DNA from: Rhytidiadelphus loreus
Lineage: Eukaryota > Streptophyta > Bryopsida > Hypnales > Hylocomiaceae
Direction of reading: 5' to 3'
Assembly (NCBI GenBank): GCA_947034895.1
Contig: OX344763.1
Span: forward strand, 75,845,093 to 75,909,092
DNA length: 64,000 nucleotides
The stretch's first letter is position 1. Every line of letters begins with the position of its first letter. Below, piece by piece: positions 1 to 64,000 of the stretch. The notes below the pieces were generated by a model that searched no databases, had not been told where the DNA came from, and saw only the letters and a program-made list of their open reading frames with translations. The position numbers and the translations under genes are program-made.

Positions 1-985
1 TCCCAAATTCATCAAGGCCGTCTAGTTCCAAAGTTCGTCTACACGAACCAACTTCGTTGATAGGTACACGATTGGCTGGTATGGTGTCATAGCGTGTGAC
101 TAGAAATACAAATTCATTGCGGCCACCTGTACCAGGGTTGCTATTGTGCGAGCCTAGGAACGGGAGCCTGTGAGCCTGTGAGCCCGCGAGCAGGAAATTT
201 TTGTGATGAAAAAATTTGTGTCAGAATTTGTATTTGATCAAAAAATCTGTGACGAACCCATGACCGTGGACTTTGGGACAACTGAAGTTCTATGACCGTG
301 GATTTAGAAAACATTTGAGGGACGACAAATTTAGGATCATTTGTGCACATTTAGAAGCACTTCCATTTTTGTTTGAGAACATGTCTAATATAAACTGGCT
401 ATTAGCGTGTTCAGGGATTTAACTAGTGTTGTAGGAATAGGAAGGTAAAGAAATGACCCCAAGATGTACGCACTCCTTTCCGTACTACTATTGATAATTT
501 ACCATTGCAGTTCTTTTTTAATTCTTTTATATTTTTATTTTTATCGTTCCACTACTTAGTACTTTGCAAAACCATGAAAACAGCTGGGAAATAGCTATGA
601 CAATTAATTGTGACAATTAGTTCCCAACTGCACCTTCACGGTGCTTGATGAAGCACATGATGAAAGTTATATGGGAGCTCATGCTTTCACATCCAATCCT
701 TATGGGATATTTGAACATCATCTTCCTACACCCATCCTATGCATTGTATATTGCATTAATTGTACCTCGTTTTCTCCAATTCTTTAAGGTGTAAGGATTC
801 ATTCTCCACATTTGTCCACTAATTAGTCTGTATCTTGGGAGATATTTTTTCATTACATTTTTTTTATGTAAGAGAAATATCAAACATCAAACACATTGCA
901 CCGAACTTGTAGCCATAAAACACACAAATCAAATCAACATAAAAATGAATACACATAGTTCAACTTATAAGATGTGTCAATCTCA
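1..985. other. AT-rich sequence, no gene seen
   Basis: No coding sequence is supported here. The first 34 bases nearly repeat bases 2770-2798 (a stretch reading ttcatcaaggccgt). At the second position this stretch belongs to an exon of the methyltransferase-like pseudogene, so the left edge may hold the start of another fragment of the same family. Confidence 0.5.
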
Positions 986-990
986 TGAGT

Positions 991-2790
991 CTACGTCGCT
1001 GTGGACTCTATCATAGAAACCTCACCCAAAGATGACTCTGGAGTCTCTTCTCCCGCAGAAGCTGAAACATCTAAAAAATGAACCACATTTGTAGCATATT
1101 TGGGTAAGCGAGGTTTTGGTTCTCTACAACCATTTCGTTCATACTGTGATGCCATCTTCTCGGCATACACTGGAAGATCATAAGACTTTTCCGGACTCAA
1201 AATGAGTCTTCGTATCTTCTTCATACGATGTCCGTCCGTCACTCGTTCGTTCCTTCAAATACAAAGATCTCAATGTTAAATCCTTGGAATTCATGAAATG
1301 CAAGACATATTGAATACAAAAACACACAAGTCAGTATTGAATACAAAACTTACTTACTAGGTCTAATGTTGCGTGTAAACACCATTGGCTCCACATGCAC
1401 AGAATCTAAATCAAGAGCGGCAAAAACTTCTTCTGGAGCTTGTGTCACCCCTTTCATTTGAGTGGCTTTCTTCATCGGCAGGAGAATCCCATTGAAGATA
1501 TTCTCGTCCTTCTCCAAAGCCACGATATGCCGCCCTGTGCCACGACATGCAGTAATCGATGCTCCTGCAAGAGAAGCATGTGACGATTATAACTTCAATA
1601 TGTGAAGGTAATATGCGAGGTACATGGGAAGGTTGTTCACGAATAAACATTTCACATCAAAACTATCATTTGAAAGCATTAGCTAACCTGTAGCTGTGGT
1701 GCAGTCGAGAACCACATCTTCTTTGTCGGTGCACCCTTCAATGAAGAATTGTAGAAATCTTGCATCTTTCTCTTGCGGTCCGCGCCAAGGCATTTTGGAC
1801 TCTTTCTCGACCAACATTGTCTCCTCTGTGATATAATTGATGACCATGTCTTTCTTCTATAGATTTCACTTTGCTTTTGTCATGGCCCTCGTCTACCTAA
1901 ACTTGAAATTTGTGGGCCCTTTCTCACCTATGTCCTTCACGAGAAGGGTAACTCCAAACTTCACAGTCTACAAAAATGAAAACAAAATGTTAAGTACAGA
2001 AAGGAATGCTTCCAAAACAATTGACATTAACATTGTAAATTTAGACAAACTTACCGTTTGTCCAGGATTAATACCTGATGCTAGGTCCAATTGGTTGAAT
2101 GCCAACCACTCCTTCTTCATCACCAATTTCTTGAAAACATTCCGTAATCCTGCAAACATATAGTGCAACTGAAGGCTGTACGAGTGAAATACAAGAATAC
2201 AACCATTGTCTTGTAAGTTTTCCTCGGCAAAGTGAAATGCATTTTGCATTTCCGCACAGGTTGGGTCCAAGTTCCATGGCGGAACGCGCTTATCGGAGAT
2301 GAGTGGCACGGGGAGGTTCTCTTGGCAGTCAAAAATAATGAGATCCACCAAAGGCTATCGGCTGACCCTACCGTCAAATGACCGGGCTTTTCCTGCATTC
2401 ATCTACAATCAAGTGATTGTTCATGTTATTAGAAAACTCAAACTATAACAACTTGCTTCCAAATAAAATTTGAAGTTATAAATTGAACTTGAAGTTTAGG
2501 ATTACTTTTTCAATGAAGTCCATGACTTCAGTATAGCAATTCGGTGCTGCATTCCCCAAATTGTCCATGATGTCAACAATTGACATGTTCAAAATCAACT
2601 CTTTCGATTTCACATCATCATCGTCTAGTACCACAACCTGTGTACCTTGCATCACCATCTCCTCCGTCCACTCTGCAAGAACGGCCTTCCTCTTCATCCC
2701 GCTCTGAGTTCCCTCCACCAACTGTAGTACAATGTCAAATGCCAATATTGGAGAATCTACAAATCCAAAGTTCATCAAGGCCGTCCAGTT
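991..2790 (-). pseudogene. beta-class DNA methyltransferase-like gene, broken C-terminal half
   Basis: I read five minus-strand exon-like segments: about 2790-2507, 2399-2055, 1967-1688, 1564-1358 and 1242-991. Several junctions look like real splice sites, for example ACG|GTAAGT at 2055/2054 and CTTGCAG|GAGC before 1564. The 2399-2055 segment has a DLIIFD strand followed by a NGCILVF strand, in the place of motif IV of N4/N6 methyltransferases. The next two segments give a basic-helix/FI-GCTDK stretch, then VVLDCTTATG-ASITACRGTG and HIVALEKD, which fits motifs X, I and the following strand. The order IV then X-I is that of the beta class. No DPPY tetrad is visible. The reading frame is interrupted by a TAG just before DLIIFD and by TAG, TGA and TAG between about 1890 and 1840. 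It is homologous to the intact gene at 31.7-35.9 kb. It is non-functional as it stands. Confidence 0.6.
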
Positions 2791-3179
2791 CCAAAGTTAA
2801 TTTGACTTTTTTAAGGTAATTTTGGATTAACCTAGGTTGATTTTGCAAATATCTCTTGTAAAATCGAAGATTGGATTTGCTCAAGATACTTGTCTTGCGT
2901 AAGAAGCCATCTTTTGGACTAAAGAAAGATAATTTAGAACTAACCTTAGATTAATTTGCAAAATATCTCGATTAATTAGGTAGTTTTTCAAAATATCTTT
3001 GGAAAAATCTAATATTTGATTTGGGAAAAGATTCTAAGGCCATTTAGAGCCTAGAAGGAACTTACTTGAGGACCTTCCTTCTCATTAAACAAAAATTATT
3101 TAGAAAACGCGTTAGGTTAGTTTAGCAAAATATCTAGATTGAAAGTAAGAAAATAATTACAAACAACTAACCGGAGGGG

Positions 3180-3215
3180 GGCCAAGAGTGAGTATATAAG
3201 GCCTTTCCTCGAGGT
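3180..3215 (+). promoter_or_regulatory. TATA-like promoter candidate
   Basis: The string GAGTATATAAGGCC at about 3190-3203 is a good match to a plant TATA box and is followed by a pyrimidine-rich stretch about 30 bp downstream. It could drive the possible small exon at 5358 or belong to an unrecognised retroelement. Nothing else supports it. Confidence 0.3.
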
Positions 3216-3888
3216 TGTTCGTGGCCCTCATTCTCTTGTTTCATTCTGATTGTTGCTCTTATCATGCTACCGACACTTGTCGGAGCACTTTTTAAGCCAA
3301 ATTTTGGCTATTTCTTTCTATTCTCTTGTACTTTGAAGGTCCAAAGGGCCCTTTCAAAGCTTTGTTTTCTTTTTTTGTTTGAATTTGGAGGCTTCAAGTC
3401 CCAAAACTTTGCTTTTAAAGAGTTTAGGAGGAGGAAAATCCCCTAACTCCATTGTTGTTTGAGTTAACTAACTTCTTTCTTGAATTTGGAGGCTATAAGC
3501 CCCAAAACTTTGATATTTTGAGAGTTGTGGGAGTAGTTCCCAAACTCTATTTGTTTTTCATGTTCTTTTGGATACTAATCAACTATTTGTGCGAATTGAT
3601 AACAGTTTGTGAACTTAAAACTTTAAAGTAGCAAGGCTAGACTCTGCCAAAAGGTTTTGAGCATCACCACGTGCCAAAACTCGTTGTATAACGGGTGTTT
3701 GGTTTAACGAATTGCTAATGTTCGATTAAACACTGCCATGTGTACCTCATTTAGTGATTAAACTTCGAACTTTGTTTGAGATTTTGGAAATTAGTTTTTA
3801 ATGTTCAGTTAAACACTGTCATGTGCACTTCTTTTTAAAATTAAGTCTTCAAAATACTAGTTTGGTCCTCGGATACCATTTATTCCTG

Positions 3889-4165
3889 AGGTTGCTCCCG
3901 CACGGCGGAGCTTTGACTTTGGAAACCTGGAAACGGGTACTTGAAACTTTAGTTTATCAGTTATTTCTTGAGATTGCTCCCACACAGCGGAGCTTTGACT
4001 TTGAAACCTGGAAACGGGTATTTTAAAATCTCTAATTCCTTGATTTTTTCGTGGCCTGGGGTTGCCCCCGCACAGCAAAGCTTTGATCTTCTAGGGTAAA
4101 AATTTGCCTTTAAAGAACCAGTGAAACTTAAGGTTGCCCCGCATGGTGGAACTTTGACTTTCAAA
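3889..4165 (+). repeat. degenerate tandem repeat, four units of about 72-89 bp
   Basis: Units begin near 3889, 3969, 4058 and 4130. Each carries a version of GTTGCTCCCGCACGGCGGAG followed by CTTTGACTTT. The first two also share CCTGGAAACGGGTA. Just upstream (3718 and 3800) a shorter phrase, TTAAACACTGCCATGTG, is also duplicated. Confidence 0.8.
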
Positions 4166-5357
4166 ATAGACCTTAAATTCCTTGAGAGTTGTTACACCTA
4201 GTAATAGTCATTACATGGAGTGGCTGTGAGAGAATTTAAACCAAATTGCTAAAAATTGTTTATGATCTAATTGAACATTAGTTAGTATTAAAGATTACTA
4301 TACTAAGTCTTTTTAGCCTTTTAGTTAGCATAGAGGTTGTTGTTTTTAGAGTTTTATATTATTTTAATGTTGGAATAGCCCATAGATTTTGTAGGAGAAA
4401 TTGGGTTCAATTTATAAACCATCTGTTCAAGATCAGCCCCCAGCTATCCATATAGCCAGCCGGGCCATACAGCCAGCTGGGCCTTACAGCCAGTCGAGCA
4501 TTATCAGGGCAAGGTCTCACAGGGGCCAAGTTCTCGCAGGGTCTAGAGTTGCCGCTGGGAGGTCAGTCGCAGTTGGGGGGGTCAGTCGCAGTTGGAAGGT
4601 TGTCACACGAGTGGAAGGGTGAGACTGGGACTCGCTAGTTTGAGAAGAGGGAGAAGTTCTAGTTCGGCCAAATCAAGAAACTTTGGTTTCAATATTCACG
4701 TTCAAAAGTTGGGATCACACCCATACACTAAAGGTTAGGCCATTGTTCGCCACACCACCACAAATCTTTTTGAATTTTGAAATTAAGACTTTAAAAACAA
4801 TCTCAGAAACTCTCATTCTCCATAGACATCTCTCAAACCAAGAACACCACCACCAACAAGAGAATTTAGAAGCAATAAGGCTAGAAGAAGAAGAAGAAGA
4901 ATACATCAAAGGCTCACAAGGTAAGAATCTAACTATTCATCTAAAATTTGGAATAATATCTTCTTCCCTTTACTATTCATTTATCATTGTTTATTGCTTT
5001 TATTCCATTTGCTATTCCTTTAGTTGTTTGGTAGTTATTAATTAGGATTCCAATTGTATTAGTTGGCAAAATTGTTGTTTAGTGTTTTGTTTTATTAGGC
5101 CCAATAAGCCAAATAGATAAAAACAAAAAAAATTAATATCTTTGGAATATTAAACTAAAAACTATTAAACAATTGACAAAAGAATAATATCACTATTCAT
5201 TGAAATTAGAGAATTCAAATGAATTAACTAATTTATAAAGAAAAACCTTAAAACAAAATTATCATTTTTAAACTAACAAAATTGGACTTTTTAGATAGGT
5301 TTTTAGAACAACAATTAATCAAAATCTCACTAAAACTTTGCAAATTCATGAAAGACA

Positions 5358-5429
5358 ATGGAGGACTTTGAAGAGACAATTATGATGGTATTTTGCAACG
5401 ACGGATCCACCGACATCTTCGATACTGAG
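5358..5429 (+). CDS. possible short first coding exon of an unidentified gene
   Basis: An ATG at 5358 opens 24 acidic codons (MEDFEETIMMV...) that end at GAG|GTATGA, a plausible donor. Upstream, 4800-4920 looks like a 5' leader with CAC/AAG runs and ends at ACAAG|GTAAGA, another donor. No following exon could be found in 5430-7040, so this may be chance. No family is recognised. Confidence 0.2.
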
Positions 5430-7040
5430 GTATGATTTCTAACTTTGTTTTTCTTTAAATTTGCTTTTCGTTTAAATCACAATTAACATTTACAATCTCA
5501 ATTGATACATGAAAGTTTGAACATTGCTAAAATCTTTAAAAAACACTAATTGTGGAAGTAATAAATAGAGGAATTTTGAATTAATTTGGAAAGTAAATGA
5601 TAATCCAAAAGAATCTCAAAAGGAATCTAATTTAATTTAGAAATTTAGGAAATATTAGAATAATTGGGAAAAGTTAAAACCTAATTAATCCCCTTGTTCT
5701 CTTTAAAATTATTAAAGGAACGAATTCCATCCAACTAAGGGGAATTTTCATCCGTTCATAAATTTTCACCTAGACGTCCTAAATTCTTACTTTTTACCTT
5801 GGTAGAAAGGTAATTTATCACTTTCTTCATAAAAATCATAAAAAAACCCAAAAACTACTAATTTTAGAATTATAACTTAAGAATAGGATTAATAAAAGAA
5901 CAATTAGGAATATTTTTAAAGAATAACTAAGGAATTTTTTGAGACTAGAATCATTCAAGGAATATTTTAAAGATTCTAAAACCAACTTTTACTTAAAATT
6001 ACTTTGATTTAAAAGAGTTAAGTGGGGATGAAGTTTGATCCAAATTTAGATGAAAAGTCTAAAAATAGGTCAAAACTAGGTTTACTCTCAAGAATCCATT
6101 AGTTAAACTAATTAATAACTTAACCCTAAAATTTAGATTTATTTAGAATTTATTTGCTATTTTTAGTTAACAGATGAAGTTTTTAGGATAGAATTAGAGG
6201 CGAATTTCATCCATCAATATCTTTTAGTAGGAACATCAGAATTGAACTTGCCTTACCATTTCGAAAAGGGCAAAGTGCATTCTTCACTTTAACCTAAATA
6301 GATTTTTATATTAGATTAGATTTTACTTACTCATCAAGGTCTTGAACCTTTTAACATTTAGATTGTTTGAATCAATTAGAATTAGATTATCACCATAACA
6401 AACAAGGTGTCCATTGCTTGGAAGGCCAAAGAACACTACGTTTACATTTCACCCATACAATTTACTAACTTATGCCACTAGAACTTGTGTGCAATTTTCT
6501 GACTTAAGGGTGGAGTTAGAAACACTCACAACCAGCAAAAAATATTAAAATATTATGCTTATTTTCAATAAAAAGATAAATTTGTTTTGATAGTCAAATT
6601 TGACTTCAAGGTCTTCTTTGTGGTTGTTTACTTGTTTTGAGTGTGAAAAATAAAATAACCACTTGAAATTTTTTCACACTAATCTCCATTGCTATTTGAA
6701 CCTCTTGTAAAAATTTCTAATCTTTTGAATTGTTTTTTCTATTTTTACTTATTTATATTCAATTGGTACAACAACAATCATGACAATTACAATTTTTCAC
6801 AAAACAAATTGAAATTTCTTGTAGTGATATACAATTCAGAGTTTTAAGTTTAGAGTTTTAATTATAAGATTTTTGTTTAAACACAATTTAAATGATAAAG
6901 TTAGGTTAGACAAGAAGTTACACTCAATGTTTAGGTAAAATACGTTTATATAAACCAAAATGAGTACAAAATGGATTGAGGCCACAAAGTGTGCTACATT
7001 GCTACGGATGTCCTCAAGCCTATACTATAATAACTGCATG
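5430..7040. other. AT-rich sequence, no gene seen
   Basis: Very AT-rich with frequent stops in all frames. No repeats, RNA genes or exons could be supported. Confidence 0.5.
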
Positions 7041-7042
7041 TG

Positions 7043-8748
7043 CTAAGTAAACACTAATTTTGCAACTATATGGTAATACACTATTATCTTATCTTTATTG
7101 CGCGCCTGCTCTTCTTGAAGGTTTTGTTCTTTGCAAGCCTCGCGGTAGCAATCCACGGGTGGTGTCCAAAATGTTGGAGCACCACTTAGTCGTTGCACGA
7201 CATATGTCACCGAGCGTCGTTGTAGTGGCTCCACCTTGCACAATTCACCCAACATGGTTTAAAACGTACCAAATGCCGTATGGTCCGGAATCATCTCTAC
7301 ATTTCCGCGATCTTTTTTCCATACCTTCATAGTCAATTTCCCTATGGAGTATCCATCCGTGTGTATACTAACACAAGGTGGCTTAACCCTACGAGTAGGA
7401 GATGATGAAGTTCATGTCTCTCTAGTCAAGTACATCAACTTAGGAGCCACCCACCAACGTTGCGCTCGAGTTGCCTGCAACTTCCTTGGACAATTGAATT
7501 GGTAAAAAGAAGGGGTTTCTTTGTTGATGCGGCTACCCATTCCCCAATCACATAGACCAATTCACACGGTTCTTCCATCATCATTCGGAAAGTGAAGCAT
7601 AATGTTCTCCAATGTGATGTCGTTGTGCAATACAGAGCACTATTGCACTACATCCACAATGCAAATCAACGCCCATGCAAGTTCGGTGTGCTTGCGTCTA
7701 TATGCCATGAGTTGTTTCATGGCTTGCATTGTTTGTGGAGTTGCATCATAAGCCACTCTCCAATTTCATCTGGATCTTGGTTCTTCTCATCAAGGGTAAA
7801 CATGGCGCCGAGAGTACCGCCATTCCACCATTGAGAATAACACTCCATGGTCATGTCATTTATAGCAAAGAATTTGATGACCCTTGGATGCTCGCATGGA
7901 CATACCAATGCCTCGATGGACAACTTCTCCCTCGACTTCTTCAATTCATCTACGTGCAAGGCTGACTTCCTAGCTAATTCTATATTTTCGGAAATATGTT
8001 TTGAATTTTGAACACAAACCTTGCACACCCTCCCGTGCCCCCCTTGTTTTCTATGGCCAGACAAAGGAACCACCACCACTCCTCTTTCAAGGAAAACCAC
8101 TCTTCCTGCAGCCTGTTGACCAAAGGCCAAATTCTGACTTCGTTGAAACCACGAAGTAGAACAAATGTTGTTTGAAGATAGTCCATGCATTGCTTCATGC
8201 CACCAATACACCTTCTTGTGCAACAAATTCAATGCTTGTTGTCTGGACACTACACTCCTTTGAAAGCCTTTTATTTTTTCCGCAACTTGGGCAAGGTTGA
8301 AGACACATGTTTGCACTTGTGACTCCAACCAATGATCGAAGTATTCCTTTGTGCGATCTTCATGCCACTCATCCGCGCTCATTGTTGTCCAAAACATGTG
8401 GTGGAACTTTTGTTTAATGACATCCACTCCCTATAATCCACATGAGACGTATGTTGTGTTCAATTGCAAAATCGAATATTGCTCAAAAAAATCCAACACC
8501 ACTTCATGCAATTTTCTTGGTGCACCCTTGCTTGGCCACTTCTCTGGATTTGTGACCTTGTGCCTCCTTTGTTGTTTTTTCTTTGCCTTTGAAGACTCTC
8601 CACCCCCCACAACAGCTCTAGCCCCTTCTGCAGCTACAGCCACCGAAACACAATCTGGTGATTCCGCATCTAGGTCCATGATTGGTGCATCTCCAACACC
8701 TGTCCACCAATCATCAACCCTTCTCTTCGAGAAATCGCAACTAGCCAT
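7043..8748 (-). pseudogene. protein kinase-like gene, broken
   Basis: The frame starts with an ATG at 8748 (MASCDFSKRR). An N-terminal region of roughly 200 residues precedes a recognisable kinase domain. Visible landmarks, in order: an alpha-C-like helix then HPRVIKFFAI and the WWNGGTLGAMF hinge (about 7880-7800); a catalytic loop HNDITLENIML (7627-7595; HND instead of HRD); CDWG in place of DFG (about 7552-7541); RWWVAPKL as the APE motif; DGYSIGKL as the alpha-F segment; and a terminal VEPLQRRS helix resembling the usual DP..RPS. The frame is broken by TAG at 8430-8428, a frameshift near 7720, TAG at 7642-7640 and TGA at 7564-7562. The conserved order of subdomains makes the kinase call firm. 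The substrate and original function are unknown. It lies outside the giant element. Confidence 0.65.
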
Positions 8749-8974
8749 CGTGACAGTAACAAGTAACAAATAATCAAAATGAAAGGAATTAGGAATTTAG
8801 CTTCCACAAAGTGTAAAACCACCCCCCTTATTCCTCAAACCAGCCTCTACCGAAACATCCGCACTTCCAAGCAAGGACTCCAACCAATCCAAGACAAGAA
8901 AGCACCGTCAGATCATGAAAGATTTTGGCGTAAGTTCATCAAAAACACTCTTATATACCCATTTCACGTCGACG

Positions 8975-9110
8975 GAGAGGCCGTTGAGAGGACGGACATA
9001 GCGTTTAAGGGCGTAGAGGGCGTCTAACTCGCGGACTAACCATCCAGGGGGCTAAGCCGTCCAACCCGTGGCCTAGCCGTCCAGGGGATTGGGAAGGTTG
9101 TCGAGCAGGC
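8975..9110. repeat. CCGTCC/GGACGG-rich block
   Basis: A short GC-rich island with several CCGTCC or GGACGG hexamers, about 230 bp upstream of the kinase pseudogene start. Similar blocks occur at 9.88-10.2, 11.4-11.5, 51.1-51.4 and 56.0-56.3 kb. Confidence 0.5.
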
Positions 9111-9874
9111 TGTTCCTAATAGTGTTGGCCGCGTGTAATTATTTTCTAATTCTTGATTGGAGAATTTTTCATTTATCTTGTTTGGCACTGTAGAACTTGT
9201 CAAGACAGGTGTCTTGGTTCGAAATACTGCATTAATATACACTGGCAGGAAGTTTAGGAGTGCTTACTTAATGTTCACGTTTGTTTCAATTAGAGGACAA
9301 ATAAATACCAATAATGACATTCAAATGCTCAAAACGAGGTTTACTTCTCATTTACAATGGAATTCTATTTAAGGTAAACCAGCCAATGATAGGTAGATTG
9401 CTTGGTTTGCCTTGTTGACATATTTGAAATTTTGAAATGTTTTTTCCATATAAAGGCAAACATGAAAAATTGGTAGAACAATTGAAATTTTATTTTTTTG
9501 ACAAAATATGAATTTGTTATAGATTTTTGAAGTGAACTGGCCAAATGGCTCAAAACAGTCTCTAGACTATCCCATAACCATCAAAAACTATACCCATGGT
9601 GGTCATCAAACCACCCAATGTAGTTACAATATTTCCTAACATGGTTGAAATATTTTCTAACATGGACATGACATAAAGAAACAAAAAAAGTTAGTTCATG
9701 TAATGAATTACACTAGAAAGGGACGAGTTCCTAAAACAGTCTCTAACATCTCCATCACCATCATACAAAACATTGATTTCAGCCATCAACTTACCTAATG
9801 AAGTTTTGCTTACATTAATTAGAAAAAACCTGGCACAGATTGGTGGAAAACTGTAATGGGTCATCTTATAGCAA

Positions 9875-10195
9875 GGTTGTCATACCGGACGGGTCAGAGT
9901 GATCGGATGGACGGGCGAACCGGACGGGACGCTTCGGACACCTTTCATTTTTGAAATTTTCCAACACTGAAATCAGGGCGCGAACGTTTCCGTAAGGGGT
10001 GGGGACGTCAGGGTAGGGCAGTTTTAGTCTATCGGGGCGCGGACAGCAGGGCACGAACGTCACGTCATTCCTACACGTCCCTGCCTCGGCGCGTCGCGTT
10101 CTCGCCCGTCAAATTCGCATCCCTGACAGGCATGTTCGCGTCTCCGCACCAGCCCTGTTGCGTTCCCGGACGGCAGGGCGCGGAGGTTCCACACT
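9875..10195. repeat. GGACGGG-rich island
   Basis: A GC-rich island in AT-rich surroundings with repeated GGACGGG, GGGCGCGGAC and GGGCACGAACGTC phrases. A shorter relative is at about 48,710-48,770 (GGACAGGCGAGAC, GGACGGGCAAACC). No reading frame is conserved. Confidence 0.5.
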
Positions 10196-10842
10196 AGACT
10201 TTGGTATGAATTTAGTCATGGGATTCTTCCTTCCCATAGAGAGAGGAGAACTAATTAATGTAGTCAACCCTTAATTTGAGCATTGAAAATATCTTCAAGT
10301 CAATGGCTACATTAAGAGGTCCAACCACTTTTTGAGTTCAAAGACAACGTATTGAAGCATGTCACTTCCTTCTTGAGGCCGGACTTCAAGTTCTTGCCTT
10401 CATTAAGCACTTGAGAAGTAGGACCCATGTAAAGTTGGAAACCAAAAAAAAATTAGAAAATGAAATTGAACTTCCAAACAAGAAGGACAAAATTTATGTG
10501 AATAAAATCCCAAAGGGTTTGGAGTCCTAATGAAAGTCAAGGTACATATTTGTTTAAATTCGAGTTTAAGGGTTTATATTTTATTCTTCTAAAAGAAAGG
10601 TAAATGTGATTTTGGATTTGAAGTTTACAAATCAAACCATTACCAATGTATACTTCTCAAGCTTTTGGTTTAAGTCTTCATTTATTAAATATGAAGTTAC
10701 AAGGTTTCAGATTTAAATCAAATACAAATTATAATGCTTTAAAATATGCTTGAAGGGTTTTTTTCCAGGAAAAAAAGGCTACAAGGATTTAGATCTTAAA
10801 GACTTTAATAACAAATTCTTGTAATGGGAAAAATAAAAGGGG

Positions 10843-11330
10843 TGGTATTGAAATGAAATACTAGTTAAGTAATTTTTTAATTCAAGGACAATGGTTTATT
10901 TTGCGTATGAAGATAGCAAAGGGGTTTGGGTCTTTGGGAATAAAATGAAGCATTATCCAAATTGTTTACAATTTCAAATATTCAATCATTGGACTCCACC
11001 CTTTAATTTGTGTAATGGGATCCTAGAACTCTAAACTCTAAAGTCTAGGACTTTGGAGGGGTGGATATTGAAATGAAATACTAGTTAAGTGATTTTTTAA
11101 TTCAAGGACAATGGTTTATTTTGTGTATAGGGATAGCAAAGCGGTTTGAGTCTTTGGGAATGAAATGAAGCATTATCCAAATTGTTTATGATTTCAAATA
11201 TTCAATCATTGGACTCCAACCTTTAATTTGTGTAATGGGATCCTAGAACTCTAAACTCTAAAGTCTAGGATTTAGGAGGGGTGGGTATTGAAATGAAATA
11301 CTAGTTAAGTAATTTTTTAATTCATGGTCA
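10843..11330 (+). repeat. 220-bp tandem repeat, about 2.2 units
   Basis: The phrase TATTGAAATGAAATACTAGT recurs at about 10846, 11066 and 11286, and the sequence between is nearly the same each time, including GCATTATCCAAATTGTTTA and CTAAACTCTAAAGTCTAGGA. The third unit stops after about 45 bp. Confidence 0.9.
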
Positions 11331-11439
11331 ACGGTTTATTTAATTATTTTGGGCATGGAATCCTCAAACCTTTGGAGGGAGTTCAAAATTGGCTTGGAGG
11401 GAGTTGAACACTTGCTTTAAAATTGGAATTTTGAGTGGA

Positions 11440-11545
11440 CATCTGTGCTCGGACGTCCACGCCCTGGTAGGATGTCCCCGCCCAAGCATCCACGCCTTGT
11501 CCTAACGTCCACGCCTCTATCCACACGTCCGCGCCCTAACCTTTG
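11440..11545. repeat. GGACGTCC/ACGCC-rich block
   Basis: A dense run of CGTCCACGCC-like phrases, including the palindrome GGACGTCC. It resembles the other CCGTCC islands of the window. No coding function. Confidence 0.5.
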
Positions 11546-11626
11546 GAGGAAAAAATATGCAAGAACTTCCTCCACCAACAATGGAGGGGAGTGAAATTGA
11601 CCTTCAAATTTGAAATTGGCATGGGA

Positions 11627-11765
11627 TTCTTTCTTCCCATGGAGAGAGGAAAAGTGGAAAACCAATTAATGTAGTCAGCCCTTAATTTGAGCTCGGGGAA
11701 TATCTTCAAGTCAATGGTTGTATTAAGAGGTCCAACCACTTTTTGAGTTGAAAGACAATTCATGG
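11627..11765 (+). repeat. direct repeat of 10222-10360
   Basis: About 140 bp shared with 10222-10360, including CAAGTCAATGG and AAGAGGTCCAACCACTTTTT. The two copies flank the 220-bp tandem repeat. They could be the ends of an old element, but no terminal TG..CA or target duplication was found. Confidence 0.7.
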
Positions 11766-13619
11766 AAGGATGTGTCTCCTTTCATGTGTCACCCTTGTCC
11801 TTCTTCGCTTCTCCAAGGACTTGAAAAATAGTCCCCACACCCAAAAAATGAGATTTCTAGAATATTAAAACTAACTTGCACATTTTCAAGAAAACAAATA
11901 TAATTAGATGCTAGAAGTTTTTGGATTTGTAACGGAAAACAAGGTACACATTTTTTTAAATTCAAGTTGAAGACTTAAAGGATGAATTTTAGAGTTCTCC
12001 AAATAGAAACTAAAAGGGTTTGGAGTTTCCTAAAAAAATGAAACACAAGTTATATTTTGTAGAGTTCTAATACTTCTCAATTATTTTTGATAATTGAATC
12101 TACAAGGGTTTTGAATTCACATCATTAATGTATTACAATGTATTCAAATGTAGTTTAAGGGTTATTTTTGAAAATAGAAGCTACAAGGATTTGGAAAGGA
12201 AACAAAGTTTTGAAAGCAAGTTAAAGGCTTTGGTCTTGTTACTAGATGCTAAAAGGGTTTGGATTTCAAATCAAAGAGAAGTTATGTTTGGTTTGGTTAT
12301 GCTTGAAGGCTTTATGGTATTTGGTAAATTGTTGCTGCAATTATTTAAAATTCAAATCAAATACAAATTAAATGTTATACGCTTGTACTTTAGGGGCTTC
12401 TGTAATCAAAGCATGTCAAGGTTGGATAAGCATGTTCAAAAATAGAATGGAAAATCTTCAGTTCAGTTTAAGGGTCAATATTTGTAATTAGAAATGACAA
12501 GTTATATTTTTTGTAATTGGAGGATAAAAATCGTGCAAGGGTTTAAGAGTTGTCATCAATTTAAATTTTAAAGTTACTTGGTTTTTGGATTCTAGTTCAA
12601 ACGTTCAATACTTCATTTTGGTAACAATAGTCTAATTATGTTTGGATTTAGGAATTAGAAATGAAATATCCTTCTTTTATTTTTTATTTTTTATTTTAGG
12701 TTCTTTTCCCAAAACAAAGTAGATACTATAATTGTTTTGGAATAAAATCGAATACAATTTGTTTTCTTTTTGGATTCAAGTTAAATGGTTCCTTTGATAA
12801 TTGCAATCTAGACATCTACTTATGTTTGGAATTCAAGTAAAGTACAATCGATTTTGCACTTGCATAAAAGTTCAACGTTTTGGCCTTTTGGGGTTTGGTA
12901 GCAGGAATATAGGATAATACATCAAGTTTTCAACCTCTAAATTCCTACTACAATTTGACTTCACCATGAGCAATGGAACTCTTGAGCACTAATTTTAATT
13001 TACATATTTCATCATTCTCATGTGCGTTGTTGTACATCCTACCACAATACCACCTCATATGCATATAAATATATAATGAACTCCCATTTCTACTCTCAAA
13101 TGCAAAACATGATGATACATTATTGCTTAGATACATGATGACATGATGACACATTTTTGCTTAGAAGAGCATCAAGCATGTGTATTTCACGGTTGCTACA
13201 CATTTCATACATAAAGATACAGACATATGGTGAAAATCTTGTAATATGCAATTTGGTCTTTCTTCCATCATGATAGTTGTATGACTTCTATGAATTTATG
13301 AATGTGTAGTAAACAAAGTAGCAAACAACTAATTATGTTTGAAATTAATTTTCTAGAGTTTGATATACACAAAAACCTTAGAATCATTCCGTTTTGATCA
13401 ATGAGTCAAAAATTATGAGGATTTTTTGTTTGCGGGCTGTTTTGGATTTCCTACTCTAAAATAAACTTTGACATCCTTTATCTTATCCAATTTTCAATAT
13501 TTTTGGACAAAAATAAAATTATAGGATGTAGATACATTATTACAACATTTCGACCATTGGGATTGGAAATTTTCAATTCCATATTTAAATTGTAAATAAT
13601 TTAGTATTTTTAATCATAT

Positions 13620-13648
13620 GGGGAATTTCGTTAAAATGGCGGTATTCC
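13620..13648 (+). repeat. left terminal inverted repeat of the giant element
   Basis: 29 bp beginning GGGGAATTTCGTTAAAATGG, identical to the reverse complement of 48244-48272. The match ends abruptly after GGTATTCC. Confidence 0.85.
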
Positions 13649-14320
13649 GAATGCCATTTGTACATGAAGGTCCGGAAAGGTGGTTTAGGATGTGTGCTAC
13701 GTAGCCAGTTGGATGTGATGGTAGGGTCCGACAAAGTGATCCCACGGCACGAGAAGATGCATTTCTGCGTACTAGGAGAGGAAGGATAGACAATGGGCAC
13801 AAATCTAGTTCGCAAAAGGCGGGCAAAACGAACGGGGAGATGGTGGAATATTCCTGGAATCTTTGGAACCGCAGGCTTTCTGTCGTCGCCTCAAATGGAA
13901 GGGGGGGGGCATCAGGGGTAGGGGTTAGGAACCCACGATGGACAATTCGGCGTGATCATTCATGAACGCGGGATCAACAAATATTGCACAAAGAGAACTC
14001 AAAATAGGACTCCTTCAAATGGACGAGACCCCCCCAAAACGAAACGCATCATTTAATATTATTTCTCCTCGAAGAAAATGGTCGGTACAAAAATCGGCCA
14101 GCATGCACGCCACGCTTCCTAGAGTCTACCAAGGACCTCAACAATGCAATCTCAAGCACCAGTCCAAAACTACATGGATTGCCATTGACCGCTCACCGTT
14201 GGCTACATTATATGTCAAATGCCGTTACTCGGCCAAAACGCATGGTAGCTGAGCGCGCATCGAAGATAAAGCTTCCAACATCCCTCTCCAGCAAAGCCCA
14301 TCATAATTATTCTTCAAAAG

Positions 14321-17300
14321 TTAGTGTACCTCTTCCTCTGCAATGCGACGCAAATTGTCCACTACAAATTGCACTTGTTGACGCGGCGCAATGAAGCTCT
14401 TCCCGTCATTCTTCTTCGGTTTCCACGAGGCCATAATACTGTCCGTGGATACGTAGTCCGCCTGGCTCGCCCTACGGTCAATCTTCCATCTGAAACTGGA
14501 CTTCGTGTCCCACCCGGCGTACAACCGCGCGGTGTCCTTCGAGGTGCCGCACGGGATGTACCATTGCACCAAAACTTCACAGAAGTGGACTCCCGCAGGA
14601 TCGAATTGAGGATTCTCCACGGCCCTACCAAGCCACACCGGATCCTCACAATCCAAGCCCGGCCTCACAAACACGTAGAAGCCTTCGCGCAGATCAGTGG
14701 CCACGTTGTACGCTGGCGGGGGCCTCCCCTCCAGAGTGCCGATGTAAGGGTCTTCCGCCTCGTGCTCCTCCCGCGTCCGGCCGTCTTGCATGAAGTCCGT
14801 CGTGAAATCCCCAGGTTGTCGAGTCTGAGGCCAAAACCCCTGCTGCAACTCATCAGAGTCGCGAGGGTCTTCTTCCGCTCCGTCACGCAGCGCATTTCTC
14901 ACGCCGCTCCAATACGCGACCAAATAGGACATGCGCGCCTTGTACTCCGCCGTCCCGTCTCTGTATACGTCCGTCCAGTGTTGGATGTATCCGTTCAGTC
15001 CTCGCACGATCTCGGCTTCGCTGGTCATTTTCTTGGGAGACACGCGGAGGGGATCGCCTTGCGGAAGCAGAGGCTTGTGCTCAGCATCTTCCTTCCATAA
15101 CCTCAAGCCCGCTTCCGGCAACCAAGGAATGTCTGTACACACTAGTTTGTATTGCATGATCGGCCAACCGTTGTCGTCCATGAAGAACTTATATTGCCGG
15201 CCGTGCGAGTGGCCCACCAGTTGTTGCTTCTGCATCCCGATGTAAGGTTTCACGTAAGCCTTGAAATCCGGAACTTCTTCGACCAGGTGGGGAATGAAGG
15301 GGCCTTGTTCCATTTCCATGTACGACTGCATCAACAACGGTAAAGTGGGATGGTCCTTTTTGCGGAGTTGCATGCTCCAACGCCTGAACGATGCATCCAT
15401 GTCGTCGTGCGTGTGTCCCACGATCATGAAGGATACGATCACCTCTTTCACGATCCGCCTTGCCACCAAGAGCGACCAAAAACAAAAGACGTACCGGTTC
15501 TTGTTTTCCCTCCACGAGTTGTCCATTTGAACGTGGAGCACCGGGGGCAATGGTTGGGCTTCGATGGGTTGTGGAGGAACCTCTCCCAAAGAAGCCACAC
15601 AAATCTCGCTACCCGACAGCAATGCTCGATACAACTCTGTGCTGCCGCCTCCAGCAAACAAAGATCGAGAAGACTTGATGGGAGGGGCTTCCAAATCTCG
15701 CAACAGCTTGGCGATGGATCCCACAGTGAAGTTGCTGTCGCTCCGAAACACGTCCAAATTGTAATGTGCGTATTTGCCATCCCCGTGCCCGTGTGCAAAG
15801 ATTCCCGTCACTTTCATGGGCAACTTCATGAGTCCATCGAGTGCCTTCGTTTTTCTCGCCAATGCGAGACACGCTGTTTTCGAATGGTCCATCTTGTCGT
15901 GCATGATGGATAACAATTGCATGGGTTGCAATTTGGACAACCATCTACTCCGGTAGTAGGCATGCCGACAGGCCTCTTGCAGAAACAAGTGCTTCTCGAA
16001 ACGCTTCTGGATTCGTTCGTAGTCCTCGCACCCAGGTGCAAAAGAAGCACGTAATTGCTTCAAGGTGTTGCAAATGCTACATCTTGCAAAGGAATCTCCT
16101 CTTCCCTTGATGACGTACTCGGAAAAATGTTTTGTCCGGATCTTACTGAAACAAGATTGCGAAAGGGTGGACAACCCGAGTCCGGAGTTGGCCTGCAAAC
16201 AGTGCCAAGCACATGGTTGTTGGATGAATGATCACAATGGACAAGGACTTTGGATCATTGTCATGAGTAATGCGCAGTGGAGCCAGTGCCTCATTCTCTG
16301 AATCTCAAGTGATGCTGTAGGTACGTGGGAAGCTTACCTCGTTCACGGTGACCAACAATTGCCCCCATTCGGTTCCGGCGGGGAGCACTTTGACGCCCAC
16401 TTTCTCGCCTGTGCGCAAGGTGTGAGACAAATGGAGCATGTGGTCGGCCCTTGCCTCCAATAATGAGCGCAAAGTCTCGATGGCTTGTACAGTTGCATCC
16501 CTAGCCTTTGTATCGTGGTGGTTTCCGTGCGGAGCGCCTCTGACGCCGACCTTGGCCTTGGCTTTGTACCTCTCGAACGTGCGGCGAGTAATGTTGTGCA
16601 CAACCCTCCAGGCATGCGGACAGATGTCTATGCCTTCTACGGTGACCATTTTCCTCCTTCCGCTTCCCCATGCTTCGTGCAGCGCCCTGTGTACGTCCAA
16701 ATTTCGGGTGCTCCTAATTTGAAATGACTGCATGTGCATTTGTGTCCGCAGCGCGCGAATGGTGGAAGGAGAGAATTTGCGAGTGCATTCCTTGTCGCAA
16801 CAAAGTTGCGCGTAGACCTCGGCGATGGACTCATGTGTTAGCATCTTGGTCCTTTTGTTCAATGTTGCGGCAGCTCGAGTTCTCCTGTCATAGCGATATT
16901 GTCGTCCGCCCGTTCTCTTCCGGTTTCCTTGCAGTTCTTCCTCGATAGCCCGTCGTTTGCGAGCGTGATCATAAACACTGACATACCCGTGTTCACCGTG
17001 ATAAAAGACGCGTCGCATAGGCCATCGCAAGCACATGTCGCTGACGCTGTGGTCCCCATTGAGGACCTCGAGCACAACAATGCCGACGTCATCCACGCCC
17101 AGCCTGCTGTTACCATCAATGCATGCGTTCGGATTGGCATTGATGATGATGACTTCCGCGAAATCGGTGCCGTCGGCGTGCCTCGCGAGCAGTGCTTTGC
17201 CAGACCATGCGTCCCGACCAATGCCTTCACAATCCGGAATGGGAGTGGCGTCCACATCTGCCTGGGCAGGTGCCTCTAAGTCAACGTCTTCCTCTTCACA

Positions 17301-17430
17301 TTCTTGGAACCCCTGCGCATGCCGCAGTCAAGAATCAACTTGGGACGCGGAGCAGAATGCCGAGAGGTGAGGCAGGGTCGATGAGTAAGTGGGGTACCTC
17401 GTCGCCGTCGGATTCGCTGCCAGAAGCCAT
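14321..17430 (-). CDS. DUF7869-type putative transposase, three exons
   Basis: Exons 17430-17398, 17312-16338 and 16192-14321 give about 959 residues with no internal stop. Introns of 85 and 145 nt have donors GAG|GTACCC and GAG|GTAAGC and acceptors GCGCAG|GGG and TTGCAG|GCC, all in phase 0. The start gives an acidic tail (MASGSESDGDE). Exon 3 has RCSIC near residue 373, then DKMDHSKT near 436, MDNSWRENKNRYVF near 558 and VGHTHDDMDASF near 595. I recognise these as the DUF7869 signature (D-x-M-D, DN..ENKNR, GHTH-D-D). The spaced acidic residues suggest an RNase H-like DDE/D nuclease, which is inference. It lies just inside the left end of the giant element, transcribed outward, and its 5' flank carries the palindrome array, which could be its binding or regulatory region. 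A decayed relative is at 62.9-64 kb. Confidence 0.75.
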
Positions 17431-17544
17431 ACTGGCCCCTCGGAAGTTGTTTCCGGAAACGAAGTCTCCCACTCCACGGAGGGCCCGCACGGGAGCTCCG
17501 TAAGTTGTCGCAGGAAGTGGTAAATGCTTCCCCGACGAATTCGA

Positions 17545-18332
17545 TCCGACCGCGCGGTCTGGAAGACAGGATATGCAAATCATTCAGACATCCCGTGTGC
17601 ATGCATGACATGATACTCATCCGACGGACTGCAACCTTTGTCTTGAAAATGTCATTCATAATTGCCAAGTGCTCTCCAGGATCAGACCGCGCGGTCTGTT
17701 CGTGAGGAGCCACGGGAAGACCACTAGAGCAGGAGATGAACCTACGACAACCGGTACTAGTCAGAATTCGACGGCGTCGAACTCACTGCCAGCCTCCATA
17801 CTTGCATAGGACGATATCTTCGGCAGTGAACGTGTCGTTCATTTAGACCGCGCGGTCTAATTCGAGAGGTCTGTGGATTCATAGAAATAAGACCATGCAT
17901 GTTTCGGAATCCGATGAGCGGAACCTCCCGGAGCAGTAACTTGCTCGGAACATTTTAGACCGCGCGGTCTGAACTGTTGTCCGAACTACTCGGATCCAGT
18001 CCTTCCAAGTAGAGGTAACATGGAGCATTTCAGAGCGCACGGTTTGGAATGAGAATCCAGAATTTTGACAAATGCTGTATGAGCAGGAAACAGTTGTCAT
18101 CGCTTGGACATAAATGAAAATCCGATGTTGGAACACGAGGTGAGGTATCAAACATTTCAGACCGCGCGGTCTGAAATGTGAAATCCGATGGATCTCCAAA
18201 ATGGACTCGCCATTGTCGGATCTCTGAATACGGTCGAAAAACATTTCAGACCGCGCGGTCTGGAATGAGTGGGGGGTGCAGTTTCAGGATATCAAATCCT
18301 CCGTCTCAAAACGTTTCAGACCGCGCGGTCAA
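17545..18332. repeat. palindrome array A, eight copies
   Basis: Cores GACCGCGCGGTC start at 17548, 17685, 17846, 17958, 18162, 18249 and 18319, with a degenerate copy at 18031. The full form is TTCAGACCGCGCGGTCTGAA. At 18152-18179 the dyad extends to 28 bp without a mismatch. Spacing is irregular, 69-161 bp. The array lies directly upstream of the DUF7869 gene, the nearest copy about 115 bp from its ATG, so promoter or transposase-binding roles are possible. Confidence 0.9.
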
Positions 18333-18593
18333 AAACAAAAAGGCCTCACTCGTAAGGTGACTTCCAACCTCAATGTGTTCACACCGTGCAACGTGAATAA
18401 GTCGGTGTACAGACGTACCTAATAAAACGGAGCATCTAGGTAACTAATGTGCAGTCAGGGAGGTAACACAAATGACGATGAACTGTTGTCCAAAATGCCA
18501 ACCAATCGAAAGGCAATTCCATAGGGGAAGAGTGGATAATATAACAATGACAGCCAAACACAATTGATATTCTAGAAATCCAGAATGGTATTC

Positions 18594-18720
18594 CTAGTTG
18601 CAATGCCGGTATTCCAATGTAATGGCACCGCATTCCATTAAAATGGCACTGAATTCGCGAGACAAGAACACTACATTCCGGAAAAATGACAAGCTTGCCG
18701 CCATTCTCGCAAAATGGACC
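18594..18720. repeat. cluster of words resembling the terminal repeat
   Basis: GGTATTCC, AATGGC and ATTAAAATGGC recur here several times. The same words make up the inner half of the terminal inverted repeat and its adjoining bases. It may be an internal binding site for the transposase or the relic of a nested end. Confidence 0.4.
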
Positions 18721-20530
18721 CAGTGAGCAGAATTGAACAACTGATCACAATTCTTGAAATCGGGATACACCCGAAACTGAATGAGGTAAGCCACAAATTA
18801 AATGCATGCACGCGGAGAATGACTTACATTTGCAATGGACAATATAACATTGAATGGAATGAAATCGAGCATTCATTTGGCAATGACAGCAGATCAAACA
18901 TCCATGAAATTGCAAGTACTTGATTTGAATTCGGAAAACACCTTTGCATCCATCTCATCCGAAATCAGTAGGATTCGATGAGGCCGAGCCTTCCATTCCG
19001 ACCACGCAAGTCACACTACGCAAAGGAACGAACCCTACATTCTCCGACTAGGAAGCGAAATCAAACACGGAGACGTCTTCGTACCTGAAAGGGAGGCGGT
19101 CCGACGTGATCTTCCGACTCAAGGCGCCGACGAGCTGCAACGCAGCGACTCACGAGCGGCAGCGCAGCGATCCAAAATTCGCCCCAAATGCGTGTCTACG
19201 GAGCTCACGCGAGAACGACGATGGGAGGAAGACATGCAACGACGGAGCCCGCGGGAGAACGGCGACGGGAGGGAGACATGCGGCAGACGAAGCCGGCGAC
19301 CTAGAGTGCTAGACTTCCTTCATTTAATGCGCTCGGCGGCCAGCACATAAAAGCCCGTGGGGCCCACTTGGAAGCCCGTTCGTTGTGTATCTTTTTGCAC
19401 CTAAGTATGCTGTAGGTAGGTGATGACGTAGAATTCGGAATTTCCGAATGATAAGAAAAGATGTCACTTGGTGATAAGCAAATCAAATAACACAAGAAGA
19501 ACAAAGTTCACATTATGAAAAAATAAACATGTGCGCAAACATTGACATATACATCATATATATTGTGACCACATTTTATACTCTAATTTCAATTTCAGTT
19601 TGGGAGTATTAGTTCTGAATTGTCGAATGGAGGGAAGAGGGGGATAAAATAGAATAATCCTATTCCGATTTGCTTCATTTCCGAGGCATTCAAAACTGGA
19701 TCGGGCAAGAAAAATTAAAGAAGGATCACAATTAAAGGGAGAATTGAACCCGACCATGCATAGACTTGTTCTAAATTGGATTTGAATTATGTGAACCCCA
19801 ACGGGGACCTGGTTCGAACAATGTCCACTGGGATATTGGAACAACTGCATTCAGAACTCAATCACGAAAGTCATTTCCCAAAAACATGCTCACAAAACCA
19901 GAAAGTGAACATTCACAATTCAGACCGCGCGGTCTGAACTGTGAAAACGGCAGAACTTGAAAAATTCCTGCACGACAGGGACTGGACGTCTTCACAGGAA
20001 TCCAGTCATAGAAATTTGTCATCCTCCAAACGAGGCCTTCTGCCTGACCTCGGAGTGTCCTTTCATATCGACAGGTTTGCATTTCAGACCCCGCGGTCTC
20101 AAATGTGAAAGTCACGGACCTCGCGGAAATCGAACAAGCTGAAGGTGTACTGAAATTCAATCTAATAGGCACTCTACATATTGAATAATCACGAATCAGA
20201 ATTACGAACTCAAATAGAAAGGGAATGATACCTTTGGAAGCTCCAAGGGGAACAATAATTTGATTTCATGTAAATTATTGAAAAAACACGCGACCAAAGG
20301 CAATGCAATGCATTCAATTTCATTTCAAAGAAAAGGTCGTTGAAAGTCAGGAATTAGTCAAAGTGGGATGGAACAAGAATTACTAATAGTACAACACATT
20401 CATTTGTCCATCAAGCTCTGTCAATGGCTCGGGCTTCAAAATACGAGGGAAGCGACAAATACAAGAGAATCATGGGACGTACAATAGGGTCATCTACAGA
20501 AAACTCGTGTGATACTCTCCCATTTAATAT
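18721..20530. other. no gene seen; two palindromes and a GC-rich patch
   Basis: A GC-rich patch at 19050-19320 contains near-duplicated CGGGAGGGAGACATGC / GGGAGGAAGACATGC phrases. No gene is supported. The palindromes are listed separately. Confidence 0.4.
19912..20105. repeat. two palindrome copies with long arms
   Basis: At 19912-19945 the palindrome is embedded in a 34-bp dyad with a single mismatched pair. At 20082-20105 there is a variant with CCCCGCGG at the centre and TTTCAGACC/GGTCTCAAA arms. Both lie in non-coding sequence of the giant element. Confidence 0.85.
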
Positions 20531-20533
20531 AGT

Positions 20534-20831
20534 TTAAGGGAAACTCGTGTAAGTGGTGGCGCATTGCAAACGGATGCAAGCCTTGTACCTTCGACGATAC
20601 TTCACTTGGGATTCTCGGGCGAACTTCAAGGCGGCGTCCAAAGTAGTTGGGCGCAACAAGGTAGCGGCGTTCATTTCAACTTGCGCTGCATTTCGCAACA
20701 TCGACACAAGGGAGGTGGACGGCCGGGTGGGAAGAAGGCGGCACAAACTCAAGCACGGGGGACGGTGGAAAGAAGGCGAACATCCAAACGCGGAAGAGGA
20801 GGGCAGTTTCGCGACACTCTTCACAAGGTAA
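20534..20831. other. coding-like GC-rich patch, strand and product unresolved
   Basis: Open in several frames on both strands. The plus frame from about 20553 gives an arginine- and lysine-rich peptide ending near a donor-like ACAAG|GTAAAA. The minus frame has a TTLDAALKFARE stretch. Neither could be tied to a family or to neighbouring exons. It may be an exon of a gene extending to 23.2 kb. Confidence 0.3.
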
Positions 20832-21540
20832 AACATATTTCAATTGTTTCCATTCTTGCTTTCTTGGGATTGCGCGAGTCAAAACCGATCAACTCAAGAA
20901 ATGGACATTGTCAATGGATTGATTTCAGTGTAGATGACACTCAAATGCATGCAAGTCTCAAGAGTTCTATTTCCATCCACTGCACGATGTCATAGAGAAC
21001 ATGTTTTCGGTTTAGGAATTATAGGAGTCACAGACTACGCAAAGAGAGAATGCTTTCTCCTAGTACGCGCTTTCATGGAGCCTATTGTAGGAAATAAATA
21101 ATACACTTCATGTTTCACTCGCCGCTTAGTAACTACGTGACTGTATGGTCAATTTCGTTAAACTTTGAACTTTGAACTTTGTAGATGTCACTGGATCACG
21201 GCTCCGCTCCCTACTAACTTGCAATGCTTGTCATTTCCGAAGTGGGATTCAAAAGGTACCTCCCTTGGCTCCAAATTGCACAACTAAAGCATACAAGTTT
21301 CTTGGATTTGGGGGTAGGTGCACATTCGACGAGGCTCAATGGCAGACTCACGTTTTAGCAAGTGCTCCCACAACCTCAAAACTATACTTGACCATCAAAA
21401 CTTCGGGTACGTTGAACTGACTTCAAGTTGTTGCTTTCCGAGCATTGTGTTCATTGAAAGCCATCACGGCCATTATGATAATCCCATTCGACTGGCGAGG
21501 TTTAGCAACCAGGTTTCGCAAATCTACAAGTTTCTGCAGA

Positions 21541-21977
21541 TCAGACCGCGCGGTCCGAAATCCACAACTGTCCTAGATTTCGGAAAACTGGATCACAAGT
21601 GGATGGAAGAAAGTTACAATTCACACGGACGGGACTGTCACACTTCAAACTGCGCGGTCTGAAGTTAGTCGAAGTCCACGACTTAGGAAATCCAAGACGC
21701 TGTAGGGCCTGTCAGTCACTTTTACGATTCTCCCATAGTCCTAGATTTAGGAAAACGAGATGACATGCTTCCTAGAAGTCCAAAAACTAAAATTGACACG
21801 AACGGGACTCACGGACTTCAGACCGCGCGGTCTGGAGTCCGAGACTGCGGGATTCCATGACGATAGTGACCTTCCCTTCGTCGCTTCACGCCAACTGTCG
21901 AAGATTTGAGAAAACTGTCCAACATCAGAAAATTTCAATGACGCAACCTCCACAGTTCAGACCGCGCGGTCTGAACT
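21541..21977. repeat. four palindrome copies
   Basis: Copies at 21541-21558, 21643-21666 (variant core CTGCGCGG), 21821-21842 and 21954-21977 (24-bp perfect dyad). The arms differ from copy to copy yet stay complementary, for example ACTTCA..TGAAGT and GGACTTCA..TGGAGTCC, which suggests selection for the dyad rather than for the sequence. Confidence 0.9.
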
Positions 21978-22264
21978 CAGTACAACTCACTCAGGAAGCC
22001 GGACACTTCGAAATGCGGTCTTCGGAAATGGTCCACAAAAACCCGCCATTTTCACGAAATTAAAGTAGAATCTGATGCTCGTGTGCTTGCCCATGTATTC
22101 TGGAAATGACCATTACTGTTGACATCAATCTTTGCGAATTCCAATTGGAATGATTTCCCAAACAGAGCTCAAGATTTCTGGCAAGGATACAAACTGTACT
22201 GCTTTGCCCATTATTCTCACTGTGATACATCCAAGGGGCTGTTCCAAGACAGCAAGATGGGTGA

Positions 22265-23196
22265 GTGCTATATGGACCATGTTGGGCTTCGTGCATTTGT
22301 ATGCTGCATTCAATTCAAATCATTTATTTTTTAAATGGCGCGCTCGTGAATACCACTTCGGACAACATTGATGGCTTCCTTTCTGTAGGTCAAGTGATGT
22401 GTGCGTTGCAAAACACAATGGAAGTGGCATGGGGTGCACTATTTGATGCAGCGATTCGGGATGTGTGGGTCATGATGGAGGAGTATGTCCACATCCGCCA
22501 TGGCAAGGACTGCAAGAACCTCAGGTGACCACTCCATGTCAATCATGTCAGACCCCATTTGGAGCAACAAGTAGTACAGTGGGTTTGTACCATGCAATCA
22601 TGTTCTTCACTCCAGAATTTCTTTCGTCCTAATCATGCTCAACTGGGGGCTGCGGCGTGACATACAGAGCTCTCATGGAAGAATTCGACGATGCCAACAA
22701 GCTATCAACCTCCGAGAATGGTTCCTTATTACTACAACTCATTCAGGTTAGTAGTAAACGCTCGTCCCTACCTACGAATAGCATCTACTAGGAGATAGAC
22801 AAAGATTAATATGTCCAATGCTACCTTGTCATCGAAGGGACTCCACTCTCAAATCCATGTCAAACTTTGGAAGGGACACAACAATCTTCAACCACTTGGG
22901 AAGAAGTCATCTATGATATGCAATGATGTCGGTTAAGTTGGTAAACGAATGTTCTAAATTCATCAAGGTTCAATTGCCAAGTACCTGATACCAATATTGA
23001 CTCATTGGAATACGTGTTTCCACCACTACTCTCTCAGGATGATGAGCACGGAACCGAACATCTCCACAGAGAGTCGCAAGCCGTTCATGTCGACCTAGAT
23101 ATTTTTGAGCAAGTGCGGGCTCGGCTGAATCAAGCACAAGTGAATCTGGCAAACCTCTCGCCTCAACCTCGCGGGGCTCGACGTCGCAACCGTTGA
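22265..23196 (+). other. possible 3' exons of an unidentified gene
   Basis: Two stretches look coding on the plus strand. 22380-22527 ends in an acidic/aromatic segment (VMMEEYVHIRHGKD). 22960-23196 reads DSLEYVFPPLLSQDDEHGTE and ends with a basic PRGARRRNR tail and a stop. The exon joins could not be resolved and no family is recognised. If real, it is a third gene of the giant element. Confidence 0.3.
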
Positions 23197-23199
23197 TCG

Positions 23200-26100
23200 C
23201 ACTTTTTTGCGGGTTCACTGTATCTATGAGGAATCAGCTCTTGCTGAGTAGCATTGCATGGGGAACAGGTTTTATAGAAAAAAGACATTGCCCTTGTTAT
23301 ATTGCTTCATATTCCGTTCGTAGTCTCTTGTTTTCCTAGAACGAAAGATGTATGCTGTGAATTCCTACTCATGGCAATCATCTATACTGCTTGGTTTTTC
23401 ACTTCTGGCTTCCAATCCAGATCCTTCCAATGTCAGTTATTTTGGGACTTTATGAATATAAGATTTGTTATGGTGGTCTATATTTGCATCCGGGGTTTCA
23501 ACTACCTAGGGGGGGTGGCTCTCATATTTCAATACTTAGAATGGGTTGCCTCCGAATGATCCAAAAAAACAAGCCTCTAACTACACACAGTCATTCATTC
23601 AGCAACGTTGAATCCTGAGTTTCTTTAAGCTTTAGAATTTTCAAATAATTCTACCTTTTCTTCAGCAATAGTATTGGACTTACAGATGGTGTGTTTCAAC
23701 AAGCCTCTCAATGAATTGGTCTAATTATATACGAATACAAAGAAATGGCAACTTCAACAAATGTGAGCATATTAGCACCGATCTTCTCAAGCCATAGTTG
23801 GGCGGGCCGCAAATGCTCTACATCTATATTTTCCACTTACTAGGATATCTCATAGAATAAATGTCTACTTTTTCATTGGAAATTCAACACATTTTATGTT
23901 GTATATTTCATATAATTATGCTTCTTTGTTATATCTCGTTTCCATGGAACTCATCATAGAGTGAAACTCTCAATCATTTTGTAGTATTGGAACAGTCATG
24001 TTACATCGAATTTGTAAATAATCCAAGTTAGATAATGCTGGAGTTCACTTGCAACTCCGGGAAAACTTCAACTTCATAAGTCTGAAATATAACACTCAGT
24101 TTCTCAAGTTGTGAGTGAGCTTTAGAGAAGGTACAGTAAGCTCTGAACTTCACGCACAAAGGTGAGCAAGAAACTTGCATTTAAAAAGCATCGGATGAGA
24201 CATCTTGCTATGAGATACATGATCAAGTTCATATGTGTGAGAATCATTTAAAAAGCCATGATTTTTTAAATGACAATTGAGTTTGATCATTGAGTGATTG
24301 ACCTTAGGTGTACCTATTTTTTTTTTTTTTTTGGGTAGTATATATGCTATTCGAAATGTCATGGTTATGAATCAATTGTTTCATTTTCACATAATTAGAA
24401 GCAAAATGAACAAGATTTTTGATATAGGGTGATTGCAAGAAACACTTCACGTTTTTTTGGTCCCCTGAACCTTAGATAGCTGGTTTTTTGCTCATAACTT
24501 TTGCATCGTGTGTCCATCTTCTATGAAACTTGAAATGAAGGTACATGTGGTAGTTTCAGATGTTGAGTACTTTTTAAGGCTTTTTTTTATAGTTATTCTA
24601 CTATTTTTAAATTGCCCCCGATTGGATGTCTACCGTGGCCATTTTGAAGGGTTTTAGCACTATTTTCCACCCAAAAATACGAATTTGAAGCTCAAAATTG
24701 GTATACTAGAACTTCTACTAGAGTTACACAACCTTACCAAAGATTTTCTAAAAATAGATAATTTTCCATCTGCCACATGTGCTCAAAGTGCACTACCTTT
24801 GCGCAAGTGTAGAGAACACAATTTTATTTTTCCAATAGTGAAAATTGGTGAAAAGGAGTATCTATAAGTTAGAAAAAATAGATTTTTTTTTTAATTTTTT
24901 AAATTTTTTTACTGTTTCTTAAGAATTAAATTTCAAACTGTCTATTTTCTTGCATTTTTCAACCCTCTTTGACCGTGCATAACTCTTAGAGAATAAAAAA
25001 TTTAGGTCTGAATTTTTGCACATACCATTTTTTTAATGCTGTACACATTATCCATATTTTGTGTACCATTTTCAAAGTACCTAGTTCGAACCACAAAAGT
25101 GACATCTAGGACAGGTATAGATTTCAACAATCTTGAATTTATATAGATTTCAGAAATCTAGGATCTCTATAGATTTCAAGCGGTGTATTTTGAACTACAG
25201 AAGTGCCATCTATGACTCATGTAGATTTCAGACATTTAAAAATGATGAAGTTCTAAAAAATCTAGGTGCGAATCTAGGACATTTGAACATTTTAGACTAC
25301 CCGGTCGAAATTGAAAAAATTGCCAAAGTCAGCGGTGCTAGTTTGTGAGCCTGCGAGCATGATGAGATTTCAAGCGGTGAGCAAGATTGTGCGAGCGTTA
25401 AGTTCAAAAATTTAAAGAAGTACTAAAAAATTAAGAATATTGCTAAAAATAAAAATCCATCTGAAATTTTTGATCAAAATCTTCTATTTTTAGTGGATTA
25501 TCGTATCTATTACTATAGACCTATTGCCGTGAACCTATTACCGTGGTTTTGTAGAATTCAAATGAAAATCAAAATTTCCAATGTTTCTTAAAATATTAGA
25601 AGTAGAAATTATAACAATCATGAACTCAATTGATGTGAAAGATGAATGGAGATGGAAATAAGTTCATATAGAATAATGATTGATTACGATCTTATAGCAA
25701 CAAGGGTCCTCTTAGGATTGAATGGTTGATGGGAGGGTACTAATAATTTTCTCTTAATGCACTGTTGTTAGACTTGTTTCGATTTTAGAAAAAAAACATG
25801 GTTGATAATAATTATTTTTATATCTAATGATCTTTATCACATTGAATTTTATTTTCGTTGAACATTGTCTTATAGCATCATGGATCTTCTCCAAGTCAAT
25901 GAAAGGGTATCAATACTTCCGTCTTGATTTGTAAGTCTGTAGACTTGTTTAGATTTTCGAAACAAAAATTTGTTCATAACAAATAATTCATTATATGTAG
26001 AAATAGTTTAGGTGAAGCAAATTTCATTTTTGTTGGTCACTATTTTGTAGTAGCATGGATCTTCTTAGGGCTGATGGAAGGTATTTGTACGTTTGTCTTA

Positions 26101-29100
26101 ATGAGCGTATAACTGAGCTTGTTCAAAATTTGAAAGAAAATTTTTGGTTTATTGTCGTATGTGCTATTTAAAATATCATGGTTATAAATCAATTGTTTAG
26201 CGTTCACATAAAAGCACAATATTCAAAATTCCTAGGTGTCAATAATATTTGAGCTACTAACAATGTCATGAACCCCTATAAGGTCTTAGTTAGTATAGAT
26301 CCATTTTTCAAATCGTCAAGGTGTGATATAAATTGCAATTTTTTCTTTTCTATGATGGAATCTCATTGTGTGTAGAATTTGTTAATGTAAGAGTCTAAGT
26401 CTGTGACGATTTGAAATTATTGTTCCATCTTCAAAAGATAGACTGAGTGAAGAAATTAATATCAAATATCAAATATGATTCAAATGTCTACTTCAGCCTA
26501 CATTTCATTCTTGAAATAGGATTATATATCAAATAGGGTATTGGAAAATCTCTTGATTTAAAAAAAATAGGAGATATGAATGCAATGGTGAATAAAATCG
26601 AAGAAGAGAAGAAATTAATTTGTGCATCATGGTACATTAATAGAATTGTGTAAGTTTCAATTTTCATAAATGAAAGAATGGTGACAAGTTTAGAGAGCAA
26701 GCCATGTTGCATTCTTTGATATCCCAAATAGACTCACATAATTGTTGTGAAGTGTAGGAGGAACAACAACTTGGCCAGGTACAATTTCGGACACAGTTTC
26801 AGATGTTGGAAATTGAGAAGAGTTGGTACATTGATCTAGATTAAAATACCTCCACTTCTAGAATAGCAACAACGAAACACAATAATTCAAACAAACAAAT
26901 TAAGATAACAAAATCCCAAATTTAATAAACCATCCTAGTAAGTTCGTTATATTTCTAAGTACCCAGTATTGTGTTTTCAAATTATATGTCAAGTATTTTT
27001 GGATTTAGTTCACAAGAAATATGATAGTTGCAAAATTCTAAATTCTTTTTTTTTCGTTTTAGAATGGTGTGTTATGAGTGGAAAAATATGTAACTATTTA
27101 TGAACAGGATTGAGTACCAATTCTTCACGGTCGCATTTTGTGTTCTTTTTATCGCAGACGCTGAAGTGATTATAACGTGGTTGCTTGACCATTAAATGGG
27201 ATTATACAATACATGGAGGAAATGAAGCTCTAACCCTGCTAGCGCCAAGCATTAGTTGGCGGATGGACAAGTCAGTGGTGTAATATATGCTTTCATTGAC
27301 CAAATCCCCCAACCTGTTGCTTTATCGGGGTAAGTACCCAAACACTCAAAGTTTGGGATTTTCTTTTTACATAAAAGCTAGTTATGTACATCCAATTGTA
27401 CCGAAAGATGACCAAATGAATTTGATTCTCCGAAGGATCCCTAGAAGTGCCATATCATTTGAATATTGCGAATAATTGAATAAGTACTTTAGAAATCAAA
27501 GTGACCACGTTTTGGTCACTAAGGAAGTTAACCCTTTAGTGACCGTGGTTGATTTGAGGGGCGGGCCTAGTTTTTCTAGAAACTGAATTTTGTGTCCATT
27601 GCAAAGATGCAGTCTTATATCAAACCGTACAAGGTGTTTCCATAAGGGAGATTCTTCAACCTAACAAAATATGAAACTCATCCAACGGTACAAATTGCTA
27701 TAAATGAGATAGGAGGTTCACAAATCAACCAATTCAAGGCTAAAATTGAAATTTGGGAAGTGAAACATTTTTAAATATTTTGTAGTAAATTTCCCTCAAC
27801 AGACAAGTAGAATAGACATCTAACCGAAGTCACTTCCTATTTTTTCAAGCTTTGTAAAATTAGTTACAAATTCTTGAAGTTCACAAAAAATGGTCATCAA
27901 AACAAAACCCCTTCTAAAACGGGTACATTGAAATGTACCTCTAAATCATGTTTGCTTCTAGAACCTTGCTGGAGTTTGAGTTGCTTTCCTTAATTCTCAA
28001 AAATCAATGCCTTAAATGACCCTTTACAATTTATGCTACATAAATACCGATGCATAAGTTTATTGTGGACATTTATGAGGTTACAAAGCAACCCTTATGC
28101 CTTTTGTATTTTTTGTATTTTGGTTGAAGATTTCCTGTGTGAGTTGGTAAATACCTCGATCTTCTGAAGTACATTTTAAATGATTGATTAAGAATAAGTA
28201 GAACTCCTAATCCTCTCCAATTAAGCAAATTCTTCCCCCTTCTAGAACTAAGCATAATAGACATGTTGTAATCGTTGATTTAATTTGTAGGCAGTGCACG
28301 AGTGCATGTGAGTTGTGAGATTTGAATAAGAGTTAATGTACATATGGCCTATTTTGAGTATGTTGCCAGTCCCTTTCATGTTTGTCCATCAGTGCCAAGT
28401 GCAAATGATCCAAATATTTTGGAAGTTCATTTTAGCATTGGAAATCCAATTTTAGAAATGATTGATTATGATTTTGATGTTCCTAATTTTTTTCCATGCC
28501 CATCCCAAATCTTTATTTTCTAGGATTGAGGATTCATAGAAACGTGCCTCAAATATCCTAGAGCTTGTTCAATATTGTACAACTTCCAAGAATTTAGGAA
28601 AAAGGGCTTTTGGGTGAATTGATTGAAAAAACTAGGGTTGATTTAAGGTCTACAATGTGTGTTCTAAGAGCACCCCTCTTCTTCAAACCACCCCTATTTT
28701 TAAGTGCAAAATAGAGATGGGGTGATTCTTCAACGAAGCACTGAGCTTTATCAATTGAATTCATCGCCTGGAGGAAAAATTATTTTTGTATTGCAAGAGT
28801 GAATCATTGTCTTAGATTTCCTCACATTTCTGTACAAGTTGCAAGTGGACGTATTTTGGGAGACCTATGTCTACGAGTACGTGCTTATATCTTCTATCTT
28901 TGCTAATTTATAAGTAATTCAAAAACGCTTAGAAAAATACGAAACTACTTGTGTTAGGTTGCACATGTATTTTTCTTTTTGTGAACAACTCCATTTTTTA
29001 TTTCTTTCCACGGATGCGTATGGAAAAAGGCAGAGCTGCCCTTCACTGGTCCCTTTTAAGCTTGCTTTTAAGTCTCATTCTTTTAACCCTAAATTGATGC

Positions 29101-29860
29101 TTAATCATGATTTCTTTGGGGCAGCTTTGTGTGGTGTGCGCAGGTTCGTGGGAGGCTCGGGTGTGCTTCGTGAGGCGCGTGTAGGTTCGGAGGAGCTCCG
29201 TACCAACTTGGCGGCTCGATGCAAGTTTGGGTTAGGTTCGGTTATCGGGAGGTTCGGTTGGTCGTCTTCTCCGTGGGCCAGGGTTTCGCTCCAGTTTGCT
29301 GCCATTTCTCGTGTTTGTCTTCCTGTTGCGCCTTCTTTGAATTTTGTTTGTTGCTGCTCTTTCTTCTGTAAAATCTTGTCCTTGCGCCTCCATTTTGCCT
29401 TCCTTCCTTCCACAGTTTCCCTCCTCTACATCTAGTATCACATATCGCATTGATTTCGCGTTTGAAGCAGTCGGCGACTGAGGCGTTCGTCGGGGCGTTC
29501 GTTGAGGAGTTCGGTGGGGCGGGGCGTGTTTGCTGAGGAGTTTGGTGGGGTGACGCGTGTTTGTTGAATTTCTGCAGCTGTTACCTTGTCAACTGCTAAA
29601 GGTATGTTTTTCTATATCGTCTTCAGATTCATGTGTCGTTTTGATCATTCGAAAGTTCCGTATGGTCTACTAGTTTTTTTTCTTGACGTGTTAGAACCTT
29701 TCTCTTGCCTTTGCACATGACACTCTTATGCTTAGCATTTCTTCGAGTCACTCATAACTTAGAAGCCGACCCAATAGGAACAGAAATTATGGATTGTGTT
29801 CTGATAGCATAGTATCATATGATGTAACGTTAGTAGTAGTGTATGGGTTTGTGTTTGACG
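23200..29860. other. AT-rich core of the giant element, no gene seen
   Basis: Much more AT-rich than the flanks of the element. Poly-T at about 24320 and repeated GATTTCA/ATAGATTTCA phrases near 25120-25170. The words GAGCCTGCGAGC and ATTACCGTGG near 25350-25550 also occur at 160-300. 29,100-29,600 turns GC-richer (TTCGGTT and GAGGCG repeats) and could be an upstream control region of the 31.7-kb gene. It may be native or a nested insertion. Confidence 0.45.
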
Positions 29861-29875
29861 TGTTGATTGCAGTCA

Positions 29876-29985
29876 GTACTGTGTCTCTACTTGTTGCGTA
29901 GTTTTCCAGTGACATTGTGTGTCTACTGGTTGCGTAGTTTTCCATTGACATTGTGTTTGTACTGGTTGCGTAGTTTCCCATTTAT
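29876..29985 (+). repeat. 36-bp tandem repeat, three units
   Basis: TTGCGTAGTTTTCC recurs at 29894, 29930 and 29966 with CATTGTGT and CTACTGG between. Units differ by a few substitutions. Confidence 0.85.
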
Positions 29986-30302
29986 ATTCTCATGTTTGCA
30001 TTGCTCGTGTGTTCAATTGTCATGTTTGCAGTTTGTGATTTCAAATTGTCATGCCTTGCAGAGTTTGTGATTTCAATTGTCATCCTGGCATTGTCTATTG
30101 CAGGGAACGCGAAGAACGCTGAATTCAGTTTGCATTCATTGGCGTCACGACATTGGAGTAGGATTCGCAATTGTGCTTCCACAACAATTTGAGGTGCGCA
30201 ATTGAGGTAAGCTGCCTGCAAATCCTACGCAATACTCGTGAATCTTGCGGAAATTTAGAAGAGGCACCTGTAACCGCGCAGTGTATGTAGCGACAGCCAT
30301 GG

Positions 30303-30692
30303 TTCAGACCGCGCGGTCTGAAGTGTTCTAGCGTCCCCGAAATGGACCGGAGTTGTCGACGTAGTAATTTCTGAGAACATTAGGTATAACAGTTTCAGAC
30401 CACGCGGTCTGAAGTGATGAACCGTCCCGAAAATGACCTGGACTAAATGCAGATCAAATCTGTCAAGTTAGTTTAGATACAGATTCAGACCGCGCAGTCT
30501 GAAGTGATCCAAGGCTCCGAAAATGTCCTGGACAAACTGCTGATCAAATTATGTCATGTTATTCTAGATATAGGATCAGACCGCGCGGTCAAAAGTGATA
30601 AAACGTCTACAGAATGTTAAGGACGAATTGCTGATCAAATTAGTCCATGTTGGTCTAGATACTGGTTCAGACCGCGCGGTCTGAATTGGTCC
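30303..30692 (+). repeat. 91-bp iteron array, each unit with one palindrome
   Basis: Palindrome cores start at 30307, 30398, 30488, 30579 and 30670, intervals of 91, 90, 91 and 91 bp. The sequence between is related from unit to unit (TGATCAAAT, GTCCTGGAC, CTAGATA), so this is a true tandem array. The second and third copies have one core substitution each (CACGCGG, CGCGCAG). Confidence 0.9.
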
Positions 30693-30721
30693 CCCGGCCA
30701 TAAAATAGATGGGAACGGTCT

Positions 30722-31683
30722 GTTTAGACCGGGCGGCCAGAAGATTTCCTCAGTGGTAAATGCGATCATGTCATGTTGTCAAGACTGATCCATTACCGAC
30801 GCCTCTAATTATGTAGACCCATTGCCATGGGGTCTACACTATATCAATGGGCACGTCTGAGTAATAACCGAATGTTGGTAGATTTAGACCGTGCGATCTA
30901 AACCATACCCAAATATGCATCTCGAATAGAAGGCCTCTCCATGTTCATCTAATCACGCACCATGAATGAGCAATACACATGGATCACTCAGCCTCCTAGA
31001 AACCTAACACTTTTAGTATTGTAGGATCGATTCAAGAGTGATTGGATACAAAGTAAAAGGAACTAGACGCCACGATGGCTGGTAGCATTGTGTAGAGCCT
31101 CCAAAGGAGTAAATCAGACCGCGCGGTTAGATCCTCGACGGATGACAAATAAAGGACCTACACCAATCCCTGCCCAAGATAACAGAAGTAATGGTTGTCG
31201 ACCCTGCGATTAGTATCTGTTAATTCTCGCCGCATACGCGGTAGACTAAGGAATGACACGATCAGACCGCGTGGTCCGATCTAATAGATGAAGGACTGTT
31301 CCAGGTGATGGGCGAGACGAGATTAATGTCGTTCGTAGGGTCCTTCAGCGAGGAGCATCGTCATCAGCCGAATAGAAAGGGAAGGCGTTTTAGACCGCGC
31401 GGTCAAAACCTCAAGCAGCAGTCATTGTAGAAATACCGTCATGCTAGCCTAGTCTGTCTAGGCTATGAATCGTGTCCCTGGTTTAGACCGCGCGGTCAAA
31501 ACCACGCCATGGACTCAACATAGCATGAAGGAGTATCGTCCTATTAGAAGTACGCTAGAATGCAATAGATCGTCAACGACCGTAGGAAATGAATCCTCAA
31601 CTCGTTAGTGCATCGCATGACCACTGCATGCTGGGCGTGTAGCAATCTCCTGAGTCGTCCAATTTAGACCGCGCGGTCTGATT
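30722..31683. repeat. palindrome array upstream of the ParB/methyltransferase-like gene
   Basis: Seven further copies or variants at about 30722, 30883, 31112, 31261, 31389, 31483 and 31661. Several are symmetric with TTTAGACC arms; two have a right half GGTCAAAAC matching the left GTTTAGACC. The last (31661-31683) ends 25 bp before the ATG of the downstream gene. Confidence 0.85.
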
Positions 31684-31708
31684 TGAAGTACTGCTTGTGG
31701 ACAGTGGC

Positions 31709-34700
31709 ATGGAGTCATTCCTGGAGAGCAGTCTGCCGCTTGCGGGCTACTTGAGGCCCATCTCGCCTGACCGAATCCACGAGTCCTGGAAGCTGCACAT
31801 CGAAAAGAAATTCCCCTTGGAGTTCGTCGCGTCCAAGTCATTGTGGACGATCGAACTGAATTTCCTGATGGGCTCCCCCATCTTCAATCTGGAGCTGGGA
31901 TTCACGAAGACGGGGGATCCCCGATGGAAATCCTTCTCCACTTTGGTACTCGTGAATGTCCATGTGATGAGGGAGGCCATTCTCGTCGACGTGGTCAATG
32001 CTAGTTATAATGCATTCGGAGTCATCGCCATCCGTGTAGAAAATGAGATGACCTTCTGTAGCAAACGCCTCAAGAAGAATTACGCGTCCGTCCCTCGTGC
32101 ATATCAACTCTTGATGGCCGAAACCCAATCGCACTACGAAGCCGTCTCTAGTGACTTCCACGAGACCGGAAAGGTAGCCAACTCGTACGTCGCCAAAGCG
32201 TTTGCCATTCACAACAAATCACTGAGTGTGTCGCCCTTGAACGTCTGCCAGGGTGAAGGAAGTCGACCAATGGCTTTGCCAGAGGGGTCCGCCAAGAATG
32301 TCGCCAAGGTGTCGGGAGCGGGAACGCGCAGCTGGCCCCCCCTGCGTCGGCCCTTGCTGGAGCGTCTGAGCGTACCGACCCACTCCCACCGGCGCGTGGA
32401 CCCATCCAACGACCGCCACAGGTGACTCAGTCGGCGGGCCGAGCCACCACAGCGCCGACTTCTCGGTCTAAACAGAAGGCCGTGAAACGGAAGTCAGCGG
32501 GCCCGCCCGTGGCGACGCAAGCATCCTCGGAAGAAGATGCGGGGCGCTGGGTCCGGACGAGACGCGTGGCCGAGGAATCGCATGGCACCCCCAGCTCATC
32601 GACCCACGAGGCCAACACGGAACCGGCAGAGGTGTCCGAGGAAGAGGCGCAGAAGATTGCGATCAAGAAGGTGAACGGGAAGTGGACCAAGAATCCACAA
32701 ACCCTGCCCTTCGATGCCGACGCCGTCCCGGCTAGCGTGTCCGTGCCCGCGAAGTACAAGCGCAATCCGCGACGCAGCGTCGAGTTGGAAACGCGGACGC
32801 GCCTCAAGGCCGAAGCGGCGGCCAACAAGGTGTTCAAGGAACTGTCCTCGTACATGTACATATTCGGTCGGGGACAGTACTTCGAGTTGGACGTGGCCGA
32901 CATGGTGAATGCCCAGGAGGAGTCGGGAATCATCGTGAGGCCCCTCGAGAATGACGGCGTCTTGGCAGTCCTGGACAGGATGGTGAAGGTGAACTACGCC
33001 AAGCAAATCCTCACCGTCATGCCGGACACGCACACCAGACCGACATGCTGGGCGGATTGCTGGAAGGCGCGGCCGCTGCTCATCATCAACGGGCAGCACA
33101 CCTGGATGGCCGCCAAGGACATCATCTCCGGGAACACTACCGTCGACGATGAGAAGGTCGTCGCCAAAATGCACAGGTGGACGTGCGAAATCGTGTGGTC
33201 CCAGAACAAGGACCACCTCCACGCGTTGTCCTCCAAGTGCAACGACGGAAACGTCGCGGGCCCGTACCTATCGTCCCTATCGGCAACACTCATGCATGTT
33301 CGCCACCTCTGGGAAAACGCGGGCAAGCCTGCGCAACATCGGAAGAACGCGAAGGTCATCATTGAAGGGGAGGACCCGAAGGTCTATGAGGTACGCACGA
33401 CTTCCCTACGCATTTTAGACCGCGCGGTCTGAATCCCAGTGATGCAATTCCGTCCCATTCCATATCGGTAGGCTCCCATTGTCCTTGTTACGCTCGTCAC
33501 CTTTCTGATTCATGGTCACTTCGGACCGCGCGGTCTGATCCCGCGATATTCCGACCGCGACGCCACTTGGTGTCGTGGATTGTTCGGGGACAGTTCAGAC
33601 CGCGCGGTCAGATCACGACACATACTCACCGCGCCGATGCGTGTCCAGGATTTCAAGGAGAAGGCGCACCAAAGCTTCGAGGCGCTGGGGAGCGCTAAGC
33701 ACCGAAACAGGGGGGGAGGACCTGGGACTTCGACAAGATGGGCGACCGGAAGATCGTCATGGCCTCGAATGCGACCTGGACCAGTTGGCAAGAGGTCTTC
33801 CAGAAGCACGAGTCCGGGGCGCTGCACGACATCGACACCGGCGTCCCGTTCAACCAAATTTCGGACGGGAAGGGGGGCTCCAAGATCTACAAGTTCACGG
33901 CGATCAATCACAACCAGATGAAGAACCTTCTGGGGATGGATGACGCTGCCGTAGGCGAGCTCGCGAGCAGAATCCTGGAGATGCCGCCCAAGGTCTACCT
34001 GAAGAGGCCGACCAGTTGGACGGCGGCCATTCCCTTCGCCCAATGGTGCACCAACAAGAAGCATAAGGCCGTGCTCATCTTCGAGATGAAGGAGAAGGCC
34101 GACGTCCTGGGCATCGACAAGGCCAAGGAGGTGATTTCCCAGGGGGAGGTCGTCCCTAAAGCCTGGCGGGAGTTCAAGGCGCTGCTGTGCATTCGGGGGC
34201 ACAACATGTGGGCCGCCATGCACATTGGGCAGAAGTGGCTCAGGCACCAATGTGGCTCGGGGAAGAAAACGATGGTTGCTCCCTCGGACGTCGTCGCCAT
34301 GATCCAGCGATTGCTCACCAACAACGAACGCTGCAACACCGTCAAGAGGTGTGCGCGGGCCACGGTCTGCCGGTGGGATTGCGTGAGGAGGGTGTTCGAT
34401 CCCTTTGTCTACGTGAAGCAGAAGCGCGAATGGGTGGAATACGTGGACGGACCCGCCAGCATTCGCTTCTGCGAGGTGGGGATTATGGATTTCCGCCTGT
34501 TCCCGGCGGTCGGGAATATGGAGATTCACTACGCGTACGAGAAAATCATCAAACAAGTCGCGCGGGTCTCCCAAAATACCATGGCCAAGGGGGTCCACAC
34601 GTGGATGCTCATCATGGGCGCCGAGAGGGTGGTGGGAGTGGAACAGGCGCTCGAGAAATTCTTCCCCGAGCATAACACTCGGCGCATCGCGACGTACGTG

Positions 34701-35866
34701 TATTCCAAGGGCGAGCCGAACTATTACACCAGGGGGAAGGACAGGGTCATGTACATTCAGCGGACCACGAAGCATTTCACGAACTCCCCACTCGTCAATG
34801 TTGGGGAACCGATTCCCCGACTCTCGGCTGCCGAGGACAAGCCTCTGGCGACGGATGACGTCAGGTACAAGACCCGGGAGCTCTGTCGCCACGATAACCC
34901 CTGGATCTTGACGAATCGCGGACTGCGGTACGAAGTGTACCTCCGCTTCATCGACAAGTTCTGCAGGGACCAGGGAACGGTCATGCTCGTCTTTGCGGGA
35001 TCCAAGCCCATCTCCGCGTGCTCAGTAAGCTCTCCACTCCTTCCCTTTCTCGCTTCCAATGTAGAGCTCATCTGACCGTCTGAATGCGTCATTCGGAGAA
35101 TTCATGCCGTGTGCCTTGTTTGGCACTGCAGATGTTGTGTCGGAGCTCCGTCTCCTTCGTGCGCCCCACCGATAAGTGCCTCCTGCGCCAGAGCGTGCAT
35201 GCTCGAATCGGTACACAGATGTGGCCCGACATCTTGTTGCCGCAGCCGCACACCCTCGACTTCATCTACGACCCCAAGTCTCAGACACGGAGGCTCCAGG
35301 ACCCCGACCCCGTGGAGAGCGAGTCTTCGGATGATGAAAGAGAGGGCAAGGAGGAATCGCAAGAGGGCGCCCTCAACCTCCGCGATGGAAGCGACTCCGA
35401 CTCGGAAGTGGAGAAGGAGAAGGACGAGGACGAGGACGAGGACGACGAGGACAAGGAAGAGGACAAGGACGACGAGGACAAGGACGAAGATGAAGACGTC
35501 GACCGCGCGGGAGGGCGAGACGGCGAAGGCGACGATGTTTCAGACCACGGAGATGCCTCGGTGTCCGGCGTCCACTCTGTCCAGAGGGAGACGGATCAGA
35601 CCGCGCGGTCTGATTCGACGCCAGCCTCCCCGCGGAGCTCGAGTGCGCCTCCGCGCAGGAATCAGACCGCGCGGTCTGATATGCACCCGCACACTCCTCT
35701 CTCTCTCCCTCCAACCCCCCCTCTCCCTCCGCAAACCGAGTACTGTCCCCTCCACCTCCACCTCCATCTCCTCGCACTCCCTCTGCTTCCCCCCGACCTG
35801 AAGATCCGGCCCTGCAGTCGGATCCCGTCACCCAATCTTCCAAGGATCGCCGCGCTCCAGTTCTGA
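31709..35866 (+). CDS. ParB/DGQHR-like plus beta-class methyltransferase-like protein, four exons
   Basis: Exons 31709-32173, 32332-33390, 33711-35024 and 35132-35866 join in phase 0 into about 1190 residues without a stop. Junctions: AAG|GTAGCC..GCGCAG|CTG, GAG|GTACGC..AAACAG|GGG, TCA|GTAAGC..CTGCAG|ATG. Residues 1-155 match the decayed copy at 57.9-57.5 kb. A disordered basic linker follows. About 331-500 form a domain with LLIINGQHTWMAA (near 404), which resembles the ParB/Srx fold and the DGQHR motif of DndB-type proteins. A second such motif, CIRGHNMWAAM, lies near 668. About 765-946 resemble a beta-class N4/N6 methyltransferase: a GIMDF strand, a HTWMLIMG strand, then NPWILTNRG..FIDKFC and VMLVFAGSKPISAC. 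DPPY is not seen and the motif I aspartate is replaced, so catalysis is doubtful. The tail is very acidic, then Pro/Ser-rich. Intron 2 holds three palindromes and the tail encodes two. Probably a nuclear DNA-binding protein of the element. Confidence 0.65.
33412..33612. repeat. three palindromes within intron 2
   Basis: Copies at about 33415-33432, 33521-33538 and 33593-33610, all inside the 320-nt intron of the ParB/methyltransferase-like gene and absent from the exons beside it. They could act as intragenic binding sites or influence splicing. Confidence 0.85.
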
Positions 35867-35882
35867 CCGCGCGGTCTGAAAC
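35594..35882 (+). repeat. palindromes in the coding tail
   Basis: Copies at 35596-35613 and 35662-35679 are read in frame as QTARSD in the C-terminal tail. A third at 35862-35880 overlaps the stop codon and, in the adjacent frame, would read TARSE. They are insertions into a disordered, Pro/Ser-rich segment. Confidence 0.85.
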
Positions 35883-35994
35883 ACGGCCACATGTCTTCCG
35901 CGTTCCCACTCCCCGACCGCAGGCGGCTGCAGTGGAGGTGTCCACTCCTGCGGAGGAGTCTCTTCCGCCCCCTCCCCCGAGAATGCTCATTTAG

Positions 35995-37326
35995 GACCTG
36001 CAGGCTGATTTGGCTGCATTGCAGAGACTACTGTCTTCGGCCAGGCAGGCGGAGGTGGCGAGTGTGAGGACCAACCTCGCCGCCTCTCCCGCGAATCCCA
36101 GTGATGACTCCGTGGAATGTAGGATTCAGGCGTCGCAGGCGATTGTCCAGGAATTGAGGTCCATCCGCGATCCATCCGATCTCAATGGGGATGAGAACAT
36201 GATGAAGCTGATCGGTGCGCAGGTCAGCGTCGACATCCTGGAGTCGGAACTGCCTGCCGCCAGCGCGGGCGAGCTTCTGCTCATGGCCCATACACGCGCC
36301 GTGTACCGGCAACTCGCCCTCAAGTCCACGAATACAAAGAGCAGCCTGATCGATCTGGACGAGATGGACGACGGAGACTTGGACAACCGACTGGCCTTGG
36401 CAGCAACCGACAGAGACGAGTACAGCAAGATGGCCAAGGCCGCGGCGGAAGCGGCAACATCGGACGCGGGGACTTCCTCCGAGGCAGGAGGGACTCTGGC
36501 CGCGGTGGACATGGACGCCAAACCCATCCACATGGACGTCAAGGCAGGGATCAACCTCGCGTACGTGGAGATGATGCTCGAGCGGGAAAGGCAGAGGCAC
36601 TCGGGGGCGCTCGACAAGCGCAATGACGCCATCGACAACCTCGTGAGGGATTTAAGGGAGAAGGATCGGGAACTCAAGAGGGAGAGGGAGGAGAGGGAGC
36701 GGGTGGAGGAGGAGAAGAAGGTGAAGCGGAAGGCCAAGAAGGCGCAGAAGGAGAAGGAACTCGCGGAGGAGCGAAGGCTGCAGGCCGAGAAGGAAATGGA
36801 GTACAGGAGGGATCGCGAGACGAACACTTTGTTGCTCAAGCAACTGCAGGAGCAGATTCTGGCGAAGCAGGCCGCGCAGACAAGTGCCCCTCCGATGGTT
36901 GCGACTCCCATTCATGTGAGCGAGCTCCACAACGTCTCCGGAGTCTCCACCACGAATTCGATTTCCGCCGCCACGGCCACCGCAGCGTCCGGACTTCGAC
37001 AGCTGGGTTCAGGAGAGGCTGCAAATATTTTGGTGAGTGTCGTTGATGATCCAGACAGATTCGATGACCTAGCCCTCAGTCAATTTCCGTTTGTGCATGT
37101 CGCTGGGCCAGTGCATCGTCCGAGCATCCACGACGATGACCCTTACGACTTGGAAGTCGACTTGGGAGATATGGAGGTCTCCTTCACTAACTTGACCCAC
37201 CAGTATGCTCCCTTGCAGGCCCCAATCGCTCCGGCGTTGCCCCCTCCGAGGCACGAGGAGCATGTGCCAGTCGACTCACCCTCCGACGACGTCCAGACTC
37301 CCACGGTGGGTAACCCCTCCACATAG
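35995..37326 (+). CDS. coiled-coil reading frame, probably an internal exon
   Basis: Open from 35995 to 37326 with no early ATG. The first ATG is near 36199, after clearly coding sequence. It is preceded by a pyrimidine-rich tract and CATTTAG|GACCTG at 35994/35995, so it looks like an exon spliced to something upstream, perhaps the gene ending at 35866. Residues about 180-290 are a long charged coiled coil (REKDRELKREREERERVEEE and onward). The region before is helical and Ala-rich, the region after acidic and Pro-rich. At 37305 QTPT|GTGGGT is a phase-0 donor that could join the exon at 37707. No domain family is recognised. It may be a structural or oligomerisation part of an element protein. 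Confidence 0.55.
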   Translation, partial: DLQADLAALQRLLSSARQAEVASVRTNLAASPANPSDDSVECRIQASQAIVQELRSIRDPSDLNGDENMMKLIGAQVSVDILESELPAASAGELLLMAHTRAVYRQLALKSTNTKSSLIDLDEMDDGDLDNRLALAATDRDEYSKMAKAAAEAATSDAGTSSEAGGTLAAVDMDAKPIHMDVKAGINLAYVEMMLERERQRHSGALDKRNDAIDNLVRDLREKDRELKREREERERVEEEKKVKRKAKKAQKEKELAEERRLQAEKEMEYRRDRETNTLLLKQLQEQILAKQAAQTSAPPMVATPIHVSELHNVSGVSTTNSISAATATAASGLRQLGSGEAANILVSVVDDPDRFDDLALSQFPFVHVAGPVHRPSIHDDDPYDLEVDLGDMEVSFTNLTHQYAPLQAPIAPALPPPRHEEHVPVDSPSDDVQTPTVGNPST

Positions 37327-37706
37327 CTCCCCATCTTTTGAATTGCGCTTCCAGGTGTGGAAGCTATGTGAGGGTGTTACGTCGGGCCGATCGAAGGTCG
37401 TCCCGACGGGTCCACCGTCCATGGAGCGACAGGCCCATAGATGTAGGAGCCCTTTTGGCGAGGCCTATGACGATTTTAGTTGTACAGACGTGATTTTCGG
37501 ATTGTTCGTGAAACACTGTTCGTAAAGTTTGTACAAACATTGTATTCTATTTGTAATATATCGGTTTCGTTTTTTGGCAATTCGTGTTTTCGGGAATTCG
37601 TGGCGTTGAGTGATGTGCAATGTAGAGTGTTGTGCATTGTGCTTTCTATCCCGAGTCCTCTTGGGCAATGTAGTTACGCTCTTGGCAATTGGCATTTGCG
37701 GTTCAG

Positions 37707-39175
37707 GGTGGCCATGCTCTTGGGTTGGGCGAAGAGTCTGCACTAGTACTCCGTCGACCGAGTTGCCCTCCTTGTCCGCCACCAATGGCACTGGAGGCTC
37801 CCGCCATTGCTGAAGTCCCCCCTCCGGTCTCTGAGGTGGAACTCCCCCCTCCGCAAGCTACACAGGTCGTGTCTCCCATCGTCGCGGGTGTCCAGACTCG
37901 CGCCGCCACGAGGCGTGCCACCACTCCCGTCGCGGCTACCACTCCCGTTGTGGCCACCACTCCGGATGTAACAAAGGTGAGGCTCGATCTCCTTGCATCC
38001 CTCTGCTCACTGCCTCCGTAGCGCTTGCCTAGATAGTTTGTAGGGATCGGACGTGGATCTCGTTTAGAAAGAGGATGATAATGGACAAGGGTTCACGTCT
38101 CTGTGTTCAAGCCTCCCACACCTGTTGGGGGGGGGGGGCGCATTTTCAATTGTAGACTCCCGTTTATTCAATTTTCAAATACTACTTTGAACAAGGGATT
38201 TCGCATACGCAGGCCTCGTTGCCGTTGCCTGCGCCACCGCCTCCCGTTGCTTTGCCCTTGTACAGTTATTTTGTTGTCTTGGAGTTGGAAGGAGTCCTAT
38301 GCCAAGTTGAGCACGTCGGGCCCCTCGGATCCGGTCGCTCGCCCGCAGCAAGCGCACCATCGGAGGACGATTACGATCCGACGAAACGCCACGTCTTTGG
38401 CGAGTTCTCCCTCTCGTGTCGTCCGGAAGTGCGCGAATTCCTCAAAGGCCTGGCAAAGAGGTTTCGCTTGTCTATGTGGACGAGGCTGCCGGCCGTCGTG
38501 GCCAATCCCATGATTGATTTCCTCTTCCGCGGCTTGGAGCACTCGTCCATGCGCGTGCTCACGCTCGAGGACTGCACCTCCATCGTGGAGAGACGATCGT
38601 GGCGGTTGTGCAGGTGTAGGCCCCCCCCACACCTCCCCTCGTTGCCTTGTCCGGTGCACCCCTACCAACCCGAGTGGGATACCGACGTGGACGAGGACAC
38701 GTACGTTCAGTTCCCCGACCATCCCGAGGGGAGGCTGAGGCTCAAGGTTCTGCACAAGGCCGTCTGGGATGGAGATAGGTTCAAATCCGACACGTTCAGG
38801 GCCAATTCCAACAACACACTGCTCATCGATTCCTCCCCCGAGAGCAGCATCCTCAATCCCGTGCACAATGCCATCTTCCCGTTGTCGTACATTGGCAGCC
38901 CGCACGATTCCACCCTGGACAGGACGTTGCGACTCTATCTCAAGGGCCTGCTAGAGTCCGGTCTTAGCGTGTCACAGTACGTGTCTCGGAATCCATTTTT
39001 CGGAAACCTCACGACGCCCTTTTTCAGACTCAATGTGCGTGGGTTAGCTACGTTGCAGGACAGGTCTCTCTTGCTGGAGTATCCAGAGTTTGTCGGCACG
39101 TACAGTAGAGACAGGAACGATCATTTCGTCTGTCGAAGAGCGAAGCACGTGGTGCAAAAGAAAGAAAAGGGTTGA
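37707..39175 (+). CDS. FCP1/SCP-like HAD phosphatase domain, probably inactive
   Basis: Exons 37707-37976 and 38213-39175 join in phase 0 (ACAAAG|GTGAGG..ATACGCAG|GCC). An ATG at 37785 in a CCACCAATGG context would give 384 residues if the gene is independent. Otherwise TTCAG|GGT at 37706/37707 can accept the preceding coiled-coil exon. After a Pro/Val-rich lead, the FCP1-like fold is recognisable: VVLELEGVLC near residue 85, RPEVREFLKGLAKRFRLSMW near 130, LHKAVWDGDRFKSD, then NTLLIDSSPESSILNPVHNA and a YLKGLLES helix. The family's DxDGT nucleophile motif reads ELEGV, both Asp changed to Glu, and the later DD pair reads DS. I infer loss of phosphatase activity, perhaps kept as a binding module. 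Confident for fold, not for function. Confidence 0.65.
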
Positions 39176-40109
39176 TGCACCAAGCGGAAATGGATGGGTG
39201 TGCAGGGGCTGCGCCGCGTTCGCGCTTTCGGCGGGCACTCCGTCGACAGTGCGCGAAGGGGCCCTCGACGGATGAAGCGACGGCGGACCCAGACGACGGA
39301 AGGAGTAGGCTCCTTCGACAGTTGCGAGGCGCCGGGCGAGGCGGGCGAGGACGTGACCTCGACTTCCCTATAAGAAGACATCACTGCTAACAAGCGCGTG
39401 GTGCGACGGTGTACGTATGTGGTAAGGTGGGTTGTTTGCTCCCTTGGGATGAATTGAGGTACGCAGGGGACGACGGATGAGTTTGATGGAGAAACAATTT
39501 TTTCCCGCCCTACACTAGGCTGTAGTCTAGGATGGGGTGAAATTGTTTGTCCATCGAATACTCCGTTGCTCCTCTTTTCCCACTCTGAACTTTGTCTTTC
39601 CGGAGCTCGTCCAGAAAATCGCAATCACGTTTGCACGGTCGTGACCATTGTCTTCGTTGTGCAGGATCCCTCCGGGCAGTCACCTCCCCAAGTGGCCGAC
39701 GCGACGAAGGTTGGAGTGTCAGCGCCTGCAGTTCAGATCGCGCGGTCTGAACCGTGGGTAGCATCCTCAACTCGTCTGCGAAGGTTACAACGGAAGGCTG
39801 CACAGTCGCGTTCCAAGTCCAAAGTCCGGTCTACCCTTCATTGCTTTTAGTAATAGCTCCACACTAACATTGCTGAACGTGGACTCATGGTGAGCCACGG
39901 ATGACTTTCCCATACAACATAAATGACATTTACAGATGCATCTCATTAGAGATATTTTAGAAACATTTTCAAAATTTTAGAAACATTTTCAATTCATCAT
40001 TCTTGTCAACAATATACTGTTTCCCACATTGGATAGACTAATACAAATACCCGCATTTTTTTAACACGAGTCCCCGATCCCATAGAGCGTGGTTCCCTTC
40101 GTCGTAACA

Positions 40110-41055
40110 TCATTTCACCAACGCCAGTAGGCATCTATTTGCCGATCATATCGTGTGGGTGGTCGTTGTAGGGCACCTTAAGAAGGTCCGGAAAATATTC
40201 GTCCATTGTAGTGCTGACCAATTCGAACGTGCTGGATGGATCGTTGTTGAACTCGTCTCTTGTGTGGAGCGGATGCGCCTTGCGTTCACGGGACTTCCAA
40301 GGGCAACCATCGTTGGAGGTACACCAGGAGAGCCACCGTCATGCGTCCCCCTCCGCCACATCCTCGCGTTCTCCGTGGGCTTCGACCGCAGCCGGTCTAC
40401 CATTGCCGGGATGGGGACTGCCGTGGACAGGGTGCCTATCAACGCACTTGTTGGCTGCTCACAATGCCCTCGAGTGAGAGTGGAGCAATGATATCCAACT
40501 CTGCTCATTCCTCGGAAAATGCACAGGAGCATGTGTTCGATGATTGCGCATTGTTGGATATGAGTGTTCCAATCTCACTTGAAGGCATTTGTTATCAGTA
40601 GCCAACAGGTGCGTTGATATGCACCTTTCACGGCAGTCCCCATCTCGGCAATGGTAGACCGGCTGCGGTCGAAGCCCACGGAGAACGCGAGGATGTGGCG
40701 GAGGGAGACGACGGTCGCACGGATGGGGTGCCCTTGAACGGTTGGAGGAGGGCGTTCATGACAATGCCTCCCCTGGTTGTGCACTGGAAGTCTTGTGAAT
40801 ACAAGACGTACTCCGCTAGGCGGTGGGTTCCGGGATGTGAAGAGGACGTTCTTGACGTGACCGTGGATGGGGTATCCATGTCCTTGCCTCTTCTCATTAC
40901 AAGAGCGGGTTCAGCAATGATCCATCCGGCAAAGGGACGACACGAGCATGGGTCCGCACTACAGTGGACGAGCATTTGACCGCGAACCTCGGAGTGCCGT
41001 GCGAGGACCTCACGATGATGTGATCGGCGAATAGACTCTTGCTGGTGTTGATCAA
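40110..41055. repeat. long inverted repeat 1
   Basis: Imperfect arms about 400-450 bp long around a centre near 40,540. Left-arm ACCAACGCCAGTAGGCATCT and GATCATATCG face right-arm GTGATCGGCGAATAG and CTTGCTGGTGTTGAT. Near the centre GTTGGCTGCTCACAATG faces GTTATCAGTAGCCAAC. Both arms, read outward, encode a related peptide (FNNDPSS... on minus, FSNDPSG... on plus, then DEYF/DEHL and VP), so the repeat looks like two diverged gene-end copies placed back to back. Confidence 0.75.
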
Positions 41056-41527
41056 GCTGGAGAGTCATCACGAAGAGACGATGGTTGGAGCGTCGGCGCC
41101 TGCAGTTCAGACCGCGCGGTCTGAACCATGGGCAGCATCATCAGCTTACACGCAGAGAACTCGGTAGGCATTGCTCCTTGCGCTCACGGGAATTGGATGC
41201 GCCTTGCGTCATCACGAAGCGACGGAGATTGGAACGTCGGCGCCTGCGGTTCAGACCGCGCGGTCTGAAACGTGGGCAACATCCTCAACTCGTCTGCGAA
41301 GGTCACATTGACATTGCTGAACATTGCTACAACATAAATGACATTTACAGATGCATCTCATTTATTAGAGAATTGTAGAGACATTTTCAGTTCATTCTTG
41401 TCAACAATATACTCATTCCCACATTGGATACACTAATACAAATATTCTCACTTTTTTAACACGAGTCCCCGACCCCGTAGAGTAGGCTTCTGTACATCGT
41501 AGCACGCAGATGAAAGGTCCTCGCAAC

Positions 41528-42425
41528 ATCATTTCACCAACGCCAGTAGGCATCTATTTGCCGATCATATCGTTTGGGTGGTCGTTGCACGGCACACTGA
41601 GAAGGTCCGGAAAATATTCTTCCATTGTAGTGCTGACCAATTCGAACGATGTCAACGTGCTGGATGGATCGTTGTTGAACGCGTCTCTTGTGTGGAGCGG
41701 ATGCGCCTTGCGTTCACGGGACTTCCAAGGGCAACCACGGGAGGCGTTGTTATGAACCCCTCCCTCCGTCATCGTTGGAGGTACACCAGGAGAGCCACCA
41801 GCCTGCGTCGTCCTCCTCCGCGACTTCTTGCGTCTCCGTGGGCTTCGACCGTAGCCGGTCTACCATTGCCGGGATGGGGACTGCCGTGGATGGGGCCTAT
41901 CAACGCACCTGTTGGCTGCTCACAATGCGAGCCCTCGAGTGAGAGTGGAGCAATGATATCCAACTCTGCTCATTCCTCGGAAAATGCATAGGAGCATGTG
42001 TTCGATGATTGCGCATTGTTGGATATGACTGTTCGACTCTCACTTGAGGGCACTTGTTATGAGCAGACAACAGGTGCGTTGATAGGCACCTTTTCGCGGA
42101 AGTCCCCATCCCGGCAAAGGTTGACCGGTTTCGGTGCCAACCCTCGATAACGGTGCCCTTGAACGATGCGAGGAGTGCATCCATGCCAACGCCTCTCGTC
42201 GTTGCGCACTGGAAGTCCCGTGAATACAAGGCGCACTTTGTTACGGGGTGGGTTCTCGTAAACACAAGAGCGGGTTCAGCAATGATCCATCCAGCTATGG
42301 GATGACGATAGCATGGGTCCGCACTGCAGTGGACGAGCATTTGACTGCGAACCTCGGAGTGCCGTGCGAGGACCTCACGACGATGTGATCGGCAAATAGA
42401 CTCTTGCTGGTGTTGATCAAGCTGG
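41528..42425. repeat. long inverted repeat 2
   Basis: Second copy of the 40.1-41.1 kb structure, centre near 41,980. Left end ACCAACGCCAGTAGGCATCT, right end GATCGGCAAATAGACTCTTG. It differs from unit 1 by scattered substitutions and a deletion of about 80 bp in the right arm. Confidence 0.75.
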
Positions 42426-42689
42426 AGAATCATCACGAAGCGACGATGGTTGGAGCGTCGGCGCCTGCAGTTTAGACCGTGCGGTCTGAACCGTGGGCAG
42501 CATCATCAGCTCGCACGCGGAGAACTCGGAAGGCATTGCTCCTTGCGTTCACAGGAATTGGATGCGCCTTGCGTTCACGGGAATGGCAAGGGCAACGACG
42601 GGAGGCGTTGCCATGAACCCCTCCCTCCGTCATCATTCGAGGTACACCATGAGAGCCACCGTCATGCGTCGTCCTCCTCCGTGACATCC

Positions 42690-43000
42690 TTCCGTCTCCG
42701 TGGTCTTTGACTGCAGCCGCTCTACCATTGTCGGGATGGGGACTATTGTGGACAGGGGGCGTATCGACGCACCTGTTCGCTGCTCACAATGCGAGCCCTC
42801 AAGTGGGAGTGGAGCAATGATATCCAGCTCTGCTCATTCCTCGAAAAATGCATAACAGCATGTGTTCAATGATTGCGCATTGTTGGATATGAATGTTCCA
42901 CTCCCACTTGAAGGTCCTTGTTCTGAGCAGCCAACAGGTGTGCTGATAGGCACCCTGTTCACAATAGTCTCCATCCCGGCAATGGTGTCACAATACTTGT
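42690..43000. repeat. long inverted repeat 3, truncated
   Basis: Only the central part of the unit remains: GCTGCTCACAATGCGAGCCC faces CTTGTTCTGAGCAGCCAAC around a centre near 42,860. The right arm ends within unrelated sequence near 43,000. Confidence 0.65.
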
Positions 43001-43349
43001 CCACCAACCCCTTCTCTTGGGGCCTCGACATTCATCACAGGCAGACGAAGGTGGGACTCAGAGTGCTTTGGCTTCGGCTTCGTGGCCCCAAAAGAGGAAG
43101 GCCTAGACGTCACCCTGGTGCGATTGTAAATGAGGTTGAGGACTCCGTATATCATAAAGTGGGCTTATCAGTACCCTACGTGGTCTTTGAGTGCGTTGTT
43201 TGGTCCCCCCAAGTCCGGAATTGACCGTTGGCCTTTTTGTACAGGATACTTGGTCTCTCCAACAGCAAGGCGATCTAGTTTCCGGGTGTCGACCACGTCC
43301 CCACGTTGCTTACACCCCCTCTAGTTTGCAAAACTGTAGATTGTCAGCG

Positions 43350-44440
43350 GACCACCATTTCACCAACACTAGCGGGTGTTTATTTGCTATTCATGTCGCT
43401 TGTGAGGACCTTACAGGGCATTCGGAGACACGCGGACAAATGCCCGTCAAGTGCGGTGTGGATCCATTCGGGCGTTGTTATCGTGCTGGCTCGTTCATGG
43501 TTGAACTTGCTGACTCGGTGTAGAGCAAAAAAGTAGGGACGCTAGCGGCCCATCTTCTGTCCGAACACCAATATGCATAGGGGATTCATGGCACAAGAAT
43601 CCATGGCCCTGATCTTCGTAGGGCGTCACTTGCATTCAAGGAGCTCCTCGGCGCAAGGAAGGACGACGTTGTCATGCACATTCTCCTCCTGTTGTTCTAA
43701 GGTACTTGGTAGCAGCAACGTCTATCCACCGTCCTTCTCCTAGCATCCGGGGTTTCTGTGGGCATGTGCCAGATGCGGTCTACTATTCTCGAGGCAGTGG
43801 ATCGATGTGGGGAGGGTGTCCATCGAAGTATGTATTGACTGCTCATAACTCAAGCCGTCGAGTGCATGTGTGTCGTCGTAAACCAACTTGGCTCTCACTA
43901 TGCACCGTGGTATTCGGACGACGGCACATCTGCTTGACGGATTGAGTTATGAGCAGCCAATAGGTACTCTAATGGACACCCTCTTCACACCAATGCACTT
44001 CACGGGAAAAGTCGACCGTTTCTGGTTTTCACCCTCAAAAACTTCGGATGCTAGGACGTGGACGATGGATGGTCGTCGCTGCTACCAAGTACACTCGAAC
44101 AACTTGGGGAGAATGTGTATCACAGCGTCGTCCTTCCTTGCGCCCAGGAGCTCCTTGAATGCAAGTGACGCCCTGTTCGCGAGGTGGGTCTTGGTGTGCT
44201 TCATGGGTGATCATGTGTCACCATCTTTCGAGGAAGAAGTTGACTTCCCCTATGAACGTGGATGGGTTGTGAGTGCTCTTGCTTTTACCTCTCCCGGTCG
44301 ACCGGTTCAACCATGATGTATTCGGCAAAGAGGCGACGCCGGAAGTGGTCCATGTGGCAATTGACGAGCATTTGTCCGGGAATCTCCGAATGCCCTGTAA
44401 AGGCTTCCCGACGACATGATTGGCAAATAGGCGCTTGCTT
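43350..44440. repeat. long inverted repeat 4
   Basis: Arms of about 530 bp meet near 43,905, where CTGCTCATAACTCAAGCCGT faces ACGGATTGAGTTATGAGCAG. The outer ends are CACCATTTCACCAACACTAG on the left and CGACATGATTGGCAAATAGG on the right. First of three tandem units with a 1,247-bp period. Outward reading of each arm gives the peptide FNH[DE]..., then DEHLS..LRMPCK, which is related to that of repeats 1-3. Confidence 0.8.
43888..44316 (+). CDS. unidentified reading frame in the right arm of inverted repeat 4
   Basis: A 142-codon frame starting MALTMHRGIRTTAH. No family is recognised. Near-identical frames occur in the next two tandem units (45131-45559 and 46506-46991), and substitutions between units are modest. 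The left arms carry the same sequence inverted but broken by stops. It may be a fragment of a larger duplicated gene whose last part (FNHDVFGKE..., then DEHLSGNL) follows in another frame at 44300-44420. Confidence 0.35.
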   Translation: MALTMHRGIRTTAHLLDGLSYEQPIGTLMDTLFTPMHFTGKVDRFWFSPSKTSDARTWTMDGRRCYQVHSNNLGRMCITASSFLAPRSSLNASDALFARWVLVCFMGDHVSPSFEEEVDFPYERGWVVSALAFTSPGRPVQP

Positions 44441-44596
44441 TTGTTCATGAAGCTCAAGACCCTTCACCCGAAGTTGGCTGCATGCGGTTTTGTAGGGGCA
44501 ATTTGAGAATGTGGCGACCTAGACTCTCAGTGTGGACCATGTCTTCACGTTGCTTACTACCCCTCTAGTTTGCACATTGTAGACTGTGAGCGGACC

Positions 44597-45690
44597 ACCA
44601 TTTCACCAACACCAGCGTGCGTTTATTTGCTATTCATGTTGCTTGTGAGGACCTTGCAGGGCACTCGGAGACACGCGGACAAATGCTCGTCAAGTGCGGT
44701 GTGGATCCATTCGGGCGTTGTTATCGTGCTGGCTCGTTCATGGTTGAACTTGCTGACTCGGTGTAGAGCAAAAAAGTAGGGACGCTCGCGGCCCATCTTC
44801 TGTCCGAACACCAATATGCATAGGGGATTCATGGCACAAGAATCCATGGCCCTGATCTTCGTAGGGTGTCACTTGCATTCAAGGAGCTCCTCGGCGCAAG
44901 GAAGGACGACGTTGTCATGCACATTCTCCTCCTGTTGTTCTAAGGTACTTGGTAGCAGCAACGTCCATCCACCGTCCTTCTCCCGGCATCCGGGGTTTCT
45001 GTGGACATGTGCCAGATGCGGTCTACTATTCTCGGGGCGGTGGATCGGTGTGGGGAGGGTGTCCATCGAAGTATGTATTGACTGCTCATAACTCAAGCCG
45101 TCGAGTGCATGTGTGTCGTCGTAAACCAACTTGGCTCTCACTATGCACCGTGGTATTCGAACGACGGCACATCCGCTTGACGGATTGAGTTATGAGCAGC
45201 CAATAGGTACTCCGATGGACACCCTCTTCACACCAATGCACTTCCCGGAAAAAGTCAACCGTTTCTGGTTCTCACCCTCCCAAACTCCGGATGCTAGGAC
45301 GTGGACGGTGGATGGCCGTCGCTGCTACCAAGTACACTCGAACAACTTGGGGAGAATGTGTATCACAGCGTCGTCCTTCCTTGCGCCCAGGAGCTCCTTG
45401 AATGCAAGTGACGCCCTGTTTGCGAGGTGGGTCTTGGTGTGCTTCATGGGTGACCATGTGTCACCATCTTTCGAGGAAGAAGTTGACTTCCCCTATGAAC
45501 GTGGATGGGTTGTGAGTGCTCTTGCTTTTACCTCTCCCGGTCGACCGGTTCAACCATGATGTATTCGGCAAAGAGGCGACGCCGGAAGTGGTCCATGTGG
45601 CAATTGACGAGCATTTGTCCGGGAATCTCCGAATGCCCTGTAAAGGCTTCCCGACGACATGATTGGCAAATAGGCGCTTGCTTTTGTTCA
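44597..45690. repeat. long inverted repeat 5
   Basis: Second 1,247-bp tandem unit, centre near 45,150, very close in sequence to repeat 4. Its right boundary abuts the MITE at 45708. Confidence 0.8.
45131..45559 (+). CDS. unidentified reading frame, copy 2
   Basis: 142 codons, nearly identical to 43888-44316, in the right arm of inverted repeat 5. Differences are mostly single substitutions. Function unknown, and it may be non-functional. Confidence 0.35.
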   Translation: MALTMHRGIRTTAHPLDGLSYEQPIGTPMDTLFTPMHFPEKVNRFWFSPSQTPDARTWTVDGRRCYQVHSNNLGRMCITASSFLAPRSSLNASDALFARWVLVCFMGDHVSPSFEEEVDFPYERGWVVSALAFTSPGRPVQP

Positions 45691-45707
45691 TGAAGCTCAA
45701 GACCCTT

Positions 45708-45885
45708 CACTAGAAGAAACTGTGTTAGAATCCCTGAAAACACATCACCTTGTTTTTGTTAAGTTCCCGTTTCAAAATGCAGGCAAAATGCAGAAGTCAA
45801 AACATTTTTCTACGTTTTGAAACGAGAACTTCACAAAAACAAGGTGACGTGTTTTCAGGGATTCTAACACAGTTTTCTTCTAGTG
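45708..45885. mobile_element. 178-bp CACTA-like MITE with 3-bp target duplication
   Basis: Begins CACTAGAAGAAACTGTG and ends CACAGTTTTCTTCTAGTG. The two halves are complementary over about 75 bp, interrupted by a short centre. CTT flanks both sides (45705-45707 and 45886-45888). The homologous tandem units show the empty site: CCCTTCACCCGAAG at 44461 and CCCTTCACTCAAAG at about 47137. Removing the insert also restores the 1,247-bp period. Non-autonomous, and no transposase for it is in the window. Confidence 0.9.
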
Positions 45886-46026
45886 CTTCATTCAAAGTTG
45901 TCTGCATGCGGTTTTGGAGGCGCAATTTCAGAATGTGGAGTGGACGACCTAGTTTCCGGGTGTCAACCACTTCCCCACGTTGCTTACTGCCCCTCTAGTT
46001 TGCAAAATTGTAGATTGTCAGCGGAC

Positions 46027-47125
46027 CACCATTTCACCAACACCAGCGGGTGTTGATTTGCTATTCATGTCGCTTGTGAGGACCTTGCAGGGCATTCGGA
46101 GACACGCGGACAAATGCTTGTCAAGTGCGGTGTGGATCCATTCTAGCGTTGTTATCGTGCTGACTCGTTCATGGTTGAACTTGTTGACTGTGTAGAGCAA
46201 AAGTAGGGACGCCCGGCGGCCCATCTTCTGTCCGAACATGAATATGCATAGGGGATTCATGGCACTGGAATCGAGGGCCCTCTTCTTCGTAGGGCATCAC
46301 CGGCATACAAGGTGCTCATCGGCGCAAGGAAGGACAACGTTGTCATGCAGATTTTCCTCGAGCTGTTCGAGTGTACCTGGTGGGAGCGACCGCCATCCAC
46401 CTTCCTTCTCCCGGCATCCGGGGTTTTTGTGGGCATGTGCGAGATGCGGTCTACTATTCTCGGGACGGTGGATCGGTGTGGTGAGGGTGTCGATCGGATT
46501 ACCTATTGGCTGCTCATAACTCAAGCCGCCGAGTGGATGCACATGGGTCTTTCATATCCAACTTGACTCTCAGTGTGCAAGGTTGGATGCGGACGACCCG
46601 CCATCCGCTGGACGGCTTGAGTTATGAGCAGCCAATAGGTATTCCGATCAACAGCCTCATCACACCGGTGCACTTCCCGAGAAAAGTCGACCGTTTTTGG
46701 TTCTCACCCTCAAAAACTCCAGATGCTAGGACACGGACGGTGGATGGCGATCGCTCCCACCAGGTACACTCGAACTGCTGTCAGAAAATGTGGATGACAA
46801 CGCCGTCCTTCCTTGCGTCGATAAGTTCCTTGTATGCCGGCGACACCCTTTTCGCGAGGTGGGTCCTGTTGTGTTTCAAAGGTGACCATGTGTCAACCTC
46901 TTCCGACGAGGAAGTTGACTTCCCCTATGAACGTGGATGGGTTGTGAGTGCTCTTGCTTTTACCTCTCCCGGTCGACCGGTTGAACCATGATGTATTTGG
47001 CAAAGAGGCGATGCCGGAAGTGGTCCATGTCGCAATTGATGAGCATTTGTCTAGGAATCTGCGAATGCCCTGTAAAGACTTCCCAACAACATGATTGGCC
47101 AATAAGCGCTTGCTTTTGTTCATGA
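46027..47125. repeat. long inverted repeat 6
   Basis: Third tandem unit, centre near 46,575, more diverged than repeats 4 and 5. CTGCTCATAACTCAAGCCG faces CGGCTTGAGTTATGAGCAG at the centre. Its distance from repeat 5 is 1,247 bp plus the 178-bp MITE. Confidence 0.8.
46506..46991 (+). CDS. unidentified reading frame, copy 3
   Basis: 161-codon frame aligned with 43888-44316 after its first codons, but more diverged. It shares VDRFWFSPSKTPDAR and DFPYERGWVVSALAF with the other copies. No family is recognised. Confidence 0.3.
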   Translation: MAAHNSSRRVDAHGSFISNLTLSVQGWMRTTRHPLDGLSYEQPIGIPINSLITPVHFPRKVDRFWFSPSKTPDARTRTVDGDRSHQVHSNCCQKMWMTTPSFLASISSLYAGDTLFARWVLLCFKGDHVSTSSDEEVDFPYERGWVVSALAFTSPGRPVEP

Positions 47126-47380
47126 AGCTCAAGACCCTTCACTCAAAGATGGTTGCATGCGGTTTATGAGGCGCGACTTGAGAATGCGGAGTGCAGATTC
47201 ACCCCTCTGCGTCGACGAATGAAAAACGAGTCGTGCGTTCCGGCGTGAATTTAGAATGGTATAGTTCAGATTGTACCTTCCTCCATTTTTTAGTTTGTCC
47301 TGCAGCACATGGTCCCCAAAAGTTGGGCGTAAATAGTTTCTTCTTGGACTGCACCTTCTCCCGTAGAAGAGAGCTAGAAA

Positions 47381-48033
47381 TGATGTAAGCGGGTTGGGAT
47401 CCCTATGCAAAATCCACTATAATTACCCTATTCAATAAAGACTGTCTTCTTTAAACCGAGGCCGCGCTTTCATTTGCGCCCCTCTTCTCCCCGTGCATGG
47501 CCGCGCATCCCGATCCGTGAATTGTTTTCCTCTTGGCCACTTTGCCCCAAACCCAAGTGGCCATGTAATGTGTCTTTGTGATCCCCCACAAACTGTAAGA
47601 GTCATCCACGCCTCGCACAACAAATGGCGCTTAGAGTTGTTTTCCCTCTGCTCCCCATGCATGGCCACGCATACAGATCCAGACATTGTTTTTTTCTTGG
47701 CCACTTTGCCCAAAACCCGAGTGGCCAATTGAATGTTATGTGTGTGTGTGTGATCCACCCCAACTGTTGGATGTAAGCGGGTTCGGATCCCTATGCAAAA
47801 ACCACTATAATTACCCTTACTATTGAATGTAGACTGTCTTCTTTACACCGAGGCCGTGCTTTCATTTGCACCGCCCCCTCTTCTCCCGTGCATGGCCGCG
47901 CATCCAGATCCGTGAATTGTTTTCCTCTCGGCCACTTTGCCCCACACCCAAGTGGCCATGTGATGTGTCTTTGTGATCCACCCCAAATTGTAAGAGTCAT
48001 GCACGCCTCGCACAACAAATGGCGCTTAGAGTT
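47381..48033 (+). repeat. direct repeat, two units of about 260 bp, 389-bp period
   Basis: 47381-47640 and 47770-48033 share GATGTAAGCGGGTT, GGATCCCTATGCAAAA, CATGGCCGCGCATCC and AACAAATGGCGCTTAGAGTT. A third partial copy (GCATGGCCACGCAT, CGAGTGGCCA) sits between them at 47,640-47,760. Confidence 0.9.
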
Positions 48034-48243
48034 GTTTTGGAACTTTCTTTCAGGTAGCTTGCTCTAAGAAGGCACGGAATGGATATGATTTCGTCTTGAA
48101 CTGGACCCCTCCAACTTTGATTGAATCGAGGAAAAGGTGTTTTTATCACAGGAACCCATCATTGTTGCAGGATTTCATCCCCCCGGCTACCATTTTCGGT
48201 CGGATTTCATTCAGACTTGGGAGCTCTGAACCGCCATTTTAAT

Positions 48244-48272
48244 GGAATACCGCCATTTTAACGAAATTCCCC
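48244..48272 (-). repeat. right terminal inverted repeat of the giant element
   Basis: Perfect 29-bp inverse of 13620-13648, ending ACGAAATTCCCC at 48272. Just inside, ACCGCCATTTTAA is repeated (48230 and 48249), giving a short subterminal duplication at this end only. Confidence 0.85.
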
Positions 48273-51100
48273 ATTCATTCTCTACTACTACCTACTTACT
48301 ATTTTTTTCCTATATGTTGTACTATTCCAAATGATCTAAAATTTTTCAAGCATGTGGCCAACTTATCTAAGATAACAAATCCAAAGAAGCACCACCATTT
48401 AGGTCATTTTTTCATAGAAATGTGAGCTTGTGAAGTGCAGCTGCCTTGCTTTTCGCAGGGTCAAAAAAATGATTTTAGTTAATTTGAATGCTTATATCTT
48501 GCAATCCACCCAGTGGAAATGTCTGAAATTTTTACCACATGTTTTTAATACTATATAATACAACATCCTATGGTTAGATATGTCAAAAAAAGTTTTTTTT
48601 CAAAATTTTGGTAGTTGTACTAGAAATGGCAGTTTTGGAGAGTTTTTGGTGAAAACATAGTGACGGTCCTTTAAGGGTTAAAAAAAGTCAACTTAGTGTT
48701 GACCACATCGGACAGGCGAGACCTCTATTGGACGGGCAAACCGGACATCCGTCTGGTATGTCAACCCTGTCTTATAGATGTCTATATTAGGTACTTGGCC
48801 TATCATGGGTTGGTTTACCTTAGTTGCACGTAAATAAAAGGAGAAACATAGAAAAAAATCACAAAAGGTCAAATTGAAAACTTCTTAATTTTGGTCTTAG
48901 AATGTTATATTTTGATGTTCATGTGAACATTTGATTCATTCTAATTGCACCCATTTTCATGAAAGTCGTGGGCAATGTTTGTGTTACAACAATCAAAGCA
49001 TCTCCTAACCCCTAAAATAATTTGTATTTTGTAGGGCTCAAATTTGAATTCAAATGAATTTTATCAATTATACATTTATACGTAGAACAATTTCACCTTT
49101 GGGATTATTGTATTTTGATTCCATCCTTCCCTGCATGTAAGTGCACTTGACAATTTAGTGTTTTGTTGAATTTTAAACCTTGCCTACACTCAGCTCAAAG
49201 TCTCAAACGTACAAACATTCAATAACTTACTAAGCCCGGATCAAATATACAAAATCGAAGACAAAATAACCCTCTAAATGCTCCACTTAAAGGTAGTAAG
49301 ATTAATTTTGAAATCATTAATTATGAAATAATTGAAAGACCTCCTAAGTCCTAACCAACATATGTCATATGTATATCATTGATTCATATAAAACATTGTT
49401 TCTTCTTTCCATTAATACATTACATAAAAAAAAATTTAGCCCCATACATCTGTACTTAAGAATGTTTTACCTTTTAAAGATATTGTTATGCCGTTTTTTT
49501 AGGTCTTCAATATGTTTTTTAAAACTTTGAATTTAATTCATCACCTTATTTTTTTTCAATTCAAAGTCTATATTTCAATCAAGTTTTGCACTTGTGATGC
49601 CAACTAAAAAAATGAAGGACATGTTCTATAGTTTCCGGTCTAACTTAAGTTTTGAAGTAAACCCTATACCCTAACCCTATTACCCTAAATCCTAAACCCT
49701 AAACCCTCTTCACTGTTGCAATTTTAAAACTATTTGATGTTGTTCAAGTTTATGTAACTCTAGCAAATAAGAGAGGATTGGGTTAAAATAAAGGAAAAAA
49801 AGTGACAAATGGATTCTAATATTCCATGTAGTCTTCCACAAAAATGGGAACCCTAAAACCGTAACATATGGCATTTGCCTTTTATTTTTTTTCTCAAAAT
49901 TAAAATGCAACATTGAGTACATGAACTCGACATTTTTGTGGTCTAAATATTTTTTTATGGCTTCTAAATTATAATGCAACTATCAGTGAATTACTATAGT
50001 TTTTCTTATGGATTGATTATTAATTGCTTATGTAGTACCATATGTTAGCCCCTAAAGTCCCAAGGCCTCTTTTCCATCCTAAACCACTCTAAATTTCCAT
50101 TTCTATAGCAAAGATAAAAATTAAAAAAATTGAATGTCTTTAGGCCTTTAGAATGCACATCTAACTATAGTTTGTAGGATCTCGTACTAGAGTACTAGAC
50201 TAGTGTTCAATTGAATGGAAGAAATTTCACAAACTTTGCCTATGTAGAATTATAGATTGCAAGATATTTGCGTTTAAACTTTAACCCCTGAATGCCCAAG
50301 TGGCCCAACGGCGCCATTCAATGCCACTTTGATGGCAATTCAATGGGATGGAAAGAATTTGGAAGCATTTATTTCATTTTTTTTTTACCTTCCATGTTGA
50401 GTTACAAAAGGTATCTAATTGATTTTGTAGTCTTTCTAGTATTTGCCTCCACATAATTGAGAGTTTAGGGAAGCCATAAAATCACAAAATATGCTACTTT
50501 AGTGTATTTTAGATTTTTGGAAAGTTGTTGCTCCTTGCTCTAAATCTGAAATTTCTCCCCAAAATTGATATTTTCTGAGTTTGAGTCAAACTAACAAAAT
50601 GAAGGTGATTTTTTTCTAGTTCCTATTCCATTTAAAATTTTGAACAAAAACCTAAAATGAAATTTTATTATTGCAATTTGAACTTTGAATGTGTTTTTAA
50701 TGTCTACTAAATTCTAAATATAGAATGAAATGGAAATTGATTTTACACTATGATGTTTGTCATAATGTCATTGTAATTTATACACACATGGTGAAAAATT
50801 TGAAAATTTGAAAATTAATTTTCTATTTGATGTGATTTTTTTAAACTATTTCTTCAAAACTTTGAATAAAAATATATTTTCTAAAACACAAAATTTTAAA
50901 AATTGCGAAGTGACTTAAACATGTGATTTCATCTCTAAAGAATAAATAAAGGTTTTTCCATACATATCTAATTCCAAAATGGCTTCAAATTGAATAGTAG
51001 GCAGCGAGGCTTGAAATCAATGGTCATGGGTCTCTCATTTAGGGGTTATGCTTTAAAGTGAATGAAGCAATTTTTTGGGCACCTTGGCTGCTAATCTGAG
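48273..51100. other. AT-rich sequence, no gene seen
   Basis: Resumes the AT-rich composition of the left flank of the giant element. Holds only the GGACGGG phrase at about 48,710-48,770 and the telomere-like run listed separately. Confidence 0.5.
49660..49708 (-). repeat. short interstitial telomere-like run
   Basis: Degenerate CCCTA/CCCTAAA words including CCTAAACCCTAAACCCT. Another run is at 59056-59076. The plant telomere unit is TTTAGGG, so these support a green-lineage host. They are too short to be a telomere. Confidence 0.7.
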
Positions 51101-51109
51101 CCATCCAAT

Positions 51110-51370
51110 GGGACGAAAGGGCCATCTAAGACTTTCGGCAGGCCGTCGAGAGGACGGGCAGGTCGTCCAAGACCACGGACAGGCCATCCCTTGGACAGGC
51201 AGACCGTCTCCGACGAAGGGCAATCTGTCGAGGGGATGGAAAGGCCGTCCGCCGAACTTTCGGACGGCAGTGTAATGATTTTTCGAACCTCTTGACGGCG
51301 TTCCAACCTTGTGCTGGACCTCAGTGGACGGATCGACCGTCCATTCCAGGGCTGTCTCATGCCCTAGACA
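51110..51370. repeat. CCGTCC/GGACGG inverted-site cluster
   Basis: Contains GCCGTCCG-N9-CGGACGGC (about 51243-51268) and TGGACGG-N5-CCGTCCA (about 51323-51341), plus several half sites. It lies about 290 bp upstream of the RING-type pseudogene start and resembles the block upstream of the kinase pseudogene. Confidence 0.55.
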
Positions 51371-51654
51371 GTCTGGATTCTTTATGGATGGGCTGATTAG
51401 GTGTTAATTACCTTGCGTAATCGGGTCGGTAATTGGGGGGTATAAGTGAAGTTTTTGCACAATTGACCTTGCTTCTTCTTTTGAGTTGCACTGTCCTAGC
51501 TTGAAAAAGCTTCGCATTGCAATTTGAGAGGAAGTGTTATACATTTGGCATTTGTTTTGTCACATTTAAGTTGCCTTCACGCAATAGAAGGCAAAGCAAA
51601 TTGTCATTGTATTCGCATACAGTATCGTGTGTGTCATTGTGTAGGTATCAAGAA

Positions 51655-53890
51655 TGGACGCAGAGAATGCAGCAGGAGGTTCAAGATCTGGAGGTGAACC
51701 CCCAAGTAGAAGGAAGAGAGGGAATAGGGCAACTTTGGATTGGGGCACACTTAATGCCCCCTAGATTATGGCAAACCCTGGGTGGATGGATGCAGATTCA
51801 CCATAGATAAGAGCGACATGTCGGAGGTATGTAGATTGGGCTCACATCAACCGCCATTGGCCACACGATCGATACGAGGTGTATGTGAAATTTGGCATGG
51901 TAAACATTGACCAGTGCCAACATCCGCACTTCAAAAAGAAGATGATTGAAGTGTCATTGGCACTTTGGGGTTCGAGATCCAAAAAAGACGGGACACTTTC
52001 ATTGTGCCAAATGGCATATGCAGAGGGTTTTTTTTGGGAAGGATGTGGATTGGAGAACTTTTTTGGGCAAGAAAAGGAATGGTGAATTACCAAATAGAAC
52101 TCGCCACATTGTACCAAATCCTACCGTGCCATTGGACAATGTACCAAATTCTACCGTGCCATTAGATGATGTACAAAATGTACAACTCAACGTAATTCCG
52201 CAAGCGGAGTGGCCAGGGATGGAGTTGGTGGAGATAGAGGTTGGTCACGGTAGCGGTCCAAATCTCAACCAAGAAGATGTGATTGGTGTCCAAAGTGGAA
52301 GCTGACGGTGAAGAAGTACTTCGCTTGCGCCAATTAGTCCAAACACTGCAAGCAGAAAAAGAAGAAGCACTATGACAATATGCTGCAAAGTTGAAAGGTC
52401 AAAGTGCAAAGGTGCGGGCCCTTATGGATGAAAATGTGCGACTCATTGCACGTGAAGCCGAGCTCGTAGAGCGTGAAAGGCGGTTCAGTACAGAGTCAAT
52501 TCCACCACTCAATGTTGTAGTGGAACGTGCTACATATGGTGCAGATGAAGACAGACCAAGCCCGAGCAGTACAAATGAGTTTAGGGTGTAGTCACGATCT
52601 ATTTTTCTAAGTGCAGAAAGTGCCACGTTGGATATTATGCGTGTACATGCTGAGTGAGCTGAAGCAGAGGTTGGAAGTATTCGTACAAACATTGAAGAAT
52701 TAACAAACGCTATGCGTGCTTTGGAACTTCACGCCAACAACGCTGAGGCAGAGGTGGCGGTGCTTATTGCAACTCGAACAGGTATGGAGCAAACCATGAC
52801 CACAATAAGTGCTCAAAATATGCGGTTGGTCCAAAACCCTCAGAAGGAGCAAATGCTGCTTCAAATGTGCAACATGAAGTTGACTTGCTGCTTAGCGCTA
52901 AACGAAGCTGAGCAAATGCAGCATGAAGTGAAGAGAGTGGCTGCGGAATTCAATGATGGCGGTGAACGTTATTTTGGCTTGACCTCGTGGCCTTAGATGA
53001 AAGAAATGTTCACCGATGATTTGCTAGTGAAAATCAAGAATTCAAGCATCGATTGGAATGCCTCTCCAGACTTTGAATTCCAGTATAATATCGAGCGCTA
53101 CCGGTACGGGCCAGCCAACTGCAATGGCATTAGGTGATTAGGCCACTAGTGTGGCCTTCCGTTCCAGATTTTGTACAAGATGGAACAACATGTATAATGT
53201 GCCAAGAACCATTTGGCCCCAAGGGTGGATGGAATCTTGGTACATGTGGCCATTTATACCACCCCGTGTGTCTCATTCCACACATGGTCACCAGAAAGAG
53301 ATGTGCGCAATGGAAGGCTCCATTTCATCCATGACTTTACAAAATCTTTGGCCTTCAAGACCACATGCCTGTACATTACGAGCACAATGAAGAAAATTTA
53401 CCGGGCCTTGGTAATAGAGTACATTGGAGGAAGGACATGATGTGGCCTTGGAAATGGGGCCACGATAATCAAAGGAACAGTCGCTGCCATAAATTGGGAG
53501 AATGACAACCACATGAAAGAGGTGATCAAGCAATTGATTAGAGACGGTGATCCAGGGTGTCGATTATATTTTGGTCAGATTGCCGGTGGACATTGGGACC
53601 GAAAACTCTCCATTTTTGTGCGTGCACCACATCCACAGCGCATCATGTTTAACTCTCAAGGCATTCCAATCGGATTTGAGGGTGAAATGAGTTTTGAGGA
53701 CAAAATGAGTTACATTGAAGACAATACCTTCCATGAGCTAATGCTTATGAGTGCCATTTTTTCCCACTTATATAATAGATACGACCGTGCCGCACATCAA
53801 CTTCTAACAATTTTGCAATCGAGACAAGAATTGCAGAAATTTTTGAGAAGCAGCATAGCACAAGGCATTGTAATTGAAGAAGTAGAATAG
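51655..53890 (+). pseudogene. coiled-coil/RING-H2-like protein gene, broken
   Basis: From ATG 51655 the frame reads MDAENAAGGSRSGG, then a conserved-looking block (CRRYVDWAHINRHWP, QCQHPHFKKKM). It is broken by two TAG codons and by a frameshift at the T8 run near 52030. After a duplicated 11-residue segment (NPTVPLDNVP), 52290-52990 is a long coiled coil containing TGA and TAG codons. A RING-H2-like finger follows at 53190-53330 (CIMCQEPF, LGTCGHLYHPVC, KRCAQW): the last zinc ligand is Trp instead of Cys. The C-terminal part, 53513-53890, is open (LYFGQIAGGHWDRKL, then PHPQRIMF). A RING protein would usually be a ubiquitin ligase, but no partner is visible. It is outside the giant element and probably a relic of another element gene. 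Confidence 0.55.
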
Positions 53891-55990
53891 ATAGTTTTGG
53901 ATTAGATTGTGTATAACTAGATAGATGTATAGAATTAAATACCGAGAGTTGTACAAAGCAAACATATGTAAAGCCTTTATCAGTTTACCATCTACTTGAA
54001 GGATTTATAAAACATGTACATTTATTGTTTTCTTTCCACCTCGTGTATTGTTGCTTTGCCTTTGTCCATTTTTGTAATGTATTGGCCCTTTTTGTAATAG
54101 TGTAGAAGAAGCTTGTATGCTTAGATGGTAGGTAAAATAGTCTTCTATTTTATTTTTGGTGAAGCCCTAAAGTCCCAAGTCCATTTTTTGGCCCAAACCA
54201 CCCTAAACCACCACTTTTGCTATGTTCATCTATGCAATAAATTTTTAAACTTTTTTTTAGAATCTAACCAAAGGATCTTGTTCTACATTTGTCTTAGATG
54301 ACGTGATACAAAATTTGTGATGTTTTGACCGTATAGATTGAAAGTTATTAGCATTCAAAGTGAAAGAAGAAAATTTATTTCAAGAAGTTGCTAGGATTGC
54401 CCACTCCACCCTAAACTCCATAACTTTCACATTACTAATCCAAATGGAATGAATGAAAGCCTCCCATTTAAAAGAAAACATAATCCACAAGGAAAAAAAT
54501 ATTAAAAATTATATTAAACTTTTTTGTAGTTTTTTTTGGCTGCTCGGAGTCCCAGACCACCCGGTGTCCCGATCTCCCCTATTTTGAGGTTATTGTGGCA
54601 TAACCTTTGCTCCTAGGCACCGATTTAATAGAAATTATCTATCATTCTATCTTATGAAAAAGTTTACAAAAGTTTCAATAAAAACTAAGATCATTGGAAC
54701 CTGCCGTAAATCCATTTTGTCCCTTGCAGCAGGGACAATGAGAGTATGTTACTTAAGGGGCTAAGAAATAAGAACAATAGAAATTCCTTACCAAAGCAAG
54801 AAACAATTAACAATTAATTTTATTGCTTAATCTTTGATGAAATCTTCTTTAAGTCTTAAGAATTAAACCAACAAATAATTCAAGTTTTGTTCTCTTAGTT
54901 TTTAACTTTTTTTAGTTGGACTATTGATTGACTACCCCCTCATATTTATTTTTAAATTCAAAGTTTACAAATTGAACATTTTCCTCAAATAGCATTATGG
55001 CAATCAAATGATCAAAGTCTAATATCTTGCAATTGCTAACTTGATAAGGTCACGCTACATGAAAATTTTCCCAAATCAATTGAAATAAATGACTTTATGA
55101 ATGGTGATCCTATACTTTAAGTCTTAAATTGACTAGATTTTAATTTTTTCTTATCATTTCATTTGAAGATGAATGCAACAGAAATGGCAACTTGGAGTGT
55201 TTTTTTGGCAATAATTAGCCTAGGCCCTAGGGCCCACATGGATTAATATTTTTGAATTTCTTGCCATACAGTGTAAAATCAATTTAGCAACTTCTTTAAT
55301 TATGAATTTAGTAACAAACTTTAATCCGTAGAATCCTAGATGCCCTGCAGCCTGTTTTGAGCTTTTTAAAATTTGCTCTAAATTGAACAAAATGTCAACA
55401 TTTTGATTAGGTGACTAGGTGTATCAATTTAAAAAAAATTGTAACCGTATAAATTCAAACTAGACATGTTAGAAATCTCATAGGAAACCTAAACTAAACA
55501 CAACAATATTACTTATGGAATAAAAGATTATAATGTTTGACCATGAGGATGTTAAAACTACAAAAGTGATGTGAAGTCTTCCAATCTTCTTTTCACAAGT
55601 CAAATTTAAAAAGTTGGTGACCAAAAAAATAAAAGGTTAAAGGGCCTAACATGTATAACCCCAATCAAATTATGGCTTCTTAAAATATACTCTATAATTT
55701 TTTTTAAATTTTAAATGAATTTTGAATGTGATTTTTCTCCAAGATCTAGTGTTTTTGAGGCACATATCCAAGACCTCTCAATGCTACAAGAAGTCAAGAT
55801 TGCAATGGGTACCCTTGCACAAAGTCTTAAATAGAAAAATCACTATCATTTATTTTTAAGAATAGACTATTGATGCTATAACTAGACTTCAAAAAGAACT
55901 TTTCAGAAATGGATACTACTAAAAATAGCAATTTGGTTAGGTTTTATTTAACTTCAAAGTTTTGCCAACACCAGATTTGGGGGCCATGGT
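53891..55990. other. AT-rich sequence, no gene seen
   Basis: No coding stretch, repeat array or RNA gene could be supported. Stops are dense in every frame. Confidence 0.5.
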
Positions 55991-55994
55991 GAAT

Positions 55995-56285
55995 TGACCC
56001 GTCCAAATGCCCGTCTATTTTTCCATCCACATAACCGTCCACATGCCCATCCAGTTCTCCATCCACATACCCATCCATCCTGCCCGTCGATGGAGGCCCG
56101 CCTGTCCAGATACCCATCCATTTCACTCATCCAGATGCCTGTCGACGGAGGCCCGCCCATCCAAATACCTGTCCAGCTCGTCCGTCTAGTGCGCCCGTTG
56201 ACGAAGAACGTCCATCCATTTCTGTAGTTTTCATCCTCTGTCAACGGTTCTCGTCCAGATTTCATCTTGATGGGCGTTGGGGATG
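55995..56285. repeat. CCGTCC/CGTCCA-rich block
   Basis: Many phrases such as CCCGTCCATCC, ATCCAGATGCC and CCGTCGACGGAGGCCCGCC, the last present twice (about 56086 and 56140). It abuts the downstream end of the ParB-like pseudogene and may mark a junction. Confidence 0.55.
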
Positions 56286-56379
56286 AATCCGGATGTCCGG
56301 ACGTGACGTGACAGGGACAACCCTACTGAGATATGACTCCATCCTTATCTGCGTCTCAACCCTTCACATCCTTGAACGC

Positions 56380-57930
56380 CATCAAAGTGTCTGGGTCGAT
56401 AAGCACCCCTTGCGATTGATTGGAAATGACCTTGGCCCAAAGGTCGTAGACATCCTAGGAAGCTGTAATGAGTTTGATCTCATTGTGAATGTCAATGTCG
56501 CTCTGGTTCTTCTTGCTTAGATAATCCTAGTTCTTCTTGATGTCAATCATAGAAAACTTGAGCTTGATGGCGGTCTCCAACTCCTGCAAATTGACAAATT
56601 GACGATGTCAGTGGAAAATCTTAACTCGATGCCAAAATGTTAATGGACCATGTTGGCATGAAGTTTTGGAAGTGATTGACCCTATTATAGTATGCCAAGA
56701 TTTTCCTGATGACATTGTCGTTTTTGTTCCAGACGACAAAGCAATCCGATTTCTTGAACTTCGCCTTCTTCTCATCAAGAATTTGCTCCATTCCTTGCAT
56801 TCCATGTAAGGCTGCCAAGCAATGTTGGCCATTCATCATCCAGAACTTTCCATCCTTGACGTTGTCGAACTTTGTAGGCTTTGATTTCACTCCTTGAGGA
56901 TAAGCGCAGAGTGTAATCTTCTTATTGGGGTTAGGCATATTGAGGAAGAAGTTCAGCGACCTCATCACACCCTGTTTTTCTAGCTCTCAAATGTTGAGAT
57001 TCTAAGGCGGCTTCTCTAGCTAGTCTATGGAAATCTCAAACTTCTGCCCAATTCCTTCAACGTAAGATTCCGTGCATGTTGACCAGTAATCAGAATATGA
57101 TTTATAGGCCACTTTGTAGTCGATGTCCTTAACATTTCCACCGATGTCTTGCGGAATGTCTACGATCTTTGATGCTAGGCTATTTTTTGCCACCAGCGAA
57201 TTCTTTTCTTTCACTCGTGGTTTTGGCGCCATGGATGGAGACCCAGATGGTTCTCCTCGACCAAAATGTTCCGTGTGCTTGAGATGGATGTGGCTTCGAC
57301 TAGTCTCTGGTGTTACTATGACAAGGGATCCGTGACTTGGCTGATTGCTATAATCTCGCATGAGAGAGATTGGTTGTAGTCTGTCACTTTTGCTAGCCAG
57401 TGATGACTTCAGTTGATCAAATCCATTGATGAGGGAATTCACCCTAGATGCCAATGTCACTGACTACAGAGGGCCTCTATCTTTGGTTTGCCAGTCTTCT
57501 CCTCAAGTTGATTCTCGATGTTCTTTTGAAGCGCCTGGTAGTCGGTGTTCTCTAGTGACTTATAGTAGGCAGACACGGCGAATGTTGTTTTTCGGCTATT
57601 GACGACGTATGAGAATATGTACTTCTCTTTTTTATTGGGGTCGACTGTTTTGCAACAAATAAAGAGAAGTCCATTTGGACCTGTCAAAACCTCTCACACA
57701 GCCTCCGTTAGTGTGACGGGGAGGTTGTCTTTGACCTTCTTGTATTTGGTTCGGAAGGACAGGTGCTTGTTCATGGGAACAAGGACAATAGTCTTGTACT
57801 CAACTTCATGAGGTTCTTGCCACTCCCAACATTCACCAAGCATGTCGGCATCACCGTACTCCTCCCGGTTTTCTTCAAAGATGACAAACCGTTTCAAGTA
57901 CACCTCCAGACCATTGACTTGTGTGTCCAT
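56380..57930 (-). pseudogene. ParB/DGQHR-like gene, broken N-terminal part
   Basis: An ATG at 57930 opens a frame matching exon 1 of the 31.7-kb gene. A single TGA near 57697 interrupts it, and the frame then continues to about 57460 (FSYVVNSRKTTFAVSAYY). A second open stretch, 57460-57020, is a basic linker ending in YVEGIGQKFEISID, which matches YIFGRGQYFELDV of the intact gene. After stops, 56968-56640 gives KFWMMNGQHCLAALHGMQG, the ParB/DGQHR-like motif, and FVVWNKNDN. A weak continuation reaches about 56380. The methyltransferase part is missing. Its start is 31 bp from a degenerate palindrome of the second family and 116 bp from a good copy. The sequence is AT-rich and clearly an older relative. 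Confidence 0.6.
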
Positions 57931-57960
57931 TGTTGCACAAACATTAAACAACTCCCACTG

Positions 57961-58277
57961 TTAACTCGACAAAAGTTAAACATATTTTTCTAATTTATTG
58001 GATTCCTCAACATATTCGAGGATATGAGGATATGATTACTCCGTCATTTAACTCGGCTCGAGTTAAATTGTTTGTGCAGACTGTCTTTCTCCGTCATTTA
58101 ACTCAGCTCAAGTTAAATTGTTCATGAAGAATGTCTTTCTCCGTCATTTAACTCGGCTCGAGTTAAATTGTTTTTGATGAATGTCTTTGTCTATTCTCCT
58201 GGGCCTTAATTATCGCCATATCAGACTACGTCTGTCAATGAATTCTTCTCGAATTTTAACTCGAATCGAGTTAAAAT
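57961..58277. repeat. second palindrome family, 50-bp iterons
   Basis: Copies at 58046-58068, 58096-58118 and 58146-58168 lie in 50-bp tandem units (TTTCTCCGTC before, GTTTGTG or similar after). A 25-bp copy at 58253-58277 is a perfect dyad around one base, ATTTTAACTCGA-A-TCGAGTTAAAAT. A degenerate copy is at 57961-57981. Consensus TTTAACTCGA-N-TCGAGTTAAA. They lie directly upstream of the ParB-like pseudogene. Confidence 0.9.
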
Positions 58278-59055
58278 CTAACAGTGTTGTGACTCAAGAT
58301 CTTCAAAAAATGAATTATCGAGTTAAACTACCATCAAGTTAAATTCAGCCAAGTTAAATTTCCATCGACAATTGTTTTTCAATACTATATTAGTATAGCA
58401 ACTACTTCAGTTGCTGACAATTCTTTGTCACAGCAATTTCCAGCGACTAAACCCTCCAAACTTAAGAGTTCAAAATACACTAGAGCAGGATTAAGAAAGC
58501 ACATTTGAATCATTACAACATCCATTGTATTCAAAGGCAAGTACTCCAAAACAGTTGCACACACAGAAAATGGCAATGCAACCTAAACTCACAATTCAAC
58601 GCAAAAATAATACAAGCTTCGAAATTAAGAATTGCAATGCTTTATAACTGAGCCCAAAAAATTGTACACAAAGAAAATAGCAATGCAATCCTAAATACAG
58701 AATTCAACACAAACAATCTAAAAGCTTCAATTGCAATGCTCCAGAACTGAGCCAAAATTGTTGCACACAAAGAAAATAGCAATGCAACAAAACCTCAGAA
58801 TGTTATGCAAACAAACTAAAAGCTTCAAAACTAAGAATTCTAGAACTAAGGATTGCAATGCAATAACAAAAATTCAGCAAAAGTTTCAATTGCTGTGTAC
58901 TTGGAGACTTCAGCTGTGTATGTCTGAGAGACAAAACCAAAACCAAAACCAACCTTCACACACGAAACTCCAAAAAACTTCGACGAAAGTAGCAAAGGAA
59001 TCCCTAAAATTATAAACGATGCGCTCCCCAAGAAATCTTCACCACCTGCGTTTGC

Positions 59056-59076
59056 ACCCTAAACCCTAAACCCTAA
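59056..59076 (-). repeat. short interstitial telomere-like run
   Basis: Three consecutive CCCTAAA words. Confidence 0.7.
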
Positions 59077-60009
59077 TCACACTTCTTACACACTTAGAGA
59101 CACCCTAACGAGACTTCTCACTCCTCCAAGGAACTTGCAATCACCGCAATGAGGAACGCGCGGGCAGAGAAGAGGGAAATACAAGGCCTGAGCGAAGATG
59201 AGGCACGGGGGAGAGAGGGAAACAAGAGGCGTGGAAACCCTGGAGTTCGGCGAAGGAGACGACCCCCGACCCTGACCCCCAATCTTGGTCCCTGAACTTG
59301 CCTGCCGACCCTGACCCTTGACCCTAATCTCCGACCTTGCCCCTCGATCCAGCCCCTTGACCCTGCCCCTCCAAACCCGGACCTCACCTTAAACCTCAAA
59401 CCCCCACTCCGGACCTCCATGCTTTCGAAATTTGTGTTTTTTTTCAATTTTTATGAAATGCAAAGCCGGCAATATGGAATGTTATATAGGAGCCTACGCA
59501 TATGAAATGATCACTTAAGCAATTATGCATATTTGGAACAAAGTTCTTTTGAATGTCAAATTTTTCCTAGTACAAAAATAGAATTTGGAAGGATTACATA
59601 TTTTTCCAGAATTTTATTAAGCAAATTGTAATTTTTATGAATTTATCAGTGAAAGATTCTCTTCAACCAACAAGAGTTAATGATATAGTCCTTTCTACTT
59701 TTAAACGATAGGCTCATTGCAAAATCCACCAACCAAGGCTGGTGGCAATATTATTATAATGTCCCAATATTGAACCTTAAATTGTGCAACAACTTCATAA
59801 AACTACAACAATCTATGGTTGATAATAGAACAGTCTATAGGATAGATATAGGAAAAAATCGGATATGGATCAGTTTCCACAGTGGTATTCCAAATTTCAA
59901 ACAAATTAATTAGAAAATATGTCATTTGTATATTTCGCATATGTATAACTCTTTATTCATCTACAATCTCAGGTTTTCAACTTCCAAAACATCTTTCCCA
60001 TTTCTTATT

Positions 60010-60367
60010 ATGTAAATTTCATGACTTCATATTTTTTTGGACATTAAAGTATAGGGCAAGGTTCTTGCCTCAATTTTTAGTTTCACGTACAAGGTCATTC
60101 AAAGTGACCACCAATTGCAAATTTTCTTAAATCCTTGAGTTTAGAAATAATTGCAACTTGCACGACATGTTTCCCTTTTTATTTTTAAGTGCATTTCATG
60201 AGATTACATTCGGGGGGATATTAAAGTACAGGGCTAAGTTCATGCCCCAAATTTTACTTTTACGTACAAGGTCATTCAAAGTGACCACCAATTGCAAATT
60301 TTTTGAATCCTTGAGTTTAGGAATAATTGCAATTTGTACCACATGTTTCTCATTTTTTTCATGAAAA
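60010..60367 (+). repeat. 177-bp tandem duplication
   Basis: GTACAAGGTCATTCAAAGTG recurs at 60088 and 60265, with flanking phrases (ATTAAAGTA.AGGGC, CCTTGAGTTTAG) also duplicated. Two units with moderate divergence. Confidence 0.85.
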
Positions 60368-61704
60368 TTCAAAATGTCTCAAGTCTTTTAAATTATAGGA
60401 AGAATGTTGATCTTTACTAAAAGCACATGTTACAAAAAATAAATAATGACAAATAAATCTCTTGATATTATTTTTTGTCCTCTTTCTTTCACGTAATTAT
60501 AAATTTGATAGAATTTGGAATCGGGACGCTTAAAATATTGATAGGGCTTGTCTTCTTGAAGTATCTTTTTCATTTTGGTCTCAAGAATATCACATGTGAT
60601 TTGAAAATACAAGAGAAGATTTTCAATATTATTATATGTAATAAAATTGAACAAGAATCAACATTTTGATAGGTTGAATCATTTTTAAGAAGATTATAGC
60701 CTTAGAAATTTGAAATAGAAATGTTACAGATTACATAGGAAAAAAAAACACAACAATATCATAATTTGAGGATTCAAAGATTATATTATTTGCTCACATT
60801 CAAGTTAGGGTGAACATTAAAACTATGGAAATTTTTTAATTCAATTCTCGTTTTGCATGTCAAGTCTAAAATTAAAGTTCGTCACCAAAATCATACAAGG
60901 TTGGAAAGCCTAAGAAGCAAAACTCCAATCAATTTATGCCCAATCAATTTATGGCTTCTAAAAATGTACTCTACATTTTTGTTAAATGAATTTTTCTATT
61001 GAAGATGTAGGGCAAGGATCTTATTGCAATCTATTCAAAATCGGATTATTGGTCAAAGTAGACTTCCAAAAGATCCTTCCAAAAATATAAACTACAAAAA
61101 ATAGCAATCAGGTAAGAATTTATTTAACTTCAAAGTTCTTTAGAAAAAACATTTTGAAACCCCGAACATTTAGGGTTGAAATATGTATTCAAATTTTTCA
61201 ACAATTATGTCCAGAGGACAAGATGAAGAGGGTTAGTCAAAAAAATTAGTTCCAGAGAACCCTTAATGTTTAAAAAAAGTTTGTATTCCTAAACCCTGAA
61301 ATGTAGAACTTATGAAACCTAAACCCTAACCCGTCAATCGTAATTGGAACTGTACCCAGAAGGCCACAAAGTGCAGAGGATTCTTCCGATTATTTTTCTG
61401 TATCCGACAAAACAATTAATTCATATCGACATTAGTTTTTGGAAATAGGACCTTTTTTGGGTAGAAAAGCTGCTTTGTTGGCATTGACCTAATTATTCTA
61501 AAATAACTCAAGTTGGAAGATTCTAAAGCCGTTAGCATTTAATAAATGCATTTATCAACGGCAGAAAATAGTGCTACCCTATTTCTATTCGGGGTTCATA
61601 AGGAATGTTTGAAAATCCCGTGCCTTGTATCCGAGATAACCTTCCTTCAACTTTGCATAACACGTTTAGTGACAAAGGTGATCCTCCCCCATTCCCTCAT
61701 GCTG

Positions 61705-61910
61705 AACTATCCATTGTCATTTCCACCGTCCACACTGAAAATCCTCCCTCGTGCACAACTTTCCATTGTCATTTCCACCGTCCACACTAAAAATCCTCCC
61801 TCGTGCACAACTTTCCATTGTCATTTTCACCGTCATCACTTAGAATCCTCCCTGACGCATAGCTTCCCATTGTCATTTTCGGCGTCCGTACTCAGAATCC
61901 TACATCTCTT
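61705..61910 (+). repeat. 52-bp tandem repeat, four units
   Basis: CCATTGTCATTT recurs at 61711, 61763, 61815 and 61867, with CACCGTC and AATCCTCCCT in each unit. The middle two units are nearly identical. Confidence 0.9.
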
Positions 61911-62525
61911 TTTATTGTATGCCTCACGTCTGTTGTAAAGAAGCTCATTTTATTACATCTCTACGACAGTAAGGTATTTCTAATTTTCGTAAGGGTTGCA
62001 GTCAACAATTCATTTGATTAGATTCCAGGTTCGGAAACGCAATACATGTCCCTCAATCTCTCTTCATTTTCCTCCAACATTCATGATTTTGTTTTCTATT
62101 GCAAGATTTGTTATTTTCTCTCTCATGCGACCTCTATGATAGTACAAACCTCGTATCTATAGTGCGCATGTTCTGAACTTGTGTTCTCCAAATAATTTTC
62201 GGTTATCCTATTGTTGGAATTTGGAGAATACTTGGATTGTGTAGACCTATTGGAAACTTTCTGGCCACTGCTTGTAATGTTCTGTAGGTTTAGGGATCTT
62301 TCAGTATTTTCAATTTGAGTATGGGACGCATCGTCGTAAACTCATCAAGTGTCTGCATCACATTCCGTGGTTCATGGTCTGGTCTGTGGGAGAAAAATTC
62401 CACAATACCGGCCACATTTCTAGGATTATCATATAAAAATGTAATATACAAAATCTTCGTAAAATGCGGAAATGGATTTCCACTCGAATCGATTTAAAGT
62501 ATGAGAAATGGGTTGCAAGAGGCGT

Positions 62526-62906
62526 TTTAACTCGATCCAAATTAAATCATATTCAAAGAATTATTCACTGAAAATGGTCAATTGAAGTAACTTCAATTAT
62601 GGACTCAAGTCTTTGAATATAACCAAATGTAGCAATGATCACTCGTTTAACTCGAATCGAGTTGATTGTTCCTTGACCTGATAACATTGTGATACCGAAG
62701 GATATATATAATAATAAAAACTTGGATCCCAAGATATTTAGGCCTCTGATACATATACATACAGCAAATCTTATCATTTAAATACTTTAACTTGAGTCGA
62801 GTTGATTGTGAACATTTGTACTAAAGGATATGTTTTGTAAAATTATTCTTGCCGATAATGACATGGGCGCTCGATCGTAGATCATTTAACTCACATCGAG
62901 TTAAAA
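62526..62906. repeat. second palindrome family upstream of the DUF7869 pseudogene
   Basis: Copies at 62526-62546 (degenerate), 62644-62664 (TTTAACTCGAATCGAGTTGA), 62785-62806 and 62884-62905. They match the consensus at 58.0-58.3 kb and lie between the two divergent pseudogenes. The last ends immediately before the ATG at 62907. Confidence 0.85.
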
Positions 62907-64000
62907 ATGTCCATGTCTGATAATGTATTATTGGCACGCACAGAACCAATGGCTGCTCACCACCAACCTCTGCAGGAGTATTCTTCTGAGGATGATGAGA
63001 TTGAGAATGATCCGATACAAGACTTTATCATTCAAGATTGTGACGGCATCCCTTGAAGACTATGGATCACGAAGATTGTACTCCTCTACAATGCTGATGG
63101 GGAAGTGATTGCTGAGGGAATTTGTCATAGCGTGAATTCCGAACATGTTGTGGGTAGCAATGGTCCCCTTAGAGACTCCCTTGTCGCTGTTCAGATATCC
63201 AAATCACTACGGCCTACTAAAGTTTCTGAAGATTGGAAGTACTCACTTTGTGCTTGGCCCATTGACCGGGTGTTTCTGAATGGGGCCAGCCTCAATGATC
63301 ACGAGGTTCGGGACCAATACAATCGTCTACAAGCAAGATTGTCACAGGGATCCTCCTCAGGTGCAAGACCATACACAAGCACCGTGAGGAATCCTCCTCC
63401 TCCTCAAGCTTCTGTTAAAGCAACCAATCTACTTAGTCAAGAGTCTATCAATTTAGTATCGAACAAGGTGTGTTGCCCCAAAAATTGTGTCCAACCTTTT
63501 CCAAGAGAAAAGATTCGGGCTTTCCGTGAACGTATGTACCACAAGACAACCTTTGAATTCCGCTACCACATGAAGTTGGATGTTCATTGATAAGTTCACC
63601 GTGATGCTCAGGGGAAAAGGGTGGTCACTTTCGAGGGGATTGATGTCTGTATGGCAGCATGGCGGCATATTGCGGGTGTCTCCGAATCCACCTTCCACCG
63701 TTTCCAAGGATATGCTGCAAGAGGTGATCAAACTCAACCACATGGAAATTTGGGAACCCAGAAGGCTTGAAAGCATTCGTTGCAAGCCTTTACAACATTG
63801 AAGTGTGTGCTTGAGAAGTTAGCTGACTATATGCCACATCGCACGCACACTCTTCCGTCTATGAAGAAGGTTATGTCAAAGATTCTACCAGCCACCTTCA
63901 CTAGGAAAAATACGCTACCCGAAGTCAACGTTGCAAATGCTATGTTTGGATTGAAAGAAGTTTCTCCATCGAATATCTGTAAAATTAGGAAATTGAATTT
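62907..64000 (+). pseudogene. DUF7869-type putative transposase, broken and cut by the window end
   Basis: One frame runs from ATG 62907 to the window edge (about 364 codons) with only four stops: TGA 63054, TGA 63588, TAA 63591 and TGA 63768. There is no frameshift. It aligns along its length with the 14.3-17.4 kb gene: ADGEVIAEG with ADGTDFAEV, VVTFEGIDVCMAAWRHI with MVTVEGIDICPHAWRVV, and VNVANAMFGLKEVSP with VNEANSGLGLSTLSQ. The last match runs across the point where the intact gene has its 145-nt intron, which is absent here. The catalytic part lies beyond the window. Each stop is one C-to-T change away from Arg or Gln, so decay looks recent or strongly biased. It pairs with the ParB-like pseudogene at 56.4-57.9 kb. 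Confidence 0.75.

Follow-up and report, generated by a model that had tools for sequence, protein, structure and literature searches.

The window, by which we mean the whole 64,000-nucleotide stretch of DNA analysed here, contains a complete DNA transposon of 34,657 bp (element 1, 13618..48274) and a second, decayed gene pair. Element 1 is bounded by perfect 31-bp terminal inverted repeats (left: ATGGGGAATTTCGTTAAAATGGCGGTATTCC, 13618..13648, plus strand; right: 48244..48274, minus strand, 31/31 identical to the left) and by a TCAT target-site duplication (13614..13617, plus strand; partner copy at 48275-48278). Its left end is the point where homology to another insertion (L081) stops. Matching terminal ends were also found in two copies of a related lineage, group II, which are flanked by the 4-bp duplications ATAA and CAAG; both ends were read in these three insertions. 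The end sequences are either ATGGGG or AAGGCC. An LTR element, a virus and a bacterial origin were considered and dropped in view of the 4-bp duplications, the introns, the moss homologues and the 407-Mb genome.

The putative transposase gene of element 1, DUF7869-1, lies on the minus strand. Its exon 2 (14324..16192) matches PF25273 (E = 6.7e-45) with 153.5 bits against a curated cut-off of 26. The upstream coding part (16338..17430) comprises exon 1, read from splice signals as 16338 to ~17309, and a putative small first exon whose ATG is tentatively placed at ~17430. Counting this one, the genome holds 71 scored copies of the DUF7869-1 exon, the other 70 at 92-98% identity. In an alignment of DUF7869 proteins D99, D102, D224 and D266 are present in 15/15 sequences and D264 in 14/15, and the invariant residues fall in three motifs. 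A PDB profile search with DUF7869 gave nothing useful, and none of the papers searched mentions this family. IMG/VR returned no locus for the exact type-1 palindrome described below, for the type-2/3 pattern or for DUF7869, and a GTDB scan found one relative (L001), from a contaminated assembly.

The transposon resembles Sola elements in its features. The passages on this superfamily in PMC10741241 describe 4-bp target duplications, terminal inverted repeats, occurrence in a moss, lengths that can exceed 15 kb and a DDD transposase. Such duplications (TCAT, ATAA, CAAG) and inverted repeats are both present here, and DUF7869, with its invariant aspartates in three motifs, is a candidate for a transposase of the DDD kind. 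Element 1 differs in its 34.7 kb length with further genes.

These further genes include partner gene 1 (31709..35300, plus strand), which has several exons, homologues P0121-P0129 and an uncertain 3' end, and whose reading frame is broken once, in a G run near 33715. The earlier note had called it "ParB/methyltransferase-like", a label that goes back to short motifs judged by eye: a conserved (N/D)GQH motif like that of ParB-type domains and a second one, F-x-G-S-K-like, reminiscent of methyltransferases. Profile searches lent this label no support. With 12 aligned members Pfam gave no ParBc match at E ≤ 5, although the HMMER filters drop most weak matches; neither ParBc nor methyltransferase matches appeared in Pfam at E ≤ 1, and PDB profile searches gave no ParB chain and no methyltransferase. 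These Pfam and PDB searches assigned the protein to no family and revealed no recognisable DNA-binding domain. Where a catalytic DPPY motif would be expected, three aligned sequences read DF(R/Q)(L/I)FP, so the methyltransferase motif appears to be replaced.

Downstream follows a coiled-coil-like ORF (judged by eye; 36010..37326, plus strand) without Pfam match. A group-II element contains an ORF comparable in kind and position, and tblastn detected no similarity between the two. In both lineages the partner gene is followed, farther on, by a gene for an NIF/FCP1-like phosphatase (PF03031; element 1: 38156..39172, plus strand, Pfam 5.8e-11; group II: L080, Pfam 1.8e-12; tblastn 9.7e-8). The interval 39697..47193 of element 1 is a block of repeated, self-inverted units of ~1.2-1.4 kb. 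An Rfam search at the gathering threshold gave no match.

The second pair consists of partner gene 2 (56350..57930, minus strand), which is decayed by in-frame stops and frame breaks and has homologues P0130-P0132 at 41-46% identity, and of the likewise decayed DUF7869-2 (62907..64000, plus strand), which runs ~1.7 kb past the window (L004). A search for terminal repeats of this pair between L004 and the window at 48.3-56.4 kb returned only low-complexity or telomere-repeat matches.

Each pair is accompanied by its own palindrome. Type 1, TTCAGACCGCGCGGTCTGAA, is a perfect 20-bp palindrome with 31 sites in the window at ≤3 mismatches, against none in 100 shuffles. At ≤5 mismatches there are 36 sites, all within 17544-42490, and 36/36 lie inside element 1. 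Eight of them form an array at the DUF7869-1 promoter (17544..18334), where another insertion (L086) has 8 sites at matching places; six more lie farther upstream (19919..21975), and twelve form the array at the promoter of partner gene 1 (30303..31682). Type 2, TTTAACTCGANTCGAGTTAAA, is found 9 times at ≤3 mismatches, where 100 shuffles gave none, and 11 times at ≤5; of these 11 sites six are located at the promoter of partner gene 2 (57960..58343) and five at that of DUF7869-2 (62478..62905). With start codons as read, partner genes 1 and 2 begin about 26 and 30 bp from their arrays, DUF7869-1 about 113 bp and DUF7869-2 about 1 bp. When the window was scanned for inverted repeats whose 9-bp arms match perfectly (spacers of 0-7), only members of these two families came up, except at 10758, 60960 and 62580. 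The earlier note had placed the palindromes between the genes of two divergent pairs. This layout is real, but type-1 sites are not confined to the intergenic stretch: three lie in an intron of partner gene 1 (33414..33613), three near the 3' end of that gene (35595..35880) and four, at 39732-42490, in the satellite-like block. As to the intron sites, P0122, P0123 and (by eye) P0121 contain peptides that agree with the site at this junction, and L075 has group-II palindromes at the matching position.

Across the genome the exact type-1 palindrome occurs 681 times and the reversed control 0 times. Of the 50 places at the head of the list, 41 are situated no more than 45 kb upstream of a DUF7869-1 copy, a limit of our choice; these upstream regions make up 0.63% of the stretch that the places span. 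The offsets from DUF7869-1 are repeated (in most, ~2, 5.4-5.8, 14, 17 and 23-25 kb), and each of the 5 DUF7869-1 copies within the stretch is accompanied by 6-11 sites. Scatter without association to the genes, which the earlier note had named as a refuting outcome, was thus not seen for type 1 in these 50 places, although 9/50 are away from any listed DUF7869-1 copy. Group II, for which we chose 20 related copies, carries promoter arrays of another type, TTATCNTCG-NNN-CGANGATAA, in 17/20; for the remaining three the 5' region is absent from the stretch retrieved.

In every lineage the palindrome consists of 2-3 central bp flanked by two half-sites of 9 bp, each with CG as its inner end (20-21 bp overall); the CpG at the inner end is part of each half-site consensus, one of the site sets having been selected for CG. 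The half-sites TTCAGACCG, TTTAACTCG, TTTAGCTCG and TTATCNTCG each belong to a different lineage and are common to both promoters within an element. Related elements carry at least four half-site types, three of them within one genome. All gene pairs examined (5/5) are divergent with matching arrays, and the DUF7869 and partner genes read outwards in element 1 and in one of the two group-II copies with read ends. Partner-gene introns with arrays occur in element 1 and L075.

Of the inference in the earlier note, one part is supported: palindrome sequence accompanies the gene pair and differs from clade to clade, as the group-II arrays already indicate. In 5 gene pairs the palindromes of the two promoters, which are several kilobases apart, fit one another better than those of other pairs; out of 120 pairings the actual one is uniquely the best. 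DUF7869 protein distance correlates with half-site distance across 12 sequences with r = 0.81, a value inflated by close relatives and physical linkage. Such a correlation is partly expected from descent alone, because linked genes and promoters are inherited together. At half-site position 6 both arms change together (41/48 symmetric vs 20.1 expected; within-locus permutation p = 0.00045). Within a lineage most half-site positions have a fixed letter, the exceptions being 1 and 6, and the sites found show one constant spacer length. The lock is loose within group II: C and T coexist at position 6 within one promoter (nearly evenly in C3_19840), and 20/114 sites are asymmetric. Comparison with another copy gave 3/160 differing bases inside sites vs 24/1141 outside; the rate inside is barely the lower of the two, so strong selection between young copies is not apparent.

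As an explanation of the whole, we consider it probable that very large cut-and-paste transposons of one family, with DUF7869 as putative transposase, have two members in the window, one young and one decayed. Different lineages carry different versions of the palindrome, as though each had acquired an on-switch of its own. A dimeric protein encoded by the element, and more probably by its partner gene than by its DUF7869 gene, would bind the arrays and thereby mark the element's own promoters and introns. The mark would activate these promoters or protect them from host silencing. If the DNA-binding surface changed together with the array, each lineage would have its own lock and key, as VANC does in VANDAL elements. 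A more specific version strikes us as possible but doubtful: a protein with ParB-like and dead methyltransferase-like modules would read the promoter and intron palindromes and free only its own lineage from silencing, in an independently evolved and previously undescribed form of sequence-specific self-recognition in giant plant transposons. If that were true, the lineages would be regulatory species inside one genome.

It is unlikely that the palindromes are instead binding sites of the DUF7869 transposase itself, serving autoregulation or bringing the element ends together in the manner of the subterminal repeats of CACTA elements. The sites do accompany DUF7869 genes, the half-site varies with DUF7869 distance, and in L001 weaker copies also occur downstream, so that sites stand on both flanks of a DUF7869 gene and are not strictly upstream. 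However, sites concentrate at promoters and partner-gene introns, and in two group-II copies (L077, L079) the DUF7869-side flank, including the last 0.8 kb to the element end, has no site at ≤1 arm mismatch. CACTA/EnSpm elements, which have CACTA ends, 3-bp duplications and subterminal repeats, encode TnpA, a protein that binds repeated motifs including those in the promoter region. Repeated motifs that include the promoter region are shared with our elements, for which binding is a candidate function; the ends, the 4-bp duplications and the site-free DUF7869-side end regions of two copies are different. Elements of group F, a distant DUF7869 group, amplified recently, as the 99.6-99.9% identity of their copies implies, while 0/6 examined promoters carry arrays. 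One copy examined showed no partner-gene homology in ~10 kb upstream, and the stretch fetched for the group-F element did not reveal its 5' end. This group without sites serves as a control, an imperfect one given its distance from the palindrome-bearing groups.

The analogy drawn in the earlier note, to ParB-parS or restriction-modification, is a more improbable reading; on this reading the partner protein would nucleate at the palindromes or methylate them, and the element would know itself by the mark. A palindrome of a length similar to parS does adjoin the gene, and the motifs seen by eye together with the conserved inner CpG speak for it. Against it stand the missing ParBc and methyltransferase matches, the apparent replacement of the DPPY motif, the lack of a nuclease partner among the ORFs scanned and the setting, a eukaryotic transposon without partition context; the analogy fits less well than a VANC-like regulator of own promoters. 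We see only a slight chance that the palindromes act as nucleic-acid structure (hairpins, cruciforms, small RNA sources or recombination points) without a sequence-specific protein. Type 1 is perfect over 20 bp and base pairing alone would also preserve arms that change together, but letters fixed beyond mere complementarity, constant spacers and identical letters in promoters kilobases apart argue otherwise. A non-functional repeat that hitchhikes with the element, homogenised by tandem duplication and gene conversion, seems about equally improbable: a tandem arrangement is seen in some arrays (with a period of 91 bp in the window and a spacing of 40 bp in group II) and young copies diverge similarly inside and outside sites, but separate genes have the sites again and again, at both promoters and within introns, and symmetric changes exceed chance within loci. 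Slighter still is the chance that the elements captured sites of a host transcription factor. Promoter location would suit this idea; the several half-site types of related elements, three in one genome, do not, and a search of 196,402 bases of further DNA fetched for the analysis found no site of any of the four palindrome patterns at ≤3 mismatches.

Private palindromes, if read by an element-encoded protein, would have their closest parallel in the VANDAL transposons of Arabidopsis, Mutator-like elements with VANC anti-silencing proteins. No Mutator-type transposase was matched by Pfam among the ORFs scanned here; the candidate transposase is PF25273. According to PMC5735166, introns of VANB and VANC contain VANC motifs, as does the region upstream of VANA, and the motifs differ between VANC6 and VANC21 targets. 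Binding of VANC to its motif has been demonstrated, and the motif of VANC21 has 9 bases and a single orientation (PMC5735166, PMC10398659). By motif layout, both systems are plant transposons with several genes and arrays of short motifs in their own promoters and introns; the motif type differs between related families, and arrays evolve by tandem repetition. Subfamily-specific motif arrays in non-coding parts are present here as they are there. The differences are that VANDAL has VANA, VANB and VANC, and that our elements have 20-21-bp palindromes, a putative DUF7869 transposase and a partner without known family.

How transposons evade host silencing without waking all others is an open question, for which VANC is the well-studied plant case. 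The moss elements are likely a second case of lineage-specific anti-silencing, on an unrelated element. Among the matches listed in a literature search (titles and abstract openings) we recognised nothing that describes such a system; these matches include papers on moss and other transposons (e.g., PMC7466625, PMC12477816, PMC6431247). The analysis documents multi-gene DNA transposons of 18-35 kb in moss and offers a hypothesis of function for two protein families previously without one. The system provides hundreds of natural site copies and several diverged candidate lock-and-key versions, three in one genome. The sites of L085 are more degenerate than those of the other lineages.

Both palindrome families lie where the earlier note had placed them, at frequencies far above chance, and when the window was scanned for perfect inverted repeats (9-bp arms), every place found but three fell into one or the other of them. 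With a PF25273 match of 153.5 bits we could confirm that the minus-strand gene at 14.3–17.4 kb (DUF7869-1, a putative transposase) encodes a DUF7869 protein, the named relatives of which all come from mosses (Ceratodon purpureus and Physcomitrium patens); the gene contains a canonical intron at about 16193–16337. Its divergent neighbor on the plus strand (partner gene 1, 31.7–35 kb) matches at least nine predicted proteins at E ≤ 0.001 among the best 8,000 candidates scored, and none of these has a Pfam domain or is informatively named. Following Pfam and PDB profile searches and inspection of aligned motifs, the ParB and methyltransferase labels initially attached to this gene are not to be taken as facts. 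One of its exons contains a G run with a one-base frame break near position 33715, which is either a mutation or an assembly error. The second pair is decayed, as proposed: its partner gene (minus, 57.9–56.4 kb) contains several stops and frame breaks, and its DUF7869 copy (plus) contains stops and extends past the window end.

The first pair resides in a transposon of 34,657 bp (element 1). Comparison with another DUF7869-1 insertion shows that homology begins at window position 13618; the 31-bp sequence at this point returns inverted and with zero mismatches at 48244–48274, and the four bases TCAT flank the element on both sides. Two insertions of group II, a set of related DUF7869 copies in the same genome, have their own terminal inverted repeats and 4-bp duplications (ATAA and CAAG; 18,402 and 18,596 bp). 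In its partner gene and its phosphatase, a group-II element on chromosome C1 is homologous to element 1 (tblastn 5e-9, 2e-7, and 9.7e-8), and PF03031, present in element 1, also occurs in the other group-II copy; the second group-II copy was read on either side of its middle part. The coiled-coil-like ORFs of element 1 and the group-II element are alike in place and kind only. In this genome of 407,041,205 bases (489 contigs, five of them chromosome-sized), the DUF7869-1 exon gave at least 71 scored matches among the best of 1,810 first-look candidates, namely the window copy and 70 others with 92–98% identity, spread over all five chromosomes. Sola elements, as described in a review (PMC10741241), resemble the elements examined here in their 4-bp duplications, inverted repeats, and occurrence in moss, and the conserved aspartates of DUF7869 may be a further likeness; a relation to Sola would thus be a candidate classification based on described features.

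All 36 type-1 sites (those of pair 1) found in the window at up to five mismatches fall inside element 1, where they occupy the stretches upstream of both genes, a partner-gene intron, the vicinity of the partner-gene 3' end, and a satellite-like block. This block (39697–47193) consists of tandem self-inverted units of about 1.2–1.4 kb; its left part holds four type-1 palindromes, and it may be a satellite that arose within the transposon. One other DUF7869-1 insertion contains eight promoter sites at positions matching those of element 1. Genome-wide, the exact type-1 palindrome occurs 681 times, versus 0 for the reversed control. Among the first 50 distinct places listed, all on C1, 41 have a listed DUF7869-1 copy no more than 45 kb downstream of them; with this limit, which we chose, the zone upstream of such copies covers 0.63% of that C1 stretch; each of the five copies there has 6–11 exact sites, at similar offsets in most. 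The remaining nine comprise one at 1.465 Mb and eight at 17.14–17.25 Mb (C1:17140491-17254154), a region without a listed DUF7869-1 copy that possibly holds elements without transposase, or unscored copies. None of four palindrome patterns occurred at up to three mismatches in 196,402 bases of other, partly overlapping DNA fetched from the same genome (loci of the distant DUF7869 group F, sequence outside the elements, and 3.3 kb that separate the arrays of pair 2).

To survey further DUF7869 copies, we scored the best 150 of 1,804 first-look candidates and fetched the 5' regions of 26 listed ones, chosen by us rather than at random (20 from group II and six from group F). Arrays of TTATCNTCG-NNN-CGANGATAA were present in 17 of the 20 group-II copies, spanning about −1,380 to −60 from the start codon in the nine copies with measured starts. 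In the other three, the homologous 5' region is absent from the stretch fetched: in C3_76280 and C1_13687 homology sets in within the gene or shortly past it, and in C3_82055 the gene is interrupted by about 2.2 kb of unmatched sequence. None of the six group-F copies has arrays, and partner-gene homology was not found in about 10 kb upstream of one of them. Group F is a very recent spread of a palindrome-free DUF7869 relative; seven of its loci (L008–L012, L023, and L029) contain one ORF of 1083 aa, with copies 99.6–99.9% identical. A cyanobacterial assembly includes a contig, probably plant contamination (L001, CADCWO010000071.1), on which an open DUF7869 gene of moss type is accompanied by another version of the site, TTTAGCTCGA-N-TCGAGCTAAA. 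Weaker palindromes also lie downstream of this gene (3573–4293), which differs from the group-II copies with downstream flank read. Among public predicted proteins, site-compatible peptides, a degenerate form of evidence, occur at a partner-gene intron in P0122, P0123, and, by eye, P0121, as well as ahead of a DUF7869 gene in P0082; other partner-gene homologues have no such peptide at that intron junction.

All three group-II DUF7869 genes with upstream sequence examined (L075, L076, and L085) have a partner gene pointing away from them, and palindromes stand immediately 5' of its start and, in L075, within its introns too. Together with the two window pairs, this layout holds in five of five pairs. 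In half-site composition (a half-site being one 9-bp arm), each of the five DUF7869 promoters is nearest to the promoter of the partner gene in its pair, and among the 120 possible pairings the real one scores best. In public data, a partner protein (P0131) and a DUF7869 protein (P0085) are both assigned to a contig 313,938 bp long, a hint that the genes are linked there also. Within a lineage, half-site letters are almost invariant but for positions 1 and 6, in a set of sites preselected for being palindromic and containing CG. Of 48 sites from eight representative loci, 41 have concordant arms at position 6, versus 20.1 expected (within-locus permutation, p = 0.00045); the figures are 31 of 37 after repeat removal (p = 0.00095) and 94 of all 114 sites versus 55.7 expected. 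DUF7869 protein distance correlates with half-site distance (r = 0.81, p = 0.00015) across 12 sequences, which include several close relatives, one half-site read from a peptide, and one copy (C3_19840) split nearly evenly at position 6. Linked sequence would correlate anyway, by descent, and the pair concordance and arm symmetry weigh more than this correlation.

The transposon anatomy, the site arrays, their lineage-specific letters, and the letters common to both promoters are established. A dimer of an element-encoded protein would probably bind the palindromes, and such binding may promote expression of the element's own genes and oppose host silencing. The DUF7869 protein is a possible binder. 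We prefer the partner protein as the putative binder for two reasons: in the group-F copy examined, DUF7869 occurs with neither a nearby partner gene nor sites, and sites occur in partner introns. The best-known system that behaves in this way is VANDAL/VANC: two papers (PMC5735166; PMC10398659) place its motifs upstream of VANA and inside VANB and VANC introns, and report that the motifs differ between the targets of VANC21 and those of VANC6 and change as tandem repeats. The moss system would be a convergent analogue of VANDAL/VANC, not a member.

Two minor observations concern other sequence in and near the window. The plant-type telomere repeat TTTAGGG forms short chromosome-internal runs at window 49658–49707 and at about 7903–7927 of locus L004. 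Locus L005 contains another gene with a DGNHR motif (5443–6153, minus) and a fragment (2431–2862, minus) that by eye is near-identical to window 1971–2354 (minus), which points to a repeat or a second family with a ParB motif beside the region; these sequences gave no Pfam matches above cut-off.
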